Shown here: positions 1 to 43,818 of the stretch, one piece after another | Position numbering within the stretch: the stretch's first letter is position 1 | Layout: the number at the start of each line of letters is the position of its first letter | Virus record (IMG/VR): IMGVR_UViG_3300033182_001235 | Coordinates: 1 to 43,818 of that record | Length of the DNA stretch: 43,818 nt | Reading direction: 5' to 3' (one strand) | Source of the DNA: a virus | Notes under the pieces: model-generated | The model's input: the letters and a program-made list of their open reading frames with translations, nothing else | Databases searched by the model: none | What the model was told of the DNA's origin: nothing | Program-made: the position numbers and the translations under genes

Positions 1-259
1 AGAAGTAGGTAAAACGCCTCTAATTAAAAAAGTTATTCCATTAGAAATGTTTACTTCAAACGACAGTAAATTTTTCTTTCATACTTATCTTGCTATTGTT
101 GATAGCGAGTTTATTCCTACGCTAAACAACGAACATTGTGGTTATGCTTGGGTAAATTCAAATGCTTGGCCTAAACCACTACATGTAGGTTTGCGTAACA
201 CATTACAAAACAAAGCAATCAAAGAAAAACTACAAACAGTTTTAGATATTATTGTCTAA
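1..259 (+). CDS. NUDIX hydrolase, C-terminal part (5' end outside window)
   Basis: The reading frame is open from base 2 with no start, so the gene begins left of the window and about 85 C-terminal residues are visible. The stretch FFHTYLAIV, then EHCGYAWVN and WPKPLHVGLRNTL, matches the C-terminal half of phage and bacterial NUDIX (MutT-like) proteins, which typically read E-(H/W)-x-G-Y-x-W...PKPLHPG. NUDIX enzymes cleave nucleoside diphosphates linked to another moiety. The catalytic NUDIX box would lie upstream and is not visible, so activity cannot be judged. The first ATG in view (base 47) is internal to the domain and is not the real start. The stop overlaps the end of the convergent oxygenase gene by 11 bases. 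Confidence 0.72.
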   Translation, partial: EVGKTPLIKKVIPLEMFTSNDSKFFFHTYLAIVDSEFIPTLNNEHCGYAWVNSNAWPKPLHVGLRNTLQNKAIKEKLQTVLDIIV

Positions 260-815
260 TTTCTACAAAATTATACTCGTTATAATCCCCTAATTGTTTA
301 GGTAATAGATTAAAACTAATAGTTGTTCTGTCTAAATTAGTATTATTTGTACTATAGTGTACCATATAACTAGGGAATATTACTATTCTACCTTTAGCCG
401 AAGGAACTTCATACATGTTATTATTAAAAGAAGTATCCTCTTGAAGAGGTAATTGTAAAATGTTTTTTACATTACTATCTCTTAAAAATACAGTAGAACC
501 AACATCGTCAAAGTATATAACTCCGCTAAAAAAACTATTAGCATGATGATGTGTATGTATTCCTTCTAATGCTTTATACTTATTTGCCCACATCTGTGTA
601 ATAAAAAACTCTGTATTTTTATATCCAAGATTGATTGCTAATTTTGTAGCAGTATTACAAATATTTTTACAGAAATTGTCGAGTAATTTATCTTCTTGAA
701 TATTCGGAGAAGTTTGTTGAAATAATTGTTTTCTAACCCAATGTAGATGATTAATTTCAGGAAGTTCAATAGTAGACACCATAATAGGTGTTTGAAAGGC
801 TCCTACTATTTCCAT
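249..815 (-). CDS. Putative 2OG-Fe(II) oxygenase (TIGR02466 / 2OG-FeII_Oxy_5 type)
   Basis: A 188-residue protein with the family layout: N-terminal F.TPI strand, a central MWANKY segment, then HTHHHANSFFSGVIYF (metal-binding region and following strand), and near the C-terminus GRIVIFPSYMVH (distal His) followed by RTTISFNLLP (Arg expected to hold 2-oxoglutarate). Proteins of this family are predicted Fe(II)- and 2OG-dependent dioxygenases; substrates are unknown. It is a clear paralogue of the gene at 10902-11504 (shared ITQMWANKY/R, FPSY, ISFNLLP and QLG). The ATG follows directly after the TAA of the upstream gene, with AAGGTAAAA as a plausible ribosome site, so the two are probably co-transcribed. 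The 3' end overlaps the convergent NUDIX gene. Confidence 0.82.
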   Translation of the reverse strand: MEIVGAFQTPIMVSTIELPEINHLHWVRKQLFQQTSPNIQEDKLLDNFCKNICNTATKLAINLGYKNTEFFITQMWANKYKALEGIHTHHHANSFFSGVIYFDDVGSTVFLRDSNVKNILQLPLQEDTSFNNNMYEVPSAKGRIVIFPSYMVHYSTNNTNLDRTTISFNLLPKQLGDYNEYNFVEIRQ

Positions 816-1469
816 TTATACTTTTACCTTATTTGTTTGTAAAATATCTCTATATAATTCTAATTTCAATATTTCAATATTTCCTGCAATCACTACCCTA
901 GACTTTGTACCGTTATATGCAGGAACATGATGTTTTGCTCTGCTATCAAAAAGTAGTAGCATACTATTGCTAGGCTGGATAGTCAAATTATCGTAATCAT
1001 CAAAAACAATAGGACTTACATCATCACCTACATCTACATAATATACAAAACTAGTATGATTCCAATGATGGCTGTGTGTAATTGTATGATCATTTCCATT
1101 GCCATTGTATACTATTCCCCACATATCCGGAACTATTAATTTTTGTTTTGTTACATCTTCAAAGTTACCGTAAACACTTAAAAAATAATCGTATACAAAA
1201 TTTTGACAAATATCTGTTCCTAAGTCACTAAACGGAGGATAATCTACGCATAAATTCCAATCAGTCATCTTTGCAAAAACGTTTTTTCCGTCTTGTTTTG
1301 GATTTATGCTATTAACTATTATATTTGATAATACTCTATTATCATGTCGGCCAGATAAGTCTGCAATACCTACAAACTCATTAGATTTTTTTTGTCTAGC
1401 AATCATTTCCATATATGTAGTTATATTTGTTGGATAATTATCTATATGAATATGACACTTAACCAACAC
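816..1469 (-). CDS. Putative 2OG-Fe(II) oxygenase-like protein
   Basis: A double-stranded beta-helix type protein of up to 217 residues. The core is MWGIVYN, THSHHWNHTSFVYYVD (metal-binding-like His cluster), then NSMLLLFDSRAKHHVP (candidate distal His) and SRVVIAGNIEI (candidate 2OG-binding Arg). The pattern follows the neighbouring TIGR02466-like proteins but is more divergent. The start is uncertain. GTG at 1469 has a weak GGAA site and would overlap the divergent gene by 24 bases. ATG at 1412 (giving MEMIARQKK, 198 residues) leaves a 36-base divergent gap and is equally plausible. Its stop abuts the start of the next oxygenase gene. Substrate unknown. Confidence 0.68.
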   Translation of the reverse strand: MLVKCHIHIDNYPTNITTYMEMIARQKKSNEFVGIADLSGRHDNRVLSNIIVNSINPKQDGKNVFAKMTDWNLCVDYPPFSDLGTDICQNFVYDYFLSVYGNFEDVTKQKLIVPDMWGIVYNGNGNDHTITHSHHWNHTSFVYYVDVGDDVSPIVFDDYDNLTIQPSNSMLLLFDSRAKHHVPAYNGTKSRVVIAGNIEILKLELYRDILQTNKVKV

Positions 1470-2054
1470 AATGTTTTTCCAACTTGTATATTCACAGTAA
1501 AAATAGACGACTATGAGAATATCAACAAACGTATTTTGGAGAAGATAGAAAATCTTCCGGAAGAAGAAAAAATATCAAAAACATACGGTTGGCAAACAGA
1601 CATAAAAATTCATAAAACTTGGACAGAATTTGAAGATCTGTGGAGTAAACTTAACGGAGCCATGGATTATATTCAGTCGCATTTATCCTTTACGCCGGAT
1701 ACATGGATGACTAGTGCATGGTGTCAAATGTATCAATACAAGCAAAGAATGGAAAAACACACTCATCCTAATTGTTTTTATAGTGCGGCATATTATGTTA
1801 AATGTCAAGAGGGTAGCGGAAATATAAATTTTCACGATACACGCCCAAATAACAGTGTAGTTACATTTCCTCTTACAGGACCAAATGAATATAGTAGCGG
1901 AATGTTTAGCATTACACCCGAGCCCGGGTTGGCTGTATTTTTTCCAAGTTGGTCTCCCCACAGTGTAGAAGCAAATAAGGATGACGATACTAGAATTAGC
2001 CTCGCATTTAATTGGATGAAGCCATTACACGAAGAAGGAATAACAAGTGCTTAA
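1446..2054 (+). CDS. Putative 2OG-Fe(II) oxygenase (TIGR02466 type)
   Basis: From ATG 1446 the protein has 202 residues. It begins with the family's NVFPTCIF strand, continues with MTSAWCQMY, then KHTHPNCFYSAAYYV (metal site region), GLAVFFPSWSPHSVE (distal His) and TRISLAFNW (Arg for 2OG). An in-frame ATG at 1392 would add 18 hydrophobic residues antisense to the neighbouring gene and fits the family poorly. The ATG at 1446 sits 14 bases after GGATAATTA, the same spacing seen before the genes at 31582(+) and 41889(-), which supports this start. It overlaps the next gene by 8 bases, forming a three-gene plus-strand operon with 2047 and 2643. Confidence 0.82.
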   Translation: MNMTLNQHNVFPTCIFTVKIDDYENINKRILEKIENLPEEEKISKTYGWQTDIKIHKTWTEFEDLWSKLNGAMDYIQSHLSFTPDTWMTSAWCQMYQYKQRMEKHTHPNCFYSAAYYVKCQEGSGNINFHDTRPNNSVVTFPLTGPNEYSSGMFSITPEPGLAVFFPSWSPHSVEANKDDDTRISLAFNWMKPLHEEGITSA

Positions 2055-2646
2055 TTATAAAATAGACGACTTTATAGGAATTTTTGATAATGTTGTATCT
2101 CCGGAGTATTGCAAACAAGTAATAGATCACTACGAGCAACGGGCAGAATATGGCAAGACTAGAACAAGAAAACAATTAGAAAACATTCCAAAAAATTCAA
2201 AAGATAATTCTATATATGCTTTTGATTTAGAAAATGATCCCATACAAATGAGTATTAACCATAATCTTTCATTATCTTTTTCTGAAGCATTATGGCAGTG
2301 CCATACAATATATGCGGAAAAATATGGTACTTTAGACTCTTTAGCATCTTATAATGTTTCTGAGTGTATTAAGATACAAAAAACTCAACCTTCAGAAGGC
2401 TATCATATATGGCACTGCGAACATGGCAGTATTGCTACAGGTAGAAGATTATTGCTTGTAATGCTGTATTTGAATGATATCGAAGAAGGTGGAGAAACAG
2501 AATTTTTATATCAATCAAAAAGGATAAAACCTAAACAAGGAAGATTGGTAATTTGTCCGGGCGGCTGGACACATACTCACCGAGGAAATCCTCCACTGAT
2601 TGGAAATAAGTATATGATGAACACTTGGTTGGAATTTAGTGTATGA
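2047..2646 (+). CDS. Prolyl 4-hydroxylase-like 2OG-Fe(II) oxygenase
   Basis: A 199-residue protein of the P4H-like family. Its motifs are GYHIWHCEHG (HxE metal site, where most relatives have HxD), RRLLLVMLYLNDIEEGGETEF, KPKQGRLVICP, THTHRGNPP (distal His) and KYMMNTW (Lys expected to bind 2-oxoglutarate). It is closely similar to 33995-34594, sharing SEA/KEA-W..C and EGGETEFLYQ. The GTG start at 2047 lies 6 bases after AGAAGGA, a good ribosome site, and the upstream gene ends 8 bases inside this one, so translation is probably coupled. The substrate is unknown; a protein or peptide is possible by analogy to P4H. Confidence 0.85.
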   Translation: MLNYKIDDFIGIFDNVVSPEYCKQVIDHYEQRAEYGKTRTRKQLENIPKNSKDNSIYAFDLENDPIQMSINHNLSLSFSEALWQCHTIYAEKYGTLDSLASYNVSECIKIQKTQPSEGYHIWHCEHGSIATGRRLLLVMLYLNDIEEGGETEFLYQSKRIKPKQGRLVICPGGWTHTHRGNPPLIGNKYMMNTWLEFSV

Positions 2647-3365
2647 TATTTTTTAAAAAATCTAAAATAACAATAGATGCATTTACAAATGTTACAGGGG
2701 TGTATGAATACTTTCCTATACAACATGCTAACAAGTTTATACCCGAGTGGTGGAAAAAAATACCAGGATATCTAAATTTGCCAAACAGCGTAGGCATAAA
2801 TGTAAAAACTCCTACAATGAGAACTTGTAGTGGATTTATAGATTTATATAATCAAGGGTTTGTATTACCTTTATGGGCAGATTTAGTTTTTGAAACAAAA
2901 GAAACAGGTGAATATGCATTTCAATTTTCTAATCCAGAAAGCACAATGAATAGTCATATGAGTAACCAGTTTGGAAATTATTTAAAAGATAAAATACACT
3001 TAAAAATTATAAGTCCTTGGTATCTAAAAGAAAAATCAGGAGTAAAATTTTTATTATTTCAACCTGTTTGGAATCATTTAACTTCTTATCCTGATTTTAA
3101 TATGCCGCCTGGTGTAGTTGATTTTAAAAATCAAGTAGTTTCTAATGTTAATATGTTTGTTCCTGCAAAAGATGCTAGATACGAAGTTAAAAATAACACT
3201 CCTCTAATGCATATTATACCGTTAACTGATAAAAAGGTGCAAATTAAGCACCATTTAGTAGATGATAAAGAATACAATAAATTACACGATAAAGTAGAAT
3301 ATCATAGTACTTTTTTAGGTAAAATGAGTAATAATAAAAAACTAAAAAAGAATCTTACCACTTAG
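2643..3365 (+). CDS. Phage protein of unknown function, paralogue of 11535-12263
   Basis: A 240-residue protein whose family I cannot name with confidence. It aligns with the product of 11535-12263 through P(E/D)W(W/F)K near the N-terminus, a C...F(I/L)D....G(F/Y)..P block, a SPW block, a G(V/I)VD turn followed by N..., and P..H/V.IIP near the C-terminus. The alternation of strands and turns suggests a mostly beta fold; a cupin-like or DUF6065-like assignment is only a guess. It starts by an ATGA-type overlap with the upstream P4H-like gene and is the third gene of a plus-strand oxygenase operon. Both copies are found only next to 2OG oxygenases, hinting at a shared pathway. Confidence 0.6.
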   Translation: MIFFKKSKITIDAFTNVTGVYEYFPIQHANKFIPEWWKKIPGYLNLPNSVGINVKTPTMRTCSGFIDLYNQGFVLPLWADLVFETKETGEYAFQFSNPESTMNSHMSNQFGNYLKDKIHLKIISPWYLKEKSGVKFLLFQPVWNHLTSYPDFNMPPGVVDFKNQVVSNVNMFVPAKDARYEVKNNTPLMHIIPLTDKKVQIKHHLVDDKEYNKLHDKVEYHSTFLGKMSNNKKLKKNLTT

Positions 3366-3513
3366 ATTCAGGACATTTACTGTTTTTTATTCTGGCTTTT
3401 ATATTCATAAAACACCAACACTTTTTGCATTGTCCTGTAAAGTGAATATAATTAGGACAAGTTTTGCAAATTTTAATTCTTTTTTGGTAACTAGTCTCGC
3501 CAATTTTCTTCAT
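3355..3513 (-). CDS. Small Cys-rich protein, putative zinc-binding
   Basis: A 52-residue reading frame starting at ATG 3513 and ending at TAA 3357-3355. It contains ICKTCP, then QCKKCWCFMNIKA and finally KCPESKW at the C-terminus. The arrangement CxxC...CxxCxC...C with a closing CP...W is a pattern I associate with small zinc-ribbon-like proteins of marine T4-like phages, so it is likely genuine although short. It overlaps the end of the upstream P4H-like gene by 23 bases in another frame and the end of the convergent 2643-3365 gene by 11 bases. The function is unknown; metal binding is inferred from cysteine spacing only. Confidence 0.72.
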   Translation of the reverse strand: MKKIGETSYQKRIKICKTCPNYIHFTGQCKKCWCFMNIKARIKNSKCPESKW

Positions 3514-4087
3514 AAACACACCAGCCGGTTGCAATATACTTTGTTTCTTTAGGTGCTACTATACCCCTGTGATAATGAGTCCAAAATGCGGGCCATATAG
3601 TCAAGTTACCTCTTTTTGGCTCCAGTGAAGGAAAATCATAGTTAAATTCTGTGCCTCCTCCTTCTTTTACATCATTTAGATTAAACATCCAAGCCATGAT
3701 TCTACTATTACTGTCAAGCCCTGCGGCTTCGCAATGCCATTCAAAATATCCTTCGCCCGGCTTGTATCTTTGGATATTCCACCATCTATAACACTTCCAA
3801 CTGCCTATTTTATCAACAGTTTCATATTTTTTCTTGTATTCTTCTATACCATTGTTAAGGGCGATATTTAAATCTTTTACTGCTTCCCAACCCGGAATGT
3901 ATTGATAGTTAAAGTCTATGCTTATATCAGTAGATAGTTTTACATCAGGTAAAAATGCAGGAACACCAGATTCGTCTGCGGCATGACCAGGACCGTGAAG
4001 GTCTGTGCTTTTTTCAAACTGATTTATAAGACTAGTACAGGTTTCTGCAGAAAGAGCACCTTCAATAGTATGTATAAAATTTGTCAT
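3491..4087 (-). CDS. Prolyl 4-hydroxylase-like 2OG-Fe(II) oxygenase
   Basis: A 198-residue P4H-type oxygenase. Key segments are GYFEWHCEAAG (HxE metal site), RIMAWMFNLNDVKEGGGTEF, PKRGNLTIWPAFWTHYHRG (distal His) and TKYIATGW (2OG-binding Lys). The best paralogue in the window is 31582-32175, which shares WPA(F/Y)WTH.HRGIV and TKYIATGW. It lies between a fibre cassette and an oxygenase island but is transcribed with the Cys-rich gene 3355-3513, which overlaps its end. There is no Shine-Dalgarno; the ATG is fused to the TAACTAATAGT box (see 4088-4098). Confidence 0.86.
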   Translation of the reverse strand: MTNFIHTIEGALSAETCTSLINQFEKSTDLHGPGHAADESGVPAFLPDVKLSTDISIDFNYQYIPGWEAVKDLNIALNNGIEEYKKKYETVDKIGSWKCYRWWNIQRYKPGEGYFEWHCEAAGLDSNSRIMAWMFNLNDVKEGGGTEFNYDFPSLEPKRGNLTIWPAFWTHYHRGIVAPKETKYIATGWCVYEENWRD

Positions 4088-4098
4088 ACTATTAGTTA
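4088..4098 (-). promoter_or_regulatory. ATG-abutting box TAACTAATAGT
   Basis: On the minus strand TAACTAATAGT runs directly into the ATG of the gene at 3491-4087. It matches the TAAnTAwTAGT box found in the same position before five other genes here. No purine-rich ribosome site lies between it and the start. Possible promoter core of a leaderless mRNA, or a translation signal. Confidence 0.5.
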
Positions 4099-4122
4099 TT
4101 CTTAGAGAAACTAGTTGCTAAA

Positions 4123-4479
4123 TTATTCGGAACAGCCGGGCATAGTTTGATCACCGCCATCGATCCAAACTAAATTTTCTTCATCCCATCTATGGCAACC
4201 TACATGTGCTGGTGGTTCAACTGGAGGTCTCCATGTGTATGTTGATTTGTCTAGTGTCCAACTTGGAAAAGGTTGTCCAGGAACAAAAACGTCTGCTTCT
4301 GCATCATAAGTAAATCCTACTCCTGCTTCGTGTATTCTGTGTGTTGGTCCTTTTCCGTCTCTAGGAGTTTCGATCCAAAGACTTGGATCTCCTGCTAATC
4401 CAGATTGAATATGTTCTTCATCTGCAACAATCATGTCAACTACATCACCGTCTACTACTTTTGCCCAAAATCTACTCAT
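4123..4479 (-). CDS. Tail-fibre accessory protein, paralogue of 35240-35650
   Basis: A 118-residue protein starting (F)AKVVDG and containing a YDAEADVFVPGQPFPSWTLD segment, then TYTWRPP and a late HRWDEENLVW. The same order (AKVVDG, IYDKTRDAF...PYPSWTLDEDT...W, WRWDENAY) is seen at 35240-35650. Both lie immediately downstream of a Gly-rich tip protein and are the last gene of cassettes A and C, so a role in fibre assembly, capping or as a minor fibre subunit is inferred. Similar proteins are common in marine T4-like phages without a proven function. The start is set by AAGGATAAAAC before the ATG, nearly the same leader as at 35650. Confidence 0.7.
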   Translation of the reverse strand: MSRFWAKVVDGDVVDMIVADEEHIQSGLAGDPSLWIETPRDGKGPTHRIHEAGVGFTYDAEADVFVPGQPFPSWTLDKSTYTWRPPVEPPAHVGCHRWDEENLVWIDGGDQTMPGCSE

Positions 4480-4488
4480 GTTTTATCC

Positions 4489-6105
4489 TTACGTTTGATA
4501 CCTTACAATAACAATACCGTTTCCGCCACGTCCTGACGGTTGGTTTTGGCCTGCGCCGCCACCGCCGCCACCAGTGCCATCTGTTCCATCATCGCCGGGT
4601 CCTTGTGTTCCGTTAGAACCGCCACCTCCGCCAAATCCGCCGCCTCCTTGACCACCTAGTCCAACACCTTGTGAAGCACCGTTATCGCAACAGGCGCCGC
4701 CACCACCGCCTGCAAACCATCCTGCAGGATCACCTAGTGATACACCTTGTTGTGTAAATTGTACATATTGTCTACCAACACCGCCATCTCCCCCGGCTGT
4801 GTTATATCCTCTTTGACCTTGAGCGCCTGCGCCTCCAGCGCCTCCTCCTCCCCAATCTGGAGAAGAAGTTCCGTTAATATTCCCTGCATTACCATATCCT
4901 AATGCGCCGCCTGAATTTCCTTGTAATGCATTACCTGGGTTACCTGGGTTACCTGGCCATGCCGCACCTCCGCCTGAGCCACCGTTGTTTGCGTTGTAGT
5001 TACCTGCTCCGCCGCCGCCGGCGCCACCGCCGATTGCTACAATGGTATCAAACTGTGAATTACCGCCGTTGTTACCTCTTGACGTTGTGCTAACAGCACC
5101 TCCGCCTAATCCAACGTTTACTGTATATGTTCCTGTATTCACCGTGCGTGATGCTTGATAGCATAATCCTCCAGCACCGCCGCCACCATTTGAACAGTTG
5201 TTTGCATATGCCGCTCCGCCGGATCCGCCTCCAGCAACAACAAGAACTTCTGCATCCATTCCGCCACTTTGTGTTGAATTTACTGTAAATGATTGACTAC
5301 TTGTAAACACGTGAGTTTTATATGTACCGCTTGTAGTTATAGTTCCACCTGTTGCAGTGTTTGGTGCTCTAACTGTTATGCTAAATGCTCTATCTACACT
5401 AACACCTGCTTGTGTTGCTCTAACAGTAAAGTTTGAAGTAGTATCAGAACCAACTGCACTAAATCCTGTAATCTGACCGTTTGCACTATTTAAACTTGCG
5501 CCTGCTGGTAAACTTCCACTTACTACAGAATATGTAGGAGATCCGTCAGGATCGGTTGCTGTTACTGTTATCGTATTTCCTCGTTGGCTATCTAATAATG
5601 TTCCCAAACTTCCGGCCGCTGTGCTCCATGTTGTAGCAGAATTAATAGTTCCTGCAGGATCTAACAAGTAAGCAAGTCCTGATGGGTTAGTTACCTTTAC
5701 ACCAAAACTAGCACCACCTACGTAGTTTACTGCACTAGCATTTGTTACAAAAGTTAATTCACTTGCATTAACAAATGTTGTTGCAACAGAACGTGCTACG
5801 TTACCAACACCAGCACCTTCAACTGTAATAGTTGAACCTGCTTTAAAATTACTACCTGTGACAGTAATTGTACTATCTATATTTGTACTAATTGTTCCTG
5901 TGATATTTGTAATAGTCGGAGGAGCATCGATACCTGCCCAGCCTGTAGCATTGTATTGTTCAACAAAACCTAAATCACTATTATATCTTAATGTACCAAC
6001 AGCCGGTGATCCGCCCCTAGTGCCAGTTCCGCCACTAGGTATTTCGATACCTTCTGTGCCAGTAAATTTGGTATTTTTATTTTTAAAATCTCTACTATCT
6101 GCCAT
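4489..6105 (-). CDS. Tail-fibre tip protein with C-terminal glycine-rich domain
   Basis: A 538-residue protein with four parts. Residues 10-60 hold the recurrent module FTGTEGIEIPSGGTGTR...LRYNSD..F.EQYNATGW. About 62-155 looks like an IPT/TIG-type Ig fold (PTITNITGT...). About 165-245 resembles a cadherin-like or putative-Ig repeat (TVTATDPDGSPTYSVVSGSLPAG). From about 285 to the end is a glycine-rich domain that opens EVLVVAGGGSGG and closes GIVIVRYQT. Glycine-rich tips of this kind are used as receptor-binding adhesins in T-even phages (for example S16 gp38). It follows the 1500-residue fibre with only one base between stop and ATG; its AGGAG site lies within the end of that gene. It is a partner of 35661-36923. 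Confidence 0.8.
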   Translation of the reverse strand: MADSRDFKNKNTKFTGTEGIEIPSGGTGTRGGSPAVGTLRYNSDLGFVEQYNATGWAGIDAPPTITNITGTISTNIDSTITVTGSNFKAGSTITVEGAGVGNVARSVATTFVNASELTFVTNASAVNYVGGASFGVKVTNPSGLAYLLDPAGTINSATTWSTAAGSLGTLLDSQRGNTITVTATDPDGSPTYSVVSGSLPAGASLNSANGQITGFSAVGSDTTSNFTVRATQAGVSVDRAFSITVRAPNTATGGTITTSGTYKTHVFTSSQSFTVNSTQSGGMDAEVLVVAGGGSGGAAYANNCSNGGGGAGGLCYQASRTVNTGTYTVNVGLGGGAVSTTSRGNNGGNSQFDTIVAIGGGAGGGGAGNYNANNGGSGGGAAWPGNPGNPGNALQGNSGGALGYGNAGNINGTSSPDWGGGGAGGAGAQGQRGYNTAGGDGGVGRQYVQFTQQGVSLGDPAGWFAGGGGGACCDNGASQGVGLGGQGGGGFGGGGGSNGTQGPGDDGTDGTGGGGGGAGQNQPSGRGGNGIVIVRYQT

Positions 6106-6106
6106 C

Positions 6107-9100
6107 TTATATCTCCTGAATTACCCAGCCGTATGTAGCGCCACTGTAAACTAGTAGTAATCCTTCATACTGTGTTGATAATGTTAAGTCGCTTGCCGCA
6201 CCCATTATGTTACTTCCATTTCTTCCTATAGTTAGTGCAAATGTATTAAAGTTTCCTGCTACATCTACAAATCTTACATTGTCCCCAACACTAGGAGTTG
6301 CTGGTAAATCAATACCAAATGCGCCACCTGTTGTGTCAACAAAAATTCTATCATTATTTAGCGCAGTGTATCCAGCAGTAGATTTAGTAATCCACGGATT
6401 ACCGCCACCTAGGCCGCTCCATTGACTATTTGAATATCCTTCAAAGGTTCCTAAATCTGTATTATATCTAATGTAACCATCTGTAGGTGACCCTGGTCTT
6501 TCTGCTGTTGTTCCTTGTGGGATCATTAAGTATTCTTTTCCAATTTGAGCAATAGTAGAACCGTTAATATCAAAATCAATAGTATCAGTTGCTGAACCAG
6601 TACCAGATACTTCAACTTTAGATTTGTTAGGATCAACACCTGCAACGATTGCACCTGCACCTGCAACAGCATTTGAAATTTCAGTGTCAACATATGTTTT
6701 TGTTGCTTTTTCAGTTGGTACTGCTTCATCTGAGTTATCAGCAAACGTACCATCTGTTGAGAATTCGTTAATAGTAGCACCTTGCTTACCAGCAGTAATA
6801 CTACCTAACTGTAATTCGTTTAGACCTGCTAAGTCAAATTCTTCTGAACTTAATGTAGCACGACCAGTTGCTTGTTCGACTTTAAAGTAATCACCAACTC
6901 GGAAGTTACCATCTTGGTCTGTAGTTACGTAGAATACTCTACCGCCATTTTCTGAAAGTGTTTCTCTGTCTTGGTTGGGTTGCTGTGTATAATCAGAACT
7001 AATAATTACTGGATAGTTAGTGTCAGCAAATCCACCAGTACCTACATCAAGGAAGTCATGACCACTCATTCTAACTTGACTAAACGCTTCACGGAATGTT
7101 AAGGTAGTGTTATCGTTTGGTGTTTTATTACTTGGAATTGCTGGATCAATTTGAATTTGACAAGTTCCTGCGGCTTCGTCAAAATTAGTTACACCAATAA
7201 CAAAATATGTTTCACTATCGCCGTCAATTTGTAGTACTGATCCATCTTTAGGTGAACGACTTAAACTGTCTACACTAAACAATACACCTGTTCCAATACC
7301 AGCAAAGCCCGGACGTGTTGCTGTTACAGTTCTTGTTTGACTTGGTGATTGATTTAATGTTAATGCAGTGTCAGAGGTACCTAATGTAACAGACGTTTGC
7401 TCAATTTCGTTTAAGTTTCGCTGTACTACAGTTGTGTTTGTTTCTGTTCCAAGATACTGAGAAAATGCATAACTTCCGCTTGTTACAGTTCCAATACCTC
7501 CAACTTCGTCACGTTGTACATTAACAATAACTGAGTTTCCTTGTTCAATACCTGCACTAATTACGTTAACACCATCAAGCATTACGCCATTTAGTGCAAT
7601 ATTATTTGCTCCGTTATCAAAGCGTCTTGCCCAATTTAATGTACCAGTTGATGTAAATCTTGCAACAAGTCCGGTGTTATTATTGTTGGTAGTTTCGTTA
7701 AGGTAACCCGATGCATAAACGTCATTACCAAACGGTAATACATCTTTAAATTCGCCATTTTCACTACCGTCTGGCATTTGTACTTGCCACTGTACTTGAC
7801 CGTCTACTGTTGTTCTAAATATTAATGGAGTCTTTGTTACTGCACCTGCTGGATCATAGTATCCACCTGCAACTAAGTAAATTCCGTCACCATTGCCTGT
7901 ATCAAGACGTAAACTGTTAATTCGTACGTCGCCATAAATGTATGAAGCAACATAGTTTCCTACACTTGTAATGCGAGTAACTACTGCTTGATTAGCAGTT
8001 GAATCATAACTTGCTACATATAAATTATCTTCTGCTGTTGCGTCACCGGCAAGAGCATATGTGTCTGTTGACGTTGTTGGAGTCCCAGCAAATGTGCAAG
8101 AAGTAGCAACAAGTGTATTCGCCGCGGCACTATCGTTATATTCAAGTGTTCTTGACCACTGTTCAACACCTGCAGGATTTAATTTAATAACTGTAGATCC
8201 TGTTGTTGTATGTGTTCCAACTGCATATAAATTATTACTATCTGTTGTTACATCAACAATTTCAGAAGTGTTACCAATAGTTTTTTGCCACTGTATTTCA
8301 CCTGAACGCGAAATACTTAAAATAAATCCTTTATTTGAACCGTCATATATAACACCACCGCACATAATTCTGTCACTAACTTCAACAGCACTATGAATTG
8401 CACCAAATGCACTTTCATATGTATAAATCCAATCAAGTGATCCTGCTGAATTAAATTTAGCAACAAATGGATGCGAAGCAGTGTTATCCCATGAACTGGA
8501 TATATCTGTGCCAGTTGGGTCTGTGTGTCCTACGAAATATCTATTACCTACAGTGTCGCGATATGAAGTAAACACATGGACGTTTGATCCAAGTGTTTGA
8601 ACACTGTCAATAGTTTTGTCAGTTAATTGTAGTTGTCCAGTTAGTGGAGTTTCGCTTTGTGAAAATCCACGTGCAACAGAGCCGTATTCTCCATATGAGT
8701 TGTTACCTACAATAGCACGAATCTTACCACCACTTTCTGCCAAGTAACCAATGTTACAGTAATATGTAAAACAACTTACAATTTCTGTGCGGCCGTCGTT
8801 TCTTACATGAATACCAATGCCGTCGCTATTAACTTGTGTAAAGTCGTTATTAACAATTGATTTATAACCACCGTTATGTAATCCGCCGTCGACTAACATT
8901 CCAGTACCGCCCGGTGTAAATGATGTACAGTTTTGTACATACGGTGATTGTGAAGTAATCCATACACTCGTGTCATCTGGGCCGGTGCCTGGGTCAAGTG
9001 ATACAAGTACCGATCCTGTACTAAAATTACGGAATACAAAGTTACGAATACGTGACCCGTTATTTACAAGGAACACAGTTGAGTTTGCATTTGGAGTAGA

Positions 9101-10609
9101 TCCGTCACTCGAAATACCAACACCGTATCCGTTATCATTAGTTGTGTCCGGTGAAATATCAACTGCGCCAAGACCGTTACCTTCAAGTACAATACCTCTA
9201 CCTAAACGAATTGGGCATTGTTCTGCATATGTTCCTGAACTTACATTAATACGTGCTTTACTTAAACTAAATGTTTGTTGTGCCGCATGTTGAATTGTTT
9301 TCCAACTTGTAGTTGGTGTGCGACCATCGTTTGTGTCATCACCTTGTGGTGATACATAATAATCGTTTTGAGGTACAAGATGGCCCCATTTAATATCTGT
9401 ACCGTCGCTATACAAAAATGAACCTGCCGGTCCAATTGGTAACCTTGTTGATTGTGTAGCATCACGAGTTAATAAATCTCCTCGTGTCGTAAGTACTGCG
9501 TTACTATCACCTTGTGCAACTAAATTCCAGTTTGGTGCACCAGATGTTGGAGTATTTCCTACGTTATCTGAAGAGGTACTAATATAACTTGACTGTGCAT
9601 ATTCAACTACATCACCAATTTCATACTCAGTAGCGGCATTATAAGTACCTTGCCATGACATCCCATCTGTAAACAATTCCCAATAATTTGAATTAGGTGG
9701 TTCTGGATTAGTTGATCCGTCATTATCATAACTTTCAATACAGATATATGATCTTCCATTTACTCTTACTACATCGCCTACTGTATAAGGATTTGATGCA
9801 GAATATGTTCCGCGCCAACGAGTGCCGTCAGTAAATAGATCAAAATTTGAATTTACATCAGGAGCGTTTTCACCAGTTAGTGATGTACATAGATATACTT
9901 TGCCGCCAAACTTTGTAAGGTCTCCAGGACGATAAATGTTTGTACTATTCCAGTCGCTTCTCCATTTTAAACCATCTAATATTTTTAACCAAACAGTATT
10001 ATCAGACACCAGTGTTCCTAAAGGTGCTTGTCCTTCTTTAACTACATACCGATGGCCACCGTCTTCAACAACATCACCTGGTTTATATTGCGTTCCAGCA
10101 AGCCATTGTCCTTGCCATTCGAAGCCTTTTACATATACGTCCCAATACGCAGTATTAATTGGAGTATTAAGTTGTGTGTTTTGTTTTGCTACATAACTAT
10201 ATCCACCATAGTAAACAATATCACCTTTTTGATAGTTAGTTGCAGGATTAAAGTTACCTTCAAATTGTTGACCATCTACAAACTTTTGCCAATATGCTGG
10301 TTCATCATATGGATTTTGATTAGTTGACTCTTGTAGTGCAATATAAACAGCACCACCATATGTTACTGTTTGCCCTGTTTTGTAAAGTGTTGCTCCACTC
10401 CATGCACCTGCATTTTCAAGACCCGCAACCATTAGGTCCCATTTAGCAACGTCTGGAGCAAAAGTGGCTTGTGATGTGTGTGCTGTTAAACAAGTGTATA
10501 CATTTGGACCGTATTTTACTACATCGTCCTTAACATATGCTGTAGAAGTGGACCAGTCGCCTGTCCAATTAAATTTTACTTTACCCAGTGTAATAGTACT
10601 TGTTGCCAT
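6107..10609 (-). CDS. Giant modular tail fibre A (1500 aa)
   Basis: Residues 12-365 hold seven repeats of about 50 residues with W/Y at the start, Y..GD(V/I)V..G...Y in the middle and Y/NW near the end, similar to carbohydrate-binding modules of the chitinase type. From 417 (YYVSPQGDDTNDGRTP) to about 680 is a right-handed beta-helix of the pectate-lyase-like kind. About 690-1070 has repeated G.(I/L).W....  strands resembling a beta-propeller. About 1130-1340 is the core shared by all three giant fibres (FREAFSQVRMSGHDFLD, GRATLSSEEFDLAGLNELQ). It ends with an RYNTD module and a small beta domain (GDNVRFVDVAGNF...YGWVIQEI). An AGGA site precedes the ATG, and a late-promoter box lies 25 bases upstream. 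It is probably a distal tail structure contacting host glycans. Confidence 0.85.
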   Translation of the reverse strand: MATSTITLGKVKFNWTGDWSTSTAYVKDDVVKYGPNVYTCLTAHTSQATFAPDVAKWDLMVAGLENAGAWSGATLYKTGQTVTYGGAVYIALQESTNQNPYDEPAYWQKFVDGQQFEGNFNPATNYQKGDIVYYGGYSYVAKQNTQLNTPINTAYWDVYVKGFEWQGQWLAGTQYKPGDVVEDGGHRYVVKEGQAPLGTLVSDNTVWLKILDGLKWRSDWNSTNIYRPGDLTKFGGKVYLCTSLTGENAPDVNSNFDLFTDGTRWRGTYSASNPYTVGDVVRVNGRSYICIESYDNDGSTNPEPPNSNYWELFTDGMSWQGTYNAATEYEIGDVVEYAQSSYISTSSDNVGNTPTSGAPNWNLVAQGDSNAVLTTRGDLLTRDATQSTRLPIGPAGSFLYSDGTDIKWGHLVPQNDYYVSPQGDDTNDGRTPTTSWKTIQHAAQQTFSLSKARINVSSGTYAEQCPIRLGRGIVLEGNGLGAVDISPDTTNDNGYGVGISSDGSTPNANSTVFLVNNGSRIRNFVFRNFSTGSVLVSLDPGTGPDDTSVWITSQSPYVQNCTSFTPGGTGMLVDGGLHNGGYKSIVNNDFTQVNSDGIGIHVRNDGRTEIVSCFTYYCNIGYLAESGGKIRAIVGNNSYGEYGSVARGFSQSETPLTGQLQLTDKTIDSVQTLGSNVHVFTSYRDTVGNRYFVGHTDPTGTDISSSWDNTASHPFVAKFNSAGSLDWIYTYESAFGAIHSAVEVSDRIMCGGVIYDGSNKGFILSISRSGEIQWQKTIGNTSEIVDVTTDSNNLYAVGTHTTTGSTVIKLNPAGVEQWSRTLEYNDSAAANTLVATSCTFAGTPTTSTDTYALAGDATAEDNLYVASYDSTANQAVVTRITSVGNYVASYIYGDVRINSLRLDTGNGDGIYLVAGGYYDPAGAVTKTPLIFRTTVDGQVQWQVQMPDGSENGEFKDVLPFGNDVYASGYLNETTNNNNTGLVARFTSTGTLNWARRFDNGANNIALNGVMLDGVNVISAGIEQGNSVIVNVQRDEVGGIGTVTSGSYAFSQYLGTETNTTVVQRNLNEIEQTSVTLGTSDTALTLNQSPSQTRTVTATRPGFAGIGTGVLFSVDSLSRSPKDGSVLQIDGDSETYFVIGVTNFDEAAGTCQIQIDPAIPSNKTPNDNTTLTFREAFSQVRMSGHDFLDVGTGGFADTNYPVIISSDYTQQPNQDRETLSENGGRVFYVTTDQDGNFRVGDYFKVEQATGRATLSSEEFDLAGLNELQLGSITAGKQGATINEFSTDGTFADNSDEAVPTEKATKTYVDTEISNAVAGAGAIVAGVDPNKSKVEVSGTGSATDTIDFDINGSTIAQIGKEYLMIPQGTTAERPGSPTDGYIRYNTDLGTFEGYSNSQWSGLGGGNPWITKSTAGYTALNNDRIFVDTTGGAFGIDLPATPSVGDNVRFVDVAGNFNTFALTIGRNGSNIMGAASDLTLSTQYEGLLLVYSGATYGWVIQEI
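9515..10576 (-). repeat. Seven tandem carbohydrate-binding-like modules in fibre A
   Basis: Seven degenerate repeats of about 50 codons (residues 12-365), each with an aromatic start (for example FNWTGDW, FEGNF, FEWQGQW, WRGTY, WQGTY), Y..GD(V/I)V and a second aromatic pair. Fibre C has six and fibre B seven, so module number varies between paralogues. Confidence 0.75.
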
Positions 10610-10634
10610 TTAATTAAATCCTATAATCTTTGTA

Positions 10635-10644
10635 GTATTTATTC
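10635..10644 (-). promoter_or_regulatory. T4-type late promoter GAATAAATAC for fibre A
   Basis: The minus strand reads GAATAAATAC, one base off the T4 late consensus TATAAATA. It overlaps the stop codon of the small gene 10639-10875 and lies 25 bases before the ATG at 10609. Fibre A can therefore be transcribed separately from its upstream partner. Confidence 0.6.
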
Positions 10645-10875
10645 ATCACTTTCGTATTGGAGTACTAACTCTCCATCCGAGTTAATCTTATATGTAGCAC
10701 CACGTGTTGCTACTTCATACATTACGTAGTTGTCATCCTGATCGCCGTCTTGAATATCTTGATCGTCAGTGCTTTTTGTGTACTGTAGATCGCCATTGGC
10801 TAGCACTGTAAAACCGTGAAATGCTACAACACTTGTACCGCCGCGTCCTGGGTAAATTTTGCGAATTTCAGCCAT
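10639..10875 (-). CDS. Small fibre-cassette protein, paralogue of 26625-26999 and 41295-41555
   Basis: A 78-residue protein. It shares the pattern GRGG....FHGFTV.ANGDLQYT near the N-terminus and YKI(N)SDGEL(V)LQYE at the C-terminus with two other small proteins, each encoded directly upstream of a giant fibre. The middle is acidic (STDDQDIQDGDQDD). No known domain is recognised. A connector, trimerisation helper or fibre chaperone role is inferred purely from the strict pairing. A strong AGGAGC site lies 5 bases before the ATG, and a late-promoter box lies further upstream. Confidence 0.72.
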   Translation of the reverse strand: MAEIRKIYPGRGGTSVVAFHGFTVLANGDLQYTKSTDDQDIQDGDQDDNYVMYEVATRGATYKINSDGELVLQYESDE

Positions 10876-10893
10876 AGATTGCTCCTATTGCAT

Positions 10894-10903
10894 GTATTTA
10901 GTT
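10894..10903 (-). promoter_or_regulatory. T4-type late promoter AACTAAATAC
   Basis: The minus strand reads AACTAAATAC, 18 bases before the start of 10639-10875. It overlaps the stop codon of the upstream oxygenase gene. The CTAAATAC core is repeated at 31524-31533. Confidence 0.6.
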
Positions 10904-11504
10904 AAGATTTACAATTTGATAGATCAACAAAATTGTAGTCTAAACGAGTACCTAACTGTGTAGGAAGCAGATTAAAACTAATTGTTATACGCTCTTTATC
11001 GCATGGTTGGCTGTCGTGTATTAGATAACTTGGAAAAAATACTAAACGTCCTTTGATGGCATCAACCGTAAATATTTCAGTAATAAACGGCGTTGTGTTT
11101 TCATTTTTTGTTTGTATTAGTGTAGGTGTTTTGTCGTGTTTAAAAAATCTCGTAGGACTACTATCTGTAAAATAAACAACACCACTAAGAAGACTGTTGC
11201 TATGAAAGTGTGCCTTAATTGATCCACCTTCCTTGCCTTCTACTGGTGTGTATCTATTTGCCCACATCTGTGTAATCCACAGTTTTTCGTCTCTCCACCC
11301 AATCTGTTTTGAAAATTCTTCCGCTTTTTTAACTATGGTATCGCAGAATTCTTGCATTACTGCTTTTTGATGAAGTTCTGCTTCGCTTTGTTCAATTCCA
11401 GTAGACTGTTGTTCCCAGACTATATGTGAAATGTCTGGGAGATCAATAGTCGATTCTGCAATAGGTGTTGGGAATATTCCATGGACTGTCAAATCGTTTG
11501 TCAT
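10902..11504 (-). CDS. Putative 2OG-Fe(II) oxygenase (TIGR02466 type)
   Basis: A 200-residue protein with HGIFPTPIAESTIDLPDI at the N-terminus, ITQMWANRY, KAHFHSNSLLSGVVYF (metal-site region), GRLVFFPSYLIHDSQ (distal His) and RITISFNLLPTQLG (2OG-binding Arg). It is the nearest paralogue of 249-815, and the two share whole blocks, so one probably arose by duplication. It is transcribed alone, divergently from 11535-12263 across 30 bases. The start is fused to a perfect TAATTAATAGT box with no Shine-Dalgarno. Its stop overlaps the late promoter of cassette A. Confidence 0.87.
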   Translation of the reverse strand: MTNDLTVHGIFPTPIAESTIDLPDISHIVWEQQSTGIEQSEAELHQKAVMQEFCDTIVKKAEEFSKQIGWRDEKLWITQMWANRYTPVEGKEGGSIKAHFHSNSLLSGVVYFTDSSPTRFFKHDKTPTLIQTKNENTTPFITEIFTVDAIKGRLVFFPSYLIHDSQPCDKERITISFNLLPTQLGTRLDYNFVDLSNCKS

Positions 11505-11515
11505 ACTATTAATTA
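11505..11515 (-). promoter_or_regulatory. ATG-abutting box TAATTAATAGT
   Basis: A perfect copy of the TAATTAATAGT box on the minus strand, ending at the base before the ATG of 10902-11504. It occupies about a third of the 30-base divergent gap and has no ribosome site beside it. Confidence 0.55.
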
Positions 11516-11534
11516 TTGAATAAGTATTTTACAC

Positions 11535-12263
11535 ATGAACAAATTGACTATTAAATTTTCAAAACCCTCAGTTCCTATCAACACACTAACGCCTGGTCAA
11601 CAGGTAGTAGAAACATTTGATCAATGGGACGACATACCAAAACCATATCCTGCTACAAAAAATGTACCAGATTGGTTTAAACATGCATCGCAATGGGGAG
11701 GAAAAATTAACACTATACCAACTGTTAAAAAATGTCCTCCATTTCTTGATGCGTTAACTGCTGGATACATTATACCGTACAGCGGAAGTGTTACTTTAAC
11801 TAAGACTGAAAAAGGACATATAACAAAGTCTTCTACAAAGGGTAGTATTTTTATGAGCAGTCACGTTAAAGGACAATACGAGTCAACACCATGGAAAGAC
11901 CTATCAGTACTTAAATTTTCAAGTCCGTGGATTATTTCAACACCACCTGGTTGGAGTTGTTTGTTTATTCATCCTTTAAATGATTCTAATACAAAATTTA
12001 AAACCTTAAGTGGGATTGTCGATACCGACACATATAGAGTGCCAGTTAACTTTCCGTTCTTGCTCGATATTGAGCCAGGAGAATCAATCGAGTTTACTCA
12101 AGAAACTGCTATGGTACAAGTTATTCCATTTAAAAGACAAGCATGGAACATGGAAATTGGTGATGCTAATATGGTTGAATGGGATACTCATCAAGAACTT
12201 CTTGGCAAGCCTGGAAATGATGCATATAAAAACACATTTCATCAAAAAAAGAAATTTACTTAA
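11535..12263 (+). CDS. Phage protein of unknown function, paralogue of 2643-3365
   Basis: A 242-residue protein. It shares with 2643-3365 the blocks VPDWFK (PEWWK there), CPPFLDALTAGYIIP, FSSPWIIS, a G(I/V)VD turn followed by a conserved Asn, and VQVIPF. I do not recognise the family. It is predicted to be mostly beta, soluble and without membrane segments. It is transcribed divergently from an oxygenase gene and overlaps by 8 bases the end of the convergent J-domain gene. No Shine-Dalgarno is evident before the ATG. Repeated co-occurrence with 2OG oxygenases suggests participation in the same process. Confidence 0.62.
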   Translation: MNKLTIKFSKPSVPINTLTPGQQVVETFDQWDDIPKPYPATKNVPDWFKHASQWGGKINTIPTVKKCPPFLDALTAGYIIPYSGSVTLTKTEKGHITKSSTKGSIFMSSHVKGQYESTPWKDLSVLKFSSPWIISTPPGWSCLFIHPLNDSNTKFKTLSGIVDTDTYRVPVNFPFLLDIEPGESIEFTQETAMVQVIPFKRQAWNMEIGDANMVEWDTHQELLGKPGNDAYKNTFHQKKKFT

Positions 12264-12555
12264 CTCGTTGTATGCTTACACTGCCCATTGCTTGAGAAAT
12301 ATTAAATTCAAGTTCTTGATCTTTTTCAACAGTGACTTCAGATACGTCAACTCTAACAACATTTGCATAGATATCGTACCGATTTCTTTTTTGCGTGTCT
12401 GACAATATGTTGTATGCTTCTTTAATTTTATTAAATTTATCTTTATTACCGGTAGGACGATCAGGGTGATACTTCATTGATTGTTTTCTAAATGCTTCTT
12501 TTATTTCAGAGGAAGTAGCACTCGGTGTAATTCCTAATAGAGCATAATAATTCAT
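12256..12555 (-). CDS. J-domain (DnaJ-like) protein
   Basis: A 99-residue protein. Residues 1-60 form a complete J-domain: YYALLGI at the start, the diagnostic HPD at 30-32 and KIKEAYNILSD...R..YD at the end. The J-domain stimulates Hsp70 (DnaK) ATPase. The remaining 40 residues (VVRVDVSEVTVEK...) match no Gly/Phe or zinc region, so this is a short type III J-protein that would recruit host DnaK to a particular client. Its ATG overlaps the stop of 12555-12893 (TAATG), placing it last in an operon behind the halogenase. The client may therefore be the halogenase or another member of that operon (inference). Confidence 0.9.
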   Translation of the reverse strand: MNYYALLGITPSATSSEIKEAFRKQSMKYHPDRPTGNKDKFNKIKEAYNILSDTQKRNRYDIYANVVRVDVSEVTVEKDQELEFNISQAMGSVSIQRVK

Positions 12556-12893
12556 TATCGTCTTGGATCGTAGAGTAGGTCTATTTCACTAATACTAATT
12601 TTTCCATCAACAAACGTGCTATCTTCGCCATATTTTATAGGACGCACAGCAATCTTTCCACCTCTAATGTTAGGCATAATTTCTACAGTGTTTGGTGGAA
12701 TAATAATATCATAGTTTTCTGCCGTAAGCACTTCATTAAGGTCATCTTCAGATCGTGTAAACACTATATGAAAACCTAATTGACTTGTTGCTACTCTTAC
12801 TTGTTCGGTAAAAAACGGCCCCATGACAAAACTATCATCTTGGTTAACATCGGTAACTTCGTAAACGTGTGTTGTATAGAATTTCTTGATCAT
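12555..12893 (-). CDS. Unknown 112-residue protein between halogenase and J-domain genes
   Basis: The family is not recognised. The sequence is mixed alpha/beta with charged segments (SEDDLNEVL, YDIIIPPNTVEIMP, ISISEIDLLYDPRR), no Cys, no signal peptide and no membrane segment. It lies 8 bases after the halogenase stop and overlaps the J-domain start by TAATG coupling. The ATG is preceded by TTATAAATAGTATT, which contains a perfect T4 late-promoter core (see 12894-12908), so it may also be made from its own late mRNA. Confidence 0.6.
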   Translation of the reverse strand: MIKKFYTTHVYEVTDVNQDDSFVMGPFFTEQVRVATSQLGFHIVFTRSEDDLNEVLTAENYDIIIPPNTVEIMPNIRGGKIAVRPIKYGEDSTFVDGKISISEIDLLYDPRR

Positions 12894-12908
12894 AATACTA
12901 TTTATAAC
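12894..12908 (-). promoter_or_regulatory. Perfect T4 late-promoter core TATAAATA abutting a start codon
   Basis: The minus strand reads GTTATAAATAGTATT directly before ATG at 12893. With the usual T4 spacing of about six bases from the box to +1, transcription would begin at the A of the ATG, giving a leaderless mRNA. It overlaps the halogenase stop codon. Confidence 0.55.
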
Positions 12909-14398
12909 TTGCTATACCAATCTTTAAGGTAGTCGTAATGATTAGGTAAGTCTTGCATCATACGTTCAATTCTAAAATCTTCAATATCCTTGTAACTCTT
13001 CGCATATTTTACATACTCGTCGCTCAAAAATGCTAAATTTCCTTCATAAAAATCACTTCCGTGTAGCATTTCAAACCATTGTCCTGTATGGAACATACTT
13101 GTTATATTTGGTATAAACATTTGATCTTTTGGTCCAGGCAAAAAATGATCTAATCTCTGCTTACATGTATCAGGATATTCTTTTTCTGTAACATCTTTCC
13201 AAAAATCTGTATCTTTCTTTGATGCTAATTTGTAATGTAGGAAAATAAAGTCACGAATTTCGTAAAACATCTTTAAAAACTCGTTATTAATAAAATTAAT
13301 GTTGTCTTGTAGCCAGCGGCCATCGGTCGTTCTTAGGCTATGTACTAAAAATTCAAGAGTTTTTGTGGTAAATGTGATTCCTGTTGCTTCGAGTGGTTCA
13401 ACAAACCCTGCACTTAGCCCAACAGCAACAACATTGTGGTGTGCAACACCTTCGTGTGTACCAATACGCATGTTTAAATGATTTGCTTCAGCATCATATT
13501 CGCCAATTGCTTCACGCAATTCTGCTTCTGCTTCTTCTGGAGTACAATATTTGTCACTATATACGTATCCGTTACCAATTCTTTCAAATGTAGGTATAGT
13601 CCAACGCCAACCGTTCTTCATTGTGGTTGCTTTTGTGTATGGATGGCATTCTTCTTGTGGATTTGTATACTGCTTAGGTATTGCAACGGCTTTATTACAT
13701 GGTAAATTTTCTGTTTCGTCAATAAATCTAACACCAAGAGTCTTTTCTAATAGAATACTTTTAAATCCACTACAATCAATATACAAATCTGCAGAATATT
13801 CCTCGCCTTTACTGTCTCGTAAACATTTAACACCACGTTCGTTGGTATCTACTTCAACAATGTCAGCATTAACGTGGTTAATTTTTGTAGAAATTAACTT
13901 TTTAATAGTGTTACCAATCTCATGTGCATCAAAATGCACAGCGTCCCATGTAGGCGATAACCAACCGTGTGTAAAATCCATTAAATGCGTAAGTTTAGGT
14001 GATAAATTTTTCTTTGCTACACGATAACTTTGTAAAAAGTTAAAAAAGTCTTCCTTGTCTTGACTTAGCCAGTAATTAAATGTAGGAACTTCAGGTGCTA
14101 ATAAAAAAGTACTAAAATTATCGTTATCAACAAAATAAGGCTTATCTGCCCAACCATCAAACTCAACCCCTAACTTGTATGTTGCTTTAGCATCTTTCAT
14201 CCAGTCTAACGGTTGTAGGCCGCAGTCTCTTAAAAATTGCATTGTGTAAGGTTGTGTTCCTTCGCCTACTCCAATAATGCCAATTTTGCTACTTTCAATT
14301 AATTGAATATGCACTGCCTCTGGAATAGTATTTCTTAAATATGCGGCAGTTAACCAACCGCTTGTTCCGCCACCTAAAATAATAATTTTTTTAATCAT
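12902..14398 (-). CDS. Flavin-dependent halogenase (tryptophan halogenase family)
   Basis: From ATG 14398 (ATGA overlap with the upstream gene; an earlier ATG at 14413 adds five residues without family support) the protein has 498 residues, the usual length. It has GGGTSGW (9-15, FAD), GVGEGT (43-48), TYKLGVEFDGW with the expected catalytic Lys at 75, GWRWTIP (263-269, the WxWxIP halogenase signature) and GFVEPLEATGI (331-341). Such enzymes use FADH2, O2 and halide to make HOX, which is passed to the Lys. VirX1, characterised from a cyanophage, shows that marine phages carry active members. Substrate cannot be read from the sequence. It sits in an operon with 2OG oxygenases and a J-protein. 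Confidence 0.92.
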   Translation of the reverse strand: MIKKIIILGGGTSGWLTAAYLRNTIPEAVHIQLIESSKIGIIGVGEGTQPYTMQFLRDCGLQPLDWMKDAKATYKLGVEFDGWADKPYFVDNDNFSTFLLAPEVPTFNYWLSQDKEDFFNFLQSYRVAKKNLSPKLTHLMDFTHGWLSPTWDAVHFDAHEIGNTIKKLISTKINHVNADIVEVDTNERGVKCLRDSKGEEYSADLYIDCSGFKSILLEKTLGVRFIDETENLPCNKAVAIPKQYTNPQEECHPYTKATTMKNGWRWTIPTFERIGNGYVYSDKYCTPEEAEAELREAIGEYDAEANHLNMRIGTHEGVAHHNVVAVGLSAGFVEPLEATGITFTTKTLEFLVHSLRTTDGRWLQDNINFINNEFLKMFYEIRDFIFLHYKLASKKDTDFWKDVTEKEYPDTCKQRLDHFLPGPKDQMFIPNITSMFHTGQWFEMLHGSDFYEGNLAFLSDEYVKYAKSYKDIEDFRIERMMQDLPNHYDYLKDWYSKL

Positions 14399-15018
14399 TT
14401 GATTTCTGCCCAATTAAAATGTTCTTGATTTCCCAATGTTGTTGGAATAATGTTAAAACTCATTGTATATCTTGTACGTTTAGTTATGTTCTTTTCACTT
14501 CGATGTTCTACATAACTTGGCCACATTACCATTTTATTTGCCTGTGCTTTACTGACAATTTTATCAGTTAAAAATGGACTGTGTCCGTCTCTTTTAATGC
14601 TGATCATGTTACGCATCTTACTAACAGGATTATAAAACTCAGTGCCTCCTTGCTCAGGAGTAGTATTTAGATAATAAACGCCACTAATAAAACTGTTAGT
14701 ATGCATATGCGGACCAATACTTTGTACATTTTCAAATTTATTCATCCACATGCTTGTTATTTTTAATTCTTCAGGTTGATAACCAAGCGAATTACAAAAT
14801 ATGTAACCACATTCTATAACTTTATCAGCAAATTTTTTAAATTCTACTTGTGTATGAAGGTTTTGTTTAGATATTTGATACATAGGAAACTCTTCATATC
14901 CTTGTTTATGATTAACCCACTCAACAGCATCAATCATTTCATGTATTTCTTGGTCTGTAAAGTCTAATTGAAACTCTACAAAACCTGTAGGAAAGAAACC
15001 AAGTGTATTATATTCCAT
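14395..15018 (-). CDS. Putative 2OG-Fe(II) oxygenase (TIGR02466 type)
   Basis: A 207-residue protein with GFFPTGFVEFQLDF, ITSMWMNKF, GPHMHTNSFISGVYYLN (metal-site region), GGTEFYNP, NKMVMWPSYVEHRSE (distal His) and RTRYTMSFNIIPTTLG (2OG-binding Arg). It overlaps the upstream oxygenase by 11 bases, with GGGGAAG before its ATG, and overlaps the halogenase start by ATGA. This very close coupling suggests that oxygenase and halogenase products are made together and may act on the same substrate (inference). Confidence 0.88.
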   Translation of the reverse strand: MEYNTLGFFPTGFVEFQLDFTDQEIHEMIDAVEWVNHKQGYEEFPMYQISKQNLHTQVEFKKFADKVIECGYIFCNSLGYQPEELKITSMWMNKFENVQSIGPHMHTNSFISGVYYLNTTPEQGGTEFYNPVSKMRNMISIKRDGHSPFLTDKIVSKAQANKMVMWPSYVEHRSEKNITKRTRYTMSFNIIPTTLGNQEHFNWAEIK

Positions 15019-15643
15019 ATCTTCTTCCCCTACTGTTTTTTCCTAAGTTTTTTAAATTAAATGTATAAGGTATAACAATACGTTCGTGTAACTCTGAAGG
15101 ATTAGTAAAATTATTTTGCCCAGTCATGTGAGGAATACTGCTTCTAAAGATTACACATTGTCCAGTTTTAGCAGGAATATAATATTCGCCTTCAGTTATA
15201 CTATTTCTTTCTTTAAAATCTGGTTGCCAGCTTTCCCATTTAAAGTCTGGTTTAAGTAATCCTAACGGAGCAGAGCCTTCTGGAGCATTTAGGTAATAAA
15301 CAGCACTAATAAGACTATTTGCATGAATATGAGGTTTGTGTGTGCTGGCGCTATTTTTACTTAAAACTGCCCAACTGTCAGCAATAAAAATATCTTCCTT
15401 ATCTACGTCCCATCCAACACTATCCATAAAAGCATGTACTTGCTCTATTAACCAACTATTTAGATATTGCAGTTCGTTATAATTGTGTATGCTACCGTCT
15501 GTTACATACCCTAATCCTTCGCCGTTATCTAAACTTTGTTCGTGTTCGAGTTTTCTAATCAAGTCATAGATTTTTTTATGATCATCAGTATCTTCACGTT
15601 GCGAGAGTCCAAAGTGTGTAGGCCAAATAGAGTTTAACTGCAT
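15008..15643 (-). CDS. Putative 2OG-Fe(II) oxygenase (TIGR02466 type)
   Basis: A 211-residue protein. Its segments are LNSIWPTHFGLSQ at the N-terminus, IADSWAVLSK, KPHIHANSLISAVYYLN (metal-site region), GQCVIFRSSIPHMTGQ (distal His) and RIVIPYTFNLKNLG (2OG-binding Arg). The insert between the YYLN strand and the distal His is longer than in its neighbours. The start overlaps the previous stop (TAATG), with AAGGAG eight bases before the ATG. Second of three consecutive oxygenases upstream of the halogenase. Confidence 0.86.
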   Translation of the reverse strand: MQLNSIWPTHFGLSQREDTDDHKKIYDLIRKLEHEQSLDNGEGLGYVTDGSIHNYNELQYLNSWLIEQVHAFMDSVGWDVDKEDIFIADSWAVLSKNSASTHKPHIHANSLISAVYYLNAPEGSAPLGLLKPDFKWESWQPDFKERNSITEGEYYIPAKTGQCVIFRSSIPHMTGQNNFTNPSELHERIVIPYTFNLKNLGKNSRGRRYGI

Positions 15644-16227
15644 TACAAAAACTCCTTAATTCCTTTTTCAAAGTAGATTCCTTTATCATAAAAACTATCA
15701 TACTTATGATCTTTGTAAGGACCGTCAGCATCTACATAATGTAAAAATACTTGACCTAACAAATAATCTGGAATATCACATGTTTCTCTCCAGTGTTCAA
15801 CTTCGCACCCTTTGTATATTACTGCATCTCCATCATCTAAATATACTTTTTCATTTTCAATTACAATAGGCCAGTTGCCTTTTCTGTTGTCACTTAATTT
15901 TACAGTTAAACTATATTCACATGCTGGTCTGTCGATATGCTTAGGTAATGTATTTCCAGTTGTGTATAATCTTGCATATGTATATGTAGGATATAATTTT
16001 TTACCAGTAGCATCTTCTACCTTTTTATGCATAAAATTTAGAAAACTATCAAATACAAGATCACCGCTTCTTGGGCCTAAACAACCCGGAACCATTGCAT
16101 CACCGGTTTTTGCCATAGGGTCGTCGCCTTGCATGATATAAACTTTTGTGCTAAACAATAGATATTCGTAAAGAAACTGTGCAGTTTCTTCATTTATAAA
16201 GTTACGTATGACAGTAAAATTAACCAT
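15643..16227 (-). CDS. Putative 2OG-Fe(II) oxygenase (HIDR type)
   Basis: From ATG 16227, which overlaps the upstream stop as TAATG, the protein has 194 residues; a start at 16281 would extend into the previous gene without support. It has FTVIRNFINEETAQFLYEY at the N-terminus, YTYARLYTTGNTLPKHIDRP with a canonical HxD metal motif, EYSLTVKLS and WPIVIE strands, DGDAVIYKGCEVEHWRE (distal His) and QVFLHYVDADG. This belongs to a different 2OG subgroup from its two downstream neighbours. Substrate unknown. The context is an operon of fused U32-like/methyltransferase, three oxygenases and a halogenase. Confidence 0.84.
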   Translation of the reverse strand: MVNFTVIRNFINEETAQFLYEYLLFSTKVYIMQGDDPMAKTGDAMVPGCLGPRSGDLVFDSFLNFMHKKVEDATGKKLYPTYTYARLYTTGNTLPKHIDRPACEYSLTVKLSDNRKGNWPIVIENEKVYLDDGDAVIYKGCEVEHWRETCDIPDYLLGQVFLHYVDADGPYKDHKYDSFYDKGIYFEKGIKEFL

Positions 16228-17942
16228 TAAGTGATATGCTCGCGTTTTTTTCTTAAAACAAAAATACCCAAGCCATTCCAATAATCAGTTGGATCTTCTC
16301 CTGTAGTTTTTATTTCTTTTTTGTATAGTACTGAATAATTCATTTCATTGATATGATCGTCTGTTGCTGTTTGTATTTGTGTCCAATTCCAATCGTCCAT
16401 AATTAGTACCATAGTTTCTTCAAACTTTTCATAATATCTGTCTAAAAAGTTTTTAGTTTGTTCGTAAGTATGATCGCCATCATAAAATACTATATTACAA
16501 GTATATGGAATTTTTGTCAAGTCTAATGTTTCAACAGGTTCATTAAAACCAAGTACTTTGTTTGTTCCTTTAACTTTTGAAAGATTTTCTTGGAATATTT
16601 CTAAAGGATTTCCGTCCTTACCTTCCCATCCTTCAACATCTCTCATTGGTTCAATGTCATTAGTGTGCCAACTATCAATACATATTGCTTGTATTTTGTT
16701 ATTTTCTAATGCACTACAAAATGTTGCACCGTGCCATGTACCTACTTCAAGATATCTTACATCTTTTGCTTCGCAAAGATTATTTAAAAAATGTTTTACT
16801 TTATGACTCGTTAACCCTTCAATATCTAAAGTTGACTGTGAACATTTGCTTTGTTCGTCCATACTTTTTTCTATCGCAGTGTTTACTGAACTAATAAATT
16901 TGTTTTTAGTTTTAGCACTAACAACATCTTCGCAGTAGTGACATTTCCAACAATTAAATTTACAATTTTTAATTTTGTCTCGCCATACTTTAATAGGTTT
17001 ATTATCAAGATCCCCAATTTCGATAAATTCATTAAAATTATCAAATAATATTTCTTGTTCACTTGCAAACTTTTCTACAAGATCGACTGTTTCCCATAGT
17101 CTACCAATATCTTCTCTGCCATGCATTTTAAATACATCAATACCGCAGTCCATAAGTTCTAACCAATCATCTCTCCATGGAGTAAAATTAGCCACTTTAA
17201 GTTGTGCCGCCGGATCCATAGCGTCCCAACGAGGGCATGTAGGTTTAGAAATAGGATCCATAAAAAATGTAGGACTTTGTACTTCTGCTCTTGCGAAGTT
17301 AAATTCAAAGTGTTCGTCTTGTACAGGACAATTTCCCCAACAGCCTTCATTAGCAAGCAGACTTATTTTAAAATCTTCACAAATGTTTTTTCTTATATAG
17401 TCTTTTGCTTCTTTGATTTCAAGTAATTTGTCACGGTCACGCATTAAGTCTCTATCAAGATTTACATAGTAAAATCCTGCTTCAGCAAGTTTTACAACTT
17501 CATTTGCACGTTGCACGTTACGTAAAATTGTATTTTTAACACGCAATTCAGGAAATTGTTTTTGTATTGCTCCTTGTAGCATCCACATAGTATGCGGTAG
17601 TGTTACAATACGTACTCCTTGGTCGTACAACGGTTTAAAATTTTCAATAAAGATTCTTAGGTTATCTGTTGTAGGCGGAACATTGATATTATTAAAAGTT
17701 GCACTTACGGGTATACCAAGATTGCGTTGAATTTCTAACGCATTTTGACTTATTGCGCCCCAGTCTCCTTGATGGAAAACATCTCCCATTGCATCCTGCC
17801 CAAACGGAGGTATGCGACAAGTAAAATATACATCATAAATGTATTCTTTATGTTTTTCAAGGAAAGGTACAAACCTTCCTGTAAAACTTTCATAATCAAG
17901 TTTCGGATTCAGGGGAATCGAGAAGTTTTGCATTTTTTTCAA
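16227..17942 (-). CDS. Fusion of a U32-like TIM-barrel protein and a class I SAM methyltransferase
   Basis: A 571-residue protein with two halves. Residues 1-340 look like a peptidase-U32 (UbiU/UbiV/TrhP/RlhA) type TIM barrel: GIPVSATFNNIN, IVTLPHTMW, ANEVVKLAEAGFYYVNLDRDL and NEGCWGNC. Cysteines at 201, 205, 236, 327, 331, 334 and 337 could hold an Fe-S cluster. Residues about 380-571 are a methyltransferase of the Methyltransf_24 kind: YLEVGTWHGATFCSAL (SAM site, 397-412), CIDSW, FYDGDHTYEQ (486 on) and MDDWNW. U32 relatives perform O2-independent hydroxylations of RNA or ubiquinone precursors. TTG at 17942 has GAGGA five bases upstream; ATG at 17933 is the alternative. The N-terminal assignment is less sure than the C-terminal one. 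Confidence 0.78.
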   Translation of the reverse strand: MKKMQNFSIPLNPKLDYESFTGRFVPFLEKHKEYIYDVYFTCRIPPFGQDAMGDVFHQGDWGAISQNALEIQRNLGIPVSATFNNINVPPTTDNLRIFIENFKPLYDQGVRIVTLPHTMWMLQGAIQKQFPELRVKNTILRNVQRANEVVKLAEAGFYYVNLDRDLMRDRDKLLEIKEAKDYIRKNICEDFKISLLANEGCWGNCPVQDEHFEFNFARAEVQSPTFFMDPISKPTCPRWDAMDPAAQLKVANFTPWRDDWLELMDCGIDVFKMHGREDIGRLWETVDLVEKFASEQEILFDNFNEFIEIGDLDNKPIKVWRDKIKNCKFNCWKCHYCEDVVSAKTKNKFISSVNTAIEKSMDEQSKCSQSTLDIEGLTSHKVKHFLNNLCEAKDVRYLEVGTWHGATFCSALENNKIQAICIDSWHTNDIEPMRDVEGWEGKDGNPLEIFQENLSKVKGTNKVLGFNEPVETLDLTKIPYTCNIVFYDGDHTYEQTKNFLDRYYEKFEETMVLIMDDWNWTQIQTATDDHINEMNYSVLYKKEIKTTGEDPTDYWNGLGIFVLRKKREHIT

Positions 17943-18624
17943 TAGTATCCTCTAATTTAGGTATAAGGTCAATCATGTCAGCATCTTTAAGTTGTTCAAG
18001 TAATTGTTGTTGGACATCTTTTTCTAATGATAAGATACCTGTTTCAAACTTTTTAGTATACTCTAATGCACCCCTAATAATTTTTTCTTGATCGTCGTGC
18101 GGCATTTGCATGATACTTTCCATGTTACCGGTACCAATCTTACCATACGAAAGCATTTCCATTGCACTTTGTTTACCAATTCTTGAGATCCAATATTGGC
18201 GTTCTTTTTCTTCCACGTTTTCAGAAAGTTCAAGCATTTCCTGTTTATTAGGAACTATCTTTCTAAACGAATCAATTAAACGAGATCGCTCTCGTTTAAT
18301 ACCTTCAATACGTCTTTTTGTTCGTTCTGCACCCTCTACTTTTTCGTCAATTTCAATTTGTAGTAGTTTGCGTCTTGCAGGAGACTCTTCTTTTTCAAGA
18401 TCTTCTCTAAGAATTTCAGTGTTGGCTTCCATCTTTTTTAGATTCCAGCCGTGATCATCTAATGCTTGAGTTCGATGTTCAATTTCAATTAAGCATTGTT
18501 TTGCTTTACGCCAATCAGTAATACCAGTGTTAACAACGTAACTCTCCATTTGGTAGTTGCTATAAGCGTAGTCAAAATCAAACGCATATTTAATAAGTTC
18601 GTCGTCAGTGTAATCAGCAGACAT
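17896..18624 (-). CDS. Coiled-coil protein of unknown function
   Basis: A 242-residue, highly charged protein starting MSADYTDDELIKYAFDFDYAY. Residues about 75-165 are Glu/Lys/Arg-rich with heptad-like spacing (LREDLEKEES, EIDEKVEGAERTKRRIEGI), typical of a long coiled coil. Residues 190-242 are helical and acidic. No enzyme motif is seen. It is the first gene of the island II operon and overlaps the U32-like/methyltransferase gene by 47 bases. The ATG has a strong TATAGGAG site that lies partly in an inverted repeat. It could be a structural protein of the upstream fibre cassette rather than part of the tailoring group. Confidence 0.62.
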   Translation of the reverse strand: MSADYTDDELIKYAFDFDYAYSNYQMESYVVNTGITDWRKAKQCLIEIEHRTQALDDHGWNLKKMEANTEILREDLEKEESPARRKLLQIEIDEKVEGAERTKRRIEGIKRERSRLIDSFRKIVPNKQEMLELSENVEEKERQYWISRIGKQSAMEMLSYGKIGTGNMESIMQMPHDDQEKIIRGALEYTKKFETGILSLEKDVQQQLLEQLKDADMIDLIPKLEDTIEKNAKLLDSPESET

Positions 18625-18625
18625 T

Positions 18626-18657
18626 TAAGTACTCCTATAAAAATATACAAGTACTTA
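18626..18657 (-). promoter_or_regulatory. Inverted repeat overlapping ribosome site and late-promoter-like box
   Basis: The arms TAAGTACT (18657-18650) and AGTACTTA (18633-18626) are perfectly complementary, with a 16-base loop. The distal arm takes in the last two bases of AGGAG and ends one base before the ATG of 17896-18624. The proximal arm is part of GATAAGTAC (18659-18651), close to the ATAAATAC late box. Read-through mRNA could fold and mask the ribosome site; mRNA begun at the box would lack the first arm. Confidence 0.5.
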
Positions 18658-18675
18658 TCTTGTTAAAAGAGTGGG

Positions 18676-19428
18676 TTAGATATTATTGAACAACTCTCTT
18701 GCTGGAGTTTCTTCGATATTGTCGATACCAAACGGTAATTCTAAGTATTTTTGGCAAAACGCTTGTACTTGTCTTACTGTAGTAGCATTTTTAAGTTCTT
18801 TACGTAGTTTTGTAGAAATACCTAATACTTTGGCAACTTTTTTCTGATATTCTTCACTATTTCTAATGATAGAATCTGCTAAATTAGCAACAGTAACACC
18901 TTTAGCATTAGCCAACTCTTTTAGTAGTGTTCCTGCAGAATTAGTTTGTTTATATTCTTTGGCTTGTGAATATTGAATTTGCCAAGTTTCTTTATCAACT
19001 GGGCCGCGATCAACATCAAGAGTTGAATAAGCACTTATGGCATACACTGCAAGTTTTCCAGTAATCCATGCTTTATCAAAATTAACAATCTTTGCTTCTT
19101 CTTCCGCAGTCCATGACACTTTGGTTTTAGTCCAAGTATTGCCGTTTTCATCTTTGTCTTTACCAAGATTAGATTCTTTAGTAGGACGCCATGTATCAGT
19201 TACTTCGTCAGTTTGGTCACAAGTCCAGTATTCATTATAGTGTTTTAAACTTTTTGATACACCAAACTCATATTCTTCGTCAGTTAGTTTTTTTGCAAAA
19301 ACAAAACTTGACCAATCAATGTATTCATAGTATTTGTCGTCAACATCTGCAACAATTCCACCATATAAAGGGTTAACTGTACGCATGTAACCGTTTTCTT
19401 GTTCTCTTCCAAAGTATAGTATTTTCAT
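18676..19428 (-). CDS. Structural or fibre-accessory protein downstream of giant fibre B
   Basis: A 250-residue protein. The N-terminal half is beta-like with many aromatics (ILYFGREQENGYM, YYEYIDWSSFVFAKKL, HYNEYWTCDQ); the C-terminal half is helical (KEYKQTNSAGTLLKELANAKGVTVANLADSIIRNSEEY). No known family is recognised. It starts five bases after the fibre B stop, in the position that the Gly-rich tip and accessory genes occupy in cassettes A and C, so it may be the B-specific tip or assembly protein. A GGGATTTAATT leader similar to that of fibre A precedes the ATG. Confidence 0.6.
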   Translation of the reverse strand: MKILYFGREQENGYMRTVNPLYGGIVADVDDKYYEYIDWSSFVFAKKLTDEEYEFGVSKSLKHYNEYWTCDQTDEVTDTWRPTKESNLGKDKDENGNTWTKTKVSWTAEEEAKIVNFDKAWITGKLAVYAISAYSTLDVDRGPVDKETWQIQYSQAKEYKQTNSAGTLLKELANAKGVTVANLADSIIRNSEEYQKKVAKVLGISTKLRKELKNATTVRQVQAFCQKYLELPFGIDNIEETPARELFNNI

Positions 19429-19433
19429 ATCAA

Positions 19434-22400
19434 TTAAATCCCTGTACTAAATGTTGCGCCTGAAGAACAACCCGGTTGACCTTTTGGCTGTAGAGCACTT
19501 TGTCCACTGTTACCGTTACTAAATGAATCGTTTGAATATGTAAGTTTCCAACTGTCATTGGCTTGGCCCACTGAGCCCTGCCACATACCAATTGAATAAC
19601 CTGCGTCTTGTCCCATCTGCATGTTATGTTCGCCTTGTGTGTTCTGTCCGTTTGGATAGTTACCAATTGTACCTATTGAACTGTCGTTTGAAGTATTGAC
19701 TTTTTCAAGGTTACGTGAGTTGTTTGGTGGACCAATATAGTAGTAACCATACTTACTTGTTAGTCCTTTAGAGTGTGTACCTTGTGTTCCAAACATACCA
19801 CTCCAAGATTCTGTACTAAACGAAATCTTTCTGTGTGTTCCGTTCCAGTGATAACCTGCTGTTTCACTCCATGCCGCTCCAAGATAGTCTGAACTCAAAC
19901 TTGAATTGTTTACGTTTGTACGCATTGTTTCTGTTGAGTGTGTCATAATATCTGTGTTAGCAGAACCACCACCAGTAATTACTGTTTTGCTTGTATCTTC
20001 GTTTGATACACCATGGTCGTTTCTTCCTGTACTCATGTTCAAGTTACCGTTGTTGAAACCCTTACTGGTATCGTTAGTCATGTTAAATGCCCAACCTCTG
20101 TTAGAGTTAGTTGGATAACTTGGATCGTTACCCCATGTCCAACCTGTTACGTCACTGAATCCACCATCCATATATGTACCTGGCTGGGACATGATGTTAC
20201 CTAAGTTACTTGTTGTATCGTTTGAGTGATTAGTTCTGTTTACGTTTGACCATGGTACACTACTCTTATAACCACCTGCCATATAGCCTCTGTTAATAAG
20301 TGTTCTGTATCTCCAAGTAGTTCTACCAGTAATGTTAAATGATACACTGTCACTTGCTGGGAACGCCGCATCGTCAGTAGCAGTAATTTCAACTGTTGCT
20401 GTTCTTGAGTATGCTCTGTTCAACCAACTGTGGTTAATTGTACCACTAATTAAACCCGAGCCACTGTTAAGTGATAGACCATTACCAAAAATGTTGTCTG
20501 GGTCACTTGTTACAGTGTAAGTTAGTGTTTGTCCTGGATCAGGCTCGTTTGCAGTAAGTTGAATGCTTGTTGTACCATAAGTGCTATCTGTTGTAGTACC
20601 ATCATCACCACCTGGTGTAGTTCCTGCTGTTGGTGAAGTAATAGTAGGTGCAGTATTCTGTAATACCTCAATTGAATATGCAACGTCTGTATATACACTA
20701 CCATACTCGCCCTGTGAAGCAAATCTTACAGTAAAGTTAAATGTTGTTGTGCTTGGAACGCTTGGTAGTGTACCAGTAATTGCACCAGTACCGCTGTTAA
20801 TAGTCAACGGACCGCCGTTTTCAGTAAACAAACTTCCTGGATCCGATTCAATTGAGTAAACAATAGTATCACCATCTGGATCAGTAGCACCAACTGTTTG
20901 ACTAAATGCTGTTGACTCTTGGAAACTACCTAATGAACCTGCAGGTGTACTTGGTGCCGGAGCATTGTCAACTTCAATACCACGTGGTAGTGTTGTTTTA
21001 CTACCATTTGATGCTGTTAACTCAATGTTGTATCTATCTGCCGCTAACGCACTAAATGTACCAACACCTGTTTGAATTTGTAATTCTTGTTCACTTACAA
21101 AAGTTACCTGACTGATCGGAACTGTTATTCCGCCAATTACTACTGTAGTTGGATCAGTAAATTTATCACCAAGTATTTCAATAGTTGTGTTTACGTCTGG
21201 ATCAAAAATGTTAGGTGTAACACTAACGATACTTAGACCAGCACCGCCCGATACTGCCCATTCAGTACCATCGTAGAATTCAATAGTCTTAAGCGTGGTG
21301 TTATAACGCAACATACCTTCAATTGTTTCTGTAGGTCGTTGTGTATTAGTACCACGTGCAAGTACCATTGCATCAGTGCCCATAAATCCTGATTTAACAA
21401 ACTTGTAAACAGCACCTTCAGTTGGTACACTGTTATCTGAAACATCTGTTAAGTTAGGGTCTGTACTAAATTCGTTAATTGTAGCACCCTGCTTACCAGC
21501 AGTAATACTACCAAGTTGTAATTCGTTCAAACCTGTTAAGTCGAATTCTTCTGATGAAAGTGTTGCTCTACCTGTGGCCTGTTCAACTTTAAAGTAATCA
21601 CCAACTCGGAAGTTACCATCTTGGTCAGTGGTTACGTAGAATACTCGTCCACCACCTTCTGAAACTGTTTCAAATTCTTGACTTGGCTGTTGTGTGTAGT
21701 CTGCTTTAATAATAACTGGATAGTTAGTATCAGCAAAACCACCAGTACCAATATCAAGGAAGTCATGTCCTGTCATACGTACTTGCGAGAACGCTTCACG
21801 GAATACAATTCTTGCACCTTCATCTGGTGTTTTGTTTGAAGGAATCTTAGGATCAAGTGCAATGTTAGCACTACCATAATTAGTTTTTGCAGGTGCCGCA
21901 GTCTTACCAATGTTAATAATATCAATAACAATTTGAACAAGATTTTGTGCTGTAGTGTCAGTACCTGCTTCAGCAGTTAATCCAGGGTCTGTTACCTGTG
22001 GTGTTGCTGAATATGTTGCCGCAGGAGCAGTTTCGTTAATAACATTTGCAATAATTGTTTTTAGATATCCAATTGATGCAACAGTTTCTGCTTTTTGTGT
22101 TGTAATAGCATAAAGTGCCGATGAATTTTCGTAATACTTGTAGCCAGCCTCAACGCTTTCACCGTTAGTATCGAAGTCTAAGTCATGCAATACAGCATCA
22201 ACAATTAATCCAACATCACGTCTACACAGTGTTTGATCGTATGTAAACGATGTAGTAAATGGTGAAATGTTATTTGCAATTTGATAATTGATCCATCCAA
22301 TAACTTCGTCTTGTAAGAATGTTTTATTAGCATTTAAAAGCGCATAAGCACTTGGACTATTACCATCTGCAATAGTTGGTGCAGTGTAGTTACTTACACC

Positions 22401-25400
22401 AATAATAAAGTATGTTTCTGGGTCATTATCAATAAATGCTACAGAACCGTCCTTAATACCTCTTTCAAGACCGTTAACAGCAAAACTGATACCAGTACCA
22501 ATACTTGCAAAACCTGAACGTGTTGCTTGAATATTTAATACTTTGTTTTCTGGAGCAGTTTCAACAATACCATTTGTTTCTGTTAATGTTAATGTTGCAT
22601 CTGCAGGATCCATATCATGGAATACATAATCAAGAATTGTGTCGTCTTCGATAGTAGGACTTACAGTAATATACTGATAACTACCACTTGAATCGTCTAA
22701 CGTACCAAACGAACCACCTGTTCTTGAGAAGTTAAAGTAGCCTGCATTATTACCATTTGCTTGGCCTGCCATGATCAAGTTAACACCGTCAATATCAACG
22801 GATCTTAATACAACGCCCGAACCGTCGTCTGAAAGTTCTCTACTAAATGCGTGTACGCCGCGGCTATCAAAACTTGAAATCAAACCATTATATATACCAC
22901 TGCCTGCTGATGTTTCAACAGCACCAACAGCATAAATTTCGTCACCTAACGGTGTTACACGAGTATAATAACCTTCTTTAAGTGTAGCATATTGTTTTTG
23001 CCACGCAATGTCACCGTCACTAATTCTAATTCTTGCAACGATTGGATTGTTATACTGGGTCAGTGTTGACGGTGATCTCATTTCAACTGTTTCACCGTTT
23101 TGGAAACTACCTGATGTAATGTTTACGTCAATGTTTTGAACGTTACCACTTACACCTTGGTTAGCAACAACTGTTGCTACGCCGCCACCACTGCTGTATA
23201 AATTATAACCTGCAATAATATCTGCGTTTTGATCAAGTGTTGCACCGCCGGTGTTCATTGAAATACGTGTACTTCCGCCTTGGCCGCCGCCAACGTTAAC
23301 AAGGGCAACAGTTGATGATGTACCACTTGCATATGTTAATTGTTCTAATGGGAATACGTAAGATATTACATCTCTCACAAACTGACCACAAGTTACAAAG
23401 TACAAACCGTCTTCACCGGTGTTGTCAAACTTCATATCCATCATAGTGAAGTCGCCTAAGTGATAACTCTTTTGGTAGTTACCATTAGAATCGTAAATTG
23501 CAATACCTGTTTGGTTTGCAGTGTTGTCGTCAAATGCTAAGAAAATCTTACCTTCTAATGATGCATCGCCTTCGGATTCATATGTAACAGTACTTGATAA
23601 ACTTTCTCTACCATAATCAAGTGCAACAGCAGAAATACTATTAACAGTACTGTCGTCGTAGTTAAGTGTTTTACTCCATTGTACAACACCACCGTTTGAA
23701 ATCTTAGTTAGCGTTACACCTTGTGTTGCGTGGTTACCAGCAACATACAAACCTTGTGCACCGTCGTGTGTAACAGACGTAATTGTAGTACAGTTAGCAA
23801 GTGTTTTTTGCCAGTTAACTTCGCCAAGTCTTGTAAACTTAACAACAAATCCTTTGTATTGTGAACTTTGATAAATTCTACCAACAGCATAGTAGCCGCC
23901 TGCTTCATCTTCTGTAATAGCAAGTAGTTCACCTGGGAAACCTACGTTGTCATTTGTTGGCTCACCAATTGTTTCCTGCCAATCAAATGCATTACCAGTC
24001 CAACGTGCCAAGTACATATATGAATCAGTATTTGAAAACCCTGTCTCACCTGAACCAGACCAAGTAGGATTAGTATGACCAACAGCAAATACATCGCCTG
24101 TTGTATCTTTATATGAATTCTTAAATGTAACATTGTGCTGAATTTCTTGAATAGCATCAAGTTCTTGTGTTTCAAGTCTAATGTTACCTGTTAATGGATC
24201 TTCTGCTTGTGAAAATCCGTTTGCTTTAACACCTATTTCACCATATGCTGATGAACCGTTTACAGAACGAATCTTACCGCCCGACTCTGCTAAGTAACCA
24301 ACAGCACAATAATATGTAAACACTGATACAAGTTCTGAACGTCCGTCATTTAGTGCGTGAATACCAATACCGTCACTGTTAACCTGTGTCCAGTCATTAG
24401 CAACCATTGACTTATAACCACCGTTGTGTAGGCCGCCGTCAATCTTCATACCAGTACCGCCCGGTGTAAAGTTAGTACAGTTTTGTACATATGGTGACTG
24501 TGAAGTAACCCATACACTTGTGTCGTCTGGGCCAGTACCTGGGTCAAGTGATGCTTGAACCGATCCTGTACTAAAGTTACGGAACACAATGTTACGTAAT
24601 CTTGCACCATTGTTCATTAAGAACACGTACGAGTTTGCATTTGGTGTAGATCCGTCATCTGAAATACCAACACCGTATCCGTTATCGTTAGTAGTATCTG
24701 GTTGTACGTCAACAGCACCAAGTCCGCCGCCTTCTACAACTACACCTCTACCAATTCTAATTGGACATTGTTCTTCGTATGTTCCAGAAGCAATTTGAAT
24801 AATTGATTGGCCTCTATTAAATGTTTGATCACAAGCGTGTCTAATAGTACGCCATGCTGTTGCAGGTGTTCTACCATCATTAGCATCATTACCTTGTGGC
24901 GAAACGAAATAATCTTGTTGCGGAGTTTGGTTACCCCATTTAACGTCAGTACCGTCACTGTATAAGTAAGAGCCTGCAGGTCCAACTGGTAGTCTAATGT
25001 TACCAACTGTGCCTCTAACAATAATATCACCTCTTGTAGTAGTAATTGTACTTGCATCACCTTGTGCTACAAGATTCCAATCACTTGGCGAAACGTTAGG
25101 AGTATCACCAATCGTTTCACGTAATGCAATATATGAACTTAAATTGTATTCAACAACATCATCTGCATAGTATGTTACAGCAACGTCCCATTGGCCTTTC
25201 CAATTCATACCTGGTAAGAATGTTGACCAAATGCCGCCGCCTGAAGCAGGATCACTTGGGTTATTTGATAGTGTAGGAGTGTGTACTACTTGTGCTTCGT
25301 ATAATCTACCACCTTCAAGTACAATGTCGCCTGGATAGTATATTCCAGCATTTTCGTCCCAAACACCTCTGTATTCAAATGCTTCAACAAACACATCATA

Positions 25401-26600
25401 ATATTGTGTTGTTGTTGGAGTTGTACCTACTGGCGGTGTTTGACCTTGTTTAACAATGTAACGTTTTGCACCGTACTTAACAACGTCACCAGCGGAATAA
25501 CTTGTGCCGCTATCCCATGTACTTCTTTCGTTGTATGATGTTGCAAAAATATCCCAACTGTTTGTATTTGTTGGATTAACTCCTGTTGAATCATTTTTAG
25601 CAATATATAAGTAACCACCATATCTTATAATATCTTGTAAGTAATATGATTCACTTGCATTCCATTCGCCTCTCCAACCAGAGCCAGCGGCAACAAGTGC
25701 CCAATAAGCAGAACTTTCACTAATAGTGATTGTTGACCAATCACCGTCAGTTGCTTGTTCTGTCATGTCTGCATGGTTATGGCAGTACCAATAAAGTGTA
25801 TCTGGTGCACTTTGAGCAACAGTAATTCTTACTTCTCTTGTAGTTGCGGCATTAAAGCCTACAAGATATTCTGTTTTGCCAATTTGTAATTGGCCATCAA
25901 GATAATATTCAACACCTTCTTCGTAACTTATACCGCCTGCGTGTGTACCGTTACCTGTTTTAGAAAATAGGATTGGATGACCGGTGTTTGTTCCGTTGTC
26001 TTGATTAAAAATGTATGTATTTCCTTCTGTGAACGCAAGATCTGGTGCTTGTGTTCCATCAACGAAATATCTGTTTCCGCCAGTACCGCCAAGTGTATCA
26101 ACATTTACTGTGATAGCATAAGTTGTTGTTGACGCTGTACCACTCGGTTTATTACCGCCAGTTGTATGTTGGATGTTTAAGTATAGTGAATTACCATAAG
26201 TAACAAGGTTACCAATGTTATATTCTGTGGTATTGTCATATTCACCGTCGTATTCAATACCTGAAATATATAAGGTAGCATCAGCAGATGTAGATGTTTC
26301 AAAGTCAGCGCCGGAAGTATGTCCTTGGGTAACAATATAGACATTTGACTTGTACTTAACAACGTCGCCTCGTTTGTAATCTGTTCCTGTTTGCCAATCA
26401 CCTTTCCAATCAGTACCGCCTGCCATCTTTTCAAGTTTATTACTTGTAAGATCTGCTTCTACTGACGAAGATGTGTGATTTTCTTTAACTACATAAGAAA
26501 TGCCGCCATGCAGTACTACATCGTCCTTGACGTACGAATAGCCGGTGTTCCAAGCACCTCTCCACTTAAATTTGATTCTACCTAAATTAAAATCTGCCAT
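19434..26600 (-). CDS. Giant modular tail fibre B with inserted cupredoxin-like domain (2388 aa)
   Basis: A paralogue of fibres A and C, but far longer. Residues 10-512 carry seven carbohydrate-binding-like modules; the third is interrupted by a cupredoxin-like domain (about 160-295, ligands H208, C273, H276, M279). A beta-helix follows (YFVSPQGNDANDGRTP onward), then a propeller-like section with its own extra inserts. The shared core (FREAFSQVRMTGHDFLD, GRATLSSEEFDLTGLNELQ) is split by an inserted helical segment of about 165 residues. An RYNTT module, an IPT/TIG-like domain and two cadherin/Ig-like repeats (GATDPDGDTIVYSIES) come next. The end is a kelch-like section starting INRGYMAGGYKSSVPW. 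AAGGATGGG precedes the ATG. Probable virion fibre of the distal tail. Confidence 0.85.
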   Translation of the reverse strand: MADFNLGRIKFKWRGAWNTGYSYVKDDVVLHGGISYVVKENHTSSSVEADLTSNKLEKMAGGTDWKGDWQTGTDYKRGDVVKYKSNVYIVTQGHTSGADFETSTSADATLYISGIEYDGEYDNTTEYNIGNLVTYGNSLYLNIQHTTGGNKPSGTASTTTYAITVNVDTLGGTGGNRYFVDGTQAPDLAFTEGNTYIFNQDNGTNTGHPILFSKTGNGTHAGGISYEEGVEYYLDGQLQIGKTEYLVGFNAATTREVRITVAQSAPDTLYWYCHNHADMTEQATDGDWSTITISESSAYWALVAAGSGWRGEWNASESYYLQDIIRYGGYLYIAKNDSTGVNPTNTNSWDIFATSYNERSTWDSGTSYSAGDVVKYGAKRYIVKQGQTPPVGTTPTTTQYYDVFVEAFEYRGVWDENAGIYYPGDIVLEGGRLYEAQVVHTPTLSNNPSDPASGGGIWSTFLPGMNWKGQWDVAVTYYADDVVEYNLSSYIALRETIGDTPNVSPSDWNLVAQGDASTITTTRGDIIVRGTVGNIRLPVGPAGSYLYSDGTDVKWGNQTPQQDYFVSPQGNDANDGRTPATAWRTIRHACDQTFNRGQSIIQIASGTYEEQCPIRIGRGVVVEGGGLGAVDVQPDTTNDNGYGVGISDDGSTPNANSYVFLMNNGARLRNIVFRNFSTGSVQASLDPGTGPDDTSVWVTSQSPYVQNCTNFTPGGTGMKIDGGLHNGGYKSMVANDWTQVNSDGIGIHALNDGRSELVSVFTYYCAVGYLAESGGKIRSVNGSSAYGEIGVKANGFSQAEDPLTGNIRLETQELDAIQEIQHNVTFKNSYKDTTGDVFAVGHTNPTWSGSGETGFSNTDSYMYLARWTGNAFDWQETIGEPTNDNVGFPGELLAITEDEAGGYYAVGRIYQSSQYKGFVVKFTRLGEVNWQKTLANCTTITSVTHDGAQGLYVAGNHATQGVTLTKISNGGVVQWSKTLNYDDSTVNSISAVALDYGRESLSSTVTYESEGDASLEGKIFLAFDDNTANQTGIAIYDSNGNYQKSYHLGDFTMMDMKFDNTGEDGLYFVTCGQFVRDVISYVFPLEQLTYASGTSSTVALVNVGGGQGGSTRISMNTGGATLDQNADIIAGYNLYSSGGGVATVVANQGVSGNVQNIDVNITSGSFQNGETVEMRSPSTLTQYNNPIVARIRISDGDIAWQKQYATLKEGYYTRVTPLGDEIYAVGAVETSAGSGIYNGLISSFDSRGVHAFSRELSDDGSGVVLRSVDIDGVNLIMAGQANGNNAGYFNFSRTGGSFGTLDDSSGSYQYITVSPTIEDDTILDYVFHDMDPADATLTLTETNGIVETAPENKVLNIQATRSGFASIGTGISFAVNGLERGIKDGSVAFIDNDPETYFIIGVSNYTAPTIADGNSPSAYALLNANKTFLQDEVIGWINYQIANNISPFTTSFTYDQTLCRRDVGLIVDAVLHDLDFDTNGESVEAGYKYYENSSALYAITTQKAETVASIGYLKTIIANVINETAPAATYSATPQVTDPGLTAEAGTDTTAQNLVQIVIDIINIGKTAAPAKTNYGSANIALDPKIPSNKTPDEGARIVFREAFSQVRMTGHDFLDIGTGGFADTNYPVIIKADYTQQPSQEFETVSEGGGRVFYVTTDQDGNFRVGDYFKVEQATGRATLSSEEFDLTGLNELQLGSITAGKQGATINEFSTDPNLTDVSDNSVPTEGAVYKFVKSGFMGTDAMVLARGTNTQRPTETIEGMLRYNTTLKTIEFYDGTEWAVSGGAGLSIVSVTPNIFDPDVNTTIEILGDKFTDPTTVVIGGITVPISQVTFVSEQELQIQTGVGTFSALAADRYNIELTASNGSKTTLPRGIEVDNAPAPSTPAGSLGSFQESTAFSQTVGATDPDGDTIVYSIESDPGSLFTENGGPLTINSGTGAITGTLPSVPSTTTFNFTVRFASQGEYGSVYTDVAYSIEVLQNTAPTITSPTAGTTPGGDDGTTTDSTYGTTSIQLTANEPDPGQTLTYTVTSDPDNIFGNGLSLNSGSGLISGTINHSWLNRAYSRTATVEITATDDAAFPASDSVSFNITGRTTWRYRTLINRGYMAGGYKSSVPWSNVNRTNHSNDTTSNLGNIMSQPGTYMDGGFSDVTGWTWGNDPSYPTNSNRGWAFNMTNDTSKGFNNGNLNMSTGRNDHGVSNEDTSKTVITGGGSANTDIMTHSTETMRTNVNNSSLSSDYLGAAWSETAGYHWNGTHRKISFSTESWSGMFGTQGTHSKGLTSKYGYYYIGPPNNSRNLEKVNTSNDSSIGTIGNYPNGQNTQGEHNMQMGQDAGYSIGMWQGSVGQANDSWKLTYSNDSFSNGNSGQSALQPKGQPGCSSGATFSTGI
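19437..20290 (-). other. Kelch-like C-terminal section of fibre B (bases 19437-20290)
   Basis: Coordinates run from the segment's 5' end on the minus strand to its 3' end; the interval is 19437 to 20290. It begins RGYMAGGYKSSVPW and repeats short units of G, aromatic, T/N and S (for example TGWTWGNDPSYPT, GAAWSETAGYHW, GYYYIGPPNNS). Fibres A and C end instead in a compact GDNVRF-type beta domain, so B has exchanged its C-terminal end. Confidence 0.5.
21880..22385 (-). other. Helical insertion splitting the shared core of fibre B
   Basis: Between the strand FIIGVSNY and the block LDPKIPSNKTPDEG, fibre B carries about 165 extra residues that are largely helical (ALLNANKTFLQDEVIGWINY, RRDVGLIVDAVLHDLDF, NLVQIVIDIINIGKT). 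Fibres A and C have only about ten residues at this point. Boundaries are approximate. Confidence 0.6.
24574..24674 (-). repeat. Tract nearly identical to fibre C (39881-39981)
   Basis: By eye, 98 of 101 bases match 39881-39981, with a run of 63 identical bases, while flanking sequence of fibres B and C differs at many synonymous sites. The equivalent part of fibre A (about 9034-9134) differs at roughly a quarter of positions. Likely a recent recombination or gene-conversion tract. Confidence 0.7.
25065..26573 (-). repeat. Seven carbohydrate-binding-like modules in fibre B, one interrupted
   Basis: The modules start at the aromatic pairs FKWRGAW, WKGDW, YDGEY, WRGEW, RSTW, YRGVW and WKGQW, each followed by Y..GD(V/I)V-type strands. 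The third is split by the cupredoxin-like domain at 25716-26123. Confidence 0.7.
25716..26123 (-). other. Cupredoxin-like domain inside fibre B
   Basis: Residues about 160-295. Features are NRYFVDGTQAPDLAFTEG, TYIFNQDNGTNTGHPILF with H208, and YWYCHNHADM with C273, H276 and M279. The His...CxxHxxM set has amicyanin-like type I copper spacing. The domain sits in a loop of the third carbohydrate-binding-like module. Confidence 0.65.
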
Positions 26601-26617
26601 GTTTTGTTACCCATCCT

Positions 26618-26627
26618 TATTTATTTA
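26618..26627 (-). promoter_or_regulatory. Possible late promoter AATAAATAA-type box for fibre B
   Basis: The minus strand has AAATAAATAAATAA at 26617-26630, ending just before the AAGGATGGG ribosome site of fibre B and overlapping the stop of 26625-26999. It resembles the late box but lacks the final C and is low complexity. Confidence 0.35.
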
Positions 26628-26999
26628 TTTTGGCTCCGTGTAGGCATAATCCTCATTGAATCGTACAATAAGATCGCCGTCGTCGTTGATAAAATAAAAC
26701 TGTTCTCTTCCACTAAACTTATATTGATCATATAAGGTATTGGTGTTTGGTTTACCAGTTGCATGATTATAGTTATCAAAACTGTAAGTTACACCTTCCC
26801 ACGTGGTGCTTCCAGCGTCTTTGCTTAATTGAATTGCAGTTCCTCTATCAATCATGTCAAACTTTGTGTAAATTAGCATACCGTCATCATCGACAGTTAA
26901 TGCATGAAATGAATCTTCTCGTGTGCCAGCATATTCACCGCCGCCGCCTCCGCCGCCGGAACCGCTTAAATCTGCTATAATTCGAGCATTGCTGGTCAT
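26625..26999 (-). CDS. Small fibre-cassette protein, paralogue of 10639-10875 and 41295-41555
   Basis: A 124-residue protein, longer than its two paralogues. A glycine run (about 14-21) is followed by the family pattern: TREDSFHALTVDDDGMLIYTKFD near the N-terminus and FYFINDDGDLIVRFNEDY at the C-terminus. The central portion (GSTTWEGVTYSFDNYNHATGKPNT) is extra. It is encoded immediately before giant fibre B, as the two relatives are before fibres A and C. Function unknown; a fibre-partner role is inferred. GGAG precedes the ATG, with a late-promoter box at 27027-27036. Confidence 0.7.
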   Translation of the reverse strand: MTSNARIIADLSGSGGGGGGGEYAGTREDSFHALTVDDDGMLIYTKFDMIDRGTAIQLSKDAGSTTWEGVTYSFDNYNHATGKPNTNTLYDQYKFSGREQFYFINDDGDLIVRFNEDYAYTEPK

Positions 27000-27026
27000 A
27001 ATCGTGTCTCCAAATTAATGTTACAA

Positions 27027-27036
27027 GTATTTATGC
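27027..27036 (-). promoter_or_regulatory. T4-type late promoter GCATAAATAC
   Basis: The minus strand reads GCATAAATAC, adjacent to the stop codon of the subtilisin-like gene and 27 bases before the ATG at 26999. It differs from TATAAATA at one base. Confidence 0.62.
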
Positions 27037-28590
27037 TTAACTGGAAAATCTAATACCACCAGCGAATCTTTGGGGATAACCGCTTGTAAATGGTGTTTGC
27101 AAGTACTTGTTCGGCCCTCCTTGTAACGCATAATAGTTTACATAATCAGTAGCAGGAGTTCCGGTTGTAGGATCATATAATCTTCCTTCAGCGGCTTGTT
27201 CTTCTAACCATGCTCTAACATCTTCTTGTGTATAATTTGGTCTTGCTTGAAGTAACGTAGCAACTACTCCTGCTACATTAGGACTGGCCATTGACGTTCC
27301 TTGTAATTTTCTAATTTTAAAATTAGAATCGTCTGGATGATTTGCTGTATTTGAACTTAGCGTAGCACCAACTGGGATTGCACTTTGTACAGCATATCCA
27401 GGTGCATAAATGTCTGTCCTTGGACCAGTAGTTGAGAAGTTTGTTTGACGTTCTTCGCCGGATTGGTATTGGTAATCAATGGCACCAACAGCAATAACAT
27501 TTGATGATGCACTTGGAGTTGAACCTCTATGATAATAGCGAGTACCAAATACAGAACTGGTCCAATAATTGTTATAATCAGCCCCTCCAACTACATCTTG
27601 TTTGTGATAATCGTTTCCTGCCGCGCCAACGAGAATAATGCCAGCGGCAATACAATCTTCAATATCTGAATCTACAGAAGTAACTCGTGTAGGATGAGTA
27701 TAAGCAGTCAATGAACTGTTTAAGTTTCCAGCACTGATCATTCCGTATTGGTTTTGTATTGTAGTTCCAGTCCAACCTGTGCCTCTATGGTTTCCGCCAG
27801 TAATATTTGTATATTCTCCATAGTATCCCCAACTCATATTAACTACTGTAGGACGTCCTGTTCCTTTAAGGTTATGCCACCCTCGGATCATGTTAAAACT
27901 TGCACTAACACCAAACGCATCTGTGTCAAAAATCTTAATAGCATAAATGTCTGAGTTGTTTGCCCACCCATAATATTTTCCTGCTGTTGTTCCTGCACAG
28001 TGGGTACCATGGCCATATTGATCTGTATAGTGGCTTCCACCTTGTGTATAAGTTCCGCTTAGTCCGCTTGCACTGGGCCAATCAATTTGTTTTAATCTAC
28101 TTGCACTGCTATCTCGTGTGTTCCATTCGGGATGACCAACTTCTATTCCGCTGTCTTGAATTACTACATCAACTCCTGTGCCGTCAAGACTGTATGCATG
28201 GGTATAGTTTGTTGTAGTACCGCCAGCATATCTTGATGTTAATGATGTACATTCTGCAAAGGCCCACGGGTAATCAGTGTTATCTACTGTGTTATCTCTG
28301 TTGTGATTTCTTGTTGGTTCAATAACACTTGGTAAGGGAATAAAACCGTTTTCTTGTTTTGATCCCCAACGTACATCTCTTACACGAGGATCATTTTTTA
28401 GTGTTTCTGCCTCTGCTTGTGTAAGAACAAAGTCAAAATTTGAAATAGAATCAGTTTTTTCGTTGTGCAGTGTAACATTACGAGCAGGAATTGCATCACT
28501 ACCAAATGCGGTTGTCATGTTATCTAAAAACTGGTCAGCATTTACACCTTTGTATAATGTTACTACTGCACGTTTTTCTTCCGCACTCAT
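27037..28590 (-). CDS. Subtilisin-like serine protease (S8 family)
   Basis: A 517-residue protein with a complete S8 active site: Asp146 in VVIQDSGIE, His194 in YGHGTHCAGT, Asn326 (oxyanion hole) in VGAAGN and Ser433 in GTSMASPNVAGV. Residues about 5-78 resemble an I9-type propeptide (FVLTQAEAETLKNDPRVRDVRW), which normally folds and then inhibits the enzyme. There is no signal peptide. It is encoded between two fibre genes, 8 bases after the 967-residue fibre, with a strong TATAGGAG site, so it is probably made late and may be virion-associated, either maturing fibres or degrading host-surface protein (inference). It is not the T4-type prohead protease. Confidence 0.92.
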   Translation of the reverse strand: MSAEEKRAVVTLYKGVNADQFLDNMTTAFGSDAIPARNVTLHNEKTDSISNFDFVLTQAEAETLKNDPRVRDVRWGSKQENGFIPLPSVIEPTRNHNRDNTVDNTDYPWAFAECTSLTSRYAGGTTTNYTHAYSLDGTGVDVVIQDSGIEVGHPEWNTRDSSASRLKQIDWPSASGLSGTYTQGGSHYTDQYGHGTHCAGTTAGKYYGWANNSDIYAIKIFDTDAFGVSASFNMIRGWHNLKGTGRPTVVNMSWGYYGEYTNITGGNHRGTGWTGTTIQNQYGMISAGNLNSSLTAYTHPTRVTSVDSDIEDCIAAGIILVGAAGNDYHKQDVVGGADYNNYWTSSVFGTRYYHRGSTPSASSNVIAVGAIDYQYQSGEERQTNFSTTGPRTDIYAPGYAVQSAIPVGATLSSNTANHPDDSNFKIRKLQGTSMASPNVAGVVATLLQARPNYTQEDVRAWLEEQAAEGRLYDPTTGTPATDYVNYYALQGGPNKYLQTPFTSGYPQRFAGGIRFSS

Positions 28591-28598
28591 GTTATCTC

Positions 28599-28925
28599 CT
28601 ATACAATATTAATTGTGCCAACCATTGCCGCATGTAGCGAACATTGGTAATAAAGTGTTGACGGTGCACCCATCGGCACTGTAAATATTGTTTTATTTCC
28701 ACTAATAGTTCCATTATTTGTTACACCGTCTGTGTATTGGTTTCCTGTTCCTGTGCCAGGCGTTGTTTTAATATAAAAAGGATGCGAGTTTCCTGTGGTG
28801 TTATTAAACACATAAGTAAATCCTTTATACAAATACAAATCTGGATCATTTGCAGTTGACGGGAAACCCGGGCCGTCGAATGTGTAATCAGTAGTACCGT
28901 TCATGCCAATACTCCATTCAATTAC
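28599..28925 (-). other. C-terminal cupredoxin-like domain of the 967-residue fibre
   Basis: About 108 residues: DLYLYKGFTYVFNNT, then SHPFYI (H907) and LYYQCSLHAAMVGTINIV with C954, H957 and M960. The ligand order and the CxxHxxM spacing fit an amicyanin-like type I copper site. It is the last domain of the protein. Confidence 0.68.
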
Positions 28926-31502
28926 TGGACCGCTTGATGGTACAAAGTTTGATCCATCATAATATAGCATATCTCCTGATGCAAGACCGGTTGTGTCTAC
29001 ATCTGATAATTCATTAAGTTGTGTTGCCGCTGATGTATTAATTGTTACACTGTCGCCAGTGGCATCAGTTGTAATTGTAATACCTGTACCAGCAACAAAT
29101 GTTAATGTGTCATTTGCTGTATCTGCCGCAACATTAGATTGTCCGCTTACTGCTATAGTTCCAAATGCATTATTGCCTGTAGCACTAATTGTTATAGTTC
29201 CTTCAGCATCACTTGTTGTTGTTACATTTGATCCGCCAACAATCTTAATACTTTCACCAGGATTAATTGTTTGTAGTGTACTGTCGTCTGCCGCAATTTG
29301 AATTGTTGTAAATGTATTGCTGTCGACATATCCTTTTGTTGCCGCATCGTTACCTAATGTAGGATGTGCTAAATCTGAAATCTTTTTATTACTTACACTT
29401 ACAACACCTGCTGGACTAAGAATAATATCACTTCCAGATTCAAATGTAGGTACACCTATATTTGTACTTTGAATAACATCAGCATTAACTGTGTCTGCTG
29501 TAATAGTTCCAGTACTTGTAATATCTCCTGCGGTGCCTGTTAGGTTTAAATTTTGTACTAATAATGTGTTTGTGCCGTTGTTCCAACTTAATCCGCTTGA
29601 TGTATTTGCTACTGTAGTGCTTGTAGTTGCATAGTAAGCAAGACGCCCTGCTGTACCTGATGTGACAGTACCAGAACCACCTGCACCTGCACTTGCATTA
29701 ATTGTAATACTATCACTGGTTGGATCTGTTGTAATTGAAATGTTACTACCTGCAACAATAGTTAATGTATCACCTACCGAGTCAGCAACAACATCTCCTT
29801 GGCCGCTAACTGCAACTGTGTTAAAATTATTAGAAGCAGAACTTGTACTAATTGTTACTGTATCGCCAACTACTGATGTTGATATTCCTGTACCGCCTGC
29901 AATAGTTAAGGTATCATTTACTGTGTTGGCATTAGTTGTTCCGCTATCACTTGCAATAGTATACCACTTAGGTGCATCGTTTGCGATTGTAAGTGTATTG
30001 CCTGATACACTTGTAGAAATACCAGTGCCACCTGCAACAGTTAAAGAACTGTTTGTTGCACTTGGTGTTGCTGTTCCACTATCACTTATAAAACTTGTGT
30101 ATTTGTTTGCATTATCAACTGCAAAAGTAACAGTGTCTGTTAAATTGTTTGTAGTAATCGTTATGCCGCTACCTTCTGCAAAAGTTACTGTATCTGCTGA
30201 TGTATCTGCTTGTACTGTGTTCTGACCACTAACAGCAATGTTAGTAAATGCGTTTCCTGAAGATCCGCCGGTATTTGTAATAGTAATAGTATCACCACTA
30301 ATTGCTGTTGAAATACCAGTGCCGCCTACAATGTTAAAAGTGTCTGTAGTTGTATTGGCTGTAGTTGTTCCGCTGTCGCCTGTAAATGTTGTAAACACAT
30401 TTTGTGAACTTGCTACATTACCTGCTTCCCAGTTGCCACTTACACCATTATAAACAAGTGCTTGACCTGTTGTTGGTGTTGTAGCATTTACATCGTTTAA
30501 ATCAGATATGTCAGCGGCGCCAATTCTTAAATCTGCTCGAGCATCTGCTCTTGTGTTTGTAAAGTATAGATTATTAACACCTTCAGTTAAGTTGTCTGTT
30601 GTGTTAATACTGCTTGGCGTAATAAAACTTAAAGTGCCATTACCATCTGTTGATAATACCTGACCAGGACTACCATCTACTACATTCATTTTTTCAATAG
30701 TAATGATACCATTTGGAATTTGACTGTATGCAATTTGTCCTGTTAAATCAAAAAAGTTAGTAGCGGTTCCGCCGCCGCCGGCACCTCCTGTTACTGTAAT
30801 AAATGATAAGTTGCCGTTGCCGTCTGTAGCAAGTACTTGTCCTATTTGACCGTCACTTACTTTAAGTTCTGTAATACCAACTGTGTTTGCTTTTAACTGT
30901 ATATTGTCAGTAGTTCCGGTTACATCGCCGCCTACTGAATAATTTGAAGGATAAGTTACATTACCAAAACTTAAATTTCCGTTTCCATCAGTAGTTAAAA
31001 ATTGTCCCGAACTGCCGTCTGAGAAAGCAAGTTCGTTTAGTGTAACACTGCCTGCTGGAATACTTGCACTTGTAATTGGTGAAAATCCTCTTACGTTAAT
31101 TTCTGATCCGTCAATTGGAGGATTCTGTGTGCTATCTTCTTCAGTAAAACTTAGTACATTGTTGTCAATGATTCTAAAATCTTTGTTGGCTCGCATCTGA
31201 ACACCATTGTTTGTTACAATAATGTCGTTAGCATCAGTTACATTGTTTGTCAACAAAAATTCGTAGGTTGTTCCGTCACCGATAAAATATTCTGTAAAGG
31301 CAAACGGATACGGTCCCATGCTACCCCAAACAGATCCGTTGTAAATTTCCATTACATTTAAATCTGTGTTATAGCGGATTTCACCAGATTCAGGTGCACC
31401 GTTTCTTCCAGATGTTGCTCCTTTTGGTACAACAATTCCTTTGGCTCCTGTAAACCTAATATTTGGGTTAATTTGTCCTGATGATACTCGAGTTCTTGCC
31501 AT
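28599..31502 (-). CDS. Tail-fibre-like structural protein ending in a cupredoxin-like domain (967 aa)
   Basis: The N-terminus carries the recurrent module (FTGAKGIVVPKGATSGR...IRYNTDLNVMEIYNGSVW, 16-60). Three GQ(F/V)L(T/A/S)TDGNG.LSF units follow, then FTNTRADARADLRIG, and seven copies of a beta repeat with the core GGTGISTSV.G(D/N)T(L/V)TI. Residues about 860-967 form a cupredoxin-like domain with H907, C954, H957 and M960 (SHPFYI and YYQCSLHAAMVG). It is the first gene of cassette B, with a CTAAATAC late box and CAAGGA before the ATG. Likely a trimeric fibre or tail protein. Confidence 0.8.
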   Translation of the reverse strand: MARTRVSSGQINPNIRFTGAKGIVVPKGATSGRNGAPESGEIRYNTDLNVMEIYNGSVWGSMGPYPFAFTEYFIGDGTTYEFLLTNNVTDANDIIVTNNGVQMRANKDFRIIDNNVLSFTEEDSTQNPPIDGSEINVRGFSPITSASIPAGSVTLNELAFSDGSSGQFLTTDGNGNLSFGNVTYPSNYSVGGDVTGTTDNIQLKANTVGITELKVSDGQIGQVLATDGNGNLSFITVTGGAGGGGTATNFFDLTGQIAYSQIPNGIITIEKMNVVDGSPGQVLSTDGNGTLSFITPSSINTTDNLTEGVNNLYFTNTRADARADLRIGAADISDLNDVNATTPTTGQALVYNGVSGNWEAGNVASSQNVFTTFTGDSGTTTANTTTDTFNIVGGTGISTAISGDTITITNTGGSSGNAFTNIAVSGQNTVQADTSADTVTFAEGSGITITTNNLTDTVTFAVDNANKYTSFISDSGTATPSATNSSLTVAGGTGISTSVSGNTLTIANDAPKWYTIASDSGTTNANTVNDTLTIAGGTGISTSVVGDTVTISTSSASNNFNTVAVSGQGDVVADSVGDTLTIVAGSNISITTDPTSDSITINASAGAGGSGTVTSGTAGRLAYYATTSTTVANTSSGLSWNNGTNTLLVQNLNLTGTAGDITSTGTITADTVNADVIQSTNIGVPTFESGSDIILSPAGVVSVSNKKISDLAHPTLGNDAATKGYVDSNTFTTIQIAADDSTLQTINPGESIKIVGGSNVTTTSDAEGTITISATGNNAFGTIAVSGQSNVAADTANDTLTFVAGTGITITTDATGDSVTINTSAATQLNELSDVDTTGLASGDMLYYDGSNFVPSSGPVIEWSIGMNGTTDYTFDGPGFPSTANDPDLYLYKGFTYVFNNTTGNSHPFYIKTTPGTGTGNQYTDGVTNNGTISGNKTIFTVPMGAPSTLYYQCSLHAAMVGTINIV
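29030..30410 (-). repeat. Seven copies of a roughly 40-residue beta repeat in the 967-residue fibre
   Basis: Five copies lie in a row (about 29690-30410) and two further on (about 29030-29300). Each contains an SDSGT or VSGQ start, a (D/N)T(L/V)T(I/F) strand, GGTGIST or a variant, and a closing G(D/N)T(I/V)TI strand. Such repeats form elongated beta shafts in phage fibres. Confidence 0.7.
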
Positions 31503-31523
31503 GTATAATTTTCCTTGCTACGT

Positions 31524-31533
31524 GTATTTAGCG
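31524..31533 (-). promoter_or_regulatory. T4-type late promoter CGCTAAATAC
   Basis: The minus strand reads CGCTAAATAC, 21 bases before the ATG at 31502, with CAAGGA between. It lies in the 79-base divergent gap between cassette B and island III. Confidence 0.62.
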
Positions 31534-31570
31534 TGTAATCAAAGATACGATACTGCTTAAAAAAGTAGGA

Positions 31571-31581
31571 TAATTATTAGT
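31571..31581 (+). promoter_or_regulatory. ATG-abutting box TAATTATTAGT
   Basis: TAATTATTAGT ends at the base before the ATG of 31582-32175. It is preceded by GTAGGA, whose distance to the ATG (11 bases) is long for a Shine-Dalgarno. Confidence 0.5.
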
Positions 31582-32175
31582 ATGGAAACATTTATACACG
31601 AGTCAAAGACACCATTAGACGCTGAAACATGCAATGATTTAATTGCACAATTTGAAAAACATTCTTGGTTACAAAAACCAGGAAAAATAGGCATGAAAGA
31701 TAAAATAGAGTTTGGCGTTGAAAAACAATACAAAGCAAGCACTGATATGGGTATAACCGATGATGTTGCAAACTCAGATGCATTTAGGCCTTCAATTATA
31801 AAGTTATTTGAATTTTTGAATATACAAATTACAGAATATAAAGAAAAATACCCGTTTTTAGATGACATTGCTCCATGGGGTATGCGTGAAAAATTTAATA
31901 TACAACGATATAAACCCGGTGAAGGTTATTATGCATGGCATAGCGAATATCATCCTCACATAGACCTTGTTGATAGAAGAGTTCTTGCTTGGATGGTTTA
32001 CTTAAATGATGTTGAAAATGCTGGAACGGAATTTTATGGTTTAGGAAAAATACAAGCCAAACAAGGTAGTTGTGCTATATGGCCTGCATACTGGACTCAT
32101 ACACATCGTGGAATTGTTTCTGTAACTCAGACAAAATACATTGCAACTGGTTGGTACAGTTTTTTAGAGATTTAA
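31582..32175 (+). CDS. Prolyl 4-hydroxylase-like 2OG-Fe(II) oxygenase
   Basis: A 197-residue P4H-type protein: GYYAWHSEYHP (HxE metal site), RRVLAWMVYLNDVENAGTEF, AKQGSCAIWPAYWTHTHRG (distal His) and TKYIATGW (2OG-binding Lys). It is closest to 3491-4087 on the other side of the window. It is transcribed alone toward, and overlapping by 12 bases, the convergent oxygenase gene 32164-32766. The start is fused to the TAATTATTAGT box. Confidence 0.87.
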   Translation: METFIHESKTPLDAETCNDLIAQFEKHSWLQKPGKIGMKDKIEFGVEKQYKASTDMGITDDVANSDAFRPSIIKLFEFLNIQITEYKEKYPFLDDIAPWGMREKFNIQRYKPGEGYYAWHSEYHPHIDLVDRRVLAWMVYLNDVENAGTEFYGLGKIQAKQGSCAIWPAYWTHTHRGIVSVTQTKYIATGWYSFLEI

Positions 32176-32766
32176 TTTTTTAAGATGCGGCGCATTACCC
32201 ACAGATCCTTTTATATAACTATTGAATGCTAGACTAATTCTAGTAGTTGATGATGTATTTTTATTAACTTCGTGATTCATATTACTAGGAAAAAATATTA
32301 ACGAATTATCTTCAACAGGCATCCACCAAGTGTTACTGTTAAACAGTGTATATTCTTCGCTGTCAAATTCGAATACATTTAAATGTTCTAAATTTGATGT
32401 AAAAACAATTTTATCATCTGGTATAGTTTGCAAATATAATACTCCGCTTATAAAACTATTTGGGTGCCAATGTTTATGATGGAACTCTTCTTTTTCTGCA
32501 AAATTTAACCAACTTTGTGTTATGTATAGTCGACACTGTTTTGCTTTGTACACTTCATAAAAAAAGTTATTCAACGCACTTTCTAAATTTTGTTTTAAGT
32601 TTGCTAGTTCTTTATCTTCCAATACATATGTATTTTCTGTAATACGATTTCCGTAATTTGGACGCAATTTATTTTGATAAGAGAGTAAATGATTACGATC
32701 TTCTTTGCTAATGAAATTTACTGTTTCTAATCCAACTGGTCTAGGAAATAATAGTGATATGTTCAT
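32164..32766 (-). CDS. Putative 2OG-Fe(II) oxygenase (TIGR02466 type)
   Basis: From ATG 32766 the protein has 200 residues and begins ISLLFPRPVG, as expected for the family; an in-frame ATG at 32817 would overlap the divergent flavoprotein gene. Segments are ITQSWLNF, HHKHWHPNSFISGVLYLQ (metal-site region), NSLIFFPSNMNHEVN (distal His) and TRISLAFN (2OG-binding Arg). AAGG lies 11 bases before the ATG. It is divergent from 32806-34002 over 39 bases. Confidence 0.85.
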   Translation of the reverse strand: MNISLLFPRPVGLETVNFISKEDRNHLLSYQNKLRPNYGNRITENTYVLEDKELANLKQNLESALNNFFYEVYKAKQCRLYITQSWLNFAEKEEFHHKHWHPNSFISGVLYLQTIPDDKIVFTSNLEHLNVFEFDSEEYTLFNSNTWWMPVEDNSLIFFPSNMNHEVNKNTSSTTRISLAFNSYIKGSVGNAPHLKKLNL

Positions 32767-32794
32767 AACTGTAATTACCTTTTTAAAAACGTCA

Positions 32795-32805
32795 TAATTA
32801 ATAGT
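32795..32805 (+). promoter_or_regulatory. ATG-abutting box TAATTAATAGT
   Basis: A perfect TAATTAATAGT copy ending at the base before the ATG of 32806-34002, in a 39-base divergent gap, with no ribosome site beside it. Confidence 0.55.
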
Positions 32806-34002
32806 ATGAGCAAACAACGTATAGGAATAATTGGAATTGGCACTGCTGGCATAATGAGTATATCACACTGCCTTGCACATCTTGATAATACTTGGGAAGT
32901 TTATTCAATTTATGATCCAAAAAAACCAATACTAGGAATAGGCGAAAGTACGTCAACACAAATTCCTGAAAACCTTTTTAACAGTATAGGTTTTAATCTA
33001 AACGAAGAAGAACATAGCAATTTAGTAGATGCAACACTAAAATTAGGCGTAAAATTTACAAACTGGCGAGAGCATGATTTTTATAGCCATATGATGGTTC
33101 CTCGATACGGTATACATTTTAATAATTTCAAACTTAAAGAATATACTTTTGAAAAATTTAAAACAATTTACAAAGATAGATTTAATGAAATTCACGGAAC
33201 CGTGCAAAGTACTGAAAGTAAAGATTATGGCGTGGAAGTTTTAATAGATGATAAAGTGCATGTATTTGATTTTATAGTAGACTGCGGTGGCTGGCCTACT
33301 GATTATGAAGATTATAATTATTCTCAACATATTCCTGTAAACACTTGCTTAGTTAATATGATTCCAAAACCCGGAGAATGGAAATATACACATCATGTAG
33401 CAACACCTGATGGTTGGATGTTTGGTATTCCTCTACAAACTAGACAAGGCTGGGGATATCTATATAATAGCGACATAACATCAAAGCAAGATGCAATAAA
33501 AAATATGTCTACATTTTTTGCAGACAACGACTTTAACGGGGATAATCTAAAAGAGTTTAATTTTAAAAGTTATAGAGCAAAAAAATATATAGAAGGAAGA
33601 ATTGTTAAAAATGGAAACCGTGCATTGTTTTATGAACCTATTGAAGCATTAAGTGGCTATTTCTATGATCAAGTATTACGCTATTTCTTTGATTACTTGC
33701 AATTGAAATACACGGAAGAAAACGTAAACAAAGAATTAGATATACTAGCAAATAATATAGAACTAGGTATTTGTTATTTGTATCACGGCGGTAGTACTTA
33801 CGACACAAATTTTTGGACACATGCAAAAAATATTACTAACAACAAACTTAGCAATGACAACTATTGGCAAGAGACTGTAAAACAAATTTCTAGTTTAAAA
33901 GATTCGCACAATGGAGGATTTGGTTATATGGGCGTAGGTGCTTTTACTATGAAAAGTTGGTTAGATTTTGAAAAGAATTTAGGATATAATACCTTTAATT
34001 AA
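32806..34002 (+). CDS. Halogenase-like flavoprotein, short form
   Basis: A 398-residue member of the tryptophan halogenase fold, about 100 residues shorter than the gene at 12902-14398. It has GIGTAG (FAD site, 10-15), GIGEST (44-49), TLKLGVKFTNW with a Lys at 79 in the position of the catalytic Lys, and NRALFYEPIEALSGYF, equivalent to the EPLEAT block. The WxWxIP signature is altered to WMFGIP (within GWMFGIPLQTRQGWGYLY). This could be a halogenase with changed substrate pocket, or a related flavin monooxygenase. The gene ends 8 bases inside the convergent P4H-like gene. Confidence 0.8.
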   Translation: MSKQRIGIIGIGTAGIMSISHCLAHLDNTWEVYSIYDPKKPILGIGESTSTQIPENLFNSIGFNLNEEEHSNLVDATLKLGVKFTNWREHDFYSHMMVPRYGIHFNNFKLKEYTFEKFKTIYKDRFNEIHGTVQSTESKDYGVEVLIDDKVHVFDFIVDCGGWPTDYEDYNYSQHIPVNTCLVNMIPKPGEWKYTHHVATPDGWMFGIPLQTRQGWGYLYNSDITSKQDAIKNMSTFFADNDFNGDNLKEFNFKSYRAKKYIEGRIVKNGNRALFYEPIEALSGYFYDQVLRYFFDYLQLKYTEENVNKELDILANNIELGICYLYHGGSTYDTNFWTHAKNITNNKLSNDNYWQETVKQISSLKDSHNGGFGYMGVGAFTMKSWLDFEKNLGYNTFN

Positions 34003-34594
34003 TATACACTGCCCAAGTATTCATAACGTATTTTTCACCGGTTAAGGGCGGATTTCCGCGGTGTGTGTGCGTGAAACTGCCAGGACACATCATAATACTA
34101 CCCTGTTTAGGTTTTACACGTAATCCTTGATATAAGAATTCTGTTTCACCGCCTTCTTCTACATCATTCAAATATAACATAACCAATAATAACCTGTGGC
34201 CATGATTAACACTATCTTGTTCCCAATGCCAAACATGATATCCTTGTCCTGGTACTGTTTTTTGAATCTTTACATACCCGTCTAAAGTGTGTGTAGTTGT
34301 TTGTGTTAAATCATATTTGGTAATATATTGATTATAACAATTCCAAAATGCTTCTTTAAATGTTTGGAAAATAATTTTATCATTTGCAGAAGTTATAGTG
34401 TTTTCTGGCAATAGGTCAGGTGTACCTGTTAAATCATACATGTCAGTATCTTTGGTTAGTTTTGCAACACCTTCTTTTGATTGTCTATCTATAGATAGTC
34501 CTGCACTTTTAACTTCTTCAAAGTGTTTAATAATTTTTTCACACGTGTGACTGTCTACAGCATTTTCATAAACTTCAATAAAATTGTATTCCAT
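33995..34594 (-). CDS. Prolyl 4-hydroxylase-like 2OG-Fe(II) oxygenase
   Basis: A 199-residue protein: GYHVWHWEQDS (HxE metal site), HRLLLVMLYLNDVEEGGETEFLYQ, KPKQGSIMMCPGSFTHTHRGNPP (distal His in THTHRG) and KYVMNTW (2OG-binding Lys). Very similar to 2047-2646, so these two are probably duplicates placed in separate islands. It follows 34597-35196 with a two-base gap and is likely co-transcribed with it. TTATAAAA precedes the ATG. Confidence 0.87.
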   Translation of the reverse strand: MEYNFIEVYENAVDSHTCEKIIKHFEEVKSAGLSIDRQSKEGVAKLTKDTDMYDLTGTPDLLPENTITSANDKIIFQTFKEAFWNCYNQYITKYDLTQTTTHTLDGYVKIQKTVPGQGYHVWHWEQDSVNHGHRLLLVMLYLNDVEEGGETEFLYQGLRVKPKQGSIMMCPGSFTHTHRGNPPLTGEKYVMNTWAVYIN

Positions 34595-34596
34595 TT

Positions 34597-35196
34597 TTAT
34601 AACCTAAAATTATAGTTAATTACCATACGAAAATCATTTTCAAAAGGATGTGATCCTGCATGTAAAGTAAGTCCGTTAAAGATTACTATTCTACCTTGTT
34701 TAGGAGAAATTCTTGCAATTTCTTCCTTGCCTTCAAACAAAAAAGTATCTCCATCACTGTCATTTACATAATATACACCTGCGTAGTGTGGAACTTCATT
34801 GTCAATGTGCGGTGTATTATAACTACCGTTAATTTTGTTTCTATGTTGTGTTTGAAAATTTGCTTTGCACCTCAATATTTCTCCACTATCTAAATCTAGT
34901 TTGTGAAGAATTGCTCTAAACAAATCTTCTACTAATGGTGCAGTATCTGAATTACGTATTGTATTTCCACCGTCATTATCAAAAAATACATGAATAAATG
35001 CAAGATATTCTTGTATATTGTTGTAGTCTTTTTTGGCCAGTTCAAATTCATGATTTTTTACTGTGAGTAAAGTTCTACTTAGATACCACGGAAAATAAGG
35101 ATTCATTAAATCACTTTTAATTTTATTTGAAAAAGATTCAGGAATAAAGTCATCTAAAATTAAATGACTCTTACCTTGCAATATATCATTAGTCAT
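34597..35196 (-). CDS. 2OG-Fe(II) oxygenase (HxD type)
   Basis: A 199-residue protein with canonical motifs: NTPHIDNEVPHYAGVYYVND (HxD), GDTFLFEG, KQGRIVIFNGLTLHAGSHP (distal His) and FRMVINYNFRL (Arg for 2-oxoglutarate). It differs from the P4H-like HxE group and resembles phage PKHD-type oxygenases. First gene of a two-gene minus-strand unit. The ATG is fused to TAAGTAATAGT with no Shine-Dalgarno. Confidence 0.87.
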   Translation of the reverse strand: MTNDILQGKSHLILDDFIPESFSNKIKSDLMNPYFPWYLSRTLLTVKNHEFELAKKDYNNIQEYLAFIHVFFDNDGGNTIRNSDTAPLVEDLFRAILHKLDLDSGEILRCKANFQTQHRNKINGSYNTPHIDNEVPHYAGVYYVNDSDGDTFLFEGKEEIARISPKQGRIVIFNGLTLHAGSHPFENDFRMVINYNFRL

Positions 35197-35207
35197 ACTA
35201 TTACTTA
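35197..35207 (-). promoter_or_regulatory. ATG-abutting box TAAGTAATAGT
   Basis: TAAGTAATAGT on the minus strand, ending at the base before the ATG of 34597-35196. The remaining 32 bases to the upstream stop codon show no other signal. Confidence 0.5.
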
Positions 35208-35239
35208 TGAACTAATTTTTTTGGTGTTTATGTTTGTGA

Positions 35240-35650
35240 TTAGTCGAATTCTTCGTAACGCTTTTGTTTTACCCAGCCAGTAGTATTATCTGCTTGGTAA
35301 GCATTTTCGTCCCAACGCCATTTATGCTCTTTATCTGGTATAGCAATAGGTGGTTGCCAAATACAAGTATCTTCATCTAAAGTCCAACTTGGATAAGGTT
35401 GTGGAGCGTAAAAAGCATCGCGAGTCTTATCATAAATGTGGCCTATACCTGCATAATTTTTTCTTAATGGTGTTCCACCATCAGGAGCACCTGTATTAGG
35501 ATTATAATGTATGCCACCGTGTGTATTAAATGATGTTTGTACCCACTCTGCTGGTTCGTTATCTACAAAACTGTCCCAAAAATCAGAATCTGGTTCAACA
35601 CTAATTACTTGAGTTACTATACCATCTACTACTTTTGCAAAATGTGCCAT
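35240..35650 (-). CDS. Tail-fibre accessory protein, paralogue of 4123-4479
   Basis: A 136-residue protein starting AHFAKVVDGIVTQVISVE, with GIGHIYDKTRDAFYAPQPYPSWTLDEDTCIWQPP and KWRWDENAY. The order and spacing match 4123-4479, with an extra segment of about 20 residues (HYNPNTGAPDGGTPLRKN). Last gene of cassette C, straight after the Gly-rich tip protein. The role as fibre-assembly factor or minor subunit is inferred from this repeated placement. AAGGAATAAAAC precedes the ATG, almost the same leader as its paralogue. Confidence 0.7.
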   Translation of the reverse strand: MAHFAKVVDGIVTQVISVEPDSDFWDSFVDNEPAEWVQTSFNTHGGIHYNPNTGAPDGGTPLRKNYAGIGHIYDKTRDAFYAPQPYPSWTLDEDTCIWQPPIAIPDKEHKWRWDENAYQADNTTGWVKQKRYEEFD

Positions 35651-35660
35651 GTTTTATTCC

Positions 35661-36923
35661 TTACAATTGATACCTAATAATAACAATACCGCTAGCACCA
35701 TTAGCGCCTGCAGGGTTTACGTTAACGGTGTGCGTTGCCGCTCCACCGCCACTTCCTGTGTTTGCTATTCCTGAAGTTGCTCTAGTGTCAGCATTAGCAT
35801 TAGTTATACCACCAATACCGCTTGCTCTACTCTGTTGGTTATAAATTCCATTCTGGTTTCCACCACCGCCACCTGCGGCATAAAAATTAGAACTTCCACT
35901 TATTGACGAAGCAAGTCCTGCGCCGCCATTTCCACCTAATTGCGAGCCTCTAGCATCACCGTTTTGGCCAGTACCTCCGGCACCACCGCCGCCACCACCG
36001 CCGTTATTACTGTGGTTTCCGCCTGCATTACCTTGTCCTACTGTACCAGAACCGCCTGAGCCGTTTGCCCCTTCACCAGCACCACCGCCTCCTGATCCAC
36101 CTGCTGAGCCGTTTGCTCCGCCTGCTGAACCGCCTCGGCCACCGCCGATAGCAGTAATACCTAATGCACTCGAGTCCGCTCCGTTTGAGGCATATGGTCC
36201 TGAATCGCCGGCGCTTGGTCCTGATCCTGATCCACCACCACCAACTACAATACTGTAACTGTTAGTTGAAATTGGTGTAGAGCCTGTAAGCATTCCGCCA
36301 GCACCTCCGCCGCCAGAGTTATCACAACCGCCGCCTCCGCCGCCTGCTACGATAAGGTATTCTGCTGTAGCACTAAATCCGCTTGGACAATTAAAAGTCT
36401 GTGAACTGTTAAAAGTATGAATTCTATATGCTCCAGACGTTGTAATATTACCGCCTGTCGGTAATCCTGCAACTGTTTTTGTTATTGCGTTAGCACTTGG
36501 TGTACCGTCTTGGTTTTTAATACTAATACTAATTGTGTCACCTACTGATTGACCGTATACTGCCGCTGGAACTGTAACTGTAGCACTACCCCCTGCCGCT
36601 GATACTCCAGTATCTTGTGCAAGTTCTACTCCGCCTTCTTGATAAACCACATCAATAACATCTGTAGCATTTGTTAAATTAAGTGTTAAACTACTTGACG
36701 CACCTGCATAGATAGTACCTGTGATACTGTCAACTGTAGGAATAAGGTTAGTTGCTACCCAGTTAGCACCATCATAAAATTCTAGTGATCCTGTATCAGT
36801 GTTGTATCTTGTTTGTCCTTGAGTGCCCGTTGGTCTTTGAGCAGTTGTTCCTGCAGGAACTGTAATTCCATCTTGTCCTGTAAAAACTGTATTTTTATTT
36901 TGAAAATCTTTAATATTGCTCAT
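35661..36923 (-). CDS. Tail-fibre tip protein with C-terminal glycine-rich domain
   Basis: A 420-residue paralogue of 4489-6105. Residues 5-60 are the recurrent module (KNTVFTGQDGITVPAGTTAQR...TRYNTDTGSLEFYDGANW). About 62-155 is one Ig-like domain. From about 185 the glycine-rich domain begins (AEYLIVAGGGGGGC) and ends GIVIIRYQL. The cadherin-like repeat of the A copy is missing, which explains most of the length difference. GAGG precedes the ATG and there is only one base after the fibre C stop. Probable receptor-binding tip. Confidence 0.8.
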   Translation of the reverse strand: MSNIKDFQNKNTVFTGQDGITVPAGTTAQRPTGTQGQTRYNTDTGSLEFYDGANWVATNLIPTVDSITGTIYAGASSSLTLNLTNATDVIDVVYQEGGVELAQDTGVSAAGGSATVTVPAAVYGQSVGDTISISIKNQDGTPSANAITKTVAGLPTGGNITTSGAYRIHTFNSSQTFNCPSGFSATAEYLIVAGGGGGGCDNSGGGGAGGMLTGSTPISTNSYSIVVGGGGSGSGPSAGDSGPYASNGADSSALGITAIGGGRGGSAGGANGSAGGSGGGGAGEGANGSGGSGTVGQGNAGGNHSNNGGGGGGGAGGTGQNGDARGSQLGGNGGAGLASSISGSSNFYAAGGGGGNQNGIYNQQSRASGIGGITNANADTRATSGIANTGSGGGAATHTVNVNPAGANGASGIVIIRYQL

Positions 36924-36924
36924 A

Positions 36925-39900
36925 TTACACCTCTAATAATAACCATCCGTCTGTTGCTCCACTGTAAACTAATTGGAATGCACTGCCGTCGACGTCTGAA
37001 GTTATGTTTTCTGCTAGTCCCATTATTAAGTTTCCGTTTCTATTAATGTTTAGATTGTTTGTAGAAAAGTTTCTTTTCATATCCATAAATCTAACGTTAT
37101 CTCCTACAGCCGGGCTATTTGGTAGATTAATAGTGACCTGGCCGCCGCTAGTATTTACAAAAATTCTATCGTTGTTTGCCGCTGTAAATCCATTATCTGC
37201 AAAACCTTTTTCAATCCATGGATTACCACCGCCAATTCCACTCCATTGAGTACCATTATAACCTTCAAAAGTTTCTGTATCTGTATTGTATCTTAAATAT
37301 CCTGAAGCGGGTGATCCTGGTCTACTTGCAGTATCTCCTTTTGGTACTAACATGTAATCTGATGTTGCTTCAAAACTTAAAGAACCACCAGGCTTCATTT
37401 GTAATGCAGTACTGCTAATTTGTGTAACTTCTGTTCCTTGAATTTCAACATTAATACTAGAAGTATTCGCTATAACTTTTGTTTGTGTAGGACTATTACC
37501 TGCAACAATAGCACTAGCACCTGCAACAGCATTTGAAATTTCTAAGTCAACATAAGTTTTAACTGCTTTTTCAGTAGGTACTGCTTGGTCTGAGTTGTCA
37601 GCAAACGTACCGTCTGTACTAAATTCGTTAATAGTAGCACCTTGTTTACCTGCTGTGATTGAACCAAGTTGTAGTTCATTAAGACCTGCAAGGTCAAATT
37701 CTTCTGATGAAAGAGTTGCTCTACCAGTTGCTTGTTCAATTTTAAAGTAATCACCAACTCTAAAGTTACCTGATTGGTCAGTGGTTACGTAGAATACTCG
37801 TCCACCATTTTCTGAAAGTGTTTCTCTGTCCTGGTTTGGTGCTTGTGTGTAATCACTTGCAATAATAACCGGATAGTTTGTGTCGGCAAATCCACCTGTA
37901 CCAATGTCTAGGAAGTCATGTCCACTCATTCGTACCTGTGAAAATGCTTCACGGAAAGTAACTGCTGTACCATCTCCAGGTGTTTTGTTTGAAGGTATTG
38001 CTGGATTAATCTGAATACTTGCTGTTCCTGCACCTTCGTCGAAACTATTAACACTAATAACAAAATAAGTTTCACTATCACCTGCAATTTGTAAAACACA
38101 ACCATTTTTTGGACTTCTTGACAAATTATCAATACTGAAAAGTACACCTGTACCAATACCGCCAAAGCCTGCTCTAGTTGCTACAATAGATCTTGTAATA
38201 CTAGGAGACTGATTAAGTGTTAATGTAGTATCTGTTGTTCCAAGTGTTACTGCTGTTTGATCAATAGCATTAATTGTTTTTGTAACAACTGTATTCGCTG
38301 TTTCAGTTTGTGAAGTAATTGTAAATGCATAAGAACCACTTGTTACTGTTCCTATTCCTGCATCAGCATCTCTTTGTACATTAAGAATAACACTGTTACC
38401 TTGTTCAATACCTGCGGCAATTACGTTTACACCGTCAAGCATTACTCCATTAAATGCTATATTGTTAGTTCCATTATCAAATTTATATGCCCAATCTAAT
38501 GTACCGTTTGAAGAATATCTTGCTAATAAACCTGTGTTGTTATTGTTTGTACCTTCGTTTTGATATCCTGCAACATATATGTCGTTACCAAAAGGCAAAA
38601 CATCTCTCCAAGCACCGGCTTCAGAACCTAGTGCAAACTGTTTTTGCCATTGTACTACACCGTCAACATTAATTCTAAACAATAAAGGATTAGTAGTTCC
38701 ACTGTTATCATATGAACCACCAGCAAGTAAGTAAATTCCGTCACCGTTTCCTGTGTCTAATCTTAGACTGTTAACCGCTACGTCACCGTATGTATATGTG
38801 TTTACAAAAACACCTGCATCTGTAATTCTTGTGATTGTTGACTCGTTTACTGTAGAGTCGTATGCCGCAATATACAAATTGTTTTCTGCTGTCGCATCTC
38901 CAGCAAGTGCATATGTATCAGTTGACGTAGTTGGTGCACCTGCAAAAGCACATGCTGTCGGAACAATAGTATTTGTAGCAGTACTATCGTTATAATTAAA
39001 TGTTCTTGACCACTGTTCAACTCCAGCAACATTAAATTTAGTTGCATTCATACCGGATGTAGTGTGAACACCAACAGCATAAACAAAATCTCCATCTGTT
39101 GCTAAATCAACAATTTCACTAGTGTTACCTACAGTTTTCTGCCATTGAATTTCGCCTGCTTTTGAAACACAAATTACAAACCCTTTGTTTGTTGCGCCAT
39201 CCCTAAATACGCCGCCTGCAAAATATCTCTGTCCTGCTTCTATTACAGAATGTATTGCACCAAAAGATCCTTCGTATGTGTATTGCCAATCTAATGATCC
39301 AGCACTGTTATATTTTATAATATATGGATAACTTGCTGTAGGATCAAATGTTGAAGTTATATCTGTACCTGTAGGAGCAGTATGTCCAACAAAAACTCTG
39401 TTACCTACTGTATCTCTAAAACTTGTAAACACATGAACATTTGACGCTAGAGTTTCGACCGAATTAAGCGTTTCGTCATTAAGTTCTAATGTTCCTGTTA
39501 AAGGTGTTTCTGCTTGTGAAAATCCTCTTGCAACAGCGCCATATTCGCCATATGAGTTGTTACCAACAATAGCACGAATTTTACCGCCACTTTCTGCTAG
39601 ATATCCAATATTACAATAGTATGTGAAACAAGATACAATCTCAGTACGTCCATCATTTAGTACGTGAACACCAATACCGTCTGAATTGATCTGTGTAAAG
39701 TCGTTGTTAACAATAGACTTATAACCACCGTTGTGCAATGCACCGTCTACTTTCATGCCTGTACCACCCGGAGTAAAGTTAGTACAGTTTTGTACATATG
39801 GCGACTGTGAAGTAATCCACACACTTGTATCGTCTGGTCCGGTGCCTGGGTCAAGTGATACAGTAACACTTCCTGTTGAGAAGTTACGGAACACAAAGTT

Positions 39901-41298
39901 ACGTAATCTTGCACCATTGTTCATTAAGAACACGTACGAGTTTGCATTTGGTGTAGATCCATCATCTGATATACCAACACCAAACCCATTGTCGTTTGTG
40001 GTATCTGGCGATAATGTAACAGCGCCTAATCCATTACCTTCGAGTACAACACTACGTCCCACTTTAATCGGACATTGTTCTGTGTATGTTCCTGAACTTA
40101 CATTAATTCTACATTGTCCTAAACTAAATGTTTGTTCACATGCATGTTTGATTGTTTTCCAACTAGTAGTCGGAGTTCTACCATCATTTGAGTCATTACC
40201 TTGTGGAGATACAAAGTAATCGTTTTGCGGAGTTAGATGACCCCATTTTAAATCTGTGCCGTCGCTTGTTAAAAACGAGCCGCTTGGTCCAATTGGTAAA
40301 CGTACTGCCTGAGTAGCATCTCTAGTTAATAAATCACCTCGTGTTGTCATTACAGCGTTTGAATCACCCTGTGATAATAATGCCCAGTTAGGTGCTCCGT
40401 CTGATGGTGTATTATTAAGGTTAGCATCTGCTATTGAAACATAACTAGATTGTGCGTATTCAACAACATCACCTTGTTGGTATGTGTAACTATTATTCCA
40501 TGCACCAATATATTTTAATCCGTCATTTAATAATTCCCAATAAGTTGCATTGTATGGGAAATAATTTGCACTGTTATGTCCAAGAATACAAATATAACTT
40601 CTTGCACTGTATCTTACTACATCACCAATTTTATAATTTGTAGAATTGTTCCACTCTCCTGCCCATTTTTGTCCAGGAACAAGAAGTGTATAATAAGTTG
40701 GATTTGTTGGTAAAGGCCCCGTTGCAGATTGAGTGTTTATATATAACTGGCCGCCGTATTTTACAACATCACCAGGATTGTAAGTATTTCCTACGTCCCA
40801 ATCATTTTGGTATCGAAACCCTTTTGTATGAATATCCCAATTTATGCCATCGTCGGGTGCATTTCCAGTTGTGTTATTTTTTGCAATATAAGTATATCCG
40901 CCAAACTGTACTATATCACCTTTTTGATACTCAGCACCGGCGTTATATAATCCTTCAAATTGTTGACCATCTACAAATTTTAACCAATCGCTTGTTTCTG
41001 TTTCTGGATTTGCATTTGTATTTTCTTGTAATGCAACATAAACTGCACCACCATAAACTACTGTTTGACCTTTTTTGTATAGAGTTGAGTTATTCCATGT
41101 TCCGGCCGCTTCTAAGCCTTCCGCCATAACCTCAAATTTAGCGGCATTTGTTGCAAAATCGCTTGCACTTGTATGTGCATCAATACAAACAAAAACACTT
41201 GGGCCATATTTTACTATGTCATCTTTGTTATAAGCGGTGGACTGAGCCCATTCACCTTTCCAAGTAAATTTAAGATTTCCTAGGTTAATTACTGTCAT
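36925..41298 (-). CDS. Giant modular tail fibre C (1457 aa)
   Basis: The same design as fibre A. There are six carbohydrate-binding-like modules (11-309), a linker (TTRGDLLTRDATQAVRLPIG) and a beta-helix (YFVSPQGNDSNDGRTP onward). A propeller-like section (GSLDWQYTYEGSFG, GEIQWQKTVGN) leads to the shared core (FREAFSQVRMSGHDFLD, GRATLSSEEFDLAGLNELQ). Next come a short helix (TYVDLEISNAVAGASAIVAG), an RYNTD module and a C-terminal GDNVRFMDMKRNF beta domain. It is one module shorter than A at the N-terminus. The ATG overlaps the preceding small gene's stop. Part of the beta-helix is nearly identical at DNA level to fibre B. Probable distal tail fibre. Confidence 0.85.
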   Translation of the reverse strand: MTVINLGNLKFTWKGEWAQSTAYNKDDIVKYGPSVFVCIDAHTSASDFATNAAKFEVMAEGLEAAGTWNNSTLYKKGQTVVYGGAVYVALQENTNANPETETSDWLKFVDGQQFEGLYNAGAEYQKGDIVQFGGYTYIAKNNTTGNAPDDGINWDIHTKGFRYQNDWDVGNTYNPGDVVKYGGQLYINTQSATGPLPTNPTYYTLLVPGQKWAGEWNNSTNYKIGDVVRYSARSYICILGHNSANYFPYNATYWELLNDGLKYIGAWNNSYTYQQGDVVEYAQSSYVSIADANLNNTPSDGAPNWALLSQGDSNAVMTTRGDLLTRDATQAVRLPIGPSGSFLTSDGTDLKWGHLTPQNDYFVSPQGNDSNDGRTPTTSWKTIKHACEQTFSLGQCRINVSSGTYTEQCPIKVGRSVVLEGNGLGAVTLSPDTTNDNGFGVGISDDGSTPNANSYVFLMNNGARLRNFVFRNFSTGSVTVSLDPGTGPDDTSVWITSQSPYVQNCTNFTPGGTGMKVDGALHNGGYKSIVNNDFTQINSDGIGVHVLNDGRTEIVSCFTYYCNIGYLAESGGKIRAIVGNNSYGEYGAVARGFSQAETPLTGTLELNDETLNSVETLASNVHVFTSFRDTVGNRVFVGHTAPTGTDITSTFDPTASYPYIIKYNSAGSLDWQYTYEGSFGAIHSVIEAGQRYFAGGVFRDGATNKGFVICVSKAGEIQWQKTVGNTSEIVDLATDGDFVYAVGVHTTSGMNATKFNVAGVEQWSRTFNYNDSTATNTIVPTACAFAGAPTTSTDTYALAGDATAENNLYIAAYDSTVNESTITRITDAGVFVNTYTYGDVAVNSLRLDTGNGDGIYLLAGGSYDNSGTTNPLLFRINVDGVVQWQKQFALGSEAGAWRDVLPFGNDIYVAGYQNEGTNNNNTGLLARYSSNGTLDWAYKFDNGTNNIAFNGVMLDGVNVIAAGIEQGNSVILNVQRDADAGIGTVTSGSYAFTITSQTETANTVVTKTINAIDQTAVTLGTTDTTLTLNQSPSITRSIVATRAGFGGIGTGVLFSIDNLSRSPKNGCVLQIAGDSETYFVISVNSFDEGAGTASIQINPAIPSNKTPGDGTAVTFREAFSQVRMSGHDFLDIGTGGFADTNYPVIIASDYTQAPNQDRETLSENGGRVFYVTTDQSGNFRVGDYFKIEQATGRATLSSEEFDLAGLNELQLGSITAGKQGATINEFSTDGTFADNSDQAVPTEKAVKTYVDLEISNAVAGASAIVAGNSPTQTKVIANTSSINVEIQGTEVTQISSTALQMKPGGSLSFEATSDYMLVPKGDTASRPGSPASGYLRYNTDTETFEGYNGTQWSGIGGGNPWIEKGFADNGFTAANNDRIFVNTSGGQVTINLPNSPAVGDNVRFMDMKRNFSTNNLNINRNGNLIMGLAENITSDVDGSAFQLVYSGATDGWLLLEV
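39881..39981 (-). repeat. Tract nearly identical to fibre B (24574-24674)
   Basis: Counterpart of the tract in fibre B, with three differences in 101 bases by eye. Around it fibre C is closer to fibre A at protein level (for example WITSQSPYVQNCT and SIVNNDFTQ), so C is mosaic here. Confidence 0.7.
40372..41268 (-). repeat. Six carbohydrate-binding-like modules in fibre C
   Basis: The modules start at FTWKGEW, AAGTW, FEGLY, YQNDW, WAGEW and YIGAW, with Y..GD(V/I)V strands between. Compared with fibre A one module is missing. Confidence 0.72.
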
Positions 41299-41555
41299 TG
41301 TGGGTTCTCTCTATACGTATATATTAGTTGTCCATTGGTATTTATCGAATATATTCCATCATCGTCACCAATGTATTTTTCAGTAAACAAATCATTATGG
41401 TTACCATCTTTTAATTTTACTTCTCCCAAAGTTACTCTTGTGTAAACTAAATCACCGTTAGCGTTTTTTGTAAAACCATGGAAACAACTGCGTCCTTCAC
41501 CTCTTCCTGCAGGACCACCCTGTGGATTACCTATAAATTTTGGAAGTGTTGCCAT
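41295..41555 (-). CDS. Small fibre-cassette protein, paralogue of 10639-10875 and 26625-26999
   Basis: An 86-residue protein with GRGEGRSCFHGFTKNANGDLVYTRV near the N-terminus and GIYSINTNGQLIYTYRE at the C-terminus, the pattern of the other two small cassette proteins. Directly upstream of giant fibre C with a short ATGA-type overlap, so translation is coupled. Function unknown. TTGGAG precedes the ATG. Confidence 0.72.
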   Translation of the reverse strand: MATLPKFIGNPQGGPAGRGEGRSCFHGFTKNANGDLVYTRVTLGEVKLKDGNHNDLFTEKYIGDDDGIYSINTNGQLIYTYRENPQ

Positions 41556-41556
41556 T

Positions 41557-41889
41557 TTATGATATCTCCAATACGCTTACTGTAACATCTGCACTATTAT
41601 TTGTGTCAGATCTTACACATAATTCTTGATTAGGTAATAAAACTAACTTTTGTTCTCCACCTACTGGAACCAATGCACTTCCTGCATTTATAGTAGTTCC
41701 TTTTAGTAAGTAAATTTCGGAAGAATCTGTATCTCTAATAAACAAGTCTACTACAATAGCAGAAGTTGTTCTATTAGCAACAGTATAACCAATAACTGTT
41801 GTGTAAAGTAGTCCGTTTCCAGGCGTATAAACAGTTACATCTGCTGTTCCTACGCTTGCTGTTAAATTGTTTCCGAATGAATTTGCCAT
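41557..41889 (-). CDS. Small beta-rich structural protein, unknown function
   Basis: A 110-residue protein composed of short beta strands (ADVTVYTPGNGLLYTTVIGYTVANR, AIVVDLFIRD, KLVLLPNQELCVRSD, ADVTVSVLEI). Small proteins of this make-up occur in many phage structural regions, but no family is asserted. It lies between the large structural protein and the small cassette protein, all on the minus strand. The start is fused to the TAATTAATAGT box, here preceded by AGGA 11 bases from the ATG. Confidence 0.62.
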   Translation of the reverse strand: MANSFGNNLTASVGTADVTVYTPGNGLLYTTVIGYTVANRTTSAIVVDLFIRDTDSSEIYLLKGTTINAGSALVPVGGEQKLVLLPNQELCVRSDTNNSADVTVSVLEIS

Positions 41890-41900
41890 ACTATTAATTA
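41890..41900 (-). promoter_or_regulatory. ATG-abutting box TAATTAATAGT
   Basis: A perfect TAATTAATAGT copy on the minus strand, ending at the base before the ATG of 41557-41889 and overlapping the stop codon of 41898-43818. The only example in front of a structural gene. Confidence 0.55.
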
Positions 41901-43818
41901 TCCTAACGCTATCGAATATGTTATTGCTTCATCTACTGCTTCACTTCTTGTTATTACTTCTGGTGCAGGAATTGAACTGTAATTAATTACGTTAATTCTT
42001 GCTCCATTATCTGGTGCTTCGTCAGTAAATGTTAATGCTGTATCACTAACACTGTATACCAATGGATCTTGGTAAATGTTATCAACGAATACTATTACTC
42101 CATACTTATCTCTTGCACCAACACTTAACGTAAACGTTTGAGTGTTACCATCGCCTGTAAATGTGTCAACTCTTGTAGCAGGAACACTCGGAGAACTCAT
42201 GTGTCTTACATCAATCATTGCTCCGTCTTCAACTGGATATGCTGTTGATGTGTCGTCAATAAATATTAATTCACTTCCTGCAACAATATATGCATCTCCT
42301 GCAACCTGTACAACGCCGTTGATTGCAACCATAAGTGCTTCTGCACTGCTTGGAGTTTGACTTAACGAATAAGCGTAAGTACTGCCGTCGCCTACAAAAG
42401 TTTCTTGTGTTACTGGAGTTCCGTAACCAATACCAAGATAATTCCACCCACCATCTGGGTAGTATGCTTCAAATTTCTTATCATCTGTGTTAAATCTTAC
42501 TTCAGCAGTTATTGGAGATACAGCACGGTCTGCTGTTGTTCCTTTTGGTAATGCTAATCTACCGTCATCAAAATCGATAGTACCTTCTGCATATGCTGTT
42601 GTTCCGCTATCGCTTGTTACAACTTTTTTATCTGCATCGGTAATTGTTAACCTGTTGGCCGTATATCCTTGTATTTTAACTGTGTTAGCACTAATGTTTT
42701 CGTAACCACTAATAGTGATGTCACCGACCATTGTACCTTGTTCAATAGATCGAATTGCCGCAAATTCATCTTCACTTTCGTCGTATACAAATCCAACGTT
42801 AATATCACTACCACGCTCAAGAATAATACCCATGTCAACTTGATTAGAACCTTGAGCACTTTGGTTAAGTGAAATTAAAGGATCTGTAAAGAATACATTA
42901 CCACTTGAACTTGGCGCACTTGAGCCGCCATCAATTAATACTCTACCCGTACCGTTTGCACGTAAAATTAAATCTTCGTTTGTATTGATGTTTTCAATAA
43001 CATTATCGTTGATAGAAATTTTACCATCTACAATAAATCCTGCTCTCGATAATGTTGCTTTTGGATACTCTGGTGGACTAATTCCAAGATTGTTACCAAC
43101 ATAGAATGTAAATGTATCTGAATCATCGTTTGATGTTTCAACTGTGATAAACGTATCACCGTCGCCGTCAGTAAGAGAGCCGCCGCCAACAAGTGCCCAA
43201 GCGGTTCCTGTCCATGCTTCAATAGCACGAAGTCCTTTGTTGTATCTTACAACACCAACATCGTTTACACCATAACCTGCTGGTCTTTGTAACGTTGTTC
43301 CTGTCGGAAGTCTAACACCTGCAACTCCTTCAAATTGTACGTATGCTTCTGGATCAGTGTCTTTATCGATGTGTGCAATTTGAGAAACACTCAAACCGTC
43401 TGTTGCATCAATCTTAGCAGTATTAACGCCACCGTTATAAAAGTAAAGTGTATCTTCGTCACTACCGGGTGTAGTTTCTGGAATAATATAGGTATCGTTA
43501 TCAACGTCGCGTACACCGCCTAAACTTGACCAAGCAGTACCGTTGTAGCCTTCAAACTGTGTAGTGTCGGTATTAAATCTTACATTACCTCTTAGTGCTG
43601 TATTTGTGCCTGTAGGACGATCACTGTCTGCACCAACAGGAAGTTTTAAAGAAGTTGTACTATTAAATGTAACAAATTGTTGTGTAAGTGGTTGTACATT
43701 ATCTGTTCTAAATGATGTTTGATCTAAGTTAGCAACTTCAACTCCACCTGCAAAGAACTGTAAATTATCTTCGTCACTACCGGGAGCAGTTTCTGGTTGA
43801 ATGTAAGTATCGCTGTCA
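41898..43818 (-). CDS. Large modular structural protein, 5' end outside window
   Basis: The frame stays open to the right edge, giving about 640 residues; a TTG at 43394 is internal (DATDGLSVSQIAH). At least three units of 105-117 residues are visible. Each has D.D(T)YI..E..PGSDED....F..GG followed by LP.GT...RP......(V)R(Y/F)N......E.(Y/W)...(A)W. The C-terminal part holds another LPKGTTADR module and two related beta segments (TQETFVGDGSTYAYSLSQTP and RVDTFTGDGNTQTFTLSVG), which often follow each other in phage fibre and baseplate proteins. No enzyme motif. Probably a long tail or baseplate-attached fibre preceding cassette C. Confidence 0.75.
   Translation of the reverse strand, partial: DSDTYIQPETAPGSDEDNLQFFAGGVEVANLDQTSFRTDNVQPLTQQFVTFNSTTSLKLPVGADSDRPTGTNTALRGNVRFNTDTTQFEGYNGTAWSSLGGVRDVDNDTYIIPETTPGSDEDTLYFYNGGVNTAKIDATDGLSVSQIAHIDKDTDPEAYVQFEGVAGVRLPTGTTLQRPAGYGVNDVGVVRYNKGLRAIEAWTGTAWALVGGGSLTDGDGDTFITVETSNDDSDTFTFYVGNNLGISPPEYPKATLSRAGFIVDGKISINDNVIENINTNEDLILRANGTGRVLIDGGSSAPSSSGNVFFTDPLISLNQSAQGSNQVDMGIILERGSDINVGFVYDESEDEFAAIRSIEQGTMVGDITISGYENISANTVKIQGYTANRLTITDADKKVVTSDSGTTAYAEGTIDFDDGRLALPKGTTADRAVSPITAEVRFNTDDKKFEAYYPDGGWNYLGIGYGTPVTQETFVGDGSTYAYSLSQTPSSAEALMVAINGVVQVAGDAYIVAGSELIFIDDTSTAYPVEDGAMIDVRHMSSPSVPATRVDTFTGDGNTQTFTLSVGARDKYGVIVFVDNIYQDPLVYSVSDTALTFTDEAPDNGARINVINYSSIPAPEVITRSEAVDEAITYSIALG

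Follow-up and report, generated by a model that had tools for sequence, protein, structure and literature searches.

The window, that is, the whole stretch of viral DNA analysed here (43,818 nt), contains at least 11 2OG-Fe(II) oxygenase genes in 44 kb (in the regions 249-2646, 3491-4087, 10902-11504, 14395-15643, 31582-32766, and 33995-35196), which are interspersed with tail-fibre-like genes, and two tryptophan-halogenase-like genes (12902-14398 on the minus strand and 32806-34002 on the plus strand). Genes for a subtilase (peptidase S8; 27037-28590, minus strand) and a J-domain protein (12256-12555, minus strand) are also found, in each case in a phage structural region. In the initial annotation, an 11-base box was described as being joined directly to the start codon of six genes. 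These six boxes are indeed present before the starts at 4087(-), 11504(-), 31582(+), 32806(+), 35196(-), and 41889(-), each with the ATG of a long frame directly 3' of it, and three of them (11504-, 32806+, and 41889-) are identical (TAATTAATAGT) as had been noted. At 12893(-), the related sequence TTATAAATAGTATT contains TATAAATA, a perfect T4 late core and the sole TATAAATA of the window, again in agreement with the earlier description. A motif search of the whole window, which had been proposed as a check, returned seven exact boxes, six of which are fused to an ATG; the seventh (6998-7008, minus strand) lies within a coding gene and away from any start. When the 34 upstream regions of the window were subjected to 2000 dinucleotide shuffles, no shuffle produced more than one box-to-ATG fusion (one was seen in 5 of the 2000), as against six observed. 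The placement of the boxes before ATG thus greatly exceeds what chance would give.

A better definition of the element is the 8-bp core nATAAnTA, which occupies -13 to -6 relative to the ATG and is followed by five bases. By counting every ATAAnTA in the window according to its spacing (k) from an ATG that opens at least 80 codons, nine were found at k = 5 and no more than two at any other k between 0 and 45. The nine core-fused starts are 1412(-), 1446(+), 4087(-), 11504(-), 12893(-), 31582(+), 32806(+), 35196(-), and 41889(-), so that 1412, 1446, and 12893, together with a near match at 32766(-), are additional to the boxed genes listed earlier. Lowering the frame cut-off to 45 codons brought in a tenth site at 26764(-), whose 47-codon frame lies within another gene and which is taken as a chance match. 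ATAAnTA at -12 to -6 was observed nine times but at most twice in any of 2000 dinucleotide shuffles of the same 34 upstream regions. With ATAA at -12 to -9 as the sole criterion, TA was likewise found at -7/-6 of all nine matching starts, so that these have the complete late core although this part of it was unselected. The T4 late box spans -13 to -6 in T4 numbering (PMC2988020), and the core of the window stands in the same register, which would place +1 on the A of the ATG. No -35 element was apparent upstream of -14, where column information is low and the match to TTGACA is near the shuffled level. The base at -8 is unconstrained in the window clade, and some sites are one base off NATAAATA, the cyanophage late promoter (S-PM2, Syn9; PMC2984593).

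The start-fused sites are distributed along the window as follows. Two 2OG-Fe(II) oxygenase genes, 816-1412 and 1446-2054, diverge from a 33-bp gap between their ATGs, the former being preceded by TATAACTA (-13 to -6) and CATAT (1412-1425, minus strand) and the latter by GATAATTA and TCTAT (1433-1448, plus strand). ATAGT follows the core before two further oxygenase genes on the minus strand, 3491-4087 (core AATAACTA, 4085-4100, with the 11-base box at 4088-4098) and 10902-11504 (core AATAATTA, 11502-11517). The divergent partner of the latter, a DUF6065-like gene (11535-12263), has the core AATAAGTA at 8 nt from its ATG (11519-11537, plus strand), and a 3-nt leader is predicted for it. The perfect T4 core at 12891-12906 (minus strand) is followed by GTATT and the ATG of a conserved gene (12555-12893). 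Around 32 kb, the oxygenase gene 31582-32175 has GATAATTA and TTAGT (31569-31584, plus strand), the oxygenase gene 32164-32766 has the near match GGTAATTA (one mismatch, at -12) and CAGTT (32764-32779, minus strand), and the tryptophan-halogenase-like gene 32806-34002, which is divergent from the near-match site, has CATAATTA and ATAGT (32793-32808, plus strand). ATAGT is also found after CATAAGTA (35194-35209, minus strand) before a 2OG-Fe(II) oxygenase-like gene (34597-35196) and after GATAATTA (41887-41902, minus strand) before a gene for a 110-aa protein (41557-41889). The Pfam/PHROG label "endonuclease V" for the 35196 gene was not adopted, as it looks like a mislabelled 2OG oxygenase family, and the name of the fold family is used instead. 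Seven of the nine core-fused genes encode 2OG oxygenases or a halogenase; many other oxygenase genes of the window lie inside operons and have no promoter-start unit. We also observed that the three divergent pairs (1412-1446, 11504-11535, and 32766-32806) measure 30-39 bp from ATG to ATG and place two late-type cores back to back, an arrangement in which polymerases may exclude one another.

Ordinary late promoters are present in the same window, 17-40 nt 5' of structural genes and mostly accompanied by a Shine-Dalgarno (SD) sequence. All of the following are on the minus strand: AATAAATA at 26 nt (10609-10643) from a tail-fibre-like gene (6107-10609) and again at 17/21 nt with SD AAGGA (26600-26629; gene 19434-26600), GATAAGTA at 27 nt with SD AGGAG (18624-18659; gene 17896-18624), CATAAATA at 28 nt with SD TGGAG (26999-27035; gene 26625-26999), and GATAAATA at 40 nt (41298-41346; gene 36925-41298). 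Conventional late promoters of the form CTAAATAC were further noted at 10875 and 31502. The base at -8 is A in one of nine leaderless sites of the window versus six of seven leadered ones (Fisher p = 0.009), a value that is based on hand-entered counts, is one of several features compared, and should be read with care. Given this difference, the variant seen in the box could belong to a promoter class of its own, and the T variant at -8 may represent a separate temporal class.

Pairing with the anti-SD sequence differs between the two kinds of start, its mean energy being -0.7 kcal/mol at the nine fused starts and -5.0 kcal/mol at the remaining starts of the window. The earlier statement that four of the six boxed genes have no ribosome site is a fair one (-0.4, 2.6, 0.7, and 0.1 kcal/mol). 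Some SD pairing is seen at 31582 and 41889 (-4.6 and -4.0 kcal/mol), where AGGA overlaps the promoter core, and partly at 1446.

A megablast search of the phage collection, with a portion of the window as query, found no match, and relatives were therefore drawn from IMG/VR contigs, 15 of which carry the 571-aa neighbour gene and show the same arrangement. No relatives of the 4087 gene were found by the search. Orthologues of the 12893 gene have TATAAATA or CATAAATA with the 5 nt kept, and those of the 11504 gene have GATAATTA or TATAACTA in the same register, also at 5 nt. Orthologues of the DUF6065-like partner retain an nATAAGTA-type core (ATAACTA in L252) with its 8 nt, and in one relative (L283) both members of this divergent pair stand at 5 nt. 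Core and spacing are thus kept among orthologues while -13 and -8 vary, with all four bases found at -8 of orthologous sites, and the flanks of the units are syntenic. In relatives, cores of this type are also located before several structural genes: the A variant at -8 before those for the tail sheath, the tail tube, and the head-tail adaptor, and the T variant before a T4 gp26-type baseplate-hub gene (L009, L073, and L092). Among the matches listed for the exact box in database contigs, more than 25 unrelated families were counted; most of the genes are accessory ones (Nudix, Fe-S carrier, GroES-like, and deformylase among them), and the T4 gp26-type baseplate gene is also included. The initial annotation had proposed that the box is suited to genes that move singly. 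This is not generally borne out, since the unit is found in relatives at structural genes, those for the tail sheath, tail tube, and baseplate included, and is thus not confined to singly moving genes; a mobile-cassette signal was rejected for the same reason. A virion structural family related to proteins of the jumbo phages RaK2, PA5oct, and Atu_ph07 was additionally seen with the core at 8 nt or 5 nt, depending on the relative (L247:20034(-), L254:17102(-), and L007:6862(-)).

As a sequence pattern, the fused core extends beyond the window to cultured pelagimyophages and related contigs. In HTVC008M, a cultured Pelagibacter phage, 9 of 45 ATAAATA sites lie at exactly 5 nt from an ATG, where 0.35 per bin would be expected, and the stretches read of Mosig (a Pelagibacter phage) and Melnitz (a methylophage) contain five and three such sites, respectively. 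The HTVC008M sites are 5' of annotated starts, including those for the tail tube cap, a gp25-type baseplate wedge protein, the baseplate wedge initiator, a DNA end protector, and the tape measure, and the nine units fall in gaps of 8-75 bp (median 17, hand-entered from annotation tables). An independent set of 80 contigs, collected by tail sheath similarity, added 32 further 5-nt sites. In the pooled 1.06 Mb of pelagimyophage-type DNA (HTVC008M, Mosig, Melnitz, and the 80 related contigs), ATAAATA was found 49 times at 5 nt, 11 times in total at 6-13 nt, and as a broad class from 14 nt on. No enrichment of ATAA[CGT]TA at 5 nt was detected in this set. Many pelagimyophage contigs have, close to the tail sheath gene and on the other strand, a gene of 98-102 aa that nearly always carries TATAAATA exactly 5 nt before its ATG (L315, L344, L383-L396, and L314:29194-29493). 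The late sigma factor gp55 is annotated in HTVC008M, Mosig, and Melnitz, as is gp45; Melnitz further has an annotated late-transcription coactivator, and HTVC008M a putative late promoter factor. The absence of gp55 from the window, a fragment, and from the 15 related contigs, which are likewise fragments, is uninformative. Ribosomal protein S21 is encoded by HTVC008M (L310, 91228) and Mosig (L312, 9932), and also by Melnitz according to the Melnitz paper; any link between S21 and leaderless translation would be speculation.

In the pelagimyophage set, the median anti-SD energy was +0.6 at the 5-nt sites versus -5.6 at other starts (p = 2e-15), and an SD core was found at 6% versus 60% of them. 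The base at -1 is a pyrimidine at 48 of the 49 5-nt sites compared with 45% of other starts, and all 49 start codons are ATG with no GTG or TTG, whereas the 15-35 nt class has 128 ATG and 13 GTG/TTG. Leadered-class sites have a shared GTA 3' of the core, and a purine stands at the same +1 distance in 81% of these. The pyrimidine at -1 and the purine at +1 of the leadered class look like sequence signs of an initiator, suggesting a start on the A of the ATG, and the empty interval at 6-13 nt together with the -1 pyrimidine would fit a transcription start. Frames were found by ATG scanning and some of the counted ATGs may be internal, which would add background but create no peak at a single spacing. 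Among the matches listed for the box in the collection, the fused ATG opens at least 60 codons in 79 of 119 cases, and an ATG shifted by one base does so in 15 of 114. Twenty permuted heptamers gave a mean of 2.0 and a best of 14 sites at 5 nt, against 49 for ATAAATA, and ATAAATA was unenriched at 5 nt in 120 unrelated AT-rich viral contigs (4 of 628). Chance or AT-richness is ruled out by the shuffles, the permuted heptamers, and the unrelated contigs. Outside the pelagimyophages, no 5-nt ATAAATA sites were found in the stretches read of T4, S-CAM4, and Syn9, and one each in those of P-SSM2, P-SSM4, and P-HM1. The 41-kb stretches of the jumbo phages Atu_ph07 and Phosso, which have a structural protein in common with relatives, contained none, and three sites in the KVP40 stretch are uninformative since that stretch holds mostly non-late genes.

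The best reading of these data, to which we assign a probability of roughly 0.8, is that the sites are gp55-type late promoters that would produce leaderless mRNAs. The box would then be the 3' portion of a late promoter of the T4 type, with the core nATAAnTA (TATAAATA in T4) at -13 to -6; the host core RNA polymerase with a gp55-type sigma factor would melt this core and begin the transcript at the A of the ATG, and the 5'-terminal AUG of the resulting leaderless mRNA would be read without Shine-Dalgarno pairing. The ordinary late promoters with an SD leader, 17-40 nt upstream of their genes, would be a second mode in the same phage. From the features above we infer gp55 recognition, the exact +1, late timing, and leaderless translation. 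The suggestion in the initial annotation of a late-promoter variant with +1 at the start codon gains from the register of the core, the locked spacing, the weak SD pairing, the pyrimidine at -1, the exclusive use of ATG, and the recurrence in cultured pelagimyophages with annotated gp55; the conserved element is not the 11-base box itself, as the TAGT half is absent at 1412, 1446, and 12893 and variable in relatives.

It is possible, though unlikely, that the sites form a clade-specific promoter class with another timing (for example, middle) or another phage sigma factor or regulator, marked by T, C, or G at -8 and still with +1 on the ATG. The non-A base at -8 in eight of nine leaderless versus one of seven leadered window sites would agree with such a class, as would the mostly accessory nature of the exact-box genes among the matches listed (Nudix, Fe-S carrier, GroES-like, and deformylase). 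However, the T variant occurs at the T4 gp26-type baseplate-hub gene in L009, L073, and L092, position -8 of orthologous sites switches among all four bases, and the two -8 variants differ neither in their spacing nor elsewhere in the core. It is very unlikely that the sites are simply -10 boxes (TAnnnT) for the host sigma70 at leaderless genes, with no late promoter involved. GATAAT, CATAAT, and AATAAT in several boxes do resemble TATAAT, and leaderless genes of bacteria have TANNNT about 12 bp 5' of the start (PMC3160421), but the final T of TATAAT is replaced by C, G, or A at four of nine window sites. The corresponding base is A in 49 of 49 pelagimyophage sites (as set by the search pattern, with ATAA[CGT]TA unenriched at 5 nt), the TA at -7/-6 is invariant although unselected, and there is no -35 signal.

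That the box might act as a translation-initiation or AT-rich mRNA enhancer, or as a recombination or cassette boundary, and not as a promoter at all, seems highly improbable, even though it abuts the ATG and precedes many unrelated genes. Other late genes have the same core at free distances with an SD leader, and the core is palindrome-poor, directional, and linked to a divergent partner or to whichever gene comes first after a gap. Moreover, the flanks are syntenic in relatives, and a transcription start agrees with both the empty 6-13 nt interval and the -1 pyrimidine.

The T4 late promoter (TATAAATA, recognized with gp55/gp33/gp45; PMC2988020, PMC7892883) shares with these sites the 8-bp AT core at -13 to -6, the missing -35 element, and an AT-rich stretch downstream. 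Unlike in T4, the core is locked to the ATG here, with a base at -8 that is free to vary in the window clade, whereas the T4 stretch read has no ATAAATA 5 nt from an ATG, its sites being mostly about 20-35 nt upstream. The cyanophage late promoter resembles that of the window in its free first base and same core, but 50-kb stretches sampled from five cyanophages contained 0 or 1 start-fused sites each versus nine in HTVC008M. Leaderless genes of bacteria (TA-led, PMC3160421; Lactococcus, PMC10986495) likewise lack an SD and carry their -10 element about 12 bp 5' of the start codon; the phage sites differ in having a late-type core in place of TAnnnT and in serving virion structural and accessory genes. 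Measured leader lengths in Lactococcus are bimodal, those of zero being set apart from the longer ones by an empty interval (PMC10986495), which the pooled phage spacings resemble in their two modes and empty interval. The T4 genes e, soc, 49, and I-TevI also have a late promoter very near the start, giving a short late message distinct from the read-through RNA (PMC3014915); however, those messages retain a ribosome-binding site with control by an RNA hairpin, and there would be no leader here. Searches of open-access full texts found no account of leaderless late messages in phages of the T4 type, which is weak evidence of absence as the subscription literature lies mostly outside the search, and the only matches in the Melnitz and Mosig papers were the title of a cited reference.

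We consider the chances about even for a more general proposal, namely that in a widespread marine group of T4-type phages, those of SAR11 among them, the late promoter has become a 13-bp promoter-plus-start unit and leaderless mRNAs are the sole source of the products of a defined group of late genes, both virion and accessory, with SD-less read-through RNA being poorly translated and each gene being switched by its own late start. If true, a branch of one of the best-studied phage transcription systems, found in abundant ocean phages, would fuse promoter and start codon and drop the ribosome-binding site, major tail genes included. Such a unit fits genome streamlining, the HTVC008M units lying in short gaps. 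For thousands of marine phage genomes, it would allow one to predict exactly and cheaply where transcription begins and which codon is the start, and to correct gene starts, and it would raise the question of how SAR11 ribosomes turn to leaderless messages late in infection.

Follow-up and report, generated by a model that had tools for sequence, protein, structure and literature searches.

On what do the enzymes of a tightly coupled gene set in a marine phage act? The window, the whole 43.8-kb stretch of DNA that was analysed, is a virus record with no end repeats and comes from the part of a T4-like marine phage where fibre and baseplate are encoded. An earlier note had described eight coupled minus-strand open reading frames at 12256–18624 as a compact tailoring pathway, and all eight are present there. 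The features discussed below, listed in the direction of reading, are:

26618..26629, minus strand: overlapping NATAAATA elements, T4-type late-promoter-like, 18–22 nt before the fibre start
19434..26600, minus strand: giant fibre gene, 2388 a.a., with CBM_5_12 repeats, heading the unit
19437..20315, minus strand: TIP, the C-terminal part of the fibre (residues ~2096–2388), predicted to fold as a Kelch-type beta-propeller; proposed substrate
18676..19428, minus strand: g18676, phrog_1604, a conserved cassette member present in 45/52 loci
17896..18624, minus strand: CC, a coiled-coil-like protein, phrog_1409 (function unknown), apparently an obligate partner
16227..17942, minus strand: U32MT, a fusion enzyme, phrog_1458, with a conserved ATG start at 17933
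16908..17942, minus strand: N-terminal Cys-rich alpha/beta barrel-like domain of U32MT, with seven invariant Cys
16389..16751, minus strand: methyltransferase domain of U32MT, a profile match to PF13578
15643..16227, minus strand: OG3, 2OG-Fe(II) oxygenase-like, phrog_2954, with a HID motif
15008..15643, minus strand: OG2, 2OG-Fe(II) oxygenase, PF13759, HxH..H..R
14395..15018, minus strand: OG1, 2OG-Fe(II) oxygenase, PF13759, HxH..H..R
12902..14398, minus strand: HAL, flavin-dependent halogenase, PF04820, motifs intact
12899..12906, minus strand: TATAAATA element, a possible internal late promoter, 6 nt before U112 and kept in relatives
12555..12893, minus strand: U112, a 112-a.a. protein limited to the window's lineage
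12256..12555, minus strand: J, a DnaJ-domain protein with an HPD motif

CC and U32MT overlap by 47 nt when U32MT is read from the TTG at 17942, and by 38 nt from the ATG at 17933, which the alignment identifies as the start common to relatives. TAATG joins U32MT to OG3, OG3 to OG2 and U112 to J; OG2 and OG1 overlap by 11 nt, OG1 and HAL meet at ATGA, and an 8-nt gap separates HAL from U112. The operon starts upstream of 18624, with g18676 lying 51 nt before CC and the giant fibre gene 5 nt upstream of g18676, both on the same strand. The unit is giant fibre, g18676 and the eight genes, larger than 12256–18624. Purifying selection acts on every gene (median dN/dS 0.05–0.20) and the gene order is kept in other contigs, indicating that the eight reading frames did not arise by chance.

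The T4-type late promoter core, NATAAATA, occurs in six minus-strand copies in the window, each 6–41 nt before a gene start, and was not found anywhere from the fibre start to the end of HAL. An element of this type also precedes the fibre in another locus, L052, and in Syn33, where it lies 23 nt upstream of a homologous short fibre. The TATAAATA site before U112, replaced by CATAAATA or AATAAATA in some relatives, is otherwise kept, and expression of U112 and J may therefore have a separate start as well. In a sigma-70 promoter scan, matches were no more frequent than in shuffled sequences. The conserved order, the shared late-type unit and the purifying selection together support a compact, co-transcribed tailoring gene set, as the earlier note had proposed.

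Profile searches against Pfam and PHROG bore out the labels given to HAL, OG1–OG3, the methyltransferase and J. HAL matches PF04820 over its whole length (E 3e-105; 353 bits, cut-off 21), and its GGGTSG, K80, W269-x-W-x-IP and E339/E342 motifs are invariant in nine relatives. OG1 and OG2 match PF13759 above the cut-off (3.4e-19 and 4.6e-15). Set beside the HxD..H Fe ligands and 2OG-binding Arg of 2OG-Fe(II) oxygenases, OG1 and OG2 show HxH..H..R and OG3 shows HID..H. J matches PF00226 (E 3.8e-23) with invariant H30, P31 and D32, and PF13578 is matched by U32MT (E 1.5e-8, 35.9 bits against a cut-off of 26.3) and by 35 of 36 U32MT relatives. The name 'U32-like' found no such confirmation: PF01136 (Peptidase_U32) gave no match at E<0.1 in the 36 members, and hhalign between the barrel and Peptidase_U32 reached a probability of 1.5–1.9% (P 0.025–0.033), with ~100 columns aligned in a plausible register. 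A PDB search with TrhP as the query found no solved U32 structure. Foldseek hits to the whole U32MT model were mostly pyruvate kinase barrels and methyltransferases, in two-domain alignments with poor rmsd, and were set aside.

The distribution of the genes among phages indicates which of them belong together. After dereplication, 52 U32MT loci offered 4 kb or more of upstream DNA. In 51 of these, both TIP and CC are encoded no more than 5.5 kb upstream of U32MT; in the remaining one, S-ShM2, the distance is 6–8 kb. The final ~290 residues of the giant fibre are found again ahead of CC and U32MT in relatives; in cyanophages TIP sits in a separate short fibre protein annotated 'sericin 1 precursor-like'. 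Eight loci carry a tandem duplicate of TIP in front of the cassette, and one a triplicate. A search of 50,697 phage records gave 123 matches for TIP, 123 for CC and 123 for U32MT, and the organism tally did not differ between them, the identity of the three sets being deduced from these counts and tallies; the 123 include many near-identical isolates (S-RIM2, S-RIM12, S-RIM14), and the independent events are therefore far fewer. The full-length Syn33 fibre matches 144 records, and the 21 surplus ones, among the matches listed, align only within the first ~106 residues, the N-terminal stem (S-MbCM6, S-CAM22, P-SSM7 and S-H38 are examples). The same stem with a different tip therefore appears to come without U32MT. 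Taken together, TIP, CC and U32MT behave as an obligate set.

TIP (~290 residues) was modelled as an all-beta domain (pLDDT 86, pTM 0.86) that resembles the six-bladed Kelch propeller of Keap1 (E 4e-14, TM 0.77/0.81). The Pfam Kelch sequence profile matched none of 32 TIP members, and the TIP profile found no matching sequence in the PDB. TIP is thus predicted to be a six-bladed Kelch propeller by fold only, without Kelch sequence similarity. The diverse TIP set was without conserved stretches for an alignment scan. No HAL-specific Trp stands out in TIP; Tyr2335 is present in 100% of tips accompanied by HAL and 62% of those without it, a comparison confounded by relatedness.

Since the core of the cassette tracks the propeller tip so closely, the virus surface in contact with the host is the probable target of the enzymes, and we judge it reasonably probable that the operon is a fibre-tip maturation cassette. 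One late transcript would deliver the giant fibre first and its dedicated enzymes afterwards, with the Kelch propeller as the likely substrate. CC, perhaps g18676, and perhaps J together with the host DnaK, would bind or hold the tip while the barrel–methyltransferase fusion installs a core modification, which by analogy would be a hydroxylation and then an O-methylation; in some lineages HAL and the 2OG oxygenases would add further marks. Such marks would probably tune host binding.

The earlier note had offered U112, CC or a fibre protein as the substrate or carrier, and the one-to-one co-occurrence of the Kelch tip, CC and U32MT favours the fibre. That CC or U112 fills this role instead is improbable, even though CC is no less constant than the tip and U112 lies between HAL and J as a translationally coupled gene. 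A U112 profile search of viral contigs returned only the 18 close contigs already known to carry it, tblastn in phages found no match and the family search nothing better than E 0.037, whereas U32MT, HAL and the tip coexist elsewhere without U112; a carrier role for U112 is therefore disfavoured. It is moreover the tip that is duplicated, or swapped along with the presence or absence of the enzyme. CC, an obligate partner, more probably serves as an adaptor or chaperone than as the target of modification.

The chemistry assigned to U32MT draws on Bacillus, in which the U32 proteins YrrN/YrrO hydroxylate, and YrrM/TrmR O-methylates, a tRNA base (PMC6599085). The nearest PDB sequence to the U32MT profile is YrrM/TrmR itself, weakly (E 0.014). 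These observations might be read to mean that U32MT modifies RNA, carrying out wobble uridine hydroxylation and O-methylation as TrhP and TrmR do. We regard this as highly improbable: U32 membership is not established, and the obligate link to the fibre tip would be left without explanation. For the fibre-tip cassette, the same analogy suggests that U32MT may hydroxylate and O-methylate its target, although the methyltransferase match is weak and the U32 kinship unproven.

The genes behind U32MT are less constant. The same order was sought in other phages, and the complete series CC-U32MT-OG3-OG2-OG1-HAL-U112-J was found in eight other IMG/VR contigs, with nine truncated contigs carrying the expected part; scattered genes with no fixed order, which the earlier note had named as its refutation, were thus not what the search showed. 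In a more distant contig (L026/L037), OG3 and OG2 are absent, and L041 and L058 retain only CC-U32MT-HAL, plus J in L041. Halogenase and oxygenases differ between lineages. Directly after U32MT, loci carry an oxygenase, HAL, DUF6065 or nothing recognised, and metaviromic islands hold Fe(II) oxygenases beside fibres, listed under host recognition (PMC3909814). As the fibre region is a known variable, gene-gathering site (PMC3909814), the accessory genes may owe their linkage to position, with tip, CC and U32MT belonging together and HAL, the oxygenases, U112 and J travelling as independent passengers. We consider this quite unlikely, because the window's lineage keeps one CC-to-J order in which reading frames overlap and because the halogenases behind U32MT, present in 18 of the 51 loci with enough downstream DNA, form one clade in the tree (support 1.0), apart from VirX1. 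Two clade members were not labelled as U32MT-adjacent: one is on a truncated contig, and the other, in L040, also follows short fibre-like genes.

Barrel and halogenase occur together again in a bacterium, which likewise argues against independent passengers. In a sample of 397 Campylobacterota genomes, three encode the barrel domain without the methyltransferase, and its seven Cys are invariant in the phage and the stand-alone bacterial barrels. In L144, the barrel gene follows the end of an open reading frame read as RTX-like (a sub-threshold Pfam match) and precedes TolC-, HlyB- and HlyD-like (T1SS) genes. In G358, it is the last gene of a cluster that also holds TolC-, HlyD-, M50/HlyD- and SecA-like genes, two APH-like kinases and a PF04820 halogenase (1.8e-92); G358 is the only one of the 397 genomes in which such a halogenase was found. 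The position beside export machinery in these few loci points to exported surface proteins as barrel substrates. A broader proposal, that T4-like marine phages hydroxylate, O-methylate and halogenate the Kelch tip and that some bacteria use related halogenase and barrel enzymes on exported surface proteins, is put forward tentatively.

The halogenases and 2OG oxygenases of cyanophages are usually assigned to auxiliary metabolism or repair (PMC2984593, PMC3037559, PMC9146016, PMC10452541), with protection and antibiotic-like products proposed for prnA, and control of the 2OG level and DNA repair for the oxygenases (PMC2984593, PMC3037559, PMC10452541). In the window, the halogenase and oxygenases would accordingly have small molecules or proteins of the infected host as their targets. 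Among solved proteins HAL is indeed nearer to PyrH, a free-tryptophan halogenase, than to VirX1, and host chaperones are possible targets of J-proteins. We nevertheless find this account unlikely, since the genes lie behind the fibre and late-type promoter elements, the presence of U32MT and CC tracks the fibre tip, and the local alignment of HAL with PrnA stops short of the PrnA C-terminal part. In the literature covered, from which most subscription journals fell outside, we found no proposal of a fibre-tip enzyme cassette or of a fibre as a halogenase substrate. Marine phage halogenases and their many 2OG oxygenases have been a puzzle since the first cyanophage genomes. If the fibre tip is the target, phage halogenases gain their missing natural substrate, open to direct test in virions, and host recognition by very abundant phages hinges on enzyme chemistry of which host prediction from sequence takes no account.

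Several known systems resemble the proposed cassette in part. T4 gp38 and Tfa are encoded directly behind the fibre, as are the genes in the window, and mature or complete the fibre tip; they are chaperones or adhesins, unlike the redox and methyl-transfer enzymes found here. In HlyC-type and RiPP operons, a modifier adjoins the structural gene and its exporter, and the barrel relative in L144 occupies such a position. HlyC is an acyltransferase, and RiPP tailoring acts on short peptides, whereas the substrate proposed here is a folded fibre domain. A Cys-rich barrel-like enzyme possibly working together with an O-methyltransferase recalls TrhP (or YrrN/YrrO) and TrmR/YrrM, from which the phage protein differs in being a fusion, in lacking a significant U32 profile match and in its linkage to a fibre rather than to tRNA genes. 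TrhP depends on one Glu and two Cys (PMC6599085); a Glu-Cys-Cys group is conserved in the phage barrel, spaced E-x1-C-x3-C as against E-x7-C-x6-C in TrhP. Closest to HAL in kind are VirX1, for which a review table gives no natural pathway (PMC8407142), and the prnA-like halogenases of cyanophages, all PF04820 flavin-dependent halogenases of T4-like marine phages. The Syn10 halogenase, to which HAL is ~34% identical, also lies in a fibre region, and HAL is set apart from VirX1 and the prnA-like enzymes by its place in a separate, U32MT-linked clade.

Six minus-strand matches to NATAAATA, a T4-type late-promoter-like element, were detected in the window, all of them (6/6) located 6-41 nt upstream of a gene start, and the genes thus preceded include those of the three giant fibres. 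TATAAATA was rarer than the shuffled expectation, with a count of 1 vs the 6 predicted.
41346, 27035, 26629, 26625, 12906 and 10643, - strand: NATAAATA matches
6107-10609, 19434-26600 and 36925-41298: giant CBM_5_12 fibre genes

Each giant fibre gene is followed by its own 2OG oxygenase set, and the third (36925-41298) also by a second halogenase, which is very divergent, is encoded on the opposite strand and is overlapped by its neighbors by 12 and 8 bases. The PF13759/phrog_81-type oxygenases (OG1 and OG2, behind the fibre gene 19434-26600; OGa; 249-815, 816-1469 and 32164-32817) have HxH in place of the expected HxD. The denV label of the phrog_274 family looks wrong.
32806-34002, + strand: second halogenase, short (398 aa), two PF04820 stretches
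34597-35196, - strand: hits to phrog_274, annotated as "DNA endonuclease V", and to the 2OG profile phrog_81

The phrog_7084 family, found immediately 3′ of the barrel-methyltransferase fusion gene (U32MT) in 8 of the 51 loci with enough downstream DNA, may be an additional member of the proposed fibre-tip maturation cassette. In related loci (L100, L101, L123, L124, L137, L139, L061, L063 and L135), two or three tandem Kelch tip genes lie upstream of the coiled-coil-like protein gene.
11535-12263, + strand: phrog_7084 match, also PF19541 (DUF6065)
2643-3365, + strand: phrog_7084 match

Barrel enzymes related to the U32MT N-terminal domain were also encoded in Campylobacterota, where TolC and HlyD genes come before the cluster in genome G358; the 4-kb contig L150 is from a third such genome.
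L149:339-9331 (G358 contig C72): M50/HlyD, SecA-like, halogenase, two APH-like kinases, barrel enzyme
L150:662-3954: a tandem pair of proteins of ~550 aa, both matching the barrel domain

The G358 cluster is apparently an export and modification locus, seemingly undescribed.
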